Source: Tubulanus polymorphus (Eukaryota; Nemertea; Palaeonemertea; Tubulaniformes; Tubulanidae). From it: a DNA stretch of 64,000 nucleotides. The notes beneath the pieces were generated by a model. The model did not search any database. It was given only the letters and a program-made list of their open reading frames with translations, and was not told where the DNA came from. Position 1 is the first letter of the stretch, and every line of letters starts with the position of its first letter. This document shows positions 1-64,000 of the stretch, in pieces. The stretch lies in the NCBI RefSeq assembly GCF_964204645.1, contig NC_134032.1, positions 8,612,275 to 8,676,274 on the forward strand, in the 5' to 3' direction. Both the position numbers and the translations under genes were made by a program.

Positions 1-214
1 CCTCCCAGTATGTTTGGAAGTGTTGAGTTCCTCCAGCTGAGGGTCCCGAACTCCCCTACCCTGCCCTCCCGCTAGTAGAAAATACATTGAAAATATAGAT
101 AAACTTATATAGCTTCGTTAATGCCTTAACGATACTTAAACCCTGTGTTGGTTTAGGTCGATAGTTGAACCAAGTTGCTCATAGTTGCCCGCACGGTCGT
201 CTTCTTTCTTTTAG

Positions 215-3200
215 GATCCGCTGGATGATGAGTTCCGGTAACAGCGAGTTCTCTCCGGTCACTCACATCCCAGGATCCTACGAATTCCCGATAAAACCGG
301 ATGGAACGCGCGATCACACGCAGTTGAAGGCGCGACCGAGTCGCAACAACGAGTTGGCCGCAAAGACCCCGCCGGAGAACGATAAATACGCGTGCTACGC
401 CGAGAACGATTACGGAAAAACGGCGTCGAACAACGTGGTCGTCAATGAGAAATGTAAGTTCATGGCCGTCCTCTGCCAACACCCATCCCCCCACTTTATT
501 TTGACTAGTGAAAACGTTAGTACAGTTACCCCCTCTTCCTCTCTCCCCGCTCTTCCCCTCCCTATTTTACTCACAGTTGGTGGTTTATTAATAATGAAAG
601 TTTATAATTAAACTCATGAAATTTCTCTAATCGCGGACAGTTATGGATTTCTATCACGCAAAACATAATTCAAACTCCGTTTCTTTTCAACGATGTTCAT
701 TAATTTCCCGGCGTTAAGACGCGATGATTAAAATTGGCAACGGATACGGGTAGCGTTACATTGTCATCGCGTAATAGGTGATTTACGATCCATTCGCTGT
801 GGTATTAGGCGCATTTATCATGCTTAAAACGGCAATTTTAATTTTAATCCCCTGCTCTATTTCCACCCCCATGTTTTGTCATGATTTGACCTGCAGCACA
901 AGTCCCGCTACATGCCTTATGTGCGGATTCTTTAGGCTCAAGTCGTCATTCAAAACTTGAAATTAGACCGGTTCTTAGATTTGAACCAATCTTCGAACTT
1001 AAGCCGCAGCAACCGTACTACCAATAGGCCCTGGATTATTATGGGTTTTTTTTATAGAAAATATCGATGAAGCCGGTCCTTGTCAATTTCTGGAATGTGG
1101 AAAAATTTACAAACGAATTATTAATGTAAAATCTCGTGTTCTCCTGCAGACACCGGTGACTTCAGCCCGGAGAATTTGAAGGTGAAACCGACGTTGCAGG
1201 TACAGGAAGGCTTGACCACCGAATTGAAATGCAACCCTCCGGACTCGTTCCCGAAGCGAGCCATCATCTCGTGGCTGATCATCAAAGGATACGGAAAGGT
1301 CGACGCCAGCACCGTACGCGCGATCACCACCGATACGAGGGTTATGATCGGTCCAAACGGTAAGAGTTCGATCTGAAAAAAGAAATATGTACGTTTATAT
1401 CCCATTATAACTGACTACTTAATACCCCTAAAGTGCTGGAGATTTTTAAAGATTTCATCCCAGTTTGTCACTGCCTCATGACATTTACACCGAGGTACAG
1501 CATATTGTTAGTTATTGATATTTCGGTATGTTTTTCTGCTGTCTTTCAAATTACTATTGGCATCAATACACTGCGATAAGGTGTACTAGCAAAGTTCATC
1601 AATTTATACACCGCATTGCGGTGTAGATGCACTGAAAGGGTTTTCTTTTGAAGAATGGATTTACTTAATTTTCCATGATATCGTGATGGGGGGATTAATC
1701 TAGGCGGACATTATGTTTAAGTGTTCTAAAATGATTTGATCGTACATAGGTAACCTGTTTTTCTCGCAAATTTTACCATCCGACGCGACCAAACCGGACT
1801 CGGATGAGACATACGTCTGTCAGTACAATAACGCCGCACAGGGTACTATCAAACAGGGCAGTCCGATTTCCATCAAAGTGAAACCAAGTAAGTCAGATCA
1901 CGTCAAATTTGAAGATAGAAAATGTTCTATTCTTTTTCTTGCCGTATCCATTTTGAACAACAAAATTTTGTTCTAAATACACAAATCTATTTTGACAAAA
2001 AGTCTAGATTTATTACGAGTTAGTCGTTTGTTTTCAAGCTAGAAATATTGAAATGTTCATTATTCTAGACTAGGGATCAATCGACGTGAGTTGAAGTTGA
2101 TTTTATGGACAAATTCAGATCAGACATTTCCAAAATTTGTGCTTGAAAATTGCGGTTTTTATTTAGCATTTTGTTTCAAGACGTCCAAACTTTTCGATTG
2201 CAGATCCCAACATGCCAAACAAGCCTCCGGCGTTGATGGCCAATTCGCCGCGGCTTGTAAGCGCATTAGAACGCGATCAGATCGACCTGTATTGTATTTC
2301 AAGCGCCAAGTAAGTGCTTAAAACGATTCGCTTTAATAGTCCGGTCATTCAAGTCGAAATTAGTTCATTTCCGATTTCGCTATTCCATTAACTACTACGT
2401 TCCATTCGAAATGAAGTCACCTTTTCACTGTAGTACATCGACTAGCCTAACACACCGGGGCTAGAAAGTGAATTTCATATCTTTTATGAGGCTCGTTTCG
2501 CAATATATTCGTGCTCGCGAGTTCATAATATTTGAAGTCGAGACCCAGTTTCGAAAATTTGAAAACTGGAAGTGAACTAATTTTGGCCGACTGTTCGGTC
2601 ATCGTGTCGGTGGGATAGTATTTGTGTACCTGCTGATTGTGTAAATATTTTTGCGTATATTTTATTTTTTCAGGCCGGTCGCTACCGTTTCGTGGCGTCG
2701 CCTCGACGGCAAGCCGATGCCGTCGAATCATTCGTATTCGAACGGCAACGTTCACTTGTATTTGAAAAACGTCGCACCGAGTTACACCGGCGAGTACGAG
2801 TGTACGGTGTCGAACTGGATGGGCAGTAAAACGTCCAGAACCCGCGTCGCAATCATAAGTAAGTTTTTATAGTAAAATGGGGTGGTCATGAAAAGTCAGG
2901 GAAATTTCTTTTCTTCAAATATTGTCTCGGTGGAATAGTCGGGGAATTTGTAAAAAAAGCTGAAAATCAGGGGCGGGCGCAGGAAAACCCTGTTAGTGCT
3001 AACCGTGGTTAGTGCACTGTGATTAGGCATAAATGGGAAAATAAGAGTGGCCACCCTAGAAAGCCAAAATCGCAATTTGAACAATGTTAATTTTTTGACT
3101 AAATTGTGATTGCTCGGCGAATATCCAGTTCCGTCGTAACATTCAGGAGTCACTCTCTAGAAACTATCAACATGATGCAATGCGGGGCAATCCCATTTTA

Positions 3201-6200
3201 TAGAGGCTGTCTCCGAAATGATTTTTGAGCCATTAGGGTGAATCCATTCGATGATTTTCATAACAATGTGTTCGGAAACATCCCTTTCTAGTTTCAACCT
3301 CAGATAAATGAGCGTGATTTATAAAAGAAAGGTGAACGTACGTATTCTCCTGAAATCGTTCATTTCTCTGCGATTTTACTTTCAGCTTTACCGAAGTTCA
3401 TCAAGAAACCGGTCGATTCGACGTACGTTATCGGCGGCACGGCTAAATTCGAATGTCAGGCAACCGGTATCCCGACCCCGACTACTGAATGGCTCGAAAA
3501 TCTCGTTCCAGTACCCCGTAAGTGAATGAAAATTTTTCAATGAGCTTATGGAAGTGGGGGGCCGTAACTTCAAATCTTAAACACGACTGGAAAATTTGGA
3601 GAGTAGCTTTTTACTCGTTTCGTTGGTATCGGTGATTCCCATTGGTCAGTTTGCAGACGTATGAACCAATCATGTCATGAAATGGCGTCTACTTATTGCT
3701 TGCCCTCCAATAAAAAAAATCATCCAAGAATCAAGGTAATACTTCTCTAAAGTCAAAAGATATGTGGTTTAGTTAGTAACTTAGGCTGAACGAAAGTGGT
3801 ACCTTGTTTCTCCGCAGTGGCCGGGTCATTTCTATGGACTTTCGCTTAAGCAAAGTCCATTGTATTATTGCTTATGAGACTTTTTTCTTTTGGTACAAAG
3901 TAACATTCGAACGAGAAAATATTGCACAAGAAAACTTTAATCTTTCAATGATTTTTTTATTCAGCGAAAAGTGATAAAAAACTGACGGTAACCGCGAACA
4001 CCTACGAATTACGTAACCTGATCCGTGGCGGGGAAGGCAGCGTGAACACTCCCGATATGAGAGTCGTCCAGTGTCGTGCTTCAAATATTCATGGTAGCAT
4101 CATAGCGAACGGATTTATAAACGTCGTTCGTAAGTATCAGTAAAATGATTTGTATGCTTATGATCCAGAGTATTTCAGGGAAATTATGTGAAACGACTCG
4201 AGTGACGGCCTTCTTATTCATCAAAAGTACGATGAGTTATTAACCCTTTCAGTGCTGATTAATAAAAACCCTCCCTGGAGTGCCATGCTGGTCAAATATG
4301 ACCCCTCCAATAAACCGTTCATAGATTTAAGAACTGGCCAGAACGTAGCTTGTACGTTTTCATTCAACGAATTGGGGTCATATAAGGAACACTGGACATT
4401 GAAGAATGCACCTTTTCAGAAAATTAAGTTTCTCTGGAAGTTTTTAGGTACTCAAAACTAATAATTAAGCAGCCTGGGGGTTCATATTTGACCCATCCCA
4501 AAAACATGTCAGTGTGAAAATATATCCAAAACTGATATTGATTTGTCATTAGGGACCAAGAAAACATAAATGTGCGGCTTGCCCTACTGCCAGAAATATG
4601 TTTGCGCATCCCAGGGCTATAGTGCTGGAGACAATTTGAAAATTCATAAAAAATTCCACCCTAGTGTGTTGAATAATGGGAATCATCTTTCAATAGAGAT
4701 AAAAACTAATCACTATTTACAGCTATACATCGCAGTGCGGTGTACTTGCAAAATCCATCTCCGATTTATACACCGCACTGCTGTGTAGACGCACTGAAAG
4801 GGTTAATGATGACCTCATTCTCCATAAGATTTCGATGATGAAGTTACTAACAATGACCTTCTCGTTCTCGACATCTTCGACGATTCAACCAATTTATGAT
4901 AAGTTACTTATAACGACTTCTTATTCTCGATAAATTCAGCAATAAATGCGGATAAATTTCGAACAGTTGCTAACCATAAGCTTCTCGTTCGCGATGAAAA
5001 CGATACCGTTGGAAATTGTCTTAAAGTTTTCTTGTTGTCTCCGCAGAGCCGCTCGAGATGCGCGAGCCGAAAGCGAGTAACAGCAAGAACGCGTCGGTGA
5101 TGACGTTCAAATTCAAAGATGCCGTCATCCTGCCGTGCAAAACGCAATCGGATCCGGCGACGATTCCGCAAATAGAATGGCTGTTCAACGACGGCATGAT
5201 CAAATACGTCGAGAACCAAATCTGGCAGGACAACTCGGACAACTCGCTGCATATCAACTCGTGGAAGTACAACAAAGAGGAAGACCTACGCGGCGACTAC
5301 ATGTGCATCGCTCGGACTATAACACCCGTACAGGTAGTACGCGGTACCTATACGCTCGCGTTCGAAGGCGTGGCAGGTATGTGTTGTTGTGCATGCATGT
5401 GTTCTGTTAACCTTTCAAGCAGCGAGCAACCAGAGCTGCCGACTATTCCTGATTTTCAGTATTTGTTTCGATTTTATAACGAGAAATACTGATTCGATTA
5501 GTTTGATGCGTGAAGGAATATTACAGATGTTACTGAAGGTCTTAGTGTTAATAACTGAGTGATTAATTTTCTTTCATATTTTAATGAAATGTTACTCGAT
5601 TTGTTACTGACAGCGCTTTTCAGGGGTTGCCCGCCCTGCAATTGCCACAGTCAACTAAGAAGTCCTCATTAGACGCTCTAAACCGGTCGGTTAATCATTT
5701 AACATTATCTATTTTTTCAGCGGTCGTCGCAACTGGTGGCACGAGTTTCTGGTGGGTGGCGATCGTCATCGCTCTCATTCTCCTGTTGCTCATCATTTTC
5801 CTCATCATTTGTCTGATCCGTCGTAACCGCGGAGAAACGTATCTCGGTAAGTACAGTGAACACCGCTACAATTTTAAACTTTCAATTTTCAGCCACCCTC
5901 TGATTAGTAGTTTCCTAATACCAATCTGTACCGTACCAAATTTTGGACCGTAAAAAATGTATGTATATTCTTGGCCTTATTCGAGTACAAAATGATTCTT
6001 CGAAAAAGATAAAATACAATATAAGACTTTGAACTCAATTCCCTTGCCAAACAAGCTCCAATTTTCGAATTAAACCAGTTTGCCCATGGGGGCAACTCAT
6101 TAAAATATGTATGCGACTATATCCAGGAAGTACAAACATGGAGATCGGAGTGACTATTTATCATCTATTCTCCTTCCGCCTCCAATTATTGTGAAATTTC

Positions 6201-9200
6201 CTCAAAAAATATTTTTAAAAAAACCCAGATTTCATACAGAATAACCAGAAAATTTAGGGATGAAATCCTCTGTTGAATATTACACGATAATACACGACAT
6301 TGGCAAACCTTAGTTCGCTCTTAGTTAAACGGGAATCAGATAAAACAAGGAAAATCCAGGGAAAACTCGGGGAATTTGACAGATTTGGCACACAAAAAAA
6401 ACAGGATAACTCTTTGAATTTCGATAATGGTATTGATCGCTCGTTTCAATGACAATACTTGAGTTATAAAGAATGAATGAATATTGTAACATATTTAAAT
6501 CATGAAATTTCTGGGATTCCTTTGGTAGAATTTTGTTTTGTAACCTCGAAAAATAAGGGGCATCTCGGGGAATTTTTAAACTGATCCCCCTGTCCGAGTA
6601 TTTGTAGATATTAAAATGTTTCCGTTCGCGGTTTTTTTGCAGTCGACGAGAACGAACGAAAACAAGGAAACGACCCGGAAAAAGAAATGAAAGACGCCGG
6701 TTTCCATGACTACGTACGACCGTAAGTAGCCGATCTACTCTTTGATTATAGACCGAAATAACGTTTGAAAGATTTTGTATTCTTTGAATATTCTTCCTTC
6801 TTCCTCTGTGCTTTCTCTTTCTTTTCATTTCCATTCCTTCTCTCCTCCCCCTCTCCTTTCAACAATCCTCTTCTCTCTGCTCTCCCTCTCTCCTACTCTT
6901 TCCTTTGTCCATTCCTCTGTTCCCCATCTTCTTGCTGCCTCCTCCATGTGCTCTCCCTCTCATTTCGTTCCTTCTATATCTGCTCTCTTTTCCGCCCTTT
7001 TTTCCTCTACTGCCACTTGGCTCTCATCTGTTCTCTATATTCCTCTATCTTCATCATCTCTCCTCTCACCCTCTCACTCCCTCTCCTGCCTCTCCTCTCA
7101 TCTTTGTTCTCTCCACTCTAACCCATCTCTCTGACTATCATAGCTCCCGCATTTTCCGAGACGAGCTAGCGACGTCTTACGTTTAGTTGCCGCAGTAACG
7201 CGGGCATTGTTGCTAGCGCGCATGGCAAAAACGAACGAAAAATCGATTGCACGAATTTTTTACGAAATATCGATTCATGTTTTTAAATTGGCATAATTTT
7301 TGTAGTCGGGTAAACAAACGCAAGTCCGTTCGAACGTACGCCCCTTTTTAGAAAGTGCCCTTCATGATTTTGATAGTTCTTATGTAACATGTTCAGAGCT
7401 CGGCACCACTTGAGATGTTCAGTGTAGGCCACGGCATCTTACCGGCGATTCAGCTGGCAGTCCGTTATTTAGCCTATAATGTTTACATAAACACATGTGG
7501 CTGACACTAGGCTCACACAGTTACACAGTTGATGAATTGAAATAACTTTTTTCATATTTCTTTGAAAACATTTTCATCATAGTATTCTTTTAAATTACAT
7601 TTCACTGATTCTAGAGATATTGAGATATTGACTGATTCTAGAGATATTTTAAAAATGAAAATTACTCCAGTAATTACAGATTTATACGAAAAAAATCATT
7701 TTCAAATTCATCAGTCATTTAACGTCGGCGAAACAACTACATGCATTGTTCAATGACGGAGGGACCCCCTTGGTCCTCATGCGCATATATTACGTTGAGG
7801 ATATAGATACAAAAGCGGGATAACACACAAGACGAGTGAAGTTAGCAAACATTTTAAATTGAACTATTAAACATCCGGAGTTACTTACAGGCCCGTACCC
7901 GCGGGGGGGGGGATGCGTTAGGTGCGCCACCCACACACCCACAAAATCTCAAGATCCTCTATTTTTTGTCAAAGAAAATTTCATAGACTTGTTTTCACAT
8001 CTCTCTTCTCTCGCACTTGCTCACATTCATAACTATGATACAGATGTAGACACTGTTATAAAAAAATTTGCCACTCCATAAAAGAAGGATGAGACTCCAG
8101 TGTATGATGTTGGATTCTAATAAAAACTTATCCTGAAAATGTTTCGATCGAGGATTAATTACATTTTTAGCCCTCTTGGGACTTTAGTCCCAGCGGGCTA
8201 TTGCGTTCACTTTTCGTCCGTCCGTCCATCCGTCCATCTGACGACGGAATCCAGTTATTTTGGGAAGTTTTGATGACGCTTCAAGGTAATGTCTTGATAT
8301 TTGTACATAGGGTTCATACATGTATCTACCCTAGACACATCTTCAGCCCAAAAACTGGCCTTGTTAGAATCAAGATGGCCGACTGGCAGCCATTGTTGTT
8401 CGCCAAAATCAGCACTTTTTACACGTTTTTGAACTTTTTGAGAGAAATTTTGAAGACGCCTTGATCATTCGTATATATTTGAACCCCCAGGGACCATCAG
8501 CATAACAAAAATTGGGTCGATCGGACTCAAGATGGTCGTCCTAGGACCTTTTAAGTGCCCAAAAATGTTAATTCTGGCCCGAAGTCTGAGTCCTGTAGCT
8601 TCCTACAGGTTTGCCATTTCTCATTGCAATTCTCATTATTCTTTGGAAAGGGATGTTTTATACCTGAGACAGGTATTTTTGATCAGCCAATTATGACGCA
8701 ATTGGCGGCCATCTTGGTGTCATTAGTACTCGTTCGTAGGTGGGAAAACGTTTTTCAACATCATATTGATACCTAAGCATATTTTGTTACAACAATGAAT
8801 TAGATAAGTTGTAGCTTATGGCGTGTTCTATGATTGTGGTGAGTTTCAAGTTCATTGGTTTTTATATGAACCGGGGCCGTTGAATAATAGAATATCTTAG
8901 TATTTCTATATTATATTTGTACCAATGCATATTTTGTTACCACAATCAATTGCAAAGTTGTAGCTCATGACATCGTCTATGATTGTGATGAGTTTAAAGG
9001 AAATTAGTTGTTCTATATGGTCACCAGGGGGCGTTGAATAGTAGAATAACCTAGCATTTCCTTAATTTTATACAAAAACCAATGACCTTGAAACTCACGA
9101 CAATCATAGAACATGTCAGCAGCTACGATTTTGTAATTGATTGTGATAACAAAATATGCCTCGTTACCAATTCAATATGGAAATACGAAGTTATTCTACT

Positions 9201-10162
9201 ATTCAACGCCCCTGGTGACCATATTCAAAACCCAATAACCTTGTATCTCACCACAATCATAGAACATGTCATGAACTACAACTATATGACAATACGTCAT
9301 ACAGAATTGAAAAATATGCTGCCCTCACAGAGGACTGCCTGTTATACTCCCATCTTGCTTGATATGTTACCATACAAAATTGAAAAATACATCTGCCCTA
9401 TAAAAGATCCTTTATTTCCTTCAAGTTCTATACCCTCTCCTCTATATAATTTGTTAATTTTCTCTGAATTTGGATTGATTATCAGCCGACCTGACTTAAC
9501 AACCATTTGAGAGTAGTTTTTGTTCTAATTAAGAGATCAACTACGCCCTAAAATATCAAAATACTCTCAAAATCAGAAGATTTTCTGGTTCATTTTAAAT
9601 TTTTTGACATCAAATTGCTCTTATTTTTGGCGAAAATACAATTAGGGATGTCAAGTAGCCCTGTCTGTCTGTATTTTTGATCTTAAAATAGGCATTGTCC
9701 CTGTTGTTTATTTGGTTTGTAAATTTCGTTAGATTTTTTGATTGAGTGTCCCTTACAGACCCACCACACCTGCCGGGAGCGGAATTACTGTCTGTCTGTA
9801 TTAGTTGCACCATCTTGCGTTGCTACAGGTTTATTGCACAATTTTTAGAAAAAAATGTTCTGCCCTCAAATCAGAAGACGCACGATGAGTCGCGCCATCT
9901 GGTGGCTTTTGAAGAAAGCACGTGCAACCGCGATTAGAATTTTTTTCGATTCCCTTCTTTATTCCGTAGGAATCAAGACTCGGTTAAAGGAAGTCGCGCG
10001 TCGTTGAGCAGCGAAATGAAAATAGACAGTGACGACGACAACGACTCGATGGCCGAATACGGCGACATCGACGACGGCAAATTCAACGAGGATGGCTCGT
10101 TCATCGGGCAATACGGAAAAGATCGCAAGGGGGCGTCGCCACCTTACTCGGCTAACGACTAG
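215..10162 (+). CDS. L1CAM/neuroglian-like Ig cell-adhesion receptor lacking FnIII domains (5'-partial)
   Basis: Eleven exons with GT-AG borders and continuous phase: 215-453, 1150-1359, 1750-1887, 2204-2309, 2674-2858, 3386-3517, 3965-4129, 5047-5376, 5721-5846, 6643-6721, 9970-10162 (633 visible residues, stop TAG). The signal and first half-Ig1 exons lie left of the window. Order: rest of Ig1, Ig2 (CNPP, IGPNGNLFFS), Ig3 (VSWRRLDG, YECTVSN), Ig4 (VVQCRASNIHG), a fifth Ig (IEWLFND, YMCIART), a transmembrane helix (WWVAIVIALI onward), RRNRG stop-transfer, and a tail with DSMAEYGD and EDGSFIGQY. Two exons per Ig domain, the CNPP and GNLYF-like motifs and the FIGQY tail are typical of L1CAM/neuroglian adhesion molecules, which link homophilic contacts to spectrin through ankyrin. 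The family normally has six Ig plus four to five FnIII domains; here a 344-bp intron separates the last Ig from the membrane exon, so no FnIII is encoded. The last Ig resembles family Ig6 more than Ig5. Confidence 0.88.
1423..1640 (+). mobile_element. Decayed TTAA-type (piggyBac-like) MITE
   Basis: The element lies in the intron between the two Ig2 exons. Its right end is GCACTGAAAGGG, identical to the terminal repeat of the 4244 element, and it shares the internal motif ttatacaccgcattgcggtg. The left end is degraded (taccccta) but follows a TTAA. It has no coding capacity. Confidence 0.55.
4244..4802 (+). mobile_element. TTAA-flanked MITE with perfect 12-bp terminal inverted repeats
   Basis: The element starts CCCTTTCAGTGC and ends GCACTGAAAGGG, a perfect 12-bp inverted repeat. 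It is flanked on both sides by TTAA (4240-4243 and 4803-4806), the target duplication typical of piggyBac transposons. It is 559 bp and has no open transposase frame, so it is non-autonomous. It sits in the intron between the second Ig4 exon and the Ig5 exon. Confidence 0.75.
5721..5846 (+). other. Transmembrane exon of the + strand L1CAM-like gene
   Basis: The exon starts after a TTTTTTCAG acceptor and ends at GGTAAGT. It encodes a short Thr/Gly linker, about 23 hydrophobic residues rich in Ile and Leu, then the basic stop-transfer sequence IRRNRGETYL. The RRNRG segment matches the juxtamembrane region of neuroglian/L1 proteins. It joins in phase 1 to the preceding Ig exon. No counterpart was found for any of the four minus-strand Ig copies. 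Confidence 0.88.
6760..7135 (+). repeat. Pyrimidine-rich low-complexity tract
   Basis: About 375 bp of almost continuous C/T runs (tctcctc, ccctctc, cttcc) lie in the 3.2-kb intron before the last coding exon. Long frames here are artefacts of the composition: Ser/Leu/Phe/Pro-rich with no domain. The splice acceptor of the next exon is 2.8 kb away, so this is not a normal polypyrimidine tract. Confidence 0.75.
8171..9300 (+). repeat. Dispersed non-coding repeat with long palindrome (family 1)
   Basis: The repeat begins with the palindromic gggactttagtccc and cgtccgtccgtccatccg. Its body contains tctaccctagacacatcttc and aagatggccgactggcagcc. The same sequence occurs inverted at 54,120-54,735 and truncated at 17,710 and 34,330. 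Near the right end, 9016-9050 and 9190-9224 form arms of about 34 bp, matching apart from one G, around a 139-bp loop. No open frame looks real. It is probably a non-autonomous mobile repeat; its class is unknown. Confidence 0.6.
9685..9785 (+). repeat. Dispersed repeat family 2
   Basis: Shares gtgtccctt, then acccaccacacc and tgccgggagcgg, preceded by a T-rich atttggtttgtaaattt segment, with copies near 23,570, 29,740 and 40,300 and inverted copies near 33,310 and 53,235. Non-coding. Confidence 0.5.
10100..10114 (+). other. FIGQY ankyrin-binding motif
   Basis: The codons ttc atc ggg caa tac encode FIGQY within NEDGSFIGQYGKDRKG, 17 residues before the stop. In L1-family proteins this motif binds ankyrin, and phosphorylation of its Tyr releases ankyrin. 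The preceding acidic run and DSMAEYGD match the neuroglian tail. This is the strongest single identifier of the gene family. Confidence 0.92.
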
Positions 10163-11000
10163 TGCGCCGTATAAGCGCGTCGATCGCAGTCGTATTAAAA
10201 CGTTCGATTTTATTAATTTCATTTTCAAGAGTGTGATGTCCGGGTGGATGCAGGCGGATTTCAGGAGGACAGATTCCAGATACTAACAATGAACAGCCAT
10301 GACAATACAAAAAGCAACTTTATTATCTACGGATGTAATAATTACACAATACTTTGTTTGATGCAGCTGTAACAAATACCACAAAGAGACAAGAAAAAAC
10401 CAACGTGTCACGCGCGAATAGTGGCAGCGAATTTTGAAAGTACGAGACAACTTTTTTTGCGCGGAATAAATGAGCAAGTTAAGTCCGCTGGTCGCCGCGT
10501 TTACTGCGGTTTTCGAGCGGAATGCGTACCACGCGTGGAATTGTCGAATATTCAAAGTATTCGATTAGTTATTGTTTCTTTTTAAACGAGTATCGATTAC
10601 ACGTAATTGAAGTAGTAGCTGATAAAACCATCGTCAGTGTGCGCCGAGCGGGTGTCCATCTATTTCGCTTTGCATTCTGCTGTGAGTGTGTGTGTAGCCA
10701 CAGCGAGTGTCCGTGCGCGCGAATGTCTTCGAACGTGTATACCTTTTTCGAGCGCGCGACTAGTGGACTAATTCGATGTACGGTAACTATTTATATTAAG
10801 CTTCAAATTGTAATCAAATGTTGTTAAACGCCACTTGTATTATATAGAGATCAGCGCGTACCGAAATCCAAGCTACCCCCTCCCCTCCCTATTCCTACCC
10901 CTTACCTGCATCTGAGGCTTCCTTTCGTTGTAGATATCGAGTGTCTGGACAAACTATATTTTATACGTCCTTAAAAAGAAATATATTTATCATAATGATA
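10163..11000 (+). promoter_or_regulatory. 3' UTR and candidate polyadenylation region of the + gene
   Basis: Non-coding sequence follows the stop. A canonical AATAAA is at 10465-10470 in an AT-rich context. AT-rich sequence near 10975-11010 could serve a longer 3' UTR. No other exon is seen here. The transcript end cannot be fixed from sequence alone. Confidence 0.45.
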
Positions 11001-11154
11001 ATTTATTTTCGTAAACCTAGTGCATATAATCACATGAACAGTAAATGCTTTTTTAACAAATTACATAGTACGGTTACGAGGCATCCAGTGCAAGCCGACA
11101 GGCTTTACTTTACTTAAACTTAGGGCACTGGGACCTTGTGTATAGCGCAGGAGC

Positions 11155-11640
11155 ATGGTGCATATAAATGAAAAAATACATTTAATATATATAAATTATA
11201 TAGATCATGCTATTGATAATGATAATGTTAATGATTATCTTCTTAATATTATCAAAAATATATATAGAGAGGATTTATGTATTTTTGATATTATACTATA
11301 TTTAATGATAATAGTAATGACGATAGTGAAGAAATGGAGATATTATAAACAATAATGATGATGATAATAATAATAACAATATTAATAATAGAAATAATAG
11401 CAATAGCAATAATAAATGATAATAACAGCAATCATATTAATAATGATAATAACAATGACAACAATAAAAATCACAAAAACAATTTTAATCATAATGATGA
11501 CAATATACTTATCATTACCATTACTATTTCAGTTATTAAGGTAAAGATACTCATAATATATCATGATAATAATAATAATGATGATGATTATGACGATGGA
11601 GATAACAAACGACACAGATACAGATAATAATGATTACAAA
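11155..11640 (+). repeat. AAT/GAT-rich microsatellite at a LINE 3' end
   Basis: Nearly pure A/T/G trinucleotide-like sequence with repeated aataatgat and gataataat units. The Asn/Ile/Asp-rich frames across it are not genes. It abuts the 3' end of the minus-strand LINE, the usual place for a microsatellite tail in CR1/L2/Jockey-type elements. Confidence 0.75.
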
Positions 11641-13640
11641 GATTTCTAAGATCGATAGTCTAGTATAGCAACCAGTTAGACAAGACTAAACACATACCAA
11701 GTTTCTCCTTGAAGGGAAATGAGTAATTAAACTTATTTCAGTAATGTTTGTTTTTTTTAAATTGGAATAATAGCGAATTCATGCTGGTGGGTGAACGGAG
11801 AACATTCGGAGTATTTCGCCAAAAACTAGGCATCTGAGCTAAGAAAGATTTACTGTATAATTTGGATTTATGGAAAGCAGCTCGCGCATAGTTTAACTGT
11901 CTAGTATTTTGGGGGTGGAAGTTAAAATTATGGTGAAATAAATTTAGCAGTGGAGATGGGAGGGAGTTATGGGTGTATTGAAATCGTAATTTGAAAATTT
12001 CAGTTGAATCAGATCATGGAATTTGAGTATTTTGTAAATTTTGGAAATAGGACCTGTTGGGGCGTTATAAGCCGAGTTTTCGATGAGTCTTAGTGCTTTT
12101 TCCTGATAGTAAAGAGACTTTTCGATTGACTAGATGATAACAAAGGCCCCCACGCAATAAGTGCATACGTTAGGTGAGTTTGGATATAGCTCAAGTATAA
12201 CAATTTTTTAGTTCAGCTGGGAGTGAGGTTTTTAAGCTTCTTAAAAGATATACATTTTTGTTCAATTTGTTAATTAATTGTTTAACATGAGGTTCCCAAT
12301 TTAGACGATCATCAATTAGCAAACCAAGAAAATAAGTAGAGTTTTCAATTTCAAGAAAGAGTCTTCCAAATGCTATTTTGTTTAGTGATTTGATCAATGG
12401 TTTGCTCTTTTTCTTACTACTTTGTCTTATCTATGTTAAGAGTGAGTTTATATGAATTAAACCAGTCAATGATAAGATTGAGATCAATCTTAGCATAATG
12501 CAATATTGAATTCATTTGTTTGTTGGAAATAAGGAAGTTAGTATCATCTGCGAAGGAAAGTGCTTTGGTGTAGCAGAGGTTGCGATTAAGATCATTGACG
12601 TAAATAAGAAAAAGTAAATGGCCAAGGACCGATCCCTGTGGGACACCAATTGAAATGGCATTATAGGAAGAGTAGGCATTATTGAATTTAACAAAAACGA
12701 TTTTACGATTGCATAAATATGATTTGAACCAATCATAGGCATGACCTCGAATACCATTGTGGGATGATTTAAACAATAATGTGTTGATATCGAGGGAATT
12801 AAAGGCCTTTGATAAGTCCAAAAAGAGGCCAAGGGAGTAATCCCCCTTTTCTAGATTTTGTAATATGGAGCCTGTAAATTCTGTAATTGCATGTGTAGTA
12901 GACAGTTCGTTTACAAAACATGGTCACAAGACATGGTAAATGATCAGACAGGTGTGACATCAGAACAGCACTTTGATGATCAGAACTCAGCGCCGGAGAG
13001 AGATATGTATTGTCAATTAACGTAGCTGTCGCGTGTGTTATTCTGGTTGGCCGTAAAATAGTTGGAAAAAGATTATTTGATAAATTGATATCCAAAAGTT
13101 TGGAAGTGTTTTTATGATGATAAATCTTCATATAATCTAGATTTTGGTCCATTTCTAATATCATTTCACACTTTTCATTCTTAATTTTGGGTATCAAATT
13201 GTCGTATTCGGAAAGAAATTCAATTTCGCTAGTTCCTGGGAGTTCGCCAATGGTTGTTTTTTACTAGATTGAAAAGCCATATCAATTTCAATAAAACACG
13301 ATTCTAATTTACCTTCAATGAACACTCTAGATCCGGTCTCTTATTATAGGTTAAGTTATTACTTATATAAATTGCTACTCCTCCGCGCTTTTTCGAAACT
13401 CTATGATTCTCTATGAATTGGTAACCTGGAATTTTGCGTATAATTGAATTGGAATCAGTCAAAAAAGTTTCACATAGCATTATGCTGTCATTGGTAACAT
13501 TTTGGGATTTAAGTTTTTCAATCAATATTTTGAGTTCGGTCAAATTTGTTGTTAAGACTATGTATGTTAAGTTGAATTATATTAAGGTTATTCGTATTCG
13601 TACTGAAATGATTTTTTTACTCTTGCAATTCGAGGTACGG
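11640..13640 (-). mobile_element. CR1/L2-like non-LTR retrotransposon (LINE), internally deleted and frameshifted
   Basis: Read on the minus strand, an endonuclease N-terminus comes first (QLNIHSLNNKFD, then after a frameshift ELKILIEKLKSQN, LCETFL, KRGGVAIYI), then the endonuclease end (SDHLP). This joins directly to reverse-transcriptase sequence (STTHAITEFT, LFLDLSKAF, GVPQGSVLG, the FADDT catalytic motif, and YFLGLLIDDRLNWEPH). A C-terminal region similar to other LINEs follows (THLTYALIAWG, ARAAF). The segment between the endonuclease end and RT motif 1 is missing, so it is a dead internal-deletion copy. The 3' end runs into the microsatellite. Confidence 0.85.
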
Positions 13641-14320
13641 GCATTGATAACTGAACTTTTCCAATTCACTGTCATTATTGATATTGGTAAAATCGCCGTT
13701 TCTTGATTAACGAATGTCGCCTAGAAGCGGTGTGTATATCTGCCGCGTTGCCACGGCGCCTCGGTACGCATGCGCATATATTTGAATATTTGATAATGTT
13801 ATGATATGATGAGGGGGTCTCTTGTTTTGAATATTGTGGGTCTGCTGTCTGTACCCACACCGATTCAGCCTACCAAGAATCCTTACAATACCTGATGACG
13901 CTTCACCAAGTCCACTGTCCGAACGAAATGTGGTTCCAGGCTACAGGTCGTTTCAAGGGGCTGCACACGGGTACGCGGGCAGCAGGTGGATTGAGCATTA
14001 CGAAAGCAATAGCGAATTCGTTCTTAACCGTTCGTTTGAAAACGCATGCGTTCGTATGTGCGGAATACTAAAATTGACGAAAAACAAATAAACAAAAAAA
14101 TCCTCGAAATTGAATCTATATAAATGTATGTACGGTGTATATTATTCTCTGCCCCATTCATTCACTATCTGTGTGCAAAACGCCTTTTTCCATACGAGCG
14201 AAATATTTGTTTTTTTTCCCTCGGTGAGATTTTTGAGAGATTCAGCAAGATCGAAGATGTGCAGTCAAACTCGTTTGCCGATAAGTGGTCATCTCGATTT
14301 TTTGGCTGACTGAAATTAGA
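13641..14320. other. Intergenic, no gene recognised
   Basis: No exon, RNA gene or repeat could be supported. The segment gttgccacggcgcc near 13,747 resembles half of an RFX X-box but is not a full site. Confidence 0.5.
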
Positions 14321-14575
14321 CCCTTTCAGTGCTTACTAATTGATACCCTATAGTGCTGGAGATTATTTGAAAATTTTTGAAAGATTCCACCCGGCCAGTG
14401 CGCTGAATATAGGGGATATACGGCTATAATGCAATACATTGTATTGTTAGTTACTAATTTTTAACCGCACATGGAGACAAAAGTTTATTACAAATACATG
14501 CACTGAGACGCAGTGTGCTAGCAAAGTCCATCATTAATCGATACACCGCATTGCAGTGTAGATGCACTGAGAGGG
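14321..14575 (+). mobile_element. TTAA-type MITE, third copy
   Basis: The copy begins CCCTTTCAGTGC and ends GCACTGAGAGGG followed by TTAA; the left flank is a degenerate TTAGA. At 255 bp it is less than half the length of the 4244 element. It shares the internal tacaccgcattgcagtgtag segment. Confidence 0.7.
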
Positions 14576-17125
14576 TTAAGCCAAAATAATCGTAATTTCA
14601 TTGACTGTTTTCGGAAAAACCATAGTATAATTGGAGTTTTCATGATTTTCTTTTTTAATTTTCGCGACAGATAATAATAGTTTTAGCAGAAACGGAAATT
14701 ATAGATAAGATGTCTGTTTATTGATTATTATGATTATTATTATCGGATGTTTTATTAATCACCGCCCGCGGTACCGCGCGAACATGAAATAGAAACGACG
14801 TTTTTATAACTTTTTATTATAAGTTCTGTGTCAAACATTAAGATGATGAATAATTGCAATAAAATGCTGCTTATATATATACGAAAATACGATACATGAG
14901 TACGATAAATACGATATATGAGTTTTCAGTTTTAGTTTCTTCGTGCGTTTCTTTTCTCGAGACCCGAGTAAGTTGAAAGTGGGAGCTACATTGAACTCCG
15001 ATATATCGCCCTCCCATATACCGCTACCCCGCCTTCCGCCAATTTTCTCAATGTACATCACGATACAAATACATAGTAAAACACCCCCCTATTTACCACC
15101 ATACTCTTTATACCGCCTCAATCGTTCTGCGTGGGGCGGTATATCGGGGGTTGACTGTATAAACTCTAACTAGCAATTGTAGAGCTAGAGGTCTTAACTG
15201 GGGCCAGTGAGAGCTTGGATGTAAGGCCAGTTTAGCCAAACTCCAACCAGGATCTGCAACTCAGCAAATCGGCTGCTTTTATTGTTTAGACTGGAATAAA
15301 ATACCCTGTTTCCCCTGATCAGCCATGTCATTTTCTTAACTGCACAATAATTTGTAACCAGTTCATTCTATAACTGCTGGGTCTGTAATGGTTAGCTCGT
15401 TCATGATTTTAAAAGGTAATGGTCAGGGTATTAAGGCGGCAAGCTGGGTCAACGGCAGAAATGAGAAACAAGGTTTCAATTATAGTTAGCCTCGGCTGGT
15501 ATCATTTCAGTTGGGCGTCAAAGATACGTAAGATTGTAAACACGATTTCAAGACCACATCTATCTGTTTTTAAAATAATATTCTCTTAAGGCTGGTTTCG
15601 ATCGATTCTGGAATACTCGTCTAGCGCATTCATTATAACCAGAATACACTCAACGATGGACTATTCAGAATAAGTATCAATGGACTGCAGAACAGTTTTC
15701 TCATTATCTAGTTCTAATTTGATTTCACAGATGGTGCTTATGTGTACACGAATTGATAGTAAGTAGATCACGAAAACAGTTAGTTCCGGGAAATTGTAAT
15801 AGATGGCGATTGCATCAAATTATTTCCATACATTACCAAAATTATCATTAATTTGATTATCATTTTGCTAATTTCACTCAATTATCAATTTACGGAATTT
15901 ACTATGTATAGTTTGCTATACTAGGCTGTATTAATGCATAAAGCCTCCACTCGAGTGCACCGTTTCCACTGTCTTGGAATGTTTCATGTCAAGTTGTTGG
16001 CCTTCATTTCTTTTTCTCCACGATTGGAATTTAACGGAATCGGAATTGAAGAATTGCTTTACAGTACGTTTAATTCAACACCTAGAATTGAGATTTATCA
16101 TCAAAGATAGAAAATAATTCAGAAACATCGAAATAAATCAAAAGTCATCAAACAAAAAAATTGTTATGATCAGTCTTCACTCATTATTTCTTCGCTCGAG
16201 TTTCTACCGTGTCCCATCTGGAATCAAATGATGGTGCACTTTGTAAACCTACCACACCTACCGAGATTTCAGAATTAATACTTGAGGTAATTGAGGTACA
16301 TAAATTTCGGTTCCGGTTCTTGTGAACAATCTTCCAATTAGCCTAAACCGGCAAGCGACTGAGTGGTTTTAACCGTAAAATTTCAAGCAATGACTGTTGA
16401 ACTGGTATCTGCTGGTCCAAAATGATGATCTCTGATCTAGCTCAGGAATTCTCAGAACTATGTTTAAAAACACGAGAGGATATCGCTTCGTTCGAGGGAA
16501 CATTTGAATGTTTGAGCGAGATTTGGAAAGAAAGCAAATCCACAGCTTATGTACAGTCTGGAAGATTGAATTATAGAATTCACCTCATGTAATCATTATT
16601 CATGTCGTCGACGAAATATCCGAGGGAAATAGATTATGATGTAACATAATGATTCGTTATTCAACAGGATTTACATACGTATTTGAGACGATTTCTGGAT
16701 TGACGGTTGGTGCGTTGGTATCTTCAGATTTCATCCTCGGTTTTTGACATTCCATCTTATGAGCCCAAGCGCGACCCACAGGTTAAGGTCAATGAATCCA
16801 GAGGATATGCATCGTAAGGACCTAGTCTCAGTTATCTACAAACAATGGCCCATCAATAGGTCGAGCTTTTGAAGATAGTTAGCCACCAGGAACCAGTCAA
16901 TCAAAAGTTCATTAAAGACAACCAGTGGATAGTTGGCGTACACTAGTTACAATCAGTTGCGTAGCAGCGCCGCGGTGCAGAATAGTACGCCGACTCCTCA
17001 TTAAAAATCATTGCAACTACAGTATTCATCCGTTGGGTATTGTTAACCAACCTTTCAGCAACTGACCCAGGAATTTCTATTCTCTAACGATAAATAAACT
17101 TAAAACAATACTGATTTATCATTTT
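14576..17125. other. Intergenic, no gene recognised
   Basis: AT-rich sequence with only short frames. A stretch near 15,000-15,160 has repeated tataccgc/gccgcc-like words and partial self-complementarity (ccgatatatcgcc and cggtatatcggggg) but no clear element ends. No Ig exon follows the orphan signal exon on the minus strand here. Confidence 0.5.
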
Positions 17126-17128
17126 TAC

Positions 17129-17222
17129 CATCATAGTTCTTCGCTACTGTTAATGTGTTCAGCACCGAGATGGCGATCACTGCGACTGACACCAACGTTA
17201 AAAACCTCACGATCGCCGACAT
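17129..17222 (-). pseudogene. Orphan signal-peptide exon of the L1-like family
   Basis: An ATG exon of 94 nt encodes MSAIVRFLTLVSVAVIAISV followed by LNTLTVAKNYDG. It is nearly the same as the first exon of copy B and ends at a GTAAAAAT donor in the same phase. No Ig exon follows on the minus strand within the window. Homology to the copy B region stops almost exactly at the donor (about 17,126), so this is the cut edge of a duplicated block. Its upstream block has also lost about 195 bp found in copy B. Confidence 0.7.
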
Positions 17223-17709
17223 ATTTTCTGCTTGTTCGGATTTCGAGTTTTAACATCCGATCGACACGAAATCTGCAAACGATAAACGGATGATTATTTG
17301 GAAAACGGAAGTCAATAGAATTTTTATGGTGATCCGCCAACTTCCGCAAATCAATGAATCATAGCAATTTTTCTCAATTCTATAAAATTCCATGAAATAT
17401 ACAAAAAAACTGCGGCCTACAACTGTGTGCTGGCCAAAAGAGCCCACAGATCACACTACTACCAATCTGACCCTATTTATCAACTGTTTTCTACAACCTT
17501 CCGATTATCTAGTGTGTTTCTCCCTGGGTTATGAAATGTATACCATCATGGACTAATGGTCGTAGATTTTTTTAATCAAACTGAACGAATCATGAATAAA
17601 GTAACGGTAATTTAAGAATTAACTTAATCATACCTACGCTTTGAATGTTTTTTGATGATCGTTGTTAGCTTGTATACGTTAACGAATGGTTCACACGTTC
17701 CTAGGTAAG

Positions 17710-17925
17710 CGGTGTTTCGCCCGATCGTCCTCAGAAGGAATTACTGCGGTTCGTCTGTTCGCCCGTTTGTCCGAAGATTCAGTTAATTTAGGAAGCTTTA
17801 AAGACGCAAGACAATAGCCGTCTTGATATTCAGTCTATACGTGTATCTACCCTAGACACGTCTACAGAAAAAAACCGGCCCGATCATGTTCAAGATGGCT
17901 GTGCGACGGGGATTCTTGCCATTAG
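17710..17925 (+). repeat. Truncated copy of dispersed repeat family 1
   Basis: Contains ttcgtctgttcgcccg, tctaccctagacacgtctac and ttcaagatggctgtgc, which match the 8171 repeat. It lies between the orphan signal exon and GPCR1 and is repeated at 34,330-34,552 beside GPCR2. Confidence 0.55.
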
Positions 17926-17934
17926 TGATTAGGG

Positions 17935-18240
17935 CAAGAGGCATTTCTGTAGAAAATCCTTTCCTGAATCCAAACTGTGAATCAGTAAGTAATTTATATT
18001 TGTAAAAAAAACTTGATGATACAGGTATAAACAATCTTTTCCAGTAATTTAGATATACACGGTAGTGCTGAAATAAGTCGATGATTTGAGAGCCTGTCAC
18101 GATTTTTGTAGAATGGAGTAATAAGTGCATCTTTGAATAAATTAGGTACAATCCCAGATTATAACTACAAGTATAGCCGTAAAGAAGCGATAACGGGTTT
18201 TCTGACAAGCCATGCGGCTAAAATTAAGGAAAATTCAAAC
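17935..18240 (-). mobile_element. LINE reverse-transcriptase fragment
   Basis: Frameshifted minus-strand similarity to the start of a LINE reverse transcriptase: IPNLFKDALITPFYKN, then SKLLEKIVYTCI, then LLTDSQFGFRKGFST. Only the N-terminal RT region is present, so it is inactive. The same fragment recurs at 34,560-34,870 within the duplicated block. Confidence 0.65.
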
Positions 18241-18732
18241 GAAATTGACCAACCAGATAAACAACAGGATTAATCCCGCTTTTACGATCAAAAAGAAAAA
18301 AATTAAGGGATATAGAAAATAAAAATATTTTATTTGTGGGATTCGAACTTGATGTGGCAACTTCAGAAATAAAGATAGGGGATTCGAACCAGATATAACT
18401 GAAGATAATGAAAAAATGTCATTGATGAAATTGGCTGCAGACAAAGATTTGGATATTCTCGGAGCATTGCCCTTTTGGACGTATATTTGGCACATGTGCA
18501 TATGGATAGAAATAATTGTTTTAAAGCAGTTTCTAAGTTTGCTATATTTTTGTTTGGAATCAGTTGTTTTCCGGGTTGAAGAGCGTTAAAACAGCAGGTC
18601 TTATAACGCTTTAATGAGGTTAAAACCCTTTGTCTTCCATGGCTGCTCGCGTCTTACATACCACGAATCATTGACACGTAGCGAGTAAAACTGAAATCAA
18701 TGTTCATTTGAGGGCATTTCTACAGCGGATTT

Positions 18733-19647
18733 TCATACAGAAATATTCACGAATTTCAGTAAAAGATATATGTAGAAATTTACCGCATAGTTACAAACTT
18801 GTAAGTGAACAAATATGTCATATAGAACTTCCCTCTGTTCCGGTGGGATTGGTAACAATGAAGTAATGGCGGATGGGAGTAAGAATATAGCAAATGCGAG
18901 TGAAACTGTTACAAGCATTATTGTTGTACGTTTTGAATTTGTAGTTTTCCGATCTGACGAAACCATTTTTGAACCTCTGAATAGCTGAACTATTATAGCG
19001 GTATTTGATATCACAATGAAGGATAAAGGCAGTATATAACCGTAGATAACAGATACCACAAAGTATGTTATTTGGTCCAATAACTTATAGGAACATGCGA
19101 AAAACTGGTCGTTGAAATGTATCGACAATGCAGGTGTGAAATATATAACAAGTACATTCACTGAAGTGATTAACAGTATAGCAAATCTAGCGAATCCCGG
19201 TGTACATATCAGACGAGATGTGAACGGGAAAAGAACAACTGCCGCGCGTTCTAAAGATATCGCTACTATCAACCACGAACCATTGGCGGCTGCAAGCGCC
19301 ATTATAAATTCATAGATTTGACAACCGATCACTGAATTTATCACATATATTGGGCCAGCGTTGAGATGAAAGAGAGCGAACTGTAAAACAGGCAACAGCG
19401 CCAGGCTTTCACTGTATACAAAATCACAGACTGACAGAACGATCAGATAGTTAGCGTATGATAAACCGCGGAATCTACGACTTATCATTACCAGGAAAGT
19501 AGCTGAATTTCCAAACGCTCCAAACAGGAAGATGATGGGCAGAATGACCAGTGACACGGTACGGCGGATTCCAGACCTGTTCACCACTGACATGAGAACG
19601 ATGTAGCTGTTATACGTTTTGCCGATTTCTATCCGTGTAGAATTCAT
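18733..19647 (-). CDS. Class A (rhodopsin-like) GPCR 1, C-terminally truncated
   Basis: Single-exon ORF of 304 residues from ATG (MNSTRIEIG). It has two N-glycosylation sites before TM1 (N2, N23), GN in TM1 (LFGAFGNSATF), LSVCD in TM2, a Cys before TM3 (IGCQIYE), SLERAAV in place of the DRY motif, a Cys in extracellular loop 2 (FFACSYK), LLP in TM6 without CWxP, and NFYIYLLL for NPxxY in TM7. Layout and motifs fit an invertebrate peptide-receptor-like family; the ligand is unknown. Relative to GPCR2, a 7-nt deletion after TM7 shifts the frame and gives KFVNISV and a stop, removing the helix 8 region. Near-identical to GPCR2 elsewhere. Confidence 0.85.
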   Translation of the reverse strand: MNSTRIEIGKTYNSYIVLMSVVNRSGIRRTVSLVILPIIFLFGAFGNSATFLVMISRRFRGLSYANYLIVLSVCDFVYSESLALLPVLQFALFHLNAGPIYVINSVIGCQIYEFIMALAAANGSWLIVAISLERAAVVLFPFTSRLICTPGFARFAILLITSVNVLVIYFTPALSIHFNDQFFACSYKLLDQITYFVVSVIYGYILPLSFIVISNTAIIVQLFRGSKMVSSDRKTTNSKRTTIMLVTVSLAFAIFLLPSAITSLLPIPPEQREVLYDIFVHLQVCNYAVNFYIYLLLKFVNISV

Positions 19648-20129
19648 GATTCATATGAACATCAAATGAGAATACATCGACTGTCCGAGAGAGACGGACT
19701 ATAGAAGGGCGCTCTGCTGGCTGTTTGAGTGTGTACGGACTGTCTGAGAATGACATTCTGAGATCGAGTGTGTTGACATTCTGAGAGTGTATTGACATTC
19801 TGAGAGTGACTGTTTTAGAATGCGCTGCCTGTCCCGAGAATGTACTGTAGCTGTGTCCTGTCGGGTATCAGAAAATCAATTTAACATATGTATGAAGATA
19901 TCATTAAAGTCTTTATATTACAGCTACAGCTCATTTGTAAGATTTATTGCTGCGAATAGAATATCAGTCCTCAGAAATCTGACACTATTCACTCGGATTT
20001 AATGAAAGTTTAGTTGTATCTTATAAAAATGGAATATATTCGTGACAATAATCGTGACGATAAATTCGTGAATATTTCTGTACATTTCAACATCAACAGT
20101 TGCCAGTAACCAGTAACACAGTTTTGTGG
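19648..20129 (-). promoter_or_regulatory. GPCR1 5' flank with short tandem motif
   Basis: Upstream of the GPCR start lie three to four copies of a motif like tgacattctgagagtg (about 19,738-19,815). The same is found upstream of GPCR2, so it duplicated with the gene. It is probably 5' UTR or proximal promoter; no TATA box could be assigned. Confidence 0.4.
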
Positions 20130-20640
20130 AAACATTATGCCGCTTAATTCTGAGATTAGAAACCTCACAATCGGCGACTTATTTTCTACTAGTACGGTTT
20201 TCGAGTTTTAACATGCAATCGACAATGAATCTGTACGTGGAATGTGACTTCGTTGACAATATACCTGATAAGTGAGCCAAGATGTTGTTCGATAGTTCGA
20301 GTTAGGAGATAAGGGGCTTAAGATTTTACCGAATCAGGCTGTGAGAATTAATCGCTGGAATTTCCCGTTTGTCGCCAAAAAATAGAGACGAATCACGGCA
20401 ACTTTTAAACAGACACAGACAATAACAGGAAACGAAACGATAAACCGATGATTATTAGAAAAAGACGGAAGACATTTGAATTCTTCTTTTTTACGGTGAT
20501 CATCGAAATTCCGAATCAATGTCATAGGAAATTCTAAGAATTTCCTTTGAATTATACCCACAGCTGTGGATCTGGGATCAGAGTTAACTGATATACCATA
20601 ATCGACGGACAATAAAGATTCCGTACATTATCTTGATAAT
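20130..20640 (-). promoter_or_regulatory. Ig-gene-like promoter block with dead signal exon upstream of GPCR1
   Basis: The minus strand contains a degraded signal exon (SPIVRFLIS, with AAG where the ATG should be). Upstream of it is sequence resembling the block before the live signal exons of copies B and D (ttttcgagttttaacat, aatttcccgtttgtcgcc, acgataaaccgatgattat). It lies 0.5 kb upstream of the GPCR1 start in the same orientation, so it could supply the GPCR promoter or a non-coding first exon. That role is inference. Confidence 0.5.
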
Positions 20641-22021
20641 GGGATTTCATTCCACCTGGGTTTCTTATACTTTTGTATCGAAGTGGACCACACATTATCA
20701 AGTTTCACTTCTCTATCCTCGGAATCAATTAATTAACATGCGGTAAAGTTGAGGAAAATTTGATCTCAAATTGCAGTTACGCGGAACTATACAAGCAAAA
20801 CGTTGTAGACCCTCACTTGCGACATGTGGAATCCTTCATTGCCACGGCCCTAGTTGATGTCCTTTCCTGTACTTGAGTGACACCTGGTGGATACTCGTGG
20901 AATTCTTTGCCAACAGTTGGCTACTCATTTGCCAAAATTACGTATTCTAGTTGTTCTACTGCAAACTAGCGTAAATCTGTTGTTGTTAGGATTCAGGCTA
21001 GAATACTGCTCTAAAGAAACGATCGTAAGATGAACCGATAAATAGACAACACGATGGCATTTCGATACTTGAATATTACATGATCAATCGAATTAATCAA
21101 ACTTTATTTCATATATTTATTCACTTGGCTATGAATGAGCTATGGTACTCGAGCTAGTATTTGTTGTATTAAAATCTTACGGAAAAATTTAGCATTAAGA
21201 GTCTTAGTTTAAGATTTGTTCATAGATTAGATATTACGGCGTCTAGATAAATTGACAACACAATGATGATAATCAGGTGAGATAATATTGTTTATCTTTT
21301 TTAAATTGCCAGGATATTTTCTGTGTAGACCTTCTGATGTACCTTCCATCATAGAACTAGAATTGAACGGAACGCCGACTCCATGACGTCATTTTATGAA
21401 ATTGCGATTTTCAAAATTTCAGCACCCTCACCGTTAGCCATAAACAATAGATATTCGGTGATAATTCGATATATTTTTCGCGCGAGCAATGATGATACAA
21501 TTTAACCAAATGTTGAACAGTAAAGTTTGGACTAGTTAAAAATAGGTGCCTCTATAGATGAATATCGTTGACAATGAATTATAAAATATGAGCAGAATGA
21601 TATTCACGATTGATAATTTATTTGAGTTATATGTATATCGACTGTTGAATTGAATTGACCGGCGACCAGTCTAGTCCCGCGATATTGATGACGCAGAGCA
21701 CATCCACTCAAAACTTTATTGCTAACGGCGTGGGGCTGTAAAAAACACAAGATTCCATGATAATCCGGAAAGATAAGAATTTTTTAAGTTTTAGCGGGGC
21801 GTGGTAAATTCCTTTAAGGAGTCGGCATTCACATTCGCTTATATTTCTATGCTTCCATTCGTCATTATTGATTGGTGAAGTTAACCGTATTGTTTACTTC
21901 AGGAATGCTGGAAAAAAAATAAAACAGACACTTTTCATTCATCTTTTTTGAAACTATCGACGAAGAAAGCCGCCGGTAGTTACTCTCGGTGTTTAAAGGG
22001 TTAACCAACGTAGACACATAC
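20641..22021. other. Duplicated intergenic segment between GPCR1 and Ig copy A
   Basis: No exon recognised. The segment is nearly identical to 37,331-38,720, and its right half also to 26,866-28,170. No transmembrane exon for copy A was found here. Confidence 0.6.
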
Positions 22022-25000
22022 CTGTCTCGTCTTCGAACGCGAGCGTATAGGTGCCGCGTACTTCCTGTACGGGTGTCATAGTCCTAGCGACGCACGTGTA
22101 GTCACCGCGTAGGTCTTCTTCCGTGATGTATTTCCACGAGTTGATATGCAGCGAGTTGTCGGCGTTGTCCTGCCAGATTTGATTCTCGATGTAGTCGATC
22201 GGGCTACCGTTGTACAACCATTCTATCTGCGGAATCGTCGCCGGATCAGACTCCGTTTTGCACGGAAGGATGACGGTATCTGTGAATTCGAACGTCATCA
22301 CCGAAGCGTTCTTGCCGACGCTCGGTTTCGGTTTTCGCATCACGAGCGGCACTGCGGAGACAAGAACGTTCAACTTTTTACCGAATAATTCTAAAGATGA
22401 TTATCATTAGTATTTTTCATAGGTTTGAACATCATAATCATCACCGGTCGACATCGAAAATAAACTGACTCATCGAAGTAACCAAAATGAGATTAAGTTG
22501 TCATCAATAGGCGCTAATCATATATTGATTCTAATGATACTTACGGACAACATTTATATATCCGTTAGCTATGATGCTACCATGGATATTTGAAGCCCGA
22601 CACTGGACGACTCTCATATCGGGAGTGTTCACGCTGCCATCCCCGCCGCGGATCAGGTGACGCAATACGTAAGTATTCGCGGTTACCGTCAATCTGTTAT
22701 CATTCTTCGTATCTGAACAAAAATCATTGGAATTTGTTGATTCAAATATGTTTTCTCGAACTGTCTTTGAATTTGACTCAAATCAGCTCATTTTCGATTA
22801 GCTGACTTGAATAACAATAGGGGCATTTTGTCCAGTGACTTGACTGAAGTTTTCCGGAATTATTGTCACTACCAAAATATCCGTTGAACTAGATTAACTG
22901 ACACACAGTCTTGACCCTTGAGTGAAAATCTCTTCATGTCAAATCTTTCAAATAGGCAGTCAAAATTTAAACCTACTAGATTTTTAAACTCTAGAGACGA
23001 AATTACTAACTAAATTCGCTTGGGTCAAATTTTGGTCGTCCCATAGACCCACAGGTGCCGGTAGTCCATTTTCGAGAGTTAAGTTAGAAGTGATGTAAAC
23101 GCCATTCTGCTTTTATAAGATATAAATCGACAAATTGGAATTGCCAAAACATCAATGAGTATAAAACGTCTTCTTTCAAGTTTTCGAGCCGTGTTTAAGT
23201 TTTGACCCTACACTAAAACCCCATTTAACGATTGTCTCTGCACTTACGGTCAACTGGGACGAGATTTTCGAGCCATTCAGTAGTCGGGGTCGGGTTACCG
23301 GTCGCTTCGCATTCGAATCTAGCCGTGTCACCGATGACGTAAGTAGAATCGACCGGTTTCTTGGTGAACTTCGGTAAAGCTTAAATCAAAATTGTCGGCA
23401 ATTAACAAGGATTTCATCGAGTTTTCCGGAAAATAGTATTATCTTTTTCTTTTACATGAAACTTTTATAGATGGAAACGATTTCTGAAACCGTAATTATC
23501 GGTTTTGATTCGCAGCAAAACAAAAAATAAAGTTTCTATCCGTGATGGAATTCTTCAATCTTAAAGTGGGATTTTCCTCATTATCCATTTGATTGGTAGA
23601 TTTGGTCTGATAACTTCTCATTTCGTGTCCCTCAACAAACCCACTACACCTGCCGGGAGCGAAACATTCTTTGCCAGAACCAAGTGCACATGGAACCAAG
23701 AAGAGGACAACTTTGAATATCGTGACTTCTCGGAGCTCCAAGAGGAAAATAAACAGCTCTTGAAATGGCAATTTAGATATCCTTGGAGTCATCCCTAGAT
23801 AATGTTATGGCTTCAGAAACCATGATTGGGATATTGTTGGAGCCACCCACTTAAGAGAGGTTTAAAAGGCATGATTGTGAGAGTGATGACTGAATTTTTG
23901 ATGATTTGGGCGTCTTCGTAGCCATCCTAATTTCCTTCAAAACTTCACATCAAATTCAAACTGTCATTGTGAAATATCTTTAAGCTTTGAATCATACATT
24001 TTTCATGTTGATTTAGATTATAAAACAAAACTTACTCATGATTTCGACGCGGGTTCTGGACGTTTTACTGCCCATCCAGTTCGACACCGTACACTCGTAC
24101 TCGCCGGCGTAACTCGGGGCAACATTTATCAAATACAAGTGAACGTTGCCGTTCGAATACGAATGATTCGTAGGCATCGGCTTGCCGTCGAGGCGACGCC
24201 ACGAAACGGTAGCGACCGGCCTGTAAAAAAATATGCAAGAATATATACACACCTTACCATCGCGCATCCTCGCTTTCCAGGGTTTGATTACCATCCGCTG
24301 ACGTTCACGCCAAAAACGCTGGCTGCAAACCATTCTTTGATCCATTACGCTGGCCAAGATATCTTTGGCGGACAGGTTGAATGACCGGACTACTAAACTG
24401 AATAGGTTTAAGCACTTACTTGGCGCTTGAAATACAATACAAATCGATCACATCGCGTTCTAACGCGCTTACAACCGGCGGTGGATTCGCAATCAACGCT
24501 GGAGGCTTGTTCGGCACGTTGGGATCTGCAATCGAAAAATATTGATATTTCGAAAGAAATCATTGAGCAAAGTATAAGCAAATTTGGGGGGGGGGGCTGG
24601 GGGTAGTCAACAAATGTCAAACAACGTTAACTTTTCGCAATTTTGAATTTCGGTCGGAACTTCCAATATTTCGAGGAAAAGAAACAAACTTTGAATTCGG
24701 GAAACATCGGAATCAAATACTCTATTCGAGATATTATCATATATTTAGAACAGAATATCGGTCAATATTGGTATGGGATAAACGAAATAAAATTTTCCAT
24801 TTTGACTTACTTGGTTTCACTTTGATGGAAATCGGACTGCCCTGTTTGATAGTACCCTGAGCGGCGTTATTGTACTGACAGACGTATGTCTCATCCGAGT
24901 CCGGTTTGGTCGCGTCGGATGGTAAAATGTGCGAGAAAAACAGGTTACCTACGAACGAAGAGTTTACGCACGCTTTTAGAAAACATGGCCACGTAGATAG

Positions 25001-26506
25001 ATCCTATCAGATCATCGTGAAGTTAAGCCTTCAGACATTTTCAGAAAATATGACTGCCAGTGACATCATTAAATTTACTAGGCATTTTCGAAAAAGATGA
25101 CTGCCTTAGAAATTTCCATATGACACCATAAAAATACACTTTGACACTGCCCCGGAAAAATGGTGACATTAATTCCAAATTCATGGAACAATCTATTCAT
25201 CCTGATATTAAATTTTTTAAGTTAGGTGTGAAAAATTACATATTTTCGAAATCCAATATGATACCGTATTTTATTTACACTGCTCTGATACGCAGTTATG
25301 GGTTTATAAATGAATGGTGTTACATGTATCATCTATCATTATGGTACCAACGTACAAATAGTAGACTCCGCTCTTCTCGGTACCGGTCGACAAGATAACC
25401 GGCTGCGTCGGTGAAATTCCATTCTGATCCCTGTCGTAAAATTCCTAGACCTACCGGTCTCTATGTCGGTATTCGGTTCCAAATAGAACCAAGTTAGGCG
25501 GAGTCTACTGTATATTGTTTCTGCAGATCGAACTATTTTTGAACTCTTACCGTTTGGACCGATCATAACCCTCGAATCGGTGGTGATTGCGCGTACGGTG
25601 CTGGCCTCGACCCTTCCGTACCCTTTGATGATCAGCCACGAGATGATGGCTCGCTTCGGGAACGAGTCCGGAGGGTTGCATTTCAATTCGGTGAACGAGC
25701 CTTCCTGCAAGAGCAACATCGGTTTCACCTTCAAATTCTCCGGGCTGAAGTCACCGGTATCTGAAGGAGAGCACAAAGTGGTCGTTTAAAATTTTCTGCA
25801 GCCCAGACCCAGAAATCGACATGGTTTATCAAAATGTTTATCAAGAAAAGAACAGGAAAAATTAAATGATCCAGTGATCAGTTGTCGTACGGCTGGGGCT
25901 GCTTAAGTTCGGAGATTCTTTTAAATCTAAGAGAACGTAGGGCTTAGTTCGCAAAAGGACTATTTATTCGATAGCCACCAACCGAAGAGTGAAAGGATAG
26001 GGAGAGATGAGAGGCGGAGGAAGTGAGTGTTAACATTTCATCATCGATCTGAATGGCGATTGTAGTTGTAAACTTACATTTCTCATTGACGACCACGTTG
26101 TTCGACGCCGCTTTCCCGAAATCGTTCTCGGCGTAGCACGCGTATTTAAAGTTCTCCGGCGGGGTCTTCGCCGACAACTCGTTGTTTCGACTCGGTCGCA
26201 CCTTCAACTGCGTGGAATCGCGAGTTCCGTCCGGTTGAATCGGGAATTCATAGAATCCTGGGATGTGAGTGACCAGAGAGAACTCGCTGTTACCGGAACT
26301 CATCATCCAGCGGATCCTAAAAGAAAGAACACGACCGTGCGGCCAACTATTGGAAACTCGGTTCAACTGTCGACCCGGCTGGCCAAAGGGTACCGGTACT
26401 TACAGCGGTTTCGGAATGCCGCTGGCTTTGCACGTCAACATGGCGCGTTCGCTCGACGTCACCAGGAAACTTTTTGACACCGAATCGATCGACGGTGGAA
26501 TCCGTA
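22022..26506 (-). CDS. L1-like Ig copy A (Ig1-Ig5, no own signal or transmembrane exon)
   Basis: Nine minus-strand exons, all open with intact splice sites: 26404-26506, 26078-26316, 25551-25760, 24811-24948, 24420-24525, 24036-24220, 23248-23379, 22545-22712, 22022-22351. They encode about 536 residues in five Ig domains that match the + gene domain for domain, with the paired Cys and core Trp of each Ig kept. No signal exon lies between it and copy B; the join at about 26,864 runs straight into copy B's 3' flank. The Ig5 donor (GGTATGTGT) is intact, but no downstream exon is seen; reading through gives TGMCLRWLTL and a stop at 21,993. It may be the second half of a B-A fusion transcript or an exon-intact relic. 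It is the best-preserved minus copy. Confidence 0.7.
23570..23665 (+). repeat. Dispersed repeat family 2 in copy A intron
   Basis: Shares gtgtccctcaacaaacccac and cctgccgggagcg with the 9685 copy. It lies in the intron between the Ig3 and Ig4 exons, at the same place in copies B and C. Confidence 0.5.
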
Positions 26507-26839
26507 CTGAAAACACAAATGAATGACCAACAACTAGGTTTCGATTGAGCATATGAATTTTTTTAGGGGGGGGGCATCCTGTTTCAAGAAAAATGGCATC
26601 TTTTTACCGTGAAAAGGGAAACTTTCCCATTGAAAGTGTCACAGATCTTAGATATGAAGTACCCGGGAACCTGAATAAATCATCTGAGATTGAATTCATT
26701 TTTATTTTCCTAAAACAGGAAAATCGTATCTGAATTTTGAAAAATCGTGACCAAATATTTTTACACTAACACGAAAGGCAAAAAATAGATATAAATTATC
26801 TCATCGAGTAGATAATTCTTTTTTTTAAGGTTACGAAGT

Positions 26840-26890
26840 TCACAGATCACGAGTGTTAAAATCTTACGGAAAAATTTAGCATTAAGAGTC
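26840..26890. other. Tandem-duplication junction between copies B and A
   Basis: To the right of Ig1 in copy A the sequence follows the copy B first intron (cacagatcacgagtgtt), then switches to the Ig 3'-flank sequence (aaaatcttacggaaaaattt) otherwise seen at 21,170 and 37,865. TTAAAA-like microhomology spans the switch. The GPCR and signal exon expected between units are missing. Confidence 0.65.
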
Positions 26891-28172
26891 TTAGTTTAAG
26901 ATTTGTTCATAGATTAGATATTACGGCGTCTAGATAAATTGACAACACAATGATGATAATCAGGTGAGATAATATTGTTTATCTTTTTTAAATTGCCAGG
27001 ATATTTTCTGTGTAGACCTTCTGATGTACCTTCCATCATAGAACTAGAATTGAACGGAACGCCGACTCCATGACGTCATTTTATGACATTGCGATTTTCA
27101 AAATTTCAGCACCCTCACCGTTAGCCATAAACAATAGATATTCGGTGATAATTCGATATATTTTTCCCGCGAGCATTGATGATACAATTTAACCAAATGT
27201 TGAACAGTAAAGTTTGGACTAGTTAAAAATAGGTGCCTCTATAGATGAATATCGTTGACAATGAATTATAGAATATGAGCAGAATGATAGTTTATTTGAG
27301 TTATATGTATATCGACTGTTGAATTGAATTGACCGGCGACCAGTCTAGTCCCGCGATATTGACGACGCAGTGCACATCCACTCAAAACTTTATTGCTAAC
27401 GGCGTGGGGCTGTAAAAAACACAAGATTCCATGATAAGAAAAGAATTTTCTAAGTTTTAGCGGGGCTTGGTAAATTCCTTTAAGGAGTCGGCATTCACAT
27501 TCGCTTATATTTCTATGCTTCCATTCGTCATTATTGATTGGTGAAGTTAACCGTATTGTTTACTTCAGGAATGCTGGAAAAAAAATAAAACAGACACTTT
27601 TCATTCATCTCGCGGAAGCAACACGTCTTGTTCCGTTCAAGTCAAATACCGTGGATGAAGCGATGATCCACCAGGTGGAAACATTGCGCTGCATTAGGAC
27701 AACAAACGATGTCGGATTTCTTCTCAGATTCGATTCGTAAATAAATTTACCAAACGAATGAACCCAGAAGATCATTTTGAGCTAATCTCTTGCCGCTGAG
27801 AAGAGCCTTGCCTAATTTTGGTATAGGTAATTAAGAATCTAGATGAACGTAGAGAATGATTTATATATTGGATCGAGATGTCCTATTGCAATGCACGCCA
27901 TCTGGTGGGAATGCTTGTGCTACGGGGTCCTCTATCTGAGCATACCAGCAGCAACCCGCACCATATGACGTGACTAAAAGTTCACGTTAATTTTTAACTT
28001 TCTACCGGATTTTCAAATCCCCGAATCCAAATACTACGGCAATACGAGCGTGGTTATAAGATAACAGATTTGTTTTTCTGAAACTATCGACAAAGAAAGC
28101 CGCCGGTGGTCGAAGGGTATCACCTAATAGTTACTCTCGGTGTTTAAAGGGTTAACCAACGTAGACACATAC
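26866..28172. other. Intergenic segment between copies B and A, with a B-specific insert
   Basis: Positions 26,866-27,606 match the 3' flanks of copies A and C. About 27,607-28,070 has no counterpart there, where the flank runs directly into gaaactatcgacgaagaaag. The insert has no recognisable gene or terminal repeats and could instead be a deletion in A and C. Confidence 0.5.
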
Positions 28173-31100
28173 CTGTCTTGTCTTCGAACGCGAGCGTATA
28201 GGTGCAGCGTACTTCATGTACGGGTGTCATAGTCCTCGCGACGCACGTGTAGTCACCGCGTAGGTCTTCTTCCGTGATGTATTTCCACGAGTCGATATGC
28301 AGCGAGTTGTCGGTGTTGTCCTGCCAGATTTGATTCTCGGCGTAGTTGATCGGGCTACCGTTGTACAACCATTCGATCTGCGGAATCGTCGCTGGATCAG
28401 ACTCCGTTTTGCACGGCAGGATGACGGTATCTGTGAATTCGAACGTCATCACCGAAGCGTTCTTGCCGTCGCTCGGTTTCGGTTCTCGCATCACGAGCGG
28501 CACTGCGGAGACAAGAACGAAAAAGCCACGTTCAACTTTTTACCGAATAATTCTAACGATAATTAGATGATTATCATTAGTATTTTTCATAGGTTTGAAC
28601 ATCATAATCATCACCGGTCGACATCGAAAATAAACTGACTCATCGAAGTAACCAAAATGAGATTAAGTTGTCATCAATAGGCGCTAATCATATATTGATT
28701 CTAATGATACTTACGGACAACATTTATATATCCGTTAGCTATGATGCTACCATGAATATTTGAAGCCCGACACTGGACGACTCTCATATCGGGAGTGTTC
28801 ACGCTGCCATCCCCGCCGCGGATCAGGTGACGCAATATGTAAGTATTCGCGGTTACCGTCAATCTGTTATCATTCTTCGTATCTGAACAAAAATCATTGG
28901 AATTTGTTGATTCAAATATGTTTTCTCGAACTGTCTTTGAATTTGACTCAAATCAGCTCATTTTCGATTAGCTGACTTGAATAACAATAGGGGCATTTTG
29001 TCCAGTGACTTGACTGAAGTTTTTCGGAATTATTGTCACTACCAAAATATCCGTTGAACTAGATTAACTGACACACAGTCTTGACCCTTGAGTGAAAATC
29101 TCTTCATGTCAAATCTTTCAAATAGGCAGTCAAAATTTAAACCTACTAGATTTTTAAACTCTAGAGACGAAATTACTAACTAAATTCGCTTGGGTCAAAT
29201 TTTGGTCGTCCCATAGACCCACAGGTGCCGGTAGTCCATTTTCGAGAGTTAAGTTAGAAGTGATGTAAACGCCATTCTGCTTTTATAAGATACAAATCGA
29301 CAAATTGGAATTGCCAACACATCAATGAGTATAAAACGTCTTCTTTCAAGTTTTCGAGCCGTGTTTAAGTTTTGACCCCACACTAAAACCCCATTTAACG
29401 ATTGTCTCTGCACTTACGGTCAACTGGGACGAGATTTTCGAGCCATTCAGTAGTCGGGGTCGGGTTACCGGTCGCTTCGCATTCGAATCTAGCCGTGTCA
29501 CCGATGACGTAAGTAGAATCGACCGGTTTCTTGGTGAACTTCGGTAAAGCTTAAATCAAAATTGTCGGCAATTAACAAGGATTTCATCGAGTTTTCCGGA
29601 AAATAGTATTATCTTTTTCTCTTTTACATGAAACTTTTAGAGATGGAAACGATTTCTGAAACCGTAATTATCGGTTTTGATTCGCAGCAAAACAAAAAAT
29701 AAAGTTTCTATCAGTGATGGAATTCTTCAATCTTAAAGTGGGATTTTCCTCATTATCCATTTGATTGGTAGATTTGGTCTGATTACTTCTCATTTCGTGT
29801 CCCTCAACAAACCCACTACACCTGCCGGGAGCGAAACATTCTTTGCCAGAACCAAGTGCACATGGAACCAAGAAGAGGACAACTTTGAATATCGTGACTT
29901 CTCGGAGCTCCAACAGGAAAATAAACAGCTCTTGAAATGGCAATTTAGATATCCTTGGAGTCATCCCTAGATATTGTTATGGCTTCAGAAACCATGATTG
30001 GGATATTGTTGGAGCCACCCACTTAAGAGAGGTTTAAAAGGCATGATTGTGAGAGTGATGACTGAATTTTTGATGATTTGGGCGTCTTCGTAGCCATCCT
30101 AATTTCCTTCAAAACTTCACATCAAATTCAAACTGTCATTGTGAAATATCTTTAAGCTTTGAATCATACATTTTTCGTGTTGATTTAGATTATAAAACAA
30201 AACTTACTCACGATTTCGACGCGGGTTCTGGACGTTTTACTGCCCATCCAGTTCGACACCGTACACTCGTACTCGCCGGTGTAACTCGGTGCGACGTTTT
30301 TCAAATACAAGTGAACGTTGCCGTTCGAATACGAATGATTCGATGGCATCGGCTTGCCGTCGAGGCGACGCCACGAAACGGTAGCGACCGGCCTGTAAAA
30401 AAATATGCAAGAATATATACACACCTCACCACTGACGTTCACGCCAAAAACCCTGGCCGCAAACCATTCATTGATCCATTACGCTGGCCAAGATATCTTT
30501 GGCGGACAGGTTGAAACACCGGACTACTAAACTGAATAGGTTTAAGCATCTTACTTGGCGCTTGAAATACAATACAAATCGATCACATCGCGTTCTAACG
30601 CGCTTACAACCGGCGGTGGATTCGCAATCAACGCTGGAGGCTTGTTCAGCACGTTGGGATCTGCAATCGAAAAATATTGATACTTCGAAAGAAATCATTG
30701 AGCAAAGTATAAGCAAATTGGAGGGGGGGGGGGGGTAGTCAACAAATGTCAAACAACGTTAACTTTTCGCAATTTTGAATTTCGGTCGGAACTTCCAATA
30801 TTTCGAGGAAAAGAAACAAACTTTGAATTCGGGGAACATCGGAATCAAATACTCTATTCGAGATATTGTCATATATTTAGAACAGAATATCGGTCAATAT
30901 TGGTATGGAATAAACGAAATAAAATTTTCCATTTTGACTTACTTGGTTTCACTTTGATGGAAGTCGGACTGCCCTGTTTGATAACACCCTGAGCGGGGTT
31001 ATTGTACTGACAGACGTACGACTCATCCGGTTTGGTCGCGTCGGATGGTAAACTGTGCGAGAAAAACAGGTTTCCTACGAACGAAGAGTTTACGCACGCT

Positions 31101-33652
31101 TTTAGAAAACATGGCCACGTAGATAGATCCTATCAGATCATCGTGAAGTTAAGCCTTCAGACATTTTCAGAAAATATGACTGCCAGTGACATCATTAAAT
31201 TTACTAGGCATTTTCGAAAAAGATGACTGCCTTAGAAATTTCCATATGACACCATAAAAATACACTTTGACACTGCCCCGGAAAAATGGTGACATTAATT
31301 CCAAATTCATGGAACAATCTATTCATCCTGATATTAAATTTTTTAAGTTAGGTGTGAAAAATTACATATTTTCGAAATCCAATATGATACCGTATTTTAT
31401 TTACACTGCTCTGATACGCAGTTATGGGTTTATAAATGAATGGTGTTACATGTATCATCTATCATTATGGTACCAACGTACAAATAGTAGACTCCGCTCT
31501 TCTCGGTACCGGTCGACAAGATAACCGGCTGCGTCGGTGAAATTCCATTCTGATCCCTGTCGTAAAATTCCTAGACCTACCGGTCTCTATGTCGGTATTC
31601 GGTTCCAAATAGAACCAAGTTAGGCGGAGTCTACTGTATATTGTTTCTGCAGATCGAACTATTTTTGAACTCTTACCGTTTGGACCGATCATAACCCTCG
31701 AATCGGTGGTGATTGCGCGTACGGTGCTGGCCTCGACCCTTCCGTACCCTTTGATGATCAGCCACGAGATGATGGCTCGCTTCGGGAACGAGTCCGGAGG
31801 GTTGCATTTCAATTCGGTGGTCAAGCCTTCCTGTACCTGCAACGTCGGTTTCACCTTCAAATTCTCCCAGCTAAAGTCACCGGTATCTGAAGGAGAGCAC
31901 AAAGTGGTCGTTTAAAATTTTCTGCAGCCCAGACCCAGAAATCGACATGGTTTATCAAAATGTTAATCAAGAAAAGAACAGGAAAAATTAAATGATCCAG
32001 TGATCAGTTGTCGTACGGCTGGGGCTGCTTAAGTTCGGAGATTCTTTTAAATCTAAGAGAACGTAGGGCTTAGTTCGCAAAAGGACTATTTATTCGATAG
32101 CCACCAACCGAAGAGTGAAAGGATAGGGAGAGATGAGAGGCGGAGGAAGTGAGTGTTAACATTTCATCATCGATCTGAATGGCGATTGTAGTTGTAAACT
32201 TACATTTCTCATTGACGACCACGTTGTTCGACGCCGCTTTCCCGAAATCGTTCTCGGCGTAGCACGCGTATTTAATGTTCTCCGGCGGGGTCTTCGCCGA
32301 CAACTCGTTGTTTCGACTCGGTCGCACCTTCAACTGCGTGGAATCGCGAGTTCCGTCCGGTTTAATCGGAAATTCATAGAATCCTGGGATGTGAGTGACC
32401 GGAGAGAACTCGCTGTTACCGGAACTCATCATCCAGCGGATCCTAAAAGAAAGAACACGACCGTGCGGCCAACTATTGGAAACTCGGTTCAACTGTCGAC
32501 CCGGCTGGCCAAAGGGTACCGGTACTTACATCGGTTTCGGAATGCCGCTGGCTTTGCACGTCAACTTGGCGCGTTCGCTCGACGACACCAGGAAACTTTT
32601 TGACACCGAATCGATCGACGGTGGAATTAGGGGGGGGCATCCTGTTTCAAGAAAAATGGCATCTTTTTACCGTGAAAAGGGAAACTTTCCCATTGAAAGC
32701 GTCACAGATCTTAGATATGAAGTGCCCGGGAACCTGAATAAATCATCTGAGATTGAATTCATTTTCATTTTCCCAAAACAGCAAAATCGTATCTGAATTT
32801 TGAAAAATCGTGACCAAATTTTTTAAACTAACACGAAAGGCAAAAAAATATATATAAATTATCTCATCGAGTAGATAATTCTTTTTTTTAAGGTTACGAA
32901 GTTCACAGATCACGAGTGTTTAAAAAATAAATAAATAACGATCTGGAACGGCCTAAATTGGAACGAACTGGAAATGGATTGGACTTTTTGCTGGTGTGAA
33001 CGCTTGGTCCGTACTAAATTTGAACGGGCCAAATTTAGACCGTTCTAAAATACGTATTGTGAATTCACCAGTTGACAAGGTAAAGAGTAAAGATTAGTTA
33101 TTGTCGATATTTTGACTAAATGGACTACTGAACTGAGAAGTACGGAACTGGTTCTTCAATTCTTCAATTGCTGCCATAAAGTTGGTTCGAAAAACGGTAT
33201 CAAAGAACTCGAACCCCTCGGGACTCTGTGACCGAAATTCCCCAATCATGTACTTTGATTCAAACAAAAAATGTTGTTAATTCGACCGACGATCGCTCAT
33301 CTATATATCTGTAGTACTATTTCTCCCGGTGCGGTGGGCTCGTTAAGGGACTCCAAACAAAGCAAATCAAACGAAATCTACCAATCAAATAAATAATCGG
33401 ATCAAACCCTGTTTTAAGATCATCAGTTAAAACAATCTATAGTAATCCTATCAGATTAAAAGAATCTACAATGTAATTTGAACCGGCGTCTTTGGAACTG
33501 GGTGCGGCCGTTGGCAGGGAACTAGATCGAGAAGGCACGGGAGACTTTAAAGACCTACCACCATAGTTCTTCGCTACCGTTAATGTGTTCTGCGCCAAGA
33601 AGGTGATCACTGCGACTGACACCAACGTTAAAAACCTCACTATCGGCGACAT
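28173..33652 (-). CDS. L1-like Ig copy B (signal peptide + Ig1-Ig5), Ig1 acceptor damaged
   Basis: The signal exon 33559-33652 (MSPIVRFLTLVSVAVITFLA, then QNTLTVAKNYG) is followed by Ig exons 32530-about 32627, 32204-32442, 31677-31886, 30943-31074, 30555-30660, 30208-30392, 29418-29549, 28715-28882 and 28173-28502. All Ig frames are open. Compared with copy A, about 63 bp is deleted at the 5' edge of the first Ig1 exon, removing its CAG acceptor; a cryptic CAG just upstream (gaaacaggatgc) would keep the frame and add about five residues. There is no transmembrane or tail exon, so any product is predicted secreted. The Ig2 second exon has a 6-nt in-frame deletion, shared with copy C. Introns are near-identical to copies A and C. 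Confidence 0.65.
29740..29835 (+). repeat. Dispersed repeat family 2 in copy B intron
   Basis: Same position and sequence as the copy A intron repeat (cctgccgggagcg at its right end). Confidence 0.5.
33310..33425 (-). repeat. Dispersed repeat family 2, inverted
   Basis: On the minus strand it reads cttaaaacagggtttgatcc, then atttgattggtagatttcg, then gagcccaccgcaccgggag. It lies in the first intron of copy B. Confidence 0.45.
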
Positions 33653-33960
33653 GTTTTCTACTTGTTCGGATTTCGAGTTTTAACATCCGATCCACACGAA
33701 ATCTGCACGTGGAATGCGACTCTGTTGACAATATACCTGATAAACGAGCTAAGAAATTGTTCGACATTTTGAGTAAGGAGATTAGGGGCTTACAATTTTG
33801 CCGAATCAGGCCGCGAGAATTGATCGCGGGAATTTCCCGTTTCTCGCTAAAAATATAAAGACCAATCACGGCGACTTTTAAACAGACACAAATCGATAAC
33901 AGCAAACGATAAACCGATGATTACTTGGAAAACGGAAGTCAATAGAATTTTTCTTTTTAT
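33653..33960 (-). promoter_or_regulatory. Probable promoter/5' UTR of copy B
   Basis: The sequence upstream of the live signal ATG resembles blocks at 53,532-53,830 (copy D), 20,190-20,500 and 36,880-37,200 (upstream of the GPCR genes), and is partly deleted at 17,223-17,350. Presence upstream of five signal or relic exons suggests it carries the start-site region. No TATA box was assigned. Confidence 0.45.
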
Positions 33961-34329
33961 CGTGATCCGCCAACTTCCGCGAATCAATGAATCATAGCAA
34001 TTTTTCTAAATTCTATGAATTTCCATGAAGTATACAAAATTGCGGCCTACAACTGTGTGCTGGCCAAAAGAGCCCACAGAGCCCTACTACCAATCTGACC
34101 CAAGTTACCAACTGTTTTGTTACAACCTTCCGATTATCTAGTGTGTTTCTCCCTGGGTTATGAAATGTATACCATCATGGACTATAATGATCGTAGATTA
34201 TTTTAATCAAACTGAACGAATCATGAATAAAGTAACGGTAATTTAAGAATTAACTTAATCATACCTACGCTTTGAATGTTTTTTGATGATCGTTGTTAGT
34301 TTGTATACGTTAACGAATGGTTCACACGT

Positions 34330-34552
34330 CCCTAGGTAAGCGGTGTTTCGCCCGATCGTCCTCAGAAGGAATTACTGCGGTTCGTCTGTTCGCCCGTTTG
34401 TCCGAAGATTCAGTTAATTTAGGAAGCTTTAAAGACGCAAGACAATAGCCGTCTTGATATTCAGTCTATACGTGTATCTACCCTAGACGCGTCTACAGAA
34501 AAAAAACCGGCCCGATTATGTTCAAGATGGCTGTGCGACGGGGATTCTTGCC
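34330..34552 (+). repeat. Truncated copy of dispersed repeat family 1
   Basis: Duplicate of 17,710-17,925 with a few substitutions, in the same position relative to GPCR2 as that copy has to GPCR1. Confidence 0.55.
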
Positions 34553-34559
34553 ATTAGTT

Positions 34560-34870
34560 ATTAGGGCAAGAGGCATTTCTGTAGAAAATCCTTTCCTGAA
34601 TCCAAACTGTGAACCAGTAAATAATTTATATTTGTAAAAAAAACTTGATGATACAGGTATAAACCGGTATTACTTTTCCAGTAATTTCGATATACACGGT
34701 AGTGCTGAAATAAGTCGATAATTTGAGAGCCTGTCACGATTTTTGTAGAATTGAGTAATAAGTGTATCTTTGAATAAATTAGGTACAATCCCAGAATATA
34801 ACTACAAGTATAGCTGTAAAGAAGCGATAACGGGTTTTCTGACAAGCCATGCGGCTAAAATTAAGGAAAA
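34560..34870 (-). mobile_element. LINE reverse-transcriptase fragment (duplicate)
   Basis: Duplicate of the fragment at 17,935-18,240, with the same frameshifts plus a small insertion, showing that the LINE landed before the segmental duplication. Confidence 0.65.
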
Positions 34871-35341
34871 TTCAAACGAAATTTACCAACCAAATAAACA
34901 ACAGGGTCAATCCCTATTTTACGATCAAAAAGACGAAAAAATTGAGGGATATAGAAAATAAAAATATTTTATTTGCGGGATTCGAACTTGATGTGGCAAC
35001 TTCAGAAATAAAGGTAGGAGATTCGAACCAGATATAACTGAAGACAATGAAAAAATGTCATTGATGAAATTGGCTTCAGACAAAGATTTGGATATTCTCG
35101 GAGCATTGCCCTTTTGGACGTATATTTGGCACATGTGCATATGGATAGAAATAATTGTTTAAAGCAGTTTCTAAGTTTGCTATATTTTTGTTTGGAATCA
35201 GTTGTTTTCCGGGTTGAAGAGCGTTAAAACAGCAGGTCTTATAACGCTTTAATGAGGTTAAAACCCTTTGTCTTCCATGGCTGCTCGCGTCTTACATACC
35301 ACGAATCATTGACACGTAGCGAGTAAAACTGAAATCAATGT

Positions 35342-36292
35342 TCATTTGAGGGCATTTCTACAGCGGATTTTCATACAGAAATATTCACGAATTTCTCGTC
35401 CCAGTAAAAGATATATGTAGAAATTTACCGCATAGTTACAAACTTGTAAGTGAACAAATATGTCATATAGAACTTCCCTCTGTTCCGGTGGGATTGGTAA
35501 CAATGAAGTAATGGCGGATGGGAGTAAGAATATAGCAAATGCGAGTGAAACTGTTACAAGCATTATTGTTGTACGTTTTGAATTTGTAGTTTTCCGATCT
35601 GACGAAACCATTTTTGAACCTCTGAATAGCTGAACTATTATAGCGGTATTTGATATCACAATGAAGGATAAAGGCAGTATATAACCGTAGATAACAGATA
35701 CCACAAAATATGTTATTTGGTCCAATAACTTATAGGAACATGCGAAAAACTGGTCGTTGAAATGTATCGACAATGCAGGTGTGAAATATATAACAAGTAC
35801 ATTCACTGAAGTGATTATCAGTATAGCAAATCTAGCGAATCCCGGTGTACATATTAGACGAGATGTGAACGGGAAGAGAACAACTGCCGCGCGTTCTAAA
35901 GATATCGCTACTATCAACCACGAACCATTGGCGGCTGCAAGCGCCATTATAAATTCATAGATTTGACAACCGATCACTGAATTTATCACATATATTGGGC
36001 CAGTGCTGAGATGAAAGAGAGCGAACTGTAAAACAGGCAACAGCGCCAGGCTTTCACTGTATACAAAATCACAGACTGACAGAACGATCAGATAGTTAGC
36101 GTACGATAAACCGCGGAATCTACGACTTATCATTACCAGGAAAGTAGCTGAATTTCCAAACGCTCCAAACAGGAAGATGATGGGCAGAATGACCAGTGAC
36201 ACGGTACGGCGGATTCCAGACCTGTTCACCACTGACATGAGAACGATGTAGCTGTTATACGTTTTGCCGATTTCTATCCGTGTAGAATTCAT
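35342..36292 (-). CDS. Class A (rhodopsin-like) GPCR 2, full length
   Basis: Single-exon ORF of 316 residues from ATG (MNSTRIEIG). It has the same motifs as GPCR1: TM1 GN, TM2 LSVCD, disulfide Cys before TM3, SLERAAV for DRY, ECL2 FFACSYK, and NFYIYLLL for NPxxY. It continues past TM7 into GREIREYFCMKIRCRNALK, a normal helix 8 with a Cys-containing basic tail. Differences from GPCR1 are few (for example LSTGP against LNAGP). A single-exon GPCR inside an intron-rich cluster suggests retroposition or an intronless family. The ligand is unknown; a peptide-receptor-like assignment is by general resemblance. Confidence 0.88.
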   Translation of the reverse strand: MNSTRIEIGKTYNSYIVLMSVVNRSGIRRTVSLVILPIIFLFGAFGNSATFLVMISRRFRGLSYANYLIVLSVCDFVYSESLALLPVLQFALFHLSTGPIYVINSVIGCQIYEFIMALAAANGSWLIVAISLERAAVVLFPFTSRLICTPGFARFAILIITSVNVLVIYFTPALSIHFNDQFFACSYKLLDQITYFVVSVIYGYILPLSFIVISNTAIIVQLFRGSKMVSSDRKTTNSKRTTIMLVTVSLAFAIFLLPSAITSLLPIPPEQREVLYDIFVHLQVCNYAVNFYIYLLLGREIREYFCMKIRCRNALK

Positions 36293-36829
36293 GATTCATA
36301 TGAATATCAAATGAGAATACATCGACTGTCCGAGAGAGACGGACTATAGGAGGGCGCTCTGCTGGCTGTTTGAGTGTGTACGGACTGTCTGAGAATGACA
36401 TTCTGAGATCGAGTGTGTTGACATTCTGAGAGTGTATTGACATTCTGAGAGTGACTGTTTTAGAATGCGCTGCCTGTCCCGAGAATGTACTGTAGCTGTG
36501 TCCTGTCGGGTATCAGAAAATCAATTTAACATATGTATGAAGATATCATTAAAGTCTTTATATTACAGCTACAGCTCATTTGTAAGATTTATTGCTGCGA
36601 ATAGAATATCAGTCCTCAGAAATCTGACACTATTCACTCGGATTTAATGAAAGTTTAGTTGTATCTTATAAAAATGGAATATATTCGTGACAATAATCGT
36701 GACGATAAATTCGTGAATATTTCTGTAAATTTCCGTATTCATATTACAGTGGTTCATTTCTAATGATTTATGTCAGCAGTCAAATATCAACATCAACAGT
36801 TGCCAGTATCCAGTAACACAGTTTTGTGG

Positions 36830-37330
36830 AAACATTATGCCGCTTAATTCTGAGATTAGAAACCTCACAATCGGCGACTTATTTTCTACTAGTACGGTTT
36901 TCGAGTTTTAACATGCAATCGACAATGAATCTGTACGTGGAATGTGACTTCGTTGACAATATACCTGATAAGTGAGCCAAGATGTTGTTCGATAGTTCGA
37001 GTTAGGAGATAAGGGGCTTAAGATTTTACCGAATCAGGCTGTGCGAATTAATCGCTGGAATTTCCCGTTTGTCGCCAAAAAATAGAGACGAATCACGGCA
37101 ACTTTTAAACAGACACAGACAATAACAGGAACGAAACGATAAACCGATGATTATTAGAAAAAACGGAAGACATTTGAATTCACCTTTTTTACGGTGATCA
37201 TCGAAATTCCGAATCAATGTCATAGGAAATTCTAAGAATTTCCTTTGAATTATACCCACAGCTGTGGATCTGGGATCAGAGTTAACTGATATACCATAAT
37301 CGACGGACAATAAAGATTCCGTACATTATC
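36830..37330 (-). promoter_or_regulatory. Ig-gene-like promoter block with dead signal exon upstream of GPCR2
   Basis: Duplicate of 20,130-20,640: a relic signal exon lacking its ATG, then sequence matching the Ig promoter block. It lies about 0.55 kb upstream of the GPCR2 start in the same orientation. Confidence 0.5.
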
Positions 37331-38720
37331 TTGATAATGGGATTTCATTCCACCTGGGTTTCTTATACTTTTGTATCGAAGTGGACCACACATTATCAAG
37401 TTTCACTTCTCTATCCTCGGAATCAATTAATTAACATGCGGTAAAGTTGAGGAAAATTTGATCTCAAATTGCAGTTACGCGGAACTATACAAGCAAAACG
37501 TTGTAGACCCTCACTTGCGACATGTGGAATCCTTCATTGCCACGGCCCTAGTTGATGTCCTCTCCTGTACTTGAGTGACACCTGATGGATCCTCGTGGAA
37601 TTCTTTGCCAACAGTGGGCTACTCATTTGCCAAAATTACGTATTCTAGTTGTTCTACTGCAAACTAGCGTAAATCTGTTGTTGTTAGGATTCAGGCTAGA
37701 ATACTGCTCTAAAGAAACGATCGTAAGATGAACCGATAAATAGACAACACGATGGCATTTCGATACTTGAATATTACATGATCAATCGAATTAATCAAAC
37801 TTTATTTCATATATTTATTCACTTGGCTATGAATGAGCTATGATACTCGAGCTAGTATTTGTTGTATTAAAATCTTACGGAAAAATTTAGCATTAAGAGT
37901 CTTAGTTTAAGATTTGTTCATAGATTAGATATTACGGCGTCTAGATAAATTGACAACACAATGATGATAATCAGGTGAGATAATATTGTTTATCTTTTTT
38001 AAATTGCCAGGATATTTTCTGTGTAGACCTTCTGATGTACCTTCCATCATAGAACTAGAATTGAACGGAACGCCGACTCCATGACGTCATTTTATGAAAT
38101 TGCGATTTTCAAAATTTCAGCACCCTCACCGTTAGCCATAAACAATAGATTATTCGGTGATAATTCGATATATTTTTCCCGCGAGCATTGATGATACAAT
38201 TTAACCAAATGTTGAACAGTAAAGTTTGGACTAGTTAAAAATATGTGCCTCTATAGATGAATATCGTTGACAATGAATTATAAAATATGAGCAGAATGAT
38301 ATTCACGATTGATAATTTATTTGAGTTATATGTATATCGACTGTTGAATTGAATTGACCGGCGACCAGTCTAGTCCCGCGATATTGATGACGCAGAGCAC
38401 ATCCACTCAAAACTTTATTGCTAACGGCGTGGGGCTGTAAAAAACACAAGATTCCATGATAATCCGGAAAGATAAGAATTTTCTAAGTTTTAGCGGGGCG
38501 TGGTAAATTCCTTTAAGGAGTCGGCATCCACATTCGCTTATATTTCTATGCTTCCATTCGTCATTATTGATTGGTGAAGTTAACCGTATTGTTTACTTCA
38601 GGAATGCTGGAAAAAAAATAAAACAGACACTTTTCATTCATCTTTTTTGAAACTATCGACGAAGAAAGCCGCCGGTAGTTACTCTCGGTGTTTAAAGGGT
38701 TAACCAACGTAGACACATAC
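37331..38720. other. Duplicated intergenic segment between GPCR2 and Ig copy C
   Basis: Near-identical to 20,641-22,021. No exon recognised and no transmembrane exon for copy C. Confidence 0.6.
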
Positions 38721-40299
38721 CTGTCTTGTCTTCGAACGCGAGCGTATAGGTGCCGCGTACTTCCTGTACGGGTGTCATAGTCCTAGCGACGCACGTGTAG
38801 TCACCGCGTAGGTCTTCTTCCGTGATGTATTTCCACGAGTTGATATGCAGCGAGTTGTCGGCGTTGTCCTGCCAGATTTGATTCTCGATGTAGTCGATCG
38901 GGCTACCGTTGTACAACCATTCTATCTGCGGAATCGTCGCCGGATCAGACTCCGTTTTGCACGGAAGGATGACGGTATCTGTGAATTCGAACGTCATCAC
39001 CGAAGCGTTCTTGCCGTTCTTGCTGTCGCTCGGTTTCGGTTCTCGCATGATGAGCGGCACTGCGGAGACAATAACGAAAAAGCCACGTTCAACTTTTACC
39101 AAATAATTCTAACGATAATGAGATGATTATCATTAGTATTTTTCATAGGTTTGAACATCATAATCATCACCGGTCGACATCGAAAATAAACTGACTCATC
39201 GAAGTAACCAAAATGAGATTAAGTTGCCATCAATAGGCGCTAATCATATATTGATTCTAATGATACTTACGGACAACATTTATATATCCGTTAGCTATGA
39301 TGCTACCATGAATATTTGAAGCCCGACACTGGACGACTCTCATATCTGGAGTGTTCACGCTGCCATCCCCGCCGCGGATCAGGTGACGCAATATGTAAGT
39401 ATTCGCGGTTACCGTCAATCTGTTATCATTCTTCGTATCTGAACAAAAATCATTGGAATTTGTTGATTCAAATATGTTTTCTCGAACTGTCTTTGAATTT
39501 GACTCAAATCAGCTCATTTTCGATTAGCTGACTTGAATAACAATAGGGGCATTTTGTCCAGTGACTTGACTGAAGTTTTCTGGAATTATTGACACTATAA
39601 AAATATCCGTTGAACTAGATTAACTGACACACAGTCTTGACCCTTGAGTCAAAATCTCTTCATGTCAAATCTTTCAAATAGGCAGTCAAAATTTAAACCT
39701 ACTAGATTTTTAAACTCTAGAGACGAAATTACTAACTAGATTCGCTTGAGTCAAATTCTGGTCGTCCCATAGACCCACTGGTGCCGGTAGTCCATTTTCG
39801 AGAGTTAAGTTAGAAGTGATGTAAACGCCATTCTGCTTTTATAAGATATAAATCGACAAATTGGAATTGCCAACACATCAATGAGTATAAAACGTCTCCT
39901 TTCAAGTTTTCGAGCCGTGTTTAAGTTTTGACCCCACACTAAAACCCCATTTAACGATTGTCTCTGCACTTACGGTCAACTGGGACGAGATTTTCGAGCC
40001 ATTCAGTAGTCGGGGTCGGGTTACCGGTCGCTTCGCATTCGAATCTAGCCGTGTCACCGATGACGTAAGTAGAATCGACCGGTTTCTTGGTGAACTTCGG
40101 TAAAGCTTAAATCAAAATTGTCGGCAATTAACAAGGATTTCATCGAGTTTTCCGGAAAATAGTATTATCTTTTTCTCTTTTACATGAAACTTTTAGAGAT
40201 GGGAACGATTTCTGAAACCGTAATTATCGGTTTTGATTCGCAGCAAAACAAAAAATAAAAGCTTCTATCCGTGATGGAATTCTTCAATCTTAAAGTGGG

Positions 40300-40392
40300 A
40301 TTTTCCTCATTATCCATTTGATTGGTAGATTTGGTCTGATTACTTCTCATTTCGTGTCCCTCAACAAACCCACTACACCTGCCGGGAGCGAA
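40300..40392 (+). repeat. Dispersed repeat family 2 in copy C intron
   Basis: Same position and sequence as in copies A and B. Confidence 0.5.
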
Positions 40393-43300
40393 ACATTCTT
40401 TGCCAGAACCAAGTGCACATGGAACCAAGGAGAGGACAACTTTGAATATCGTGACTTCTCAGAGCTCCAACAGGAAAATAAACAGCTCTTGAAATGGCAA
40501 TTTAGATATCCTTGGAGTCATCCCTAGATAATGTTATGGCTTCAGAAACCATGATTGGGATATTGTTGGAGCCACCCACTTAAGAGAGGTTTAAAAGGCA
40601 TGATTGTGAGAGTGATGACTGAATTTTTGATGATTTGGGCGTCTTTGTAGCCATCCTAATTTCCTTCAAAACTTCACATCAAATTCAAACTGTCATTGTG
40701 AAATATCATTAAGCTTTGAATCATACATTTTTCATGTTGATTTAGATTATAAAACAAAACTTACTGATGATTTCGACGCGGGTTCTGGACGTTTTACTGC
40801 CCATCCAGTTCGACACCGTACACTCGTACTCGCCGGCGTAACTCGGGGCAAAATTTATCAAATACAAGTGAACGTTGCCGTTCGAATACGAACGATTCGT
40901 AGGCATCGTCTTGCCGTCGAGGCGACGCCACGAAACGGTAGCGACCGGCCTGTAAAAAAATATGCAAGAATATATACACACCTTACCATCGCGCATCCTC
41001 GCTTTCCAGGGTTTGATTACCATCCGCTGACGTTCACGCCAAAAACCCTGGCCGCAAACCAGGTATCTTGGCCATTACGCTGGCCAAGATACCTTTGGCG
41101 GACAGGTTGAAACACCGGACTACTAAACTGAATAGGTTTAAGCATCTTACTTGGTGCTTGAAATACAATACAAATCGATCACATCGCGTTCTAACGCGCT
41201 TACAACCGGCGGTGGATTCGCAATCAACGCTGGAGGCTTGTTCGGCACGTTGGGATCTGCAATCGAAAAATATTGATATTTCGAAAGAAATCATTGAGCA
41301 AAGTATAAGCAAATTGGGGGGTAGTCAACAAATGACAAACAACGTTAACTTTTCGCAATTTTGAATTTCGGTCGGAACTTCCAATATTTCGAGGAAAAGA
41401 AACAAACTTTGAATTCGGGAAACATCGGAATCAAATACTCTATTCGAGATATTATCATATATTTAGAACAGAATATCTGTCAATATTGGTATGGAATAAA
41501 CGAAATGAAATTTTCCATTTTGACTTACTTGGTTTCACTTTGATGGAAATCGGACTGCCCTGTTTGATAACACCCTGAGCGGCGTTATTGTACTGACAGA
41601 CGTACGACTCATCCGGTTTGGTCGCGTCGGATGGTAAAATGTGCGAGAAAAACAGGTTACCTACGAACGAAGAGTTTACGCACGCTTTTAGAAAACATGG
41701 TCACGTAGATAGATCCTATCAGATCATCGTGAAGTTAAGCCTTCAGACATTTTCAGAAAATATGACTGCCAGTGACATCATTAAATTTACTAGGCATTTT
41801 CGAAAAAGATGACTGCCTTAGACATTTCCATATGACACCATAAAAATACACTTTGACACTGCCCCGGAAAAATGGCTGACATTAATTCCAAATTCATGGA
41901 ACAATCTATACATCCTGATATTGAATTTTTTAAGTTAGCTGTGAAAAATTACATATTTTCGAAATCCAATATGATACCGTATTTTATTTACACTGCTCTG
42001 ATACGCAGTTATGGGTTTATAAATGAATGGTGTTACATGTATCATCTATCATTATGGTACCAACGTACAAATAGTAGACTCCGCTCTTCTCGGTACCGGT
42101 CGACGAGATAACCGGCTGCGTCGGTGAAATTCCATTCTGATCCCTGTCGTAAAATTCCTAGACCTACCGGTCTCTATGTCGGTATTCGGTTCCAAGTAGA
42201 ACCAAGTTAGGTGGAGTCTACTGTATATTGTTTCTGCAGATCGAACTATTTTTGAACTCTTACCGTTTGGACCGATCATAACCCTCGTTAGGTGGTGATC
42301 GCGCGTACGGTGCTGTCGTCGACCGTTCCGTACCCTTTGATGATCAACCACGAAGTGATGGCTCGCTTCGGGAACGAGTCCGGAGGGTTGCATTTCAACT
42401 CGGTGAACGAGCCTTCCTGCAAGAGCAACATCGGTTTCACCTTCTTATTCTCCGGGCTGAAGTCACCGGTATCTTAAGGAGAGCACAAAGTTGTCGTTTA
42501 AAATTTTCTGCAGCCCAGACCCAGAAATCGACATGGTTTATCAAAATGTTTATCAAGAAAAGAACAGGAAAATGATCCAGTGATCAGTTGTCGTACGGCC
42601 GGGGCTGCTTAAGTTCGGAGATTCTTTTAAATCTAAGAGAGCGTAGGGCTTAGTTCGCAAAAGGACTATTTATTCGATAGCCACCAACCGAAGAGTGAAA
42701 GGATAGGGAGAGATGAGAGGCGGAGGAAGTGAGTGTTTGACATTTTATCATCGATCTGAATGGCGATTGTAGTTGTAAACTTACATTTCTCATCGACGAC
42801 CACGTTGTTTGACGCCGCTTTCCCGAAATCGTTCTCGGCGTAGCACGCGTATTTAACGTTCTCCGGTGGATTCTTCGCGGCCAACTCGTTGTTGCGACTC
42901 GGTCGCACCTTCAACTGCGTGCGATCGCGCGTTCCGTCCGGTTTAATCGGGAACTCGTAGACTCCAGGGATGTGAGTGATCTGAGTGAAATTGCCGTCAC
43001 CGTAACTGACCATCCATCGGATCCTAAACGAAAAAGATAATGCGAATACGATGACCAGCTAATTCTAAGCACATAGAGGTCACCCTCAAGGCGGCATAAA
43101 TGGGAGAGAGCCTCATTGACCATAAAGAGATGAACTTATCCTTTTGCAAGTATGAAATATATTTCGATGACTCATGACTTCTCTAGGACATTTCAGACTC
43201 GTGACCTCTTCTAGCATGTGGATTCATTTTAGTTATGCCATCATCAGATACCAGGTGGCACATACGTAGTATTGGAAGACGCAAGATGTTTTGCGGGTCA

Positions 43301-43399
43301 ATTTTGGTCCTGGTTCATTGGATTTAACATGAATTTCCTCTTTGATGATGATTTCTTATTCAATACATTTATGATTATGATGTTATTGTTTGTTCTTTG

Positions 43400-44240
43400 G
43401 AGTCGAAGATGACAATAACTTCATTTCCAGGTCATGTGGGTTCTCGGGTGAATGATGAGGCCAAGTTTGGCTCTTAAGCAAGTTGAAAATTGTGTGCTAT
43501 ACAGAAGCTGGGTCGGGTGTAGCCTTTCCGAGAGTACGTTTCTGTATTGGCTCATCAGATCACCTGTTTTCGGTGCTCGTTGGCCCTTGTTGGATCGTGC
43601 TTCTGAAGCTAGCTCTGTCAAGGCAGGGCTATCCCAGCTTTTGGCATTGATAGCAAACGTAACATTTTTCGGCTGTCCTTGTAGCGATCCGTTTGCCCAC
43701 CTGGTCATTGGACATTTTGCCAGAGGCAAGTTTACCAAATAGGAACTGTTTTGAGATGCGGACCATCTGACTTGTGCAATCTGAATCTAGGTATAGGTAC
43801 TTTGGAGGCCTGCTGTGATGTGGAAATCAGTATTGAGGATTCTATCTTGCCATCTTATTTGAAGGATCCTGCGAAGACATCTCATGTGGAAGTGGTTTAG
43901 CTGATTTGCAGGTCTAATATCGACAGTCCAGGTCTCGCAGGCCTAGCCGTGATGCGAGGACGATGGCACGGTATACTGAGTAAGTTCTTGGTCATGGTTG
44001 TTATCCTTCTGCTGTCTCCCAGACGCATGTTTAAGTCTACATAAAGCAGAGCTGGCAGCGTGTTCACTAGGTAGACTTATAAGTGGCCAACTCCAACCAG
44101 GTTTATCCCATTTAATCTGAATTGCAGGCTTGGTGTAAAGTTTCTCGGATGCGGGTTGACAAAGTAATTTGTCTTTGGGATGGACATATAGCGAGACCGA
44201 ACTTATCGCAGGCTGAAGAAAGGCGAGCCATGTCACGCTG
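43400..44240 (-). mobile_element. 3' fragment of a second LINE type with zinc-finger-like end
   Basis: The minus strand carries, with frameshifts and stops, a LINE ORF2 C-terminus: LCQPASEKLYTKPAIQIKW, ACETWTVDIRPANQLNHFH, MRCLRRILQIRWQDRILNT, a GGQTDRYKDS-like stretch, and RAKLGLIIHPRTH, a C2H2-like end. This arrangement is common in animal RTE/Jockey-related elements and differs from the CR1/L2-like copy at 11.6-13.6 kb. It lies between the two Ig1 exons of copy C. Inactive. Confidence 0.7.
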
Positions 44241-47200
44241 CAAACTGCGTTAAGTGATGGTATACAATGCGGTATCGTCGACGAAGAAGATATTCCAGAG
44301 TTTCTTTTAACTCTATATATGATTCGTAAGTTGAACAGCCCTAAATCAGTTTTTGAATTGACCTTTATACCCTAGAGAGTCGCAAAATGCACAACAGAGC
44401 ATTGTAGTGGCCAGAACACCCCCTCTACGTCCTACATTTTCCGTAAGCTGGTTTAACCTCTATATCTTGTACAGGATGTTGTTGAAATAGCTATTTTATA
44501 TATCAAAGATGACCACCAGTCAGCCATCTTGAAAGGTTTTTTCGGTGATAAAGCTATTTCATCAGGGCTTTCCTGGAAGGTAGAAACTCTCAAATCAATA
44601 GGATTCTTCCCAACATAATGTCATAAATGTCAAAGGAATCTTAGGTGGGTCGCGCTACCCGCGGCGTTGCACTATGACAAATATTTTCTGGAGCTGTTCA
44701 AAATCGCTGATTTTTTAATGAGGCCTTGAAAACACATAACTTATAGGTAAGATACCGTCAACGTAGTAGTAACAGGTGGTGGGCTACCTACCTGGGTTTT
44801 GGGGAACCGCTTGCTTTGCACCTTAACGTGGCACGATACCTCGACGATCAGACAATTCCCTGACACCAAATCGATTGATGGTGGGATTCGCACTGAAATT
44901 TTAAAAAGCACACTGCTGCCTAATGAAGTGATGCAAAAATGAGATATAGAATGAAGTATCCGTTATCATCGAAAGTGGTATGAATTATTATTTGTCCATA
45001 GTCCTACATTTTGCTAAAGTGATGAATTTAAAAACAATAGAAATTTCAAAATTTCAATTACATTTGCGGCTATTTTCTACTTCCTTTCCGATCACGCTTT
45101 CGGACGCGAGCCTATAGGTGCCGCGTACTTCCTGTACGGGTGTTGTAGTCCTGGCGACGCACGTGTAGTCACCGCGTAGGTCTTCTTCCGTGTTGTATGT
45201 CCACGAGTTGATATGCAGCGAGTTGTCGGACTTGTCCTGCCAGATTTGATTCTCGATGTAGATGATCGGGCTACCGTTGTACAACCATTCGATTCGCGGA
45301 ATCCTCGCCGGATCAGATTGCGTTTTGCACGGCAGGATGACGGTATCTGTGAATTTGAACGTCATCATCGACGCCCCGTTACTCGGTTTCGGTTCTTGCA
45401 TCTCGAGAGGCACTTTGAATACAACGTATGAACTTGAAAAAATTTATTCATAAAAAGAGGGTCATACTTTATCATAGGTTTTAATATAATCAGAGGTTCG
45501 ACTTCAGTAACAGATCATAATCTTACTGAATAACGTTCTGGATTGAAGACATTGAAAATTAGAAGGTCGTCATTATAGAAACTAATCATAATCTTTGAAA
45601 TCATCGATAATGATAAGATTGCCACAAGTAGCCGCCTTAAATCATTAACAATGATTTTACTAATACTTACAAACAACATTAATATATCCGTTCGCTATGA
45701 TGCTACCATGAATATTTGAAGCCCGACATTGGACAACTCTCATATCTGAAGCGCCTTCCCCGCCACGGGTCAGGTTACGCAATTCGTAAGTGTTCGCGGT
45801 TACCGTCAATTTGTTATCATTATTCGTCGCTGAATAAAATGCAATGTTTCTATAAATTTGCTGTCTTGGACTCTTTGGAGTTATTTCGATTTTATATGAA
45901 ATTACCTCGATCATTTCGATTAGCTGACTCATAAATCATTTACTAACCGAAATGGCATTTTGCCAAATTAATCTGTTAAACTAGATCCAGGACCCATTTT
46001 CAAATTTTTTGAACATATTTCTAATCTTTAATCTCTCGAGTTGGAAACGTTAGGTACCGTTTGTCTATGTCGGACAGACAGTAAGACGTTATGTAAACGC
46101 GATTCTGATTTTATAAGAATAGACACAATATCCGTAAATCGACAAATTAGAACTCCCGATACTAATCAGTAAACATTTAAAAGTTCCCCAGCCGTAATTA
46201 AGGTTTGAGGTTACGACCTCCATTTCTATTCAAAATGTTTTCTTTACTTACGGGGTACTGGGACGAGATTTTCGAGCCATTCAGTAGTCGGAGTCGGGTT
46301 ACCGGTCGCCACGCATTCGAATTTAGCCGTGTCGCCGATAACGTACGTCGAATCGACCGGTTTCTTGATGAACTTCGGTAAAGCTTAAAATGAAATGTTG
46401 GAAATTAACAAAGATTTCCTCGCGATTTCACGAATATAAACTATTTTTTTCTGTTTTACAAAATATTTCTGAAACCGTCATTATCGGTTTCGATTCGCAG
46501 CAAAAAAAAATCCTAATGGCGAATATTTCTTTACACACCAGGCTCGCCATTTTGTGACGGGCTATCACATGTTCTTGACATATAAATAAATTAACTTATA
46601 CAATCCTCAGTTTAAGTCGGTACCGACAACCATATGGCCAAAAGACTTCTCTGCCATCAGATCTCAGCAGAATCTATGAAAAATGTATTCTAATTGCTAA
46701 ACAATCAAGCCCAGTCCTATCTCTTCTTACAATATTGTCAAAGAAAGTATATAAGAAAATATGATACGAAATGAGAGAGCATGACTAATTAGTTTGACAG
46801 GGATTAACCTATTGTCACGTGAAGAGAGAAAAATTTGAAATCTTACATAATGCAAAATGAGACTCTTTATATTTTGATAATACAGCAGTTACGAAGAGCA
46901 AGACTTCAGAATGATTATTGCACTATACAAAGTAGGGTTACAGCAGTTTACTAACTAAAACTAACAGATTTGTCACGAAAGTGCCGCACTTGAAATATAC
47001 AACCACTACGGGATTCGAACAGACCAACAAAAGACCAACCAGGTGTGAAAAAAATCGCTTCTAAATGCCGAATGAAAATATCTTAGGAAGTGTTGAATGA
47101 AACCCTCGATGCGGGTATTTTCGCAGCCATCCTAATTTCATTCAAAACTTCACGGTATATTCAGCTTGTCATTTGAAATATTTTCGCTGTGAATCATTAA

Positions 47201-50200
47201 TTCTTTATTTTCATTTACTTATAAAAAAAACTTACTCATGATTTCGATGCGGGATCTGGACGTTTTACTGCCCATCGAGTTCGACACCGTGCACTCGTAC
47301 TCGCCGGCGTAACTCGGGGCGACATTTTTCAATAGCAAGTGATCGAAACCATTCGAATACGAATGAGTTGGAGGCATACGCTTGCCGTCGACTCGACGCC
47401 AAGAAACTATAGCAATTGGGCTGGAAAATATGAAAAATGTACACAACTCGTTTGCGCAAAATAAACCGCTATCGCATAATGACTTTGGCTTCGGTCGATA
47501 TTAGTTCATTATCAATTCTCAACTTTGAGCTGGAAAATAAGAATCGAATTGGTCCGACAAATGCTTTCAGACGAGCCTCGAAAAGATATATAGTGCGTAA
47601 AGATTCACTCTTCTACCCCCGGTATTTGGCGTCGTGTAGTATTCACTGACAATTGATCTACCAGAAGCCGAGGAAAATATGATTCGATTTTGTGCAGAAC
47701 CGAGTAACTAGTAACGAAACGTGGTAGATCCTCATTTGCCACAAGAGTGGAATCCTTTATTGCTACGGTAGTTGATGTCCTAATTGACACCTGGTGGATC
47801 TTCACTGACCTCAAATGGATTCCTGTTTTCTATTGCCACGGTAGTTGATGTCCTGGTACCGGAATGATTAAACCTTGCAGTTTTGACTCGTCTCATGGAG
47901 TCAGACATGAGAAATAAACTAATTTTGACTATTCCGAACTGCTTAACCGAAATAAACTTACTTTGCACTAGAAATACAATATAAATCGATCGTTTCAGTT
48001 TCTAAGGCGCGTACAACAGCTGGCGAATTGGCAATCAATGTCGGAGGTCTGTGCGGCACATTGGCGTCTAGAATTGGAAAAATATCGATATTTCGAACAA
48101 AATCATTGAACAAAATCATTCTAAAAGATTGGTAGCAAATATTTCCCCAGATATTTGTAATGAACAAAATTCCATAGAACAGAGAGAAAGTAAACGGAAA
48201 CTATTATTCATGTTTTTCAAATTCGACGTATTTTGACTTACTCGGTCTAACTTTGATGGTAACCGGACTGCCCTGTTTGATAACCCCAAGAGCGGAGTGA
48301 AGGTATTGACAGACGTACGTCTCGTCCGAGTTCGGTTTGGTCGCGTCGGTCGGTAAAACTTGTGAAAAATACAGGTTACCTATGAATAGAATGTTTAAAA
48401 GCACGGTTACAAAACATGGTCACCACGACAGATCCCTATGGTATCATCAAATTACCCCCATTTCCAGAAGATTCTGGCAGCTTTCGTAAATCCCCCATCA
48501 AATTGACCATAGAGGCCCTTTCGGGAAAGATGGCTAACTTCTATATGACCTCTATATGACCTTATCAAAATACCCCTGTAGACACTTCCAAAAAGATGAC
48601 TGCCACCATCAAATCCCCTTGATATCATCAAGCTAGCATAAAACCAGAACGTTAGCTTCAAGATACGCGAAGCAGAATGTTGCCATAGCGCTACAAATAG
48701 GATAGGTGACAAATTACAGTTATATGTATGAAATCCGTTGGTCCTGGGAGACATATTGATGATTAAAATAGGGAATTCCCTGGATTGTTTATGTTCGAAC
48801 CAATCATGGTAACGTTCCCTTTCATATTCGGCCCGGATGTATACTGGCACACCTGTACTGGGATACTCGTCCTTTCTTAAGGTGTGATTATTTCAATAAT
48901 TCGTTTCTGTGTGTGGGGCTAAAACCGCTTCAATGCGTAGCTAATATGGCCTAGCTGCAGATTTCCCCTGGACTTATGCGCTTATATATGAACTTAACGC
49001 TTAAAAATCTTGTTTTTACTATGAAAGATTTCGGACTAGTATCTGTACTCTGTTACCCCTAATGTTTTGCCTCAGATGATCAAGTTTCATCGGAAAATCT
49101 ACTTTTTAATTCTCGCAGCTGCGTCAGATATTGACGAATTTACGTGTTGTGTGAAAACTTACCTTTTTACAAAGATTTATTCGTAATTCATTATGAGGCC
49201 GTAAGCTTGTAAACTGCTCTGATACGCAGTGAAGAGTGGCATACGAATAATGATCTCATCTATCATGATATTAACGTATATCATTTCTGCGGATTGAACT
49301 CTTACCGGATGGACCGATCATAACCCTCGAATCGGGGATGATCGCACGTACGGTCCTGGCGTCAAACCTTCCGTAGCCTTTGATAATCAACGACGAGATG
49401 ATGGCTCGCTTCGGGAACGAGTCCGGAGGGTTACATTTCAATTCGACCATCTCTCTTTCCTGTACCTGCAACGTCGGTTTCACCTTTAAATTCTCCGGGC
49501 TAAAATCACCTATATCTGAAGCAGATCATAAAGCGGTCGTTTGAAATTTCCTGCAGCCCACAATTTTCATCGAGAAAAATCTACAAACGAACATCCAGGA
49601 CCTACGTAGTTGTAGTACGACCATGGTTGCTTTAGTGTGAAAATGGGTTCAAATCTAATGGATGATCGAGCTAAGGAGGTCTTATTCTAAGTCTTGATTG
49701 TCGAGTTAAGCCAAAAAAGATTCACTTCGAGCGTACAGGTGAACAACACCGTTTCTACCAACTATCACACGGTTATAAGTAATATTGGGGAGTGGAAGGG
49801 GAGATGGGAGAGAGAGGAGAATGGGAGGGGTCATTTCTAATTGATCTAAATACATCTAAAAGATGATAAACGGGATAGGGCACCTGGTAGGGAGGACGGT
49901 CATAAACTTACATTTCTCATTGACGACCACGGTTTTCGACACCGTTTTTCCGTAATCGTTCTCGGCGTAGCACGCGTATCTAACGTTCACCAGTGGATTT
50001 TTGGCGGCCAACTCGTTGTTGCGAGTTGGTCGCACCCTCAACTGCGTGTGATCGCGCGTTCCATCCGGTTTAATCGGGAGTAGGGATGTAAGTGACCGGA
50101 GTGAACTCGCTGTTACCGGAACTCATCATCCAGCGGATCCTAAAAGAAAGAAGACGACCGTGCGGGCAACTATTCGAAGTTCGGTTCAACCAACAAGCAA

Positions 50201-51426
50201 TTATCTAAATATCATAGATAATTGCTCGTAGGTTCAACTGTCGACCTGACCAGCCAAAGGGTACTTACGTCGGTTTCGGAATGCCGCTGGCTTTGCACGT
50301 CAACGTGGCGTATTCGTACGACGACACCAGGGAACTTTTCGACACCGAATCGATCGACGGTGGAATCCGTACTGAAAACACAAATGAATGACCAACAGCT
50401 TGGTTTCGATTGACTATATGATCTCTGGAATATGATTTCGGATTTGACGCTTCTGATGATAGCATTTAATATGGACTTCATCAATAAGTTATCCAGTTTC
50501 ATTGATTAATGCGTTTATTCAACGAATGAACCGTGCTGTTATACTGAGAATGTAACTCGTGATAGTTGAGTTTTTGTTGATTTGTTGAAAGGTAATGGAA
50601 ATGAAAATTATTAGATGGTAATAACCCATAGCTGCAAAGAAATGAAATATAATGAGTTTTCTGTACAGCTGCAACTTTCGCATTCGTTCTAAAGAGAATT
50701 AAAACATTTGGAGAAAGATATCATCGCCGAACGATGTAACTGGAATTAATGCACGGTGTTACTGAAACGAATGCTACCTTGATTAATAACTTGGAGCCGC
50801 CCTCTCTCTTTGACTCATAAATGCGATTATCTCAATGGGTAAAGTGTTTGTAGCAATGTAGTGAAAGGACTATTCACGCATGTGCGAATTAGTCGGTGTT
50901 GTCGGCATTTTTATGCTTCATTCAAAGAGCAATACTGTACAGGGATCTACATGTTCAGACAGATTAAAATGCATTTCTGTAAGCATTTGCAAAGCGAAAG
51001 TAGTTGAATTTGACAGGAGACGAATCTATCAATGAAAAAAGCTGGGAAAAGTAAAATTATGATAATGCTTCGCTGAATAACCATAGGGTTTTCTGCCGAA
51101 TTTGACAAAACCGCAATACAATCTAATAATAATGAAGTGGGGTTTAGTTTACGTTGGATTGTTCAGAAACTTGGTGAAGGGCTTGTGTGGTCGCGTGGTG
51201 GTGGTATTTTTCTTTTTGAAGCTCGGTAGGCCATCGATGGTGTAATAATTCCTGAGGTGGTTTTTTTGGAATGCAGGCTAGATTTAGCGGGAAGGGATCA
51301 CGTGGTCGAAACTTGGTAGTAGATGACAGTAGGGGGTAGAGACGGTAGAACGGTACTGGCAACCATCAGTAAAGGACGCATTTCAAAATTTCGCATATCC
51401 TCGCTGTTGTTGGTAATTTTGTAGAG

Positions 51427-51692
51427 GATCGGATTCAGTCGTCACGCTTTTTATCTGAACGTATGTTTTTGAAAAGAAGTAGAAATATATGTAGAATATC
51501 TTTTCCGAGTAGAAAATGTTTTCATCATAGATCACAAGTGTTTTAAAGATAAACAAGATCGGATTCAATTGTTCACGCCGATCGCGCGATTTATTTTATC
51601 TTATGTTATGAAAAGAAGTAAAAATAAATATTGAATATCTTTTCGTGTCGATAAATTTTTTTTATAGGTTTCGAAGTTCATAGATCACGAAG
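51427..51692. repeat. Two-copy tandem duplication in the first intron of copy D
   Basis: Two units of about 130 bp, 51,427-51,560 and 51,562-51,692, share gatcggattca, gaaaagaagta, gaatatctttt and catagatcac. The segment gaagttcatagatcacga corresponds to the first-intron edge of copies A and B, so it is part of the ancestral unit. Confidence 0.5.
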
Positions 51693-53234
51693 CCATTTGC
51701 GACGGAAGGAATTTGTTCCAGCATTCAGCACCGCTAAACGAACAGCAACTTAACGTTAGCAACTGAACGTCCTATCCGAGATCGTCCAGAATTTGCTTAT
51801 TTAGATTTTGGCTATTAGTTCCTGTCGGCAGACATTTCCTCGCATTTTCCTTGTGAATACAGTCAACCTCAATCCGTATAACTTGGGACCGAGCTTTTTA
51901 GTACGGATCGAGTGACTTACGGATAACCCTAATTCTAATTCTACGAATCAATGACCATTCGTCTAAGCACATAAAGCGTTAAATAGCCGGTCTAAAGATC
52001 ACTAAATCGCCTCTTAAAATCATATGGCTACTGAAGATACTTTAAAGCAATGCGATAATGCACCATTATTAAATGTAGGAGCTATATATAGACTGACATT
52101 AGGTGGATTACTTCAGCGTTTTCGAGAATAGTAACATATATAACACATTGACCACAAACCTCATTACAATTGTTTTTATCTCTTTTTACTATATCCTCAA
52201 CAGCTGGATTACACATTAGGCTTTACATAGAAATTGGATAACGGGACCACGTAAGTGAAAATACGGATAATGAATACGAATTATAGAGACAGATTTTTGA
52301 AGGGAATAACGTTAGTTGAAAAGATCGGGGCCGACCGATTTGCTATATAATCGCTATATTGGAAAAACGTTCATGAAATCGCATCTGAGTTGTCAAAACA
52401 CTTTGAGAGTCCTGTTGTACTACATGATTGTGTTCAAGTGTTCAAGTATCACCCAGAACCTTTTCGATTTGATAGCTATTAGAATAGATAACTACATGTT
52501 CTTATAAGCAAGAAAATTAACTTGAAAGTTTATTGACGCCTTGAAAAAAAATACACACATTGCTTAATATTGTCGACAATAAAAAATATGATATCAAATG
52601 TAATGTCAAGGATCAACTAACTTATTTCAAATGACAGGCAACCAGTCTAACCCCGATATATTAATGACGTAACGCACATTCTCTCAAAAATAGGTATCAA
52701 ATTTATTCATAAAAAATTTTATGAAATATTTTCAGTCACAAAATAAATGCCAAAATTCACAATTGTTATTTTGAAACGCCAATATTGATGACGTAGTGCT
52801 CATCGACGCACACAGAGCCCTCATATAACGCATACTAGGTATCAATGTGTATGAACATTATTGTAATGGTTTTTACGGTGTCAAGAAATATTCCATATTG
52901 CATTCATCCTGATCTAACAAAAGAACATCATTTAGATTTGCGCCAATAAGAACCCGTTCGCGGTCATAAAGAAACAAACTGGTACGTGGCATATTACATA
53001 AACCGCGTTTACACACCACTAACTTGTTGTACCAGTCCAAATGGGTCCGCCCCTGGAACCGGACAAATTTGGAACGTAACCAAATAGAGTGGGCGTTCAT
53101 ATACACGTTGCTAAATTGGTTACGCAGAGTTATGACTTGCCCCGCAATTTAAACAAAAAAATGCTGTAAATTCGACCGTCGATAACTGTACTTAGATTTA
53201 CGATTTCAAAATCAAACCCCCCAATTCATTTCAC

Positions 53235-53335
53235 TCTCGGCAGGGTGGGTTTATTAAAGGGACACAAATAAAAAAAAAATCAAACAAAATCTACTAATCA
53301 AATAGATAACATGGTAAATCCCTGTTTTAAGATTT
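53235..53335 (-). repeat. Dispersed repeat family 2, inverted
   Basis: Minus strand reads cttaaaacagggatttacca, then gtgtccctttaataaaccca, then ccctgccgagagtg. It lies in the first intron of copy D. Confidence 0.45.
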
Positions 53336-53531
53336 TAAAAGAATCTAGAGTAAGATTTGATGTGGCTTCTATAGAACTGGGTCCGGTCGTTGGTTTGCCG
53401 CGAGCTAGATCGAGAAGACACGGGAGACTTTAAAACCTACCAGAGTCCTTCGGTACTGTTAATGTGCTCTGCGCTGAGATGGCGATCACTGCAACTGACA
53501 CCAACGTTAGAAACCTCACAATCGGCGACAT

Positions 53532-53830
53532 GTTTTCTACTTTCGATTCGGTTTTCGAATTTTCAACATCCGATCGGCACGAAATCTGTACGTGGAATGC
53601 GACTCCGTTGACACAATACCTAACGTATACCCATATACACTAAGTGAAGAAAAAAATTGTTCGAAAGTTCGAGTGAGCAGATTTGGGGCTTAAAATTCTA
53701 TCGAATCAAGCTGTGAGAATAAATCATCACTCAAAAAAGGAGAGCAATCACGAGGACTTTTAACCAGACATAAATCAATAATAGCAAATGATAAACCGAT
53801 GATTATTCGGAAAAGCGGAAGCAAATAGAA
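53532..53830 (-). promoter_or_regulatory. Probable promoter/5' UTR of copy D
   Basis: Diverged match to the block upstream of the copy B signal exon (cacgaaatctgtacgtggaa, agcaaatgataaaccgatga). The function is inferred from position and conservation. Confidence 0.42.
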
Positions 53831-54119
53831 TTTTCATTATTTTACGGTGATCTACCCACAACACTGTGGAAATGGGTACAAAGTTAAATACCATAATGGA
53901 CAATAAAGATACCATACATTATCTCAATAAGACTAAATGAATGATAATTTACGAAAATTTAAGTGATCATTACTATTATGCCTACTACGCGTTGATGAAA
54001 AAATTCATGATCGTTGTTAGTTGGTATACGAATGAAAGGTTGGCAAACGTCCCAAAGTAACTGGCGTAGTTACCGTGGTTCGTTCGTTCGCCCGAAGACC
54101 CAGTTATTTTGGGAAGTTT

Positions 54120-54735
54120 GGGAAGACTAAGTTAATGCATTGTTCTACGCCCCCTAGTGGCTATATGCAAAAACCAAAGACCTTGAAACTCACCACGATC
54201 ATAGACCATGTCATGAGCTACAACTTTCAAATCGATTATGGTAACAAAATATGCTTAGGTATCGATATAATGTGGATAAACTTTTTTCCACCTACGAATG
54301 AGTACTGATGACACCAAGATGGCTGCAAATTATGCATAACTTCCTGATCATATGTACTTGTCTCGAGTATAAAAGATCCCTTTCCAAAGAATAACCATCA
54401 CAAATTGCACTGAAAAATGGACAGCCATCTTGAGTCCGATCGACCCAATTTTTCTCATGCTGATGGGCCCTTGGGGATGCAAATACATACGAACGATCAA
54501 GGTAAATGATAAAAGGGTCTTCAGAATTTACCTCGAAAACTTCGAAAATGTGTAAAAAGTGCTGATTTTGGCGAACAAAAATGGTTGCCAGTCGGCCATC
54601 TTATATCTGACAGGACCAAGACATTACCTTGAAGCATCTTCAAAATCTTCTCAAAATAACTGGATTCCGTCTACGGACGGACGACGGACGAAAAGTGAAC
54701 GCAATAGCCCGCTGGGACTAAAGTCCCAAGCGGGG
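54120..54735 (-). repeat. Dispersed repeat family 1, inverted copy
   Basis: Reverse complement of 8171 to about 8950: it ends with gcccgctgggactaaagtcc and contains aagtgctgattttggcgaac and caagatggctgc. A short piece of the family in + orientation follows directly (54,737-54,790). Confidence 0.6.
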
Positions 54736-54739
54736 AAAA

Positions 54740-55606
54740 AAACTGGTCCGATCTTATTCAAGATAGCTGTATGTCGGCTATTCTTGTTTACCGAAATTAT
54801 AGAACTTTTTTCGATTTTTCTAATAGGTTTTACAAGCGGGCGTTCAACAGAATTGAAATTGTTAGGCATTTCGTTAAGCTCACTCCACGTGACGCCTCTA
54901 TGTATATTGGATTTAGTTAATTCATATTCATCGTTTTCTAGAAATTGTTTCGACGTGCAAAATTATATTTTACATTCTGGTTGTTTGTCAGAATGTATTC
55001 AAATCTTCTCAAATTTGTAAATCCGGTTGTATCACGGATCAATATGTTACATCATAAATCATAATCTATTTCCCTCTAGTATTCAAATCGTCCACATCAC
55101 CAGTGACTATAGCGTTGTATAATCAATCTTCCAGACCGCACGTACAAGCTGTGCATTTGATATCCTTTTGAAAAATCACCCTCACGCATTCAAATGCTCC
55201 CTCGAACAAAGCGATATGCCTTCCAATGTTTTAGTTTTAGTTCTGGAAATTCCCGAAAGATCAATCGTCATTTGTTTGTAGGTACCAGTTCAACAGACCA
55301 TTCAGTCGCTTGCCGGTTCAGGCTGGTTGGAAGATTGTTAAACAGGCACCGAAACTGCGAAATTTTCAATTATATGTATGCACTTCGATTTTAACAAAGA
55401 ATTCAACCGGCGATGACATGATGTACTTCGATTTTGATTTTCAAAATCTAAATCCCCGTTTCGGTCCTGGCAGGTGTTGTGGCTTTGTAGGAAACACCAT
55501 TTATGTGAAACCAGATGGGACACGATAGAAACTGAAGCGAAGAAATTATTAATAATGAGTAAAGACTGATCATTACGAATTTTTTTATTCGTCATGAATT
55601 TCCGAT
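54740..55606. other. Intergenic, no gene recognised
   Basis: Apart from the repeat fragment at its left edge, and a stretch near 55,470 (cctggcaggtgttgtgg) faintly like repeat family 2, nothing is supported. Confidence 0.45.
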
Positions 55607-57088
55607 TTATTTCGATGTTTCTGAATTATTTTCTATCTTTGATGATAAATCTCCATTACAGGTGGCGTCGTGTGTTGATTTAAACGTACTGTAATGCAAC
55701 TCTCCATTTCCAGTTCCGTTTTGGATTACCTTCAGATCGTTTGTAGTTCTGTGACGCGCTAGCTTAGATTGTTTATCCCAGTCTAAAACAAATATGGCGT
55801 ACGGAACGAATATCATCGTATTCAAAACGCACGAACATTGATATCCCAACACCACACTCAAAGCGCCTAAGCGAGTAAAATACAATAAAATCAAACCTAA
55901 CGATGTTCCTATAATCAAAGAAATGAGACACGTAATCGAAATCAAGGCTATTTTAGCGCATCCTCGAATTGCAGCGTTAAATACAGCATCAACAGCAAAT
56001 ACGGGCAGACTCGCTCCGATGTACAGAAACGTGAATTTCAGTTTGTTTTCGACCGGTTTATCGCTAGCAAATCCCCGAGCGAAAACAGCGTGAAGCGAAC
56101 AAATTAGTACACCTAAAACTACAGCGACCGTCATCGAAATACCTTGATAAAACAACAGAGCTCGCTTAGCCGTCTGACCGTCCCTGGATGATAACAGGAA
56201 ACCGACTCTTATACAACACGCTTCTGATATACCCCAAATTATATTCAGGTTTATATAAATCACTTGCAACGAGACGCTTAGCGTTACGAGTTCGACCATA
56301 CCAAAAGTACCGGTCAAAATTATACCGATTGTCAGAGATGTAGAAATAGACATTAGTGACACTACTGACCCGAGAGCCATACTAATGATCTCCCATAGAT
56401 TCTTAAATATGTCCGCATTAACTCTGTATACAGCCATTGTATCTTTATTTACCAGAGAAGACGCAATAGCCATGGTAACCGTTCCGAGGACAAAAAATAC
56501 AAGCAAAGAGATGGCCCCTAGCCTGGGCAAACGTAGGACGATGACTGTGACGTAACAGATAACTGCGCTGACAACGTTATTACATATCGCTACTGTAACG
56601 ACTGGTATAACAATATTCTGAGACATTAGAAAACGCGTGAAAATGTCATTCGCGAGCACAAAAATGTTAGCGGGTGACATCACCATCAGTATCTTTCCAG
56701 CCTCTGCGGCAACGGTTGCATTTTGGCCGAGCAGTACGAATATTCTATCAGCAGTAAAATTTAGCGGTAGCATAGCTAAACTGATAAAAACCAGTATCAG
56801 CAACCCTCTCTGTAACAACAAGCGTAAATAACGATAGTTTTTGGCGCCGAAAGCTTGCGAGAATAATCCTTCTATACCCATCGCCATACCCATACCGAAA
56901 GTGTATATGAGTCCGAGGAGCGTGTCTACCAGAGAAAAAGCGGCTTGCGAAATCAAATTCGATTGCGCAACTATCATACAACACGTTATATACGGTAAAT
57001 CGATTAAAACAGGAACGACTACAATCGGCCAAGACGCCACGAGAAAGAAACGCAATTCCTCGCCTAACCAATCCGGAAGCGCGTTCAT
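55607..57088 (-). CDS. MATE-family multidrug/organic-cation transporter, intronless and divergent
   Basis: Uninterrupted minus-strand ORF of 493 residues from the first in-frame ATG (MNALPDWLGEEL, 57,088). The frame stays open upstream to about 57,190 without another ATG. About twelve hydrophobic segments. The N-lobe carries GIEGLFSQAFGAKNYRYL, matching the MATE TLxxQAFGA motif, and a second lobe has RVGFLLSSRDGQTAKRA, matching the family's RVxNxLGAG region. MATE proteins export organic cations by proton or sodium antiport at the plasma membrane. The first helix of the C-lobe, where animal MATEs have a Glu-Trp-Trp stretch with functional acidic residues, reads ALGSVVSLMSIS without Glu. Substrate coupling may therefore differ. 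The tail is hydrophilic and Asn/Thr/Ser-rich. The lack of introns suggests retroposition. Confidence 0.85.
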   Translation of the reverse strand: MNALPDWLGEELRFFLVASWPIVVVPVLIDLPYITCCMIVAQSNLISQAAFSLVDTLLGLIYTFGMGMAMGIEGLFSQAFGAKNYRYLRLLLQRGLLILVFISLAMLPLNFTADRIFVLLGQNATVAAEAGKILMVMSPANIFVLANDIFTRFLMSQNIVIPVVTVAICNNVVSAVICYVTVIVLRLPRLGAISLLVFFVLGTVTMAIASSLVNKDTMAVYRVNADIFKNLWEIISMALGSVVSLMSISTSLTIGIILTGTFGMVELVTLSVSLQVIYINLNIIWGISEACCIRVGFLLSSRDGQTAKRALLFYQGISMTVAVVLGVLICSLHAVFARGFASDKPVENKLKFTFLYIGASLPVFAVDAVFNAAIRGCAKIALISITCLISLIIGTSLGLILLYFTRLGALSVVLGYQCSCVLNTMIFVPYAIFVLDWDKQSKLARHRTTNDLKVIQNGTGNGELHYSTFKSTHDATCNGDLSSKIENNSETSK

Positions 57089-58360
57089 TTTCGATTTGTA
57101 TCCTTTTGCCCCTTGTTTTCTTGTTGAATCGCTGTTTTGGAATTCGATATCCACATGTAGCCAACTACACTCTGCTTTCCTTCTGGTAGGCTATATACCT
57201 GAATTTGAGCCGTTTATATTCTGTGCACAGCAGTTAAGAGTATAAAACGTAATATATTTATGCTGATCTATTCAACGAAGAAAAAAGTCATATATGATAA
57301 AAAGAAACGTTTAATTGCAAATGCTGGAATTTTGTTATAAGCTGTTTTTCAATTGGCCGTTGAAATGAATACCGTTTATTACATGTAGGCGTCTACAGCC
57401 GCGTGTCACATTTTCCTGTCGTTTCTATATCAGTTCATTTCTACGGATATGTCTGTAGGCCTACCTCTGGACTGACTCAACTGGTTCTACAAACAACACC
57501 CACCCGGTGGCACATCTAGTGAGTGAATATTTATTTACCCGAATCAAAAAGTCTGAATGAAGCATCGGTTTTCACATCCATTGTGTTAATTGAAGAATTG
57601 GCCAAAAGTCTTCTTTGATTCAAGTTGACTAAAGAGACTAGAAAAGTGGCACCATTTTTTTTTGAATGTTTAACAATATGTTTGGCCTGGAAATCGAGGG
57701 GCGGTAGACTCAATTTCACATCTAGTCATATCAAAGACTGATTTGAGGTGTGTACTCCAAAAATGCGGAGGCCGGACGGATCCTTCTCCGCAGAATCCGG
57801 TCCCCATTCCCCACCGCCACTTGTTCGGCACCGTCGATGCAATCATCCGGTACAAGCGTCTATTCAATTTTTCTGTTTTCTCCCTTTTGTAAGGTGCCAG
57901 CGTTGTGTAACCATGCTTTGCTTGGCCTGCATGTTCCAACTGTGTGCGAAAAATGTATTTGTATTGTATTGTATCCAGCACTGGCACGTGAGTCTCGACA
58001 GCTGACACTACCGAATATCTCCTAGGCGTGAAAAATCAAATTAATCAGTAATAGAAACGATGCAAAAAGTCTTATTTGAGGTATTTGTTTTGAAAATTAA
58101 AACAAAAGTCGTATTTTCAAATAACGATGAAATTGGTCAATAGCGTAGTTACTAGATGACGTAAGCGCTAACAAACGAGCACCTGGCAAGCGAGTCTCCA
58201 CGACTGACGAAAATCGCCGGGGCGAAAAACTATCAATAGTCTGAAAGAATTTATTAAAAATTCAAGACAGAGCTTACGAAAAGCCGAAGATTTGAAAATT
58301 ATTCGGAGGCATCTTAATTGTAATTAGCTCCGAATTAACCCGGGATCGAAATTAATTAAA
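57089..58360. other. Region between the MATE gene and the next promoter
   Basis: 5' flank of the MATE gene to about 57,260. The rest holds no supportable gene; open frames near 57,530-58,010 match no family I know. The repeated ttgtattgtattgta near 57,958 is low complexity. Confidence 0.45.
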
Positions 58361-58587
58361 GATGACGTCACCGCGCGAGCGGTCACGTGATTCCGCCATA
58401 TTGTCGAGCTCGGTGAGGATTCTCGGTGAATTTTAGTGAATTTCGGACCCGATTTCGGACCTAAGGAGCCACGACAGACTACCGATAGCAACTGATTCGC
58501 ATTCAGACGTCGGCTAGGATTAATTACGGACAGATTTTGACTGTATAAACGGTGTGAATATTGGATTAAACGGCGTGTTTTAAAGTG
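58361..58587 (+). promoter_or_regulatory. CpG-rich promoter/5' UTR with CRE, E-box and YY1-type sites
   Basis: TGACGTCA (CRE palindrome, 58,363-58,370), TCACGTGA (E-box, 58,383-58,390) and CCGCCATATTG (YY1 consensus, 58,393-58,403) fall within 41 bp in a CpG-rich segment. They lie about 200 bp upstream of a plausible start codon. The clustering is typical of a TATA-less promoter. Confidence 0.5.
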
Positions 58588-58611
58588 ATGTCTAACGGAC
58601 TCGATCACCAG
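58588..58611 (+). CDS. Candidate first coding exon of an unidentified + strand gene
   Basis: ATG in the context aaagtgATGt starts the eight codons MSNGLDHQ, which run directly into CAG|GTGTGTG, a possible donor. It follows the promoter-like cluster. No continuation exon could be recognised to 64,000, so the gene would have a first intron of more than 5 kb. The call rests on position and splice context only. Confidence 0.33.
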
Positions 58612-61600
58612 GTGTGTGTGGCTACACGAGACAGACCTAGTTCTCTCTCTCTGCTCGTCTATCCTAGAGATTCATGCAGCCTTTTTAGGGATATCTCGCA
58701 GATTTCCACGCGTCTACGGATTCAAATATTAGTTTGAAGGGTTTACCGGGGTTTAGAAGTGTTCAGAAGAGCTCTTGTTTTTTGTTAACATCACAATTCT
58801 CTAAATTGCTGCCCCCTTTTTTAAAGCCTTTTCGATCCTAATCCTTGGCCTTTCGTCATTGACCGCAATCTTATAATGGACTCACGTCGAGCGGATCTTC
58901 ATCCAATGTTGTTAGACTGCAGCCTCTTTGACTCTACCGGCTATTCGTCACACGTCGTGACTTAAAAAGTCGTTGCGGTCAGACTGGTTTCGAAGCGTAT
59001 GTTCCAGTGAAGGAAAAATAGCTTTTTCTGATAACAAATTCCCTACCAACCAATTTTTTTATCGAGTTTACATAAAATACTTATTCCTGGGTCGGTAGAG
59101 CGTATTATGCAGCGGTAATATCAAATATGGTTATGGTCGAAATTCCGGAAACATGACCTACCGATCGAAACCTGTCACTCAGATGACAGACCTACGTCAA
59201 AGCCCTGTATTCCAATGATGCTACGTCTATGACCGAGGGGCCAGTTGCGCGGTGGTGACTCCAGTCCAAATGTCGTCTTAAATCTTTTCAAAACTGATCT
59301 TAAATAGTTAGATTGGCTCTAGAGCTAAGTTGGTCTTAGGCTGGTCTTAAGCCTAAACCATGACTATGCAACCGGCCCCTGCTCCCTTGCTGACCTTTGT
59401 ATCCAGATCCCCTTCTTATCATAGTCGACTCCTTGTAAAGGATTCAAAACAAATCGCCACATGCATTCTTCTACAGCTTAACTAGTAAAAATGACAAAAA
59501 CTTCATGCGCCCTATGACTCCTTGTTTCCCTGAAGACCTCCTATTAGAAATAGGTAATCAGAAATTAGTGTAGTTTTGGTAGTTGCACAATAAATAGGCT
59601 ACGCCTTAGACCGGTACAGATGGGACCTGGAACATTGTTTTTTACCTGTTTAGGTGGTAACTTAATTAGAAACAGAGTTTATGTAGGCCTATGTGATTCC
59701 GGACCGACCAGTACCCCGGGAACCGAGGCTGCGACCAGTAGTTTCGTGAATAGATAGACTCGTCGGCGACGTTAGAATAACATTTCGATTAACGTGCGTT
59801 TGTTTGTTTTCTCTTTTCTTTTCATGTTCTGCTTCGTCGATTCAAAAACTGGTCTCATTCATCGCGCAGAGAAATAAAGGGCAATCTAGCATAGGTATGT
59901 ATGGTAAAACTATCCGCGCTATCACGCGGTACTACCACCCCCCCCTTTCTAGCCTATCGCTTAATGAATCGTATACAGATCTCAGAAAATTGGAAGGCTG
60001 GAGTCCAGTTCCACGGTTGTAAGTTAGAGTTAACACTTAAGTTAAAGTTAGTTCATTTTCATCATGAGTTTACTCGCAGTTAAATCTTAACTCGGAACTG
60101 TGGAACTGGACTCTCGAGTCCGGAAGAAAAAAATGAAGGCATTCTTCGGATAAAGTCACTAGTGGGGTATCTCCCTCAGTCCCTTTTCGATATTTTTGAA
60201 GGAATGCATAGGCCCTATAATTACGAAATGATGCAGTTTCCTTGAGTGAGATGAGCGCCAAATTTGCAGCTACCTTCGTATGGCAGCATCAGGGTCAGAT
60301 CGTCGACACCTGTTTATCCTGAATATTGATATGAACTTCGTAATTGCTGTGTAATGCTGCCCAGTTTTGAGTAGGCCTATAGCAGATGGGTTGGTAGATA
60401 TGTTGATTCTGGATACCTTAATTTCTGGGCTTTTTTAAGTTTTTAAATATAGTCGAACCTGCTTAATCTGGATTTTAGTCTAATTGCAGTACGTTTGTTC
60501 ATCATTTTACATGAGAATGACTTAAAATTCGCATTTCCCGTAAACTGGATAAATTTTGTTGTTGTTCTGAATGATCTGAATTCGGCGTTTCTGGTCGAAC
60601 CTACGTCGGGGTATGATGTTCGTGACGTGGGAAAACGAAAAATCGTCGGACCTCCCGAAAATCGTATCGACCATTCGATAAAAGCAATTCCATAATTACC
60701 TAAAACATTTCGGCTGATGCCACAAGTTTATGCATGTGTGGTCAGCGCCACCACACAACAGATAGCTCAGACAATGCTTGAATAATGTGGACAAGTTCAA
60801 CTTTAAAAAGTGGAAACGCGTGTTTATTACCTGAGAAATGAATACGAGATCGTGAAATTTTATGTCGTATAACTGGGAGTTTAACGTGATATCGTACTTA
60901 GGCAGACATTTTTATAGGAAAATCCTTTAAGAAATTCCGGGAATTCTATAATTCGACGTTTTCGTATACCTGAAGGCCTTCTACATGAGAGGAAAAATCC
61001 GAAACAAGGAAAATATGTCCAAAAAAGGGCGGCTCTTTTTAAAAGAAGCTGCCTTTTTGGAAATCTTATTAAAAAGCCGGCTTTTCATCCGTGTAGATGC
61101 ACGACCAATGAAAAGGCGACTCGGTTAAGTTCCTTAACAGATGGCAGCACTGTTCTTAGCTACCTCCTTATTTCCGGGTTACGATGTCGATAAAGTAAAA
61201 CTTGAGGGAACAGCATCCATGTTATGCAAAGCAACGAAGCGCTCCATTATTATGATATATTGGTTAAGAATTCCTTTGATTAACCGATCAAAAATTCTTT
61301 TAACATGTTCAACCCGGGAATTAAACGGGTAGTACAATCACCACATCACAACGTTTGTGTAACCGAACATCTCACTTTCCCGAATTCGAGCGCGCCTTTC
61401 AAAATACGGGCTGCGCAAAAGCCAGTTCGAACGGAGCCGGCTTTTTAGTGCCTCCGCGTAGTAGATGGGCCTTGGGGTTTTCATAACAGGTCGAATCGTA
61501 CCAATGCCTGTCTGCTGTTTGGATCTCATTCAAAACCTACTTGTCCTCACTTGGTGCAACAGGATTTAATGTTTACTGAAGGGGTGGTTCCGGGTCGTAG

Positions 61601-62097
61601 GTTGAAGCACGATACGGCTGTGTATTAGCTCGAATTCAAGTGTGGTTAGCAAGTGTGGTTTTTTTTTTTTTTTCGAGTCAACAAGGAACTGATTAGCCGG
61701 CTATGACTAGCCTATAGACCGCTCGACGAATATACGAATTTCTTTCCTAATTTGGGTGTAAGGTTTCTAAAAAAAAAACTACTCGCGTGGGGACAGGGTT
61801 GTAAATGTCAAGTTCATCTCGAAGAAAAGCGTTTAAAAAATGGGATTCACTCGAATGAATATCGGGGGGATTGAGCTGGATGGAAAAGTTTAGTAAAGCT
61901 AAATGACATTGTTTGTTTTGCTCAGTTAGTTGACAAACTAATAATTTGGTCAGTTTGATTTTATTTAGGCCTACATGTCTGAGACAGTAAAGACCTGTAC
62001 TGGCACTAATCGGTGAAAGTAATAGTTTTGTTAAAAGATTAGTCTATAGCTTGAAATTAATTTATTTAATAATTTAACATCATCTTAAGTATAAAGG
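58612..62097. other. Probable long intron or intergenic region, nothing recognised
   Basis: No domain, RNA gene or repeat with clear ends. The frame at 60,495-60,695 has no recognised similarity. Near 61,020-61,110 there are repeated words around aaaagccggctttt. Confidence 0.4.
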
Positions 62098-62166
62098 GCG
62101 GTCTGTGTTTGGAATGGAGTTCTTATTACCAAAAGGACATTCTACCAACTGAGCAATAGGCCTATT
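62098..62166 (-). pseudogene. tRNA-like relic (tRNA pseudogene or SINE head)
   Basis: The minus strand reads cctattgctcagttggtaga, a near-canonical tRNA D-arm/A-box, then a plausible anticodon-arm region (tgtccttttggtaataag). The T-arm is degraded (ccattccaaacacagacc, not GGTTCGAATCC), so it cannot be a functional tRNA. Confidence 0.4.
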
Positions 62167-62344
62167 CGGATCGAAAAATATAAGATCATTTGAGGGTTTT
62201 GCTTAAAAACCGTGCTGTCCAATTCAGTGAAAAACTTAATGGATATAGTTAGAGTAATTATAAATTATAACGCATCAATATATATATATATTATCTGCTT
62301 AAGACTTATCGATTAAAGTCGTTTATTTGGCATCGAATGGCAAT

Positions 62345-62640
62345 CGGTTAATTAATTAGATTTAGTTTATTCTCGACGAGATCGGTGGCTTCGGCCCGAT
62401 GACGGCGACGGCTGGTTTATCGGTTGCCACGGTAACGGCTTCCCAGGGTTTCCACGGCAGCTGCGACGGGATGGAGCGAGATATTAGACAACGATTTCGT
62501 CGGTGATAAGAGGAGCGAACGCGCGGGGTCGGCGCGAGGACGCGGTCGAGTTCGTCGAGCGCTTGCAGAGTCGAGGAACTCGACTCGGTGTCTCTAGTCG
62601 TGGTAAAGCTGAGATTGTCGTGAAAATCTATCTCTTATTG
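62345..62640 (+). promoter_or_regulatory. CpG-rich segment with a perfect RFX X-box
   Basis: An unusually GC- and CpG-rich block (gcgcggggtcggcgcgagg) contains GTTGCCACGGTAAC at 62,423-62,436, which fits the RFX consensus GTNRCC-N2-RGYAAC. RFX sites commonly mark promoters of ciliary genes. No exon could be tied to it; the strand is assumed. Confidence 0.4.
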
Positions 62641-63640
62641 CGGTAAAGTTGTGGTGCCCCTGATCTGAAATTCTGCCCCGGGTTTGCTGGAAATACCACG
62701 TAGGAGTTTGTGACGTGCAGAAGACACTGGCCTTATCTTACCGCGGTAAAGTTCGAGTCTCTTCCCTGAAATTCTACCCAGACTATAGAGCTTGCGTCAA
62801 ATACGGGGTAAGAGTTTGCGGAATGTTAGACTCTGTCTCTTCTGCTGATAAAGTTGAGACCGATATGAAATTCTAATCCGAGTTTGCGTCAAATGCCCAG
62901 TGTACGAGTTTGAAAATACAGTTCAGTGTTTCCTACTGCGGTATAGTCGACAACGGGAAAGTTCTCAACCGAATTGGTGCCGAATAGCGGGTTTGAGATA
63001 TACGGATTGACTTTCGTTCCTTACTGCTGTGAAGTCAAGAATCGTAAAGTTCTGAACTCGAACTGAGTTAGTGTCAAATAATGAGTTTAGAGAGTTTTAA
63101 ACCGGGCTGTCTCTGCGTGAAGCTGTCTTTTAAGCTGACTCAAATTCTGAGTAAATGGTTAGGAGTAATACTGTAGACTCTGTCTCTTACTGCGGTATAG
63201 TTGAGACTGGTAAAGATCTACCCCGAGTTGGTGTCAAATCCTGTGCAATGAATTTATGCAATATAGTAGACTGTCTCTTATTGCGGTATAGTTGAGACTG
63301 GTAAAGATCTACCCCGAGTTGGTGTCAAATCCTGTGCAATGAATTTGTGCAATTCAGTAGACCGTCTCTTACTGCGGTATAGTTGAGACTGGTATAGATC
63401 TACCCCGTGTTGGTGTCAAATCCTGTGCAATGAATTTGTGCAATTCAGTAGACCGTCTCTTACTGCGGTATAGTTGAGACTGGTAAAAATCTACCCCGAG
63501 TTGGTGTCAAATCCTGTGCGATGAATTTGTGCAATACAGTAGACTCTTACTGCGGTATAGTTGAGACTGGTAAAGATCTACCCCCGAGTTGGTGTCCAGT
63601 CAAATCCTGAGTAATGAACTTGTGCGATATACAGTTGTTG
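62620..63640 (+). repeat. Minisatellite array, period about 91 bp at its 3' end
   Basis: From 63,183 five units start with (t)ctctta.tgcggtatagttg, at 63,183, 63,274, 63,365, 63,456 and 63,543 (spacing 91, 91, 91, 87). Each continues with gagactggtaaagatctacc, ccgagttggtgtcaaatc and ctgtgcaatgaatt. Upstream to 62,620 about five more units are strongly diverged (ctctta/tgcggtaaagtt/gaaattctacccc), so the array is homogenised only at its right end. Confidence 0.7.
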
Positions 63641-64000
63641 ACTCTGCCTGTAGTTCAAACTCCGAGAATAAGCACAAACCACAGCAGTCGGAGCAATCCC
63701 CATCTATTGGGTGGCTCCTAGGTCGCCCTCGAAATGCCCATATTATCGAAAACAGAAAATGTTATCAATTCGGAGAAAGCCCCGTGCCCCGAGGGAGGAG
63801 GGATGGCGAGTGCAGTGAGTAGATCATCGCGATGTTGGAGAGCCGAGGTATCAGGCATTTATTAGCACACAGTCTACAGTGCTATGGTCGCTCCCACCCG
63901 CCCTCGTACCAGCCAGCAACGCGCACAGTGTTGAATCCCGACACCGATAGTGATTAAGTTATGCGAGGAATGAATGCTATGGATATTCGCATTGTACACA
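63641..64000. other. Window end, nothing recognised
   Basis: Unique sequence after the minisatellite. The short frame at 63,589-63,822 overlaps the repeat edge and has no recognisable domain. Confidence 0.4.

Follow-up and report, generated by a model that had tools for sequence, protein, structure and literature searches.

The window, a 64,000-nucleotide stretch of Tubulanus polymorphus DNA, carries exons Ig1b onward of a plus-strand membrane gene (M2) and, on the minus strand, four Ig copies (A to D) among which two GPCR genes are interspersed (Table 1). The four minus-strand copies reported by the first-pass annotation were borne out, and all match M2 in the order and splice phases of their exons. 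Its statement that all four repeat Ig1 to Ig5 held fully for A, but not for B (Ig1a), C (Ig1a and Ig2a) or D (Ig1b and the Ig5 donor). The range given there for the array, 17129-53531, does hold A to D, but it starts at an orphan signal-peptide (SP) exon, after which no Ig exon was found. Left of the window are a second membrane gene, M1 (C8 ~8551.9k-8575.2k), and a truncated and broken minus-strand fragment, E. When the assembly was searched with the M2 exons, 76 matches were listed from the best 80 of 112 candidates, and those of at least 50% identity all lay inside C8:8566501-8662412. The only complete SP exons on the minus strand of the window are at 17.2, 33.6, and 53.5 kb.

Table 1 Features of the locus. 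Positions are those of the window unless prefixed with C8.
Feature	Position	Strand	Remarks
M2 SP exon	from C8:8603418	+	left of window
M2 Ig1a	C8:8611497-8611599	+	left of window
M2 Ig1b-Ig5	215..5376	+	215-453, 1150-1359, 1750-1887, 2204-2309, 2674-2858, 3386-3517, 3965-4129, 5047-5376
M2 transmembrane (TM) exon	5721..5846	+	three of same type in genome
M2 first cytoplasmic exon	6643..6721	+	conserved in M1
M2 FIGQY cytoplasmic exon	9970..10162	+	includes stop codon; Pfam Bravo_FIGEY
Orphan SP exon	17129..17222	-	weak donor GTAAAA; downstream Ig exon not found
GPCR copy 1	18707..19647	-	frame broken close to C-terminus
Candidate 3' end of A	21715..21907	-	acceptor, then AFLK-stop 21907-21894; AATAAA 21720-21715 at edge of dispersed repeat
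Copy A	22022-26506	-	Ig1a 26404-26506, Ig1b 26078-26316, Ig2a 25551-25760, Ig2b 24811-24948, Ig3a 24420-24525, Ig3b 24036-24220, Ig4a 23248-23379, Ig4b 22545-22712, Ig5 22022-22351
Insertion, ~460 bp	27611..28073	-	intron after B Ig5; missing in A and C
Copy B	28173-32627	-	Ig1a remnant 32530-32627, Ig1b 32204-32442, Ig2a 31677-31886, Ig2b 30943-31074, Ig3a 30555-30660, Ig3b 30208-30392, Ig4a 29418-29549, Ig4b 28715-28882, Ig5 28173-28502
SP exon upstream of B	33559..33652	-	phase-1 donor GTAGGT
GPCR copy 2	35345..36292	-	intact, single-exon 7tm_1
Copy C	38721-43023	-	Ig1b 42785-43023, Ig2a 42264-42472, Ig2b 41529-41660, Ig3a 41151-41256, Ig3b 40765-40949, Ig4a 39974-40105, Ig4b 39271-39438, Ig5 38721-39059
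Stretch upstream of C Ig1b	43050..43800	-	~400 bp is dispersed repeat with seven genome matches including self
Ig1a-like extra exon remnant	44792..44892	-	lies between D and C; ends set by eye
Copy D	45089-50371	-	Ig1a 50269-50371, Ig1b 49912-50139, Ig2a 49306-49515, Ig2b 48242-48379, Ig3a 47962-48067, Ig3b 47236-47420, Ig4a 46252-46383, Ig4b 45671-45826, Ig5 45089-45412
SP exon upstream of D	53441..53531	-

M1 and M2 are intact L1CAM-derived receptor genes that encode five Ig units, no FN3 domains, and a TM segment with a FIGQY tail. The full M2 model matched PF13882 at 1.8e-23 over positions 1-85 of 86, and M1, which also has a TM exon, gave a FIGEY match of 2.4e-14. Pfam Ig_3 was over cut-off in four stretches of M2 and no FN3 match was obtained in M2 at E 0.01. 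Proteins of the L1CAM family usually have six Ig plus four or five FN3 domains; M1 and M2 have the L1-type Ig units and tail, but not the six-Ig and FN3 set. A hidden FN3 between Ig5 and the TM exon of M2 was ruled out, the intron there being only 344 bp. Compared with neuroglian, the fifth Ig unit best matched Ig1 and Ig6 rather than Ig5, with weak scores. A separate neuroglian gene is present on contig C3 (Ig matches in five of six scanned ORFs and fn3 in three of four, with one fn3 over cut-off). No FN3-less L1CAM-type receptor was found in the literature searched.

Copies C and D and fragment E are decayed. A 1-bp deletion in Ig2a shifts the frame of C, for which neither an adjacent Ig1a nor an SP exon was found, whereas D has an 11-bp frameshifting deletion in Ig1b and has lost its Ig5 donor, with an in-frame stop 11 residues further on. 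Retained introns and broken frames would be expected of an unprocessed pseudogene array; the frames are broken in C and D but not in A or, from Ig1b on, in B. All nine Ig exons of A (Ig1a to Ig5) are open in frame, and an SP exon of its own was not found. In B, the acceptor and first five bases of Ig1a are deleted and the frame is open from Ig1b to Ig5. Such open frames are not predicted by simple decay. Nor is the stem of copies A to C (S 13, N 14), where N was below neutral (p 0.003); this lineage was thus constrained, whether or not it then had a TM segment, although conversion would lower the ratio as well.

The absence of TM and cytoplasmic exons downstream of A to D, first noted from their flanks, extends to the whole assembly. 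The wider search for minus-strand membrane exons that the first-pass annotation had proposed detected none: with E values up to 10, the FIGEY tail exon and the TM exon each gave three assembly matches, which were M1, M2, and the C3 neuroglian gene, and neither exon type was found on the minus array. Diverged TM exons were detectable, because the TM query matched the C3 exon at only 41% identity. Every AG site between Ig5 and the next gene was also read in phase 1, and gave no convincing TM or GPI end. The Ig5 donor is retained in A, B, and C, and in each the acceptor ranked second by a splice-site matrix leads to an AFLK-stop ending, with AATAAA 179-187 nt beyond. The matrix was built from this cluster (34 distinct acceptors, 19 distinct donors) and is a weak guide since it ranks the true TM acceptor of M2 just fifth of 46. 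A search with the post-Ig5 tail listed 41 matches (from the best 40 of 662 candidates scored); 36 were to a short dispersed repeat at query positions ~290-473 and the others were A, B (two pieces), C, and one C8 piece, with no source gene among the matches listed. Fusion of Ig5 to the GPCR frame was rejected because a stop precedes the ATG of that frame by one codon and relatives of the GPCR are single open frames genome-wide.

A soluble product is possible only from a unit that starts at the SP exon upstream of B and uses exons of B or A. The SP exon could be joined to B through a cryptic acceptor for Ig1a at 32641, a weak one that keeps the frame, or with Ig1 skipped, or else to the intact Ig1a of A; termination after Ig5 would give five Ig units in secreted form, able to bind or block the membrane receptor. 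The SP-B (cryptic acceptor) and SP-A joins give frames open from ATG to stop, the 3' endings of A and B described above favor such a product, and the tip of the B lineage (S 9, N 12, p 0.03) points the same way. However, the true Ig1a acceptor of B is gone and its cryptic substitute scores 0.9, compared with 2.7 or more for all known acceptors, whereas A lacks its own first exon and could be reached only by skipping the exons of B. The SP donor scores 4.1 versus 7.8-12.5 for the Ig exon donors, although the SP donors of M1 and M2 also score only 3.9. On balance, a working soluble-ectodomain gene is conceivable but doubtful. The copies had been read as sources of soluble ectodomains, if expressed, and otherwise as a nursery of decaying duplicates: decay applies to C, D, and E, and only the B/A unit is left as a candidate for a soluble product.

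The strongest new fact is that the exons of A, B, and C form a patchwork in which exons differ more than introns. Between A and B there were 48 differences in 1502 exon sites and 23 in 2746 intron sites (Fisher p 5e-8); the corresponding values were 57/1501 and 54/2767 for A-C (p 4e-4), and 83/1501 and 55/2751 for B-C (p 2e-9). M1 and M2, used as a control, diverged in the usual order (exons 3.5%, introns 7.4%). When the exon mask was shifted circularly, the observed count was reached in 10 (A-B) and 3 (B-C) of 4329 shifts, and in 274 for A-C, which is a weak result. Private exon changes, those having neither the M nor the D state, numbered 4 in A, 15 in B, and 26 in C among ~1500 sites, close to the intron tips of about 11, 12, and 43 in ~2750 sites. 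As the private exon changes accumulate at about the intron rate, new mutations do not cause the exon excess. Rather, the excess consists of variants that the copies share with M or D and that are arranged in blocks. Nonsynonymous changes are numerous among these differences (A-B Nd 35.5, Sd 14.5), as diversifying selection would produce, but synonymous sites also exceeded introns by 2.8- to 4.8-fold (p 3e-5 for A-B, 7e-4 for A-C, and 4e-9 for B-C). Given this and the source of the excess states, diversifying selection in place of gene conversion is unlikely.

The A plus GPCR1 segment is 96.4% like C plus GPCR2 across 9.2 kb, and intron differences among A, B, and C are 1-2%. Heterozygosity of this level occurs in many invertebrates, and thus two haplotypes of one locus might have been assembled in series. 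However, the 150-kb stretch contains no N letters, the flanks and inserts of the copies are unlike one another, and D and E are much more diverged, which together make an assembly artefact quite improbable.

The exon mosaic fits exon-confined gene conversion, and the pattern of shared sites gives some indication of its direction. Thirty exon sites are informative: at each, a lone minus copy carries an M state, and the remaining two carry one that is absent from both M genes. D joined the lone copy at 20 of these sites, the pair at 8, and neither at 2; hence the majority fit retention of an old state in one copy together with exchange between the others. Just two exons, Ig2b in A and Ig3b in B, indicate a membrane gene as donor. 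In Ig2b, A has the M state at sites 61, 95, and 96, where B, C, and D have the other state. In Ig3b, B has the M state at 96, 102, and 112 (at 112, that of M2) and A, C, and D have the other, within an M2-B run of 26 polymorphic sites (p 0.0005). Transfer from M to a minus copy is thus indicated at just 8 of the 30 sites, plus the split site Ig3b 112. M1 and B share a run of 24 sites in Ig2a (0/2000 permutations), but D shares the state of B at six of eight sites, and a block common to A and C may have been imported there rather than a transfer from M1 to B. A run of 18 sites across Ig3a to Ig3b is common to M2 and A (p 0.0065). Such exchange between the two arrays could also mean that the minus copies serve as a sequence reservoir diversifying M1 and M2; this is very unlikely, as the sites that give a direction run from M to the minus copies; one codon fits M2 with A, B, and C versus M1 with D.

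That an undetected membrane exon is joined to A, B, or C is extremely unlikely: 5 of 116 AG sites after A and 4 of 118 after C open a phase-1 hydrophobic stretch, as do 16 of 366 past GPCR1 as far as 10.2 kb, but those after A and C lie inside a copied promoter region and differ in frame between the two copies, the count for A is within chance (50 shuffles of the region after A only, mean 2.6, maximum 12), the strongest far read (18.4 kb) is curtailed in the sister copy at 35.0 kb, and B and D gave none (0/69 and 0/124).

The minus array consists of 3'-truncated duplicates of a receptor gene of L1CAM origin that lacks FN3. We favor, as the probable explanation, that most of this array is decaying, with exons patched by conversion and one unit that might encode a soluble ectodomain. 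Segmental duplication would have enlarged the array, with A plus GPCR1 and C plus GPCR2 as two copies of one ~9-kb block. Exons would be the parts still similar enough between diverged copies to be patched by gene conversion, the donors probably being the membrane genes in at least the two tracts named above and other minus-strand or unplaced sources elsewhere, as in the 5' part of Ig1b of C. At most one transcription unit, from the 33.6-kb SP exon with exons of B and/or A, could yield a secreted protein of Ig1-5 that stops a few residues past Ig5, while the bulk of the array decays. If expressed, the B/A unit would give an adhesion family a genetically separate soluble form, its binding face kept in step with that of the membrane form by gene conversion; even if it is silent, exons that differ more than introns are a clean signature of exon-limited sequence exchange. 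A larger scheme would make a recognition system out of an L1CAM gene, in which FN3-less M1 and M2 each face a tail-to-tail TM-less partner array (E by M1, A to D by M2) and exon-only conversion from the receptor keeps the B/A soluble product matched. As the receptor is indicated as donor at just 8 of the 30 informative sites and the split site, this is a long shot, and a decoy role of the minus copies is hypothetical.

Among solved structures, the Ig1-Ig5 protein of copy A best matched neurofascin (7ok5, 1.7e-44), with hemolin lower (1bih, 2.1e-18). The likeness to L1CAM, neuroglian, and neurofascin lies in this match and in the TM segment and FIGEY tail of M2, whereas M2 differs in its five Ig units and lack of FN3, and A to D also lack TM and tail. 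In the soluble L1-deltaTM isoform, as outlined in PMC6398979, the L1 ectodomain is released by omitting the TM exon through alternative splicing of one gene; here, the anchor exons were lost in duplicated copies and the soluble form is putative. Hemolin is described as a secreted insect Ig protein with an immune role, four Ig domains in a horseshoe, and kinship to neural adhesion molecules (PMC9163686, PMC11999971). A secreted A/B product would resemble it as a soluble Ig-domain relative of neural adhesion molecules, but with five Ig units and from recent local duplicates. A transcript that combines an SP with no anchor would have to start from the SP exon that lies before B. According to the account in PMC5701461, SIGLEC11 and SIGLEC16 are Ig receptors of opposite signals; gene conversion swaps their ectodomain exons, in part with a partner that is nonfunctional. 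In contrast, the partner copies here lack TM and tail, and assembly searches found no tail for A to D that could oppose that of the receptor. Such pairs would have ectodomains kept alike by conversion; here, an exon mosaic is present, and the sites that show a direction, 8 of 30 plus one, point to the receptor as donor.

We analyzed a continuous stretch with no N, comprising the window (C8:8612275-8676274) plus 66 kb leftward and 20 kb rightward, within the animal's 267.8-Mb assembly of 77 contigs. The first-pass annotation had claimed four minus-strand Ig copies (A-D) lacking membrane exons and facing a membrane gene. These copies are real, and the absence holds across the assembly. Whole-genome searches with the tail profile and with the transmembrane (TM) exon, at E values up to 10, each gave three matches: the plus-strand L1CAM-derived receptor genes M1 and M2, and neuroglian. 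No FIGEY tail or TM exon was among these genome-wide matches on the C8 minus strand, an absence that is strong rather than absolute because the search tool can miss weak matches. In a whole-ectodomain search (76 matches listed; best 80 of 112 candidates scored), every listed match of at least 50% identity lay within C8:8566501-8662412.

Coordinates of the locus features (a position w in the window corresponds to 8612274+w on C8, and negative values lie left of the window). SP, signal-peptide exon; GPCR1 and GPCR2, single-exon 7tm genes interleaved with the Ig copies; E, minus-strand fragment left of the window.
Feature	Position	Strand
M2 SP exon	starts -8856	+
M2 Ig1a	-777..-675	+
M2 Ig1b-Ig5	215-5376	+
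M2 TM exon	5721-5846	+
M2 cytoplasmic exon	6643-6721	+
M2 FIGQY exon	9970-10162	+
Orphan SP exon	17129-17222	minus
GPCR1	18707-19647	minus
SP exon upstream of B	33559-33652	minus
GPCR2	35345-36292	minus
D SP exon	53441-53531	minus
E SP exon	starts -22549	minus
Neuroglian (separate gene)	C3:7256-7264 kb	

The sequence following Ig5 gave no support for a membrane anchor in A-D. GTATGT is kept after Ig5 in A, B, and C, and the A sequence departs from M1 and M2 within ~60 bp past this exon. Acceptors at position 21907 in A, 27573 in B, and 38606 in C lead to AFLK-stop, each ranked second by a small splice matrix; the top-ranked acceptor gives an anchorless tail of 28 aa in A and C and 15 aa in B, and read-through meets a stop after nine codons. 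AATAAA lies 179-187 nt downstream of the AFLK acceptor, in A at the edge of a dispersed repeat that makes up 36 of the 41 matches listed for the tail. When all AG sites were read in phase 1, hydrophobic stretches appeared at 5/116 sites in A, 0/69 in B, 4/118 in C, 0/124 in D, and 16/366 past GPCR1 down to 10.2 kb; the same reading of M2 gave 5/46, and 50 shuffles of the A region gave a mean of 2.6 and a maximum of 12.

The alternative fates proposed for the copies were soluble ectodomains or a nursery of decaying duplicates. Judged by their sequence, C, D, and E are decaying. Copy C carries a 1-bp deletion in Ig2a and has no adjacent Ig1a, and upstream of it lies a dispersed repeat (seven matches including itself). 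In D, Ig1a is intact, Ig1b has an 11-bp deletion, and Ig5 has lost its donor and meets an in-frame stop 11 residues further. Fragment E has a damaged Ig1a donor and half of Ig1b, beyond which no match was found. In A, all nine Ig exons have intact frames and splice sites; no SP exon of its own was found, and the tail of B lies upstream. Copy B is open from Ig1b to Ig5 but, compared with A, is missing ~60-65 bp that include the acceptor of Ig1a together with the first five bases of that exon. A cryptic site at 32641 would preserve the frame, with an acceptor score of 0.9 vs 2.7-14.9 for known acceptors. The GTAGGT donors of five of six SP exons, those of M1 and M2 included, score 3.9-5.0, the orphan 0.4, and Ig donors 7.8-12.5. 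A soluble decoy, for which at most one transcription unit is eligible, is unproven.

The exon-confined patchwork of A, B, and C is the part of the locus that would merit a second look from a specialist. Between Ig1b and Ig5, differences numbered 48/1502 exon vs 23/2746 intron sites for A-B (Fisher p 5e-8), 57/1501 vs 54/2767 for A-C (p 4e-4), and 83/1501 vs 55/2751 for B-C (p 2e-9), p values that are rough because sites within one tract are not independent. Of 4329 circular shifts of the exon mask, the observed count was attained by 10 for A-B, 3 for B-C, and 274 for A-C, so the A-C excess is not significant by this test. Synonymous sites were likewise in excess over introns, whereas the M1-M2 control had the normal order (exons 3.5%, introns 7.4%). 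Introns group A with B in 6/7; among the eight exons, A pairs with B in Ig1b and Ig2a and with C in Ig3b and Ig5, and B pairs with C in Ig4b. In Ig2b A-B is the most distant pair, Ig3a gives a tie, and the copies do not differ in Ig4a.

Private exon changes, with neither the M nor the D state, numbered 4 in A, 15 in B, and 26 in C over ~1500 sites, compared with ~11, ~12, and ~43 over ~2750 intron sites. These are near the intron rate (about twice it in B), and the remainder of the exon excess consists of states common to M or D. At 30 sites a single copy has the M state; D joins that copy at 20, the other two at 8, and neither at 2. Those eight sites, together with Ig3b 112 (M2 state present in B but not in M1, A, C, or D), point to transfer from M to minus copies. 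The best such tracts are Ig2b of A (3/4 sites) and Ig3b of B (2/5 plus site 112); the remaining single sites fall in Ig2a of both B and C and in Ig5 of B. As D agrees with B at 6/8 sites of Ig2a, A and C probably hold a common imported block there.

Run tests (334 polymorphic columns, 2000 permutations; Ig1a and gapped columns excluded) gave p < 0.05 in 8/15 pairs, including all three pairs of A, B, and C. The others below that level were M1-M2 (72 sites, 0/2000 permutations), M1-B in Ig2a (24 sites, 0/2000), M2-B in Ig3b (26 sites, p 0.0005), M2-A (18 sites, p 0.0065), and B-D (p 0.024); M1-A near Ig2b gave p 0.062. Ig1b of C (42785-43023, minus) has 12 private changes plus 5 common to D only. 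Its first 45 bases are rich in changes absent from all other copies, and A-C homology stops 10 bp upstream; this 5' end would be a junction with an unsampled copy.

Values of dN/dS were 0.28-0.30 for M vs A or B, 0.71 for A-B, 0.58 for A-C, and 0.51 for B-C. By parsimony, the A-C stem (S 13, N 14; p 0.003) and D tip (S 39, N 56; p 4e-5) fell below neutral; the other tips gave p 0.14 (C), 0.03 (B), and 0.72 (A). Because conversion disturbs such ratios, they are no proof of a selected soluble protein.

M1 and M2 appear to be an L1CAM offshoot without FN3, since the 698-aa M2 model had no FN3 match, while the separate neuroglian has fn3. The model contains Ig_3 in four stretches (five Ig units counted by exons) and a FIGEY tail; M1 has the same parts ~46-51 kb further left. 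Among the C3 neuroglian ORFs scanned, Ig families were found in 5/6 and fn3 in 3/4, one above the curated cut-off, and an additional piece preceding the TM had fn3 slightly below it. With copy A as query, neurofascin was the top solved-structure match of the Ig part. M1-M2 intron divergence is 0.5-1.9% from Ig2a to Ig3b but 23% in the following intron. A 2.1-kb tract of 96% identity, introns included, is common to M1 (C8:8566882-8569015) and M2 (840-2972), with flanking blocks at 85-88%; its sequence is likely that of a conversion tract. The first M2 intron contains a tandem repeat of ~50-bp units (-5538..-4727; C8:8606736-8607547). Both genes have a second partial Ig1a-like exon after Ig1a (-631 and -48134), possibly a lost alternative exon.

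The A+GPCR1 (17267-26326) and C+GPCR2 (33894-43033) blocks are copies, 96.4% alike. Tail-to-tail order is found at both loci (M1 then E, M2 then A-D), and M1-M2 homology stops 0.8 kb and 1.9 kb short of the minus elements; the pairing of membrane gene and minus partner may predate the M1-M2 duplication. Literature searches on FN3-less L1CAM/neuroglian, tandem L1CAM clusters, and exons diverging more than introns did not yield this arrangement. A LINE-like element with a reverse transcriptase fragment (Pfam RVT_1; 12417-12923, minus) lies between M2 and the minus array, which is adjoined by a MatE transporter with a long open frame (55607-57190, minus). The GPCRs belong to a very large genome-wide single-exon 7tm family (1779 first-look candidates), in which at least 126 matches span almost the whole length at 66-100% identity, four with internal stops. 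Upstream of both lies ~395 bp of the Ig-gene 5' region (36856-37251 and 20156-20553, minus), and a third, inverted copy (-16757..-16368, +) has no GPCR. These segments extend to the eighth signal-peptide codon, with the start codon altered in 2/3, and a GPCR may have captured the promoter of the Ig gene.
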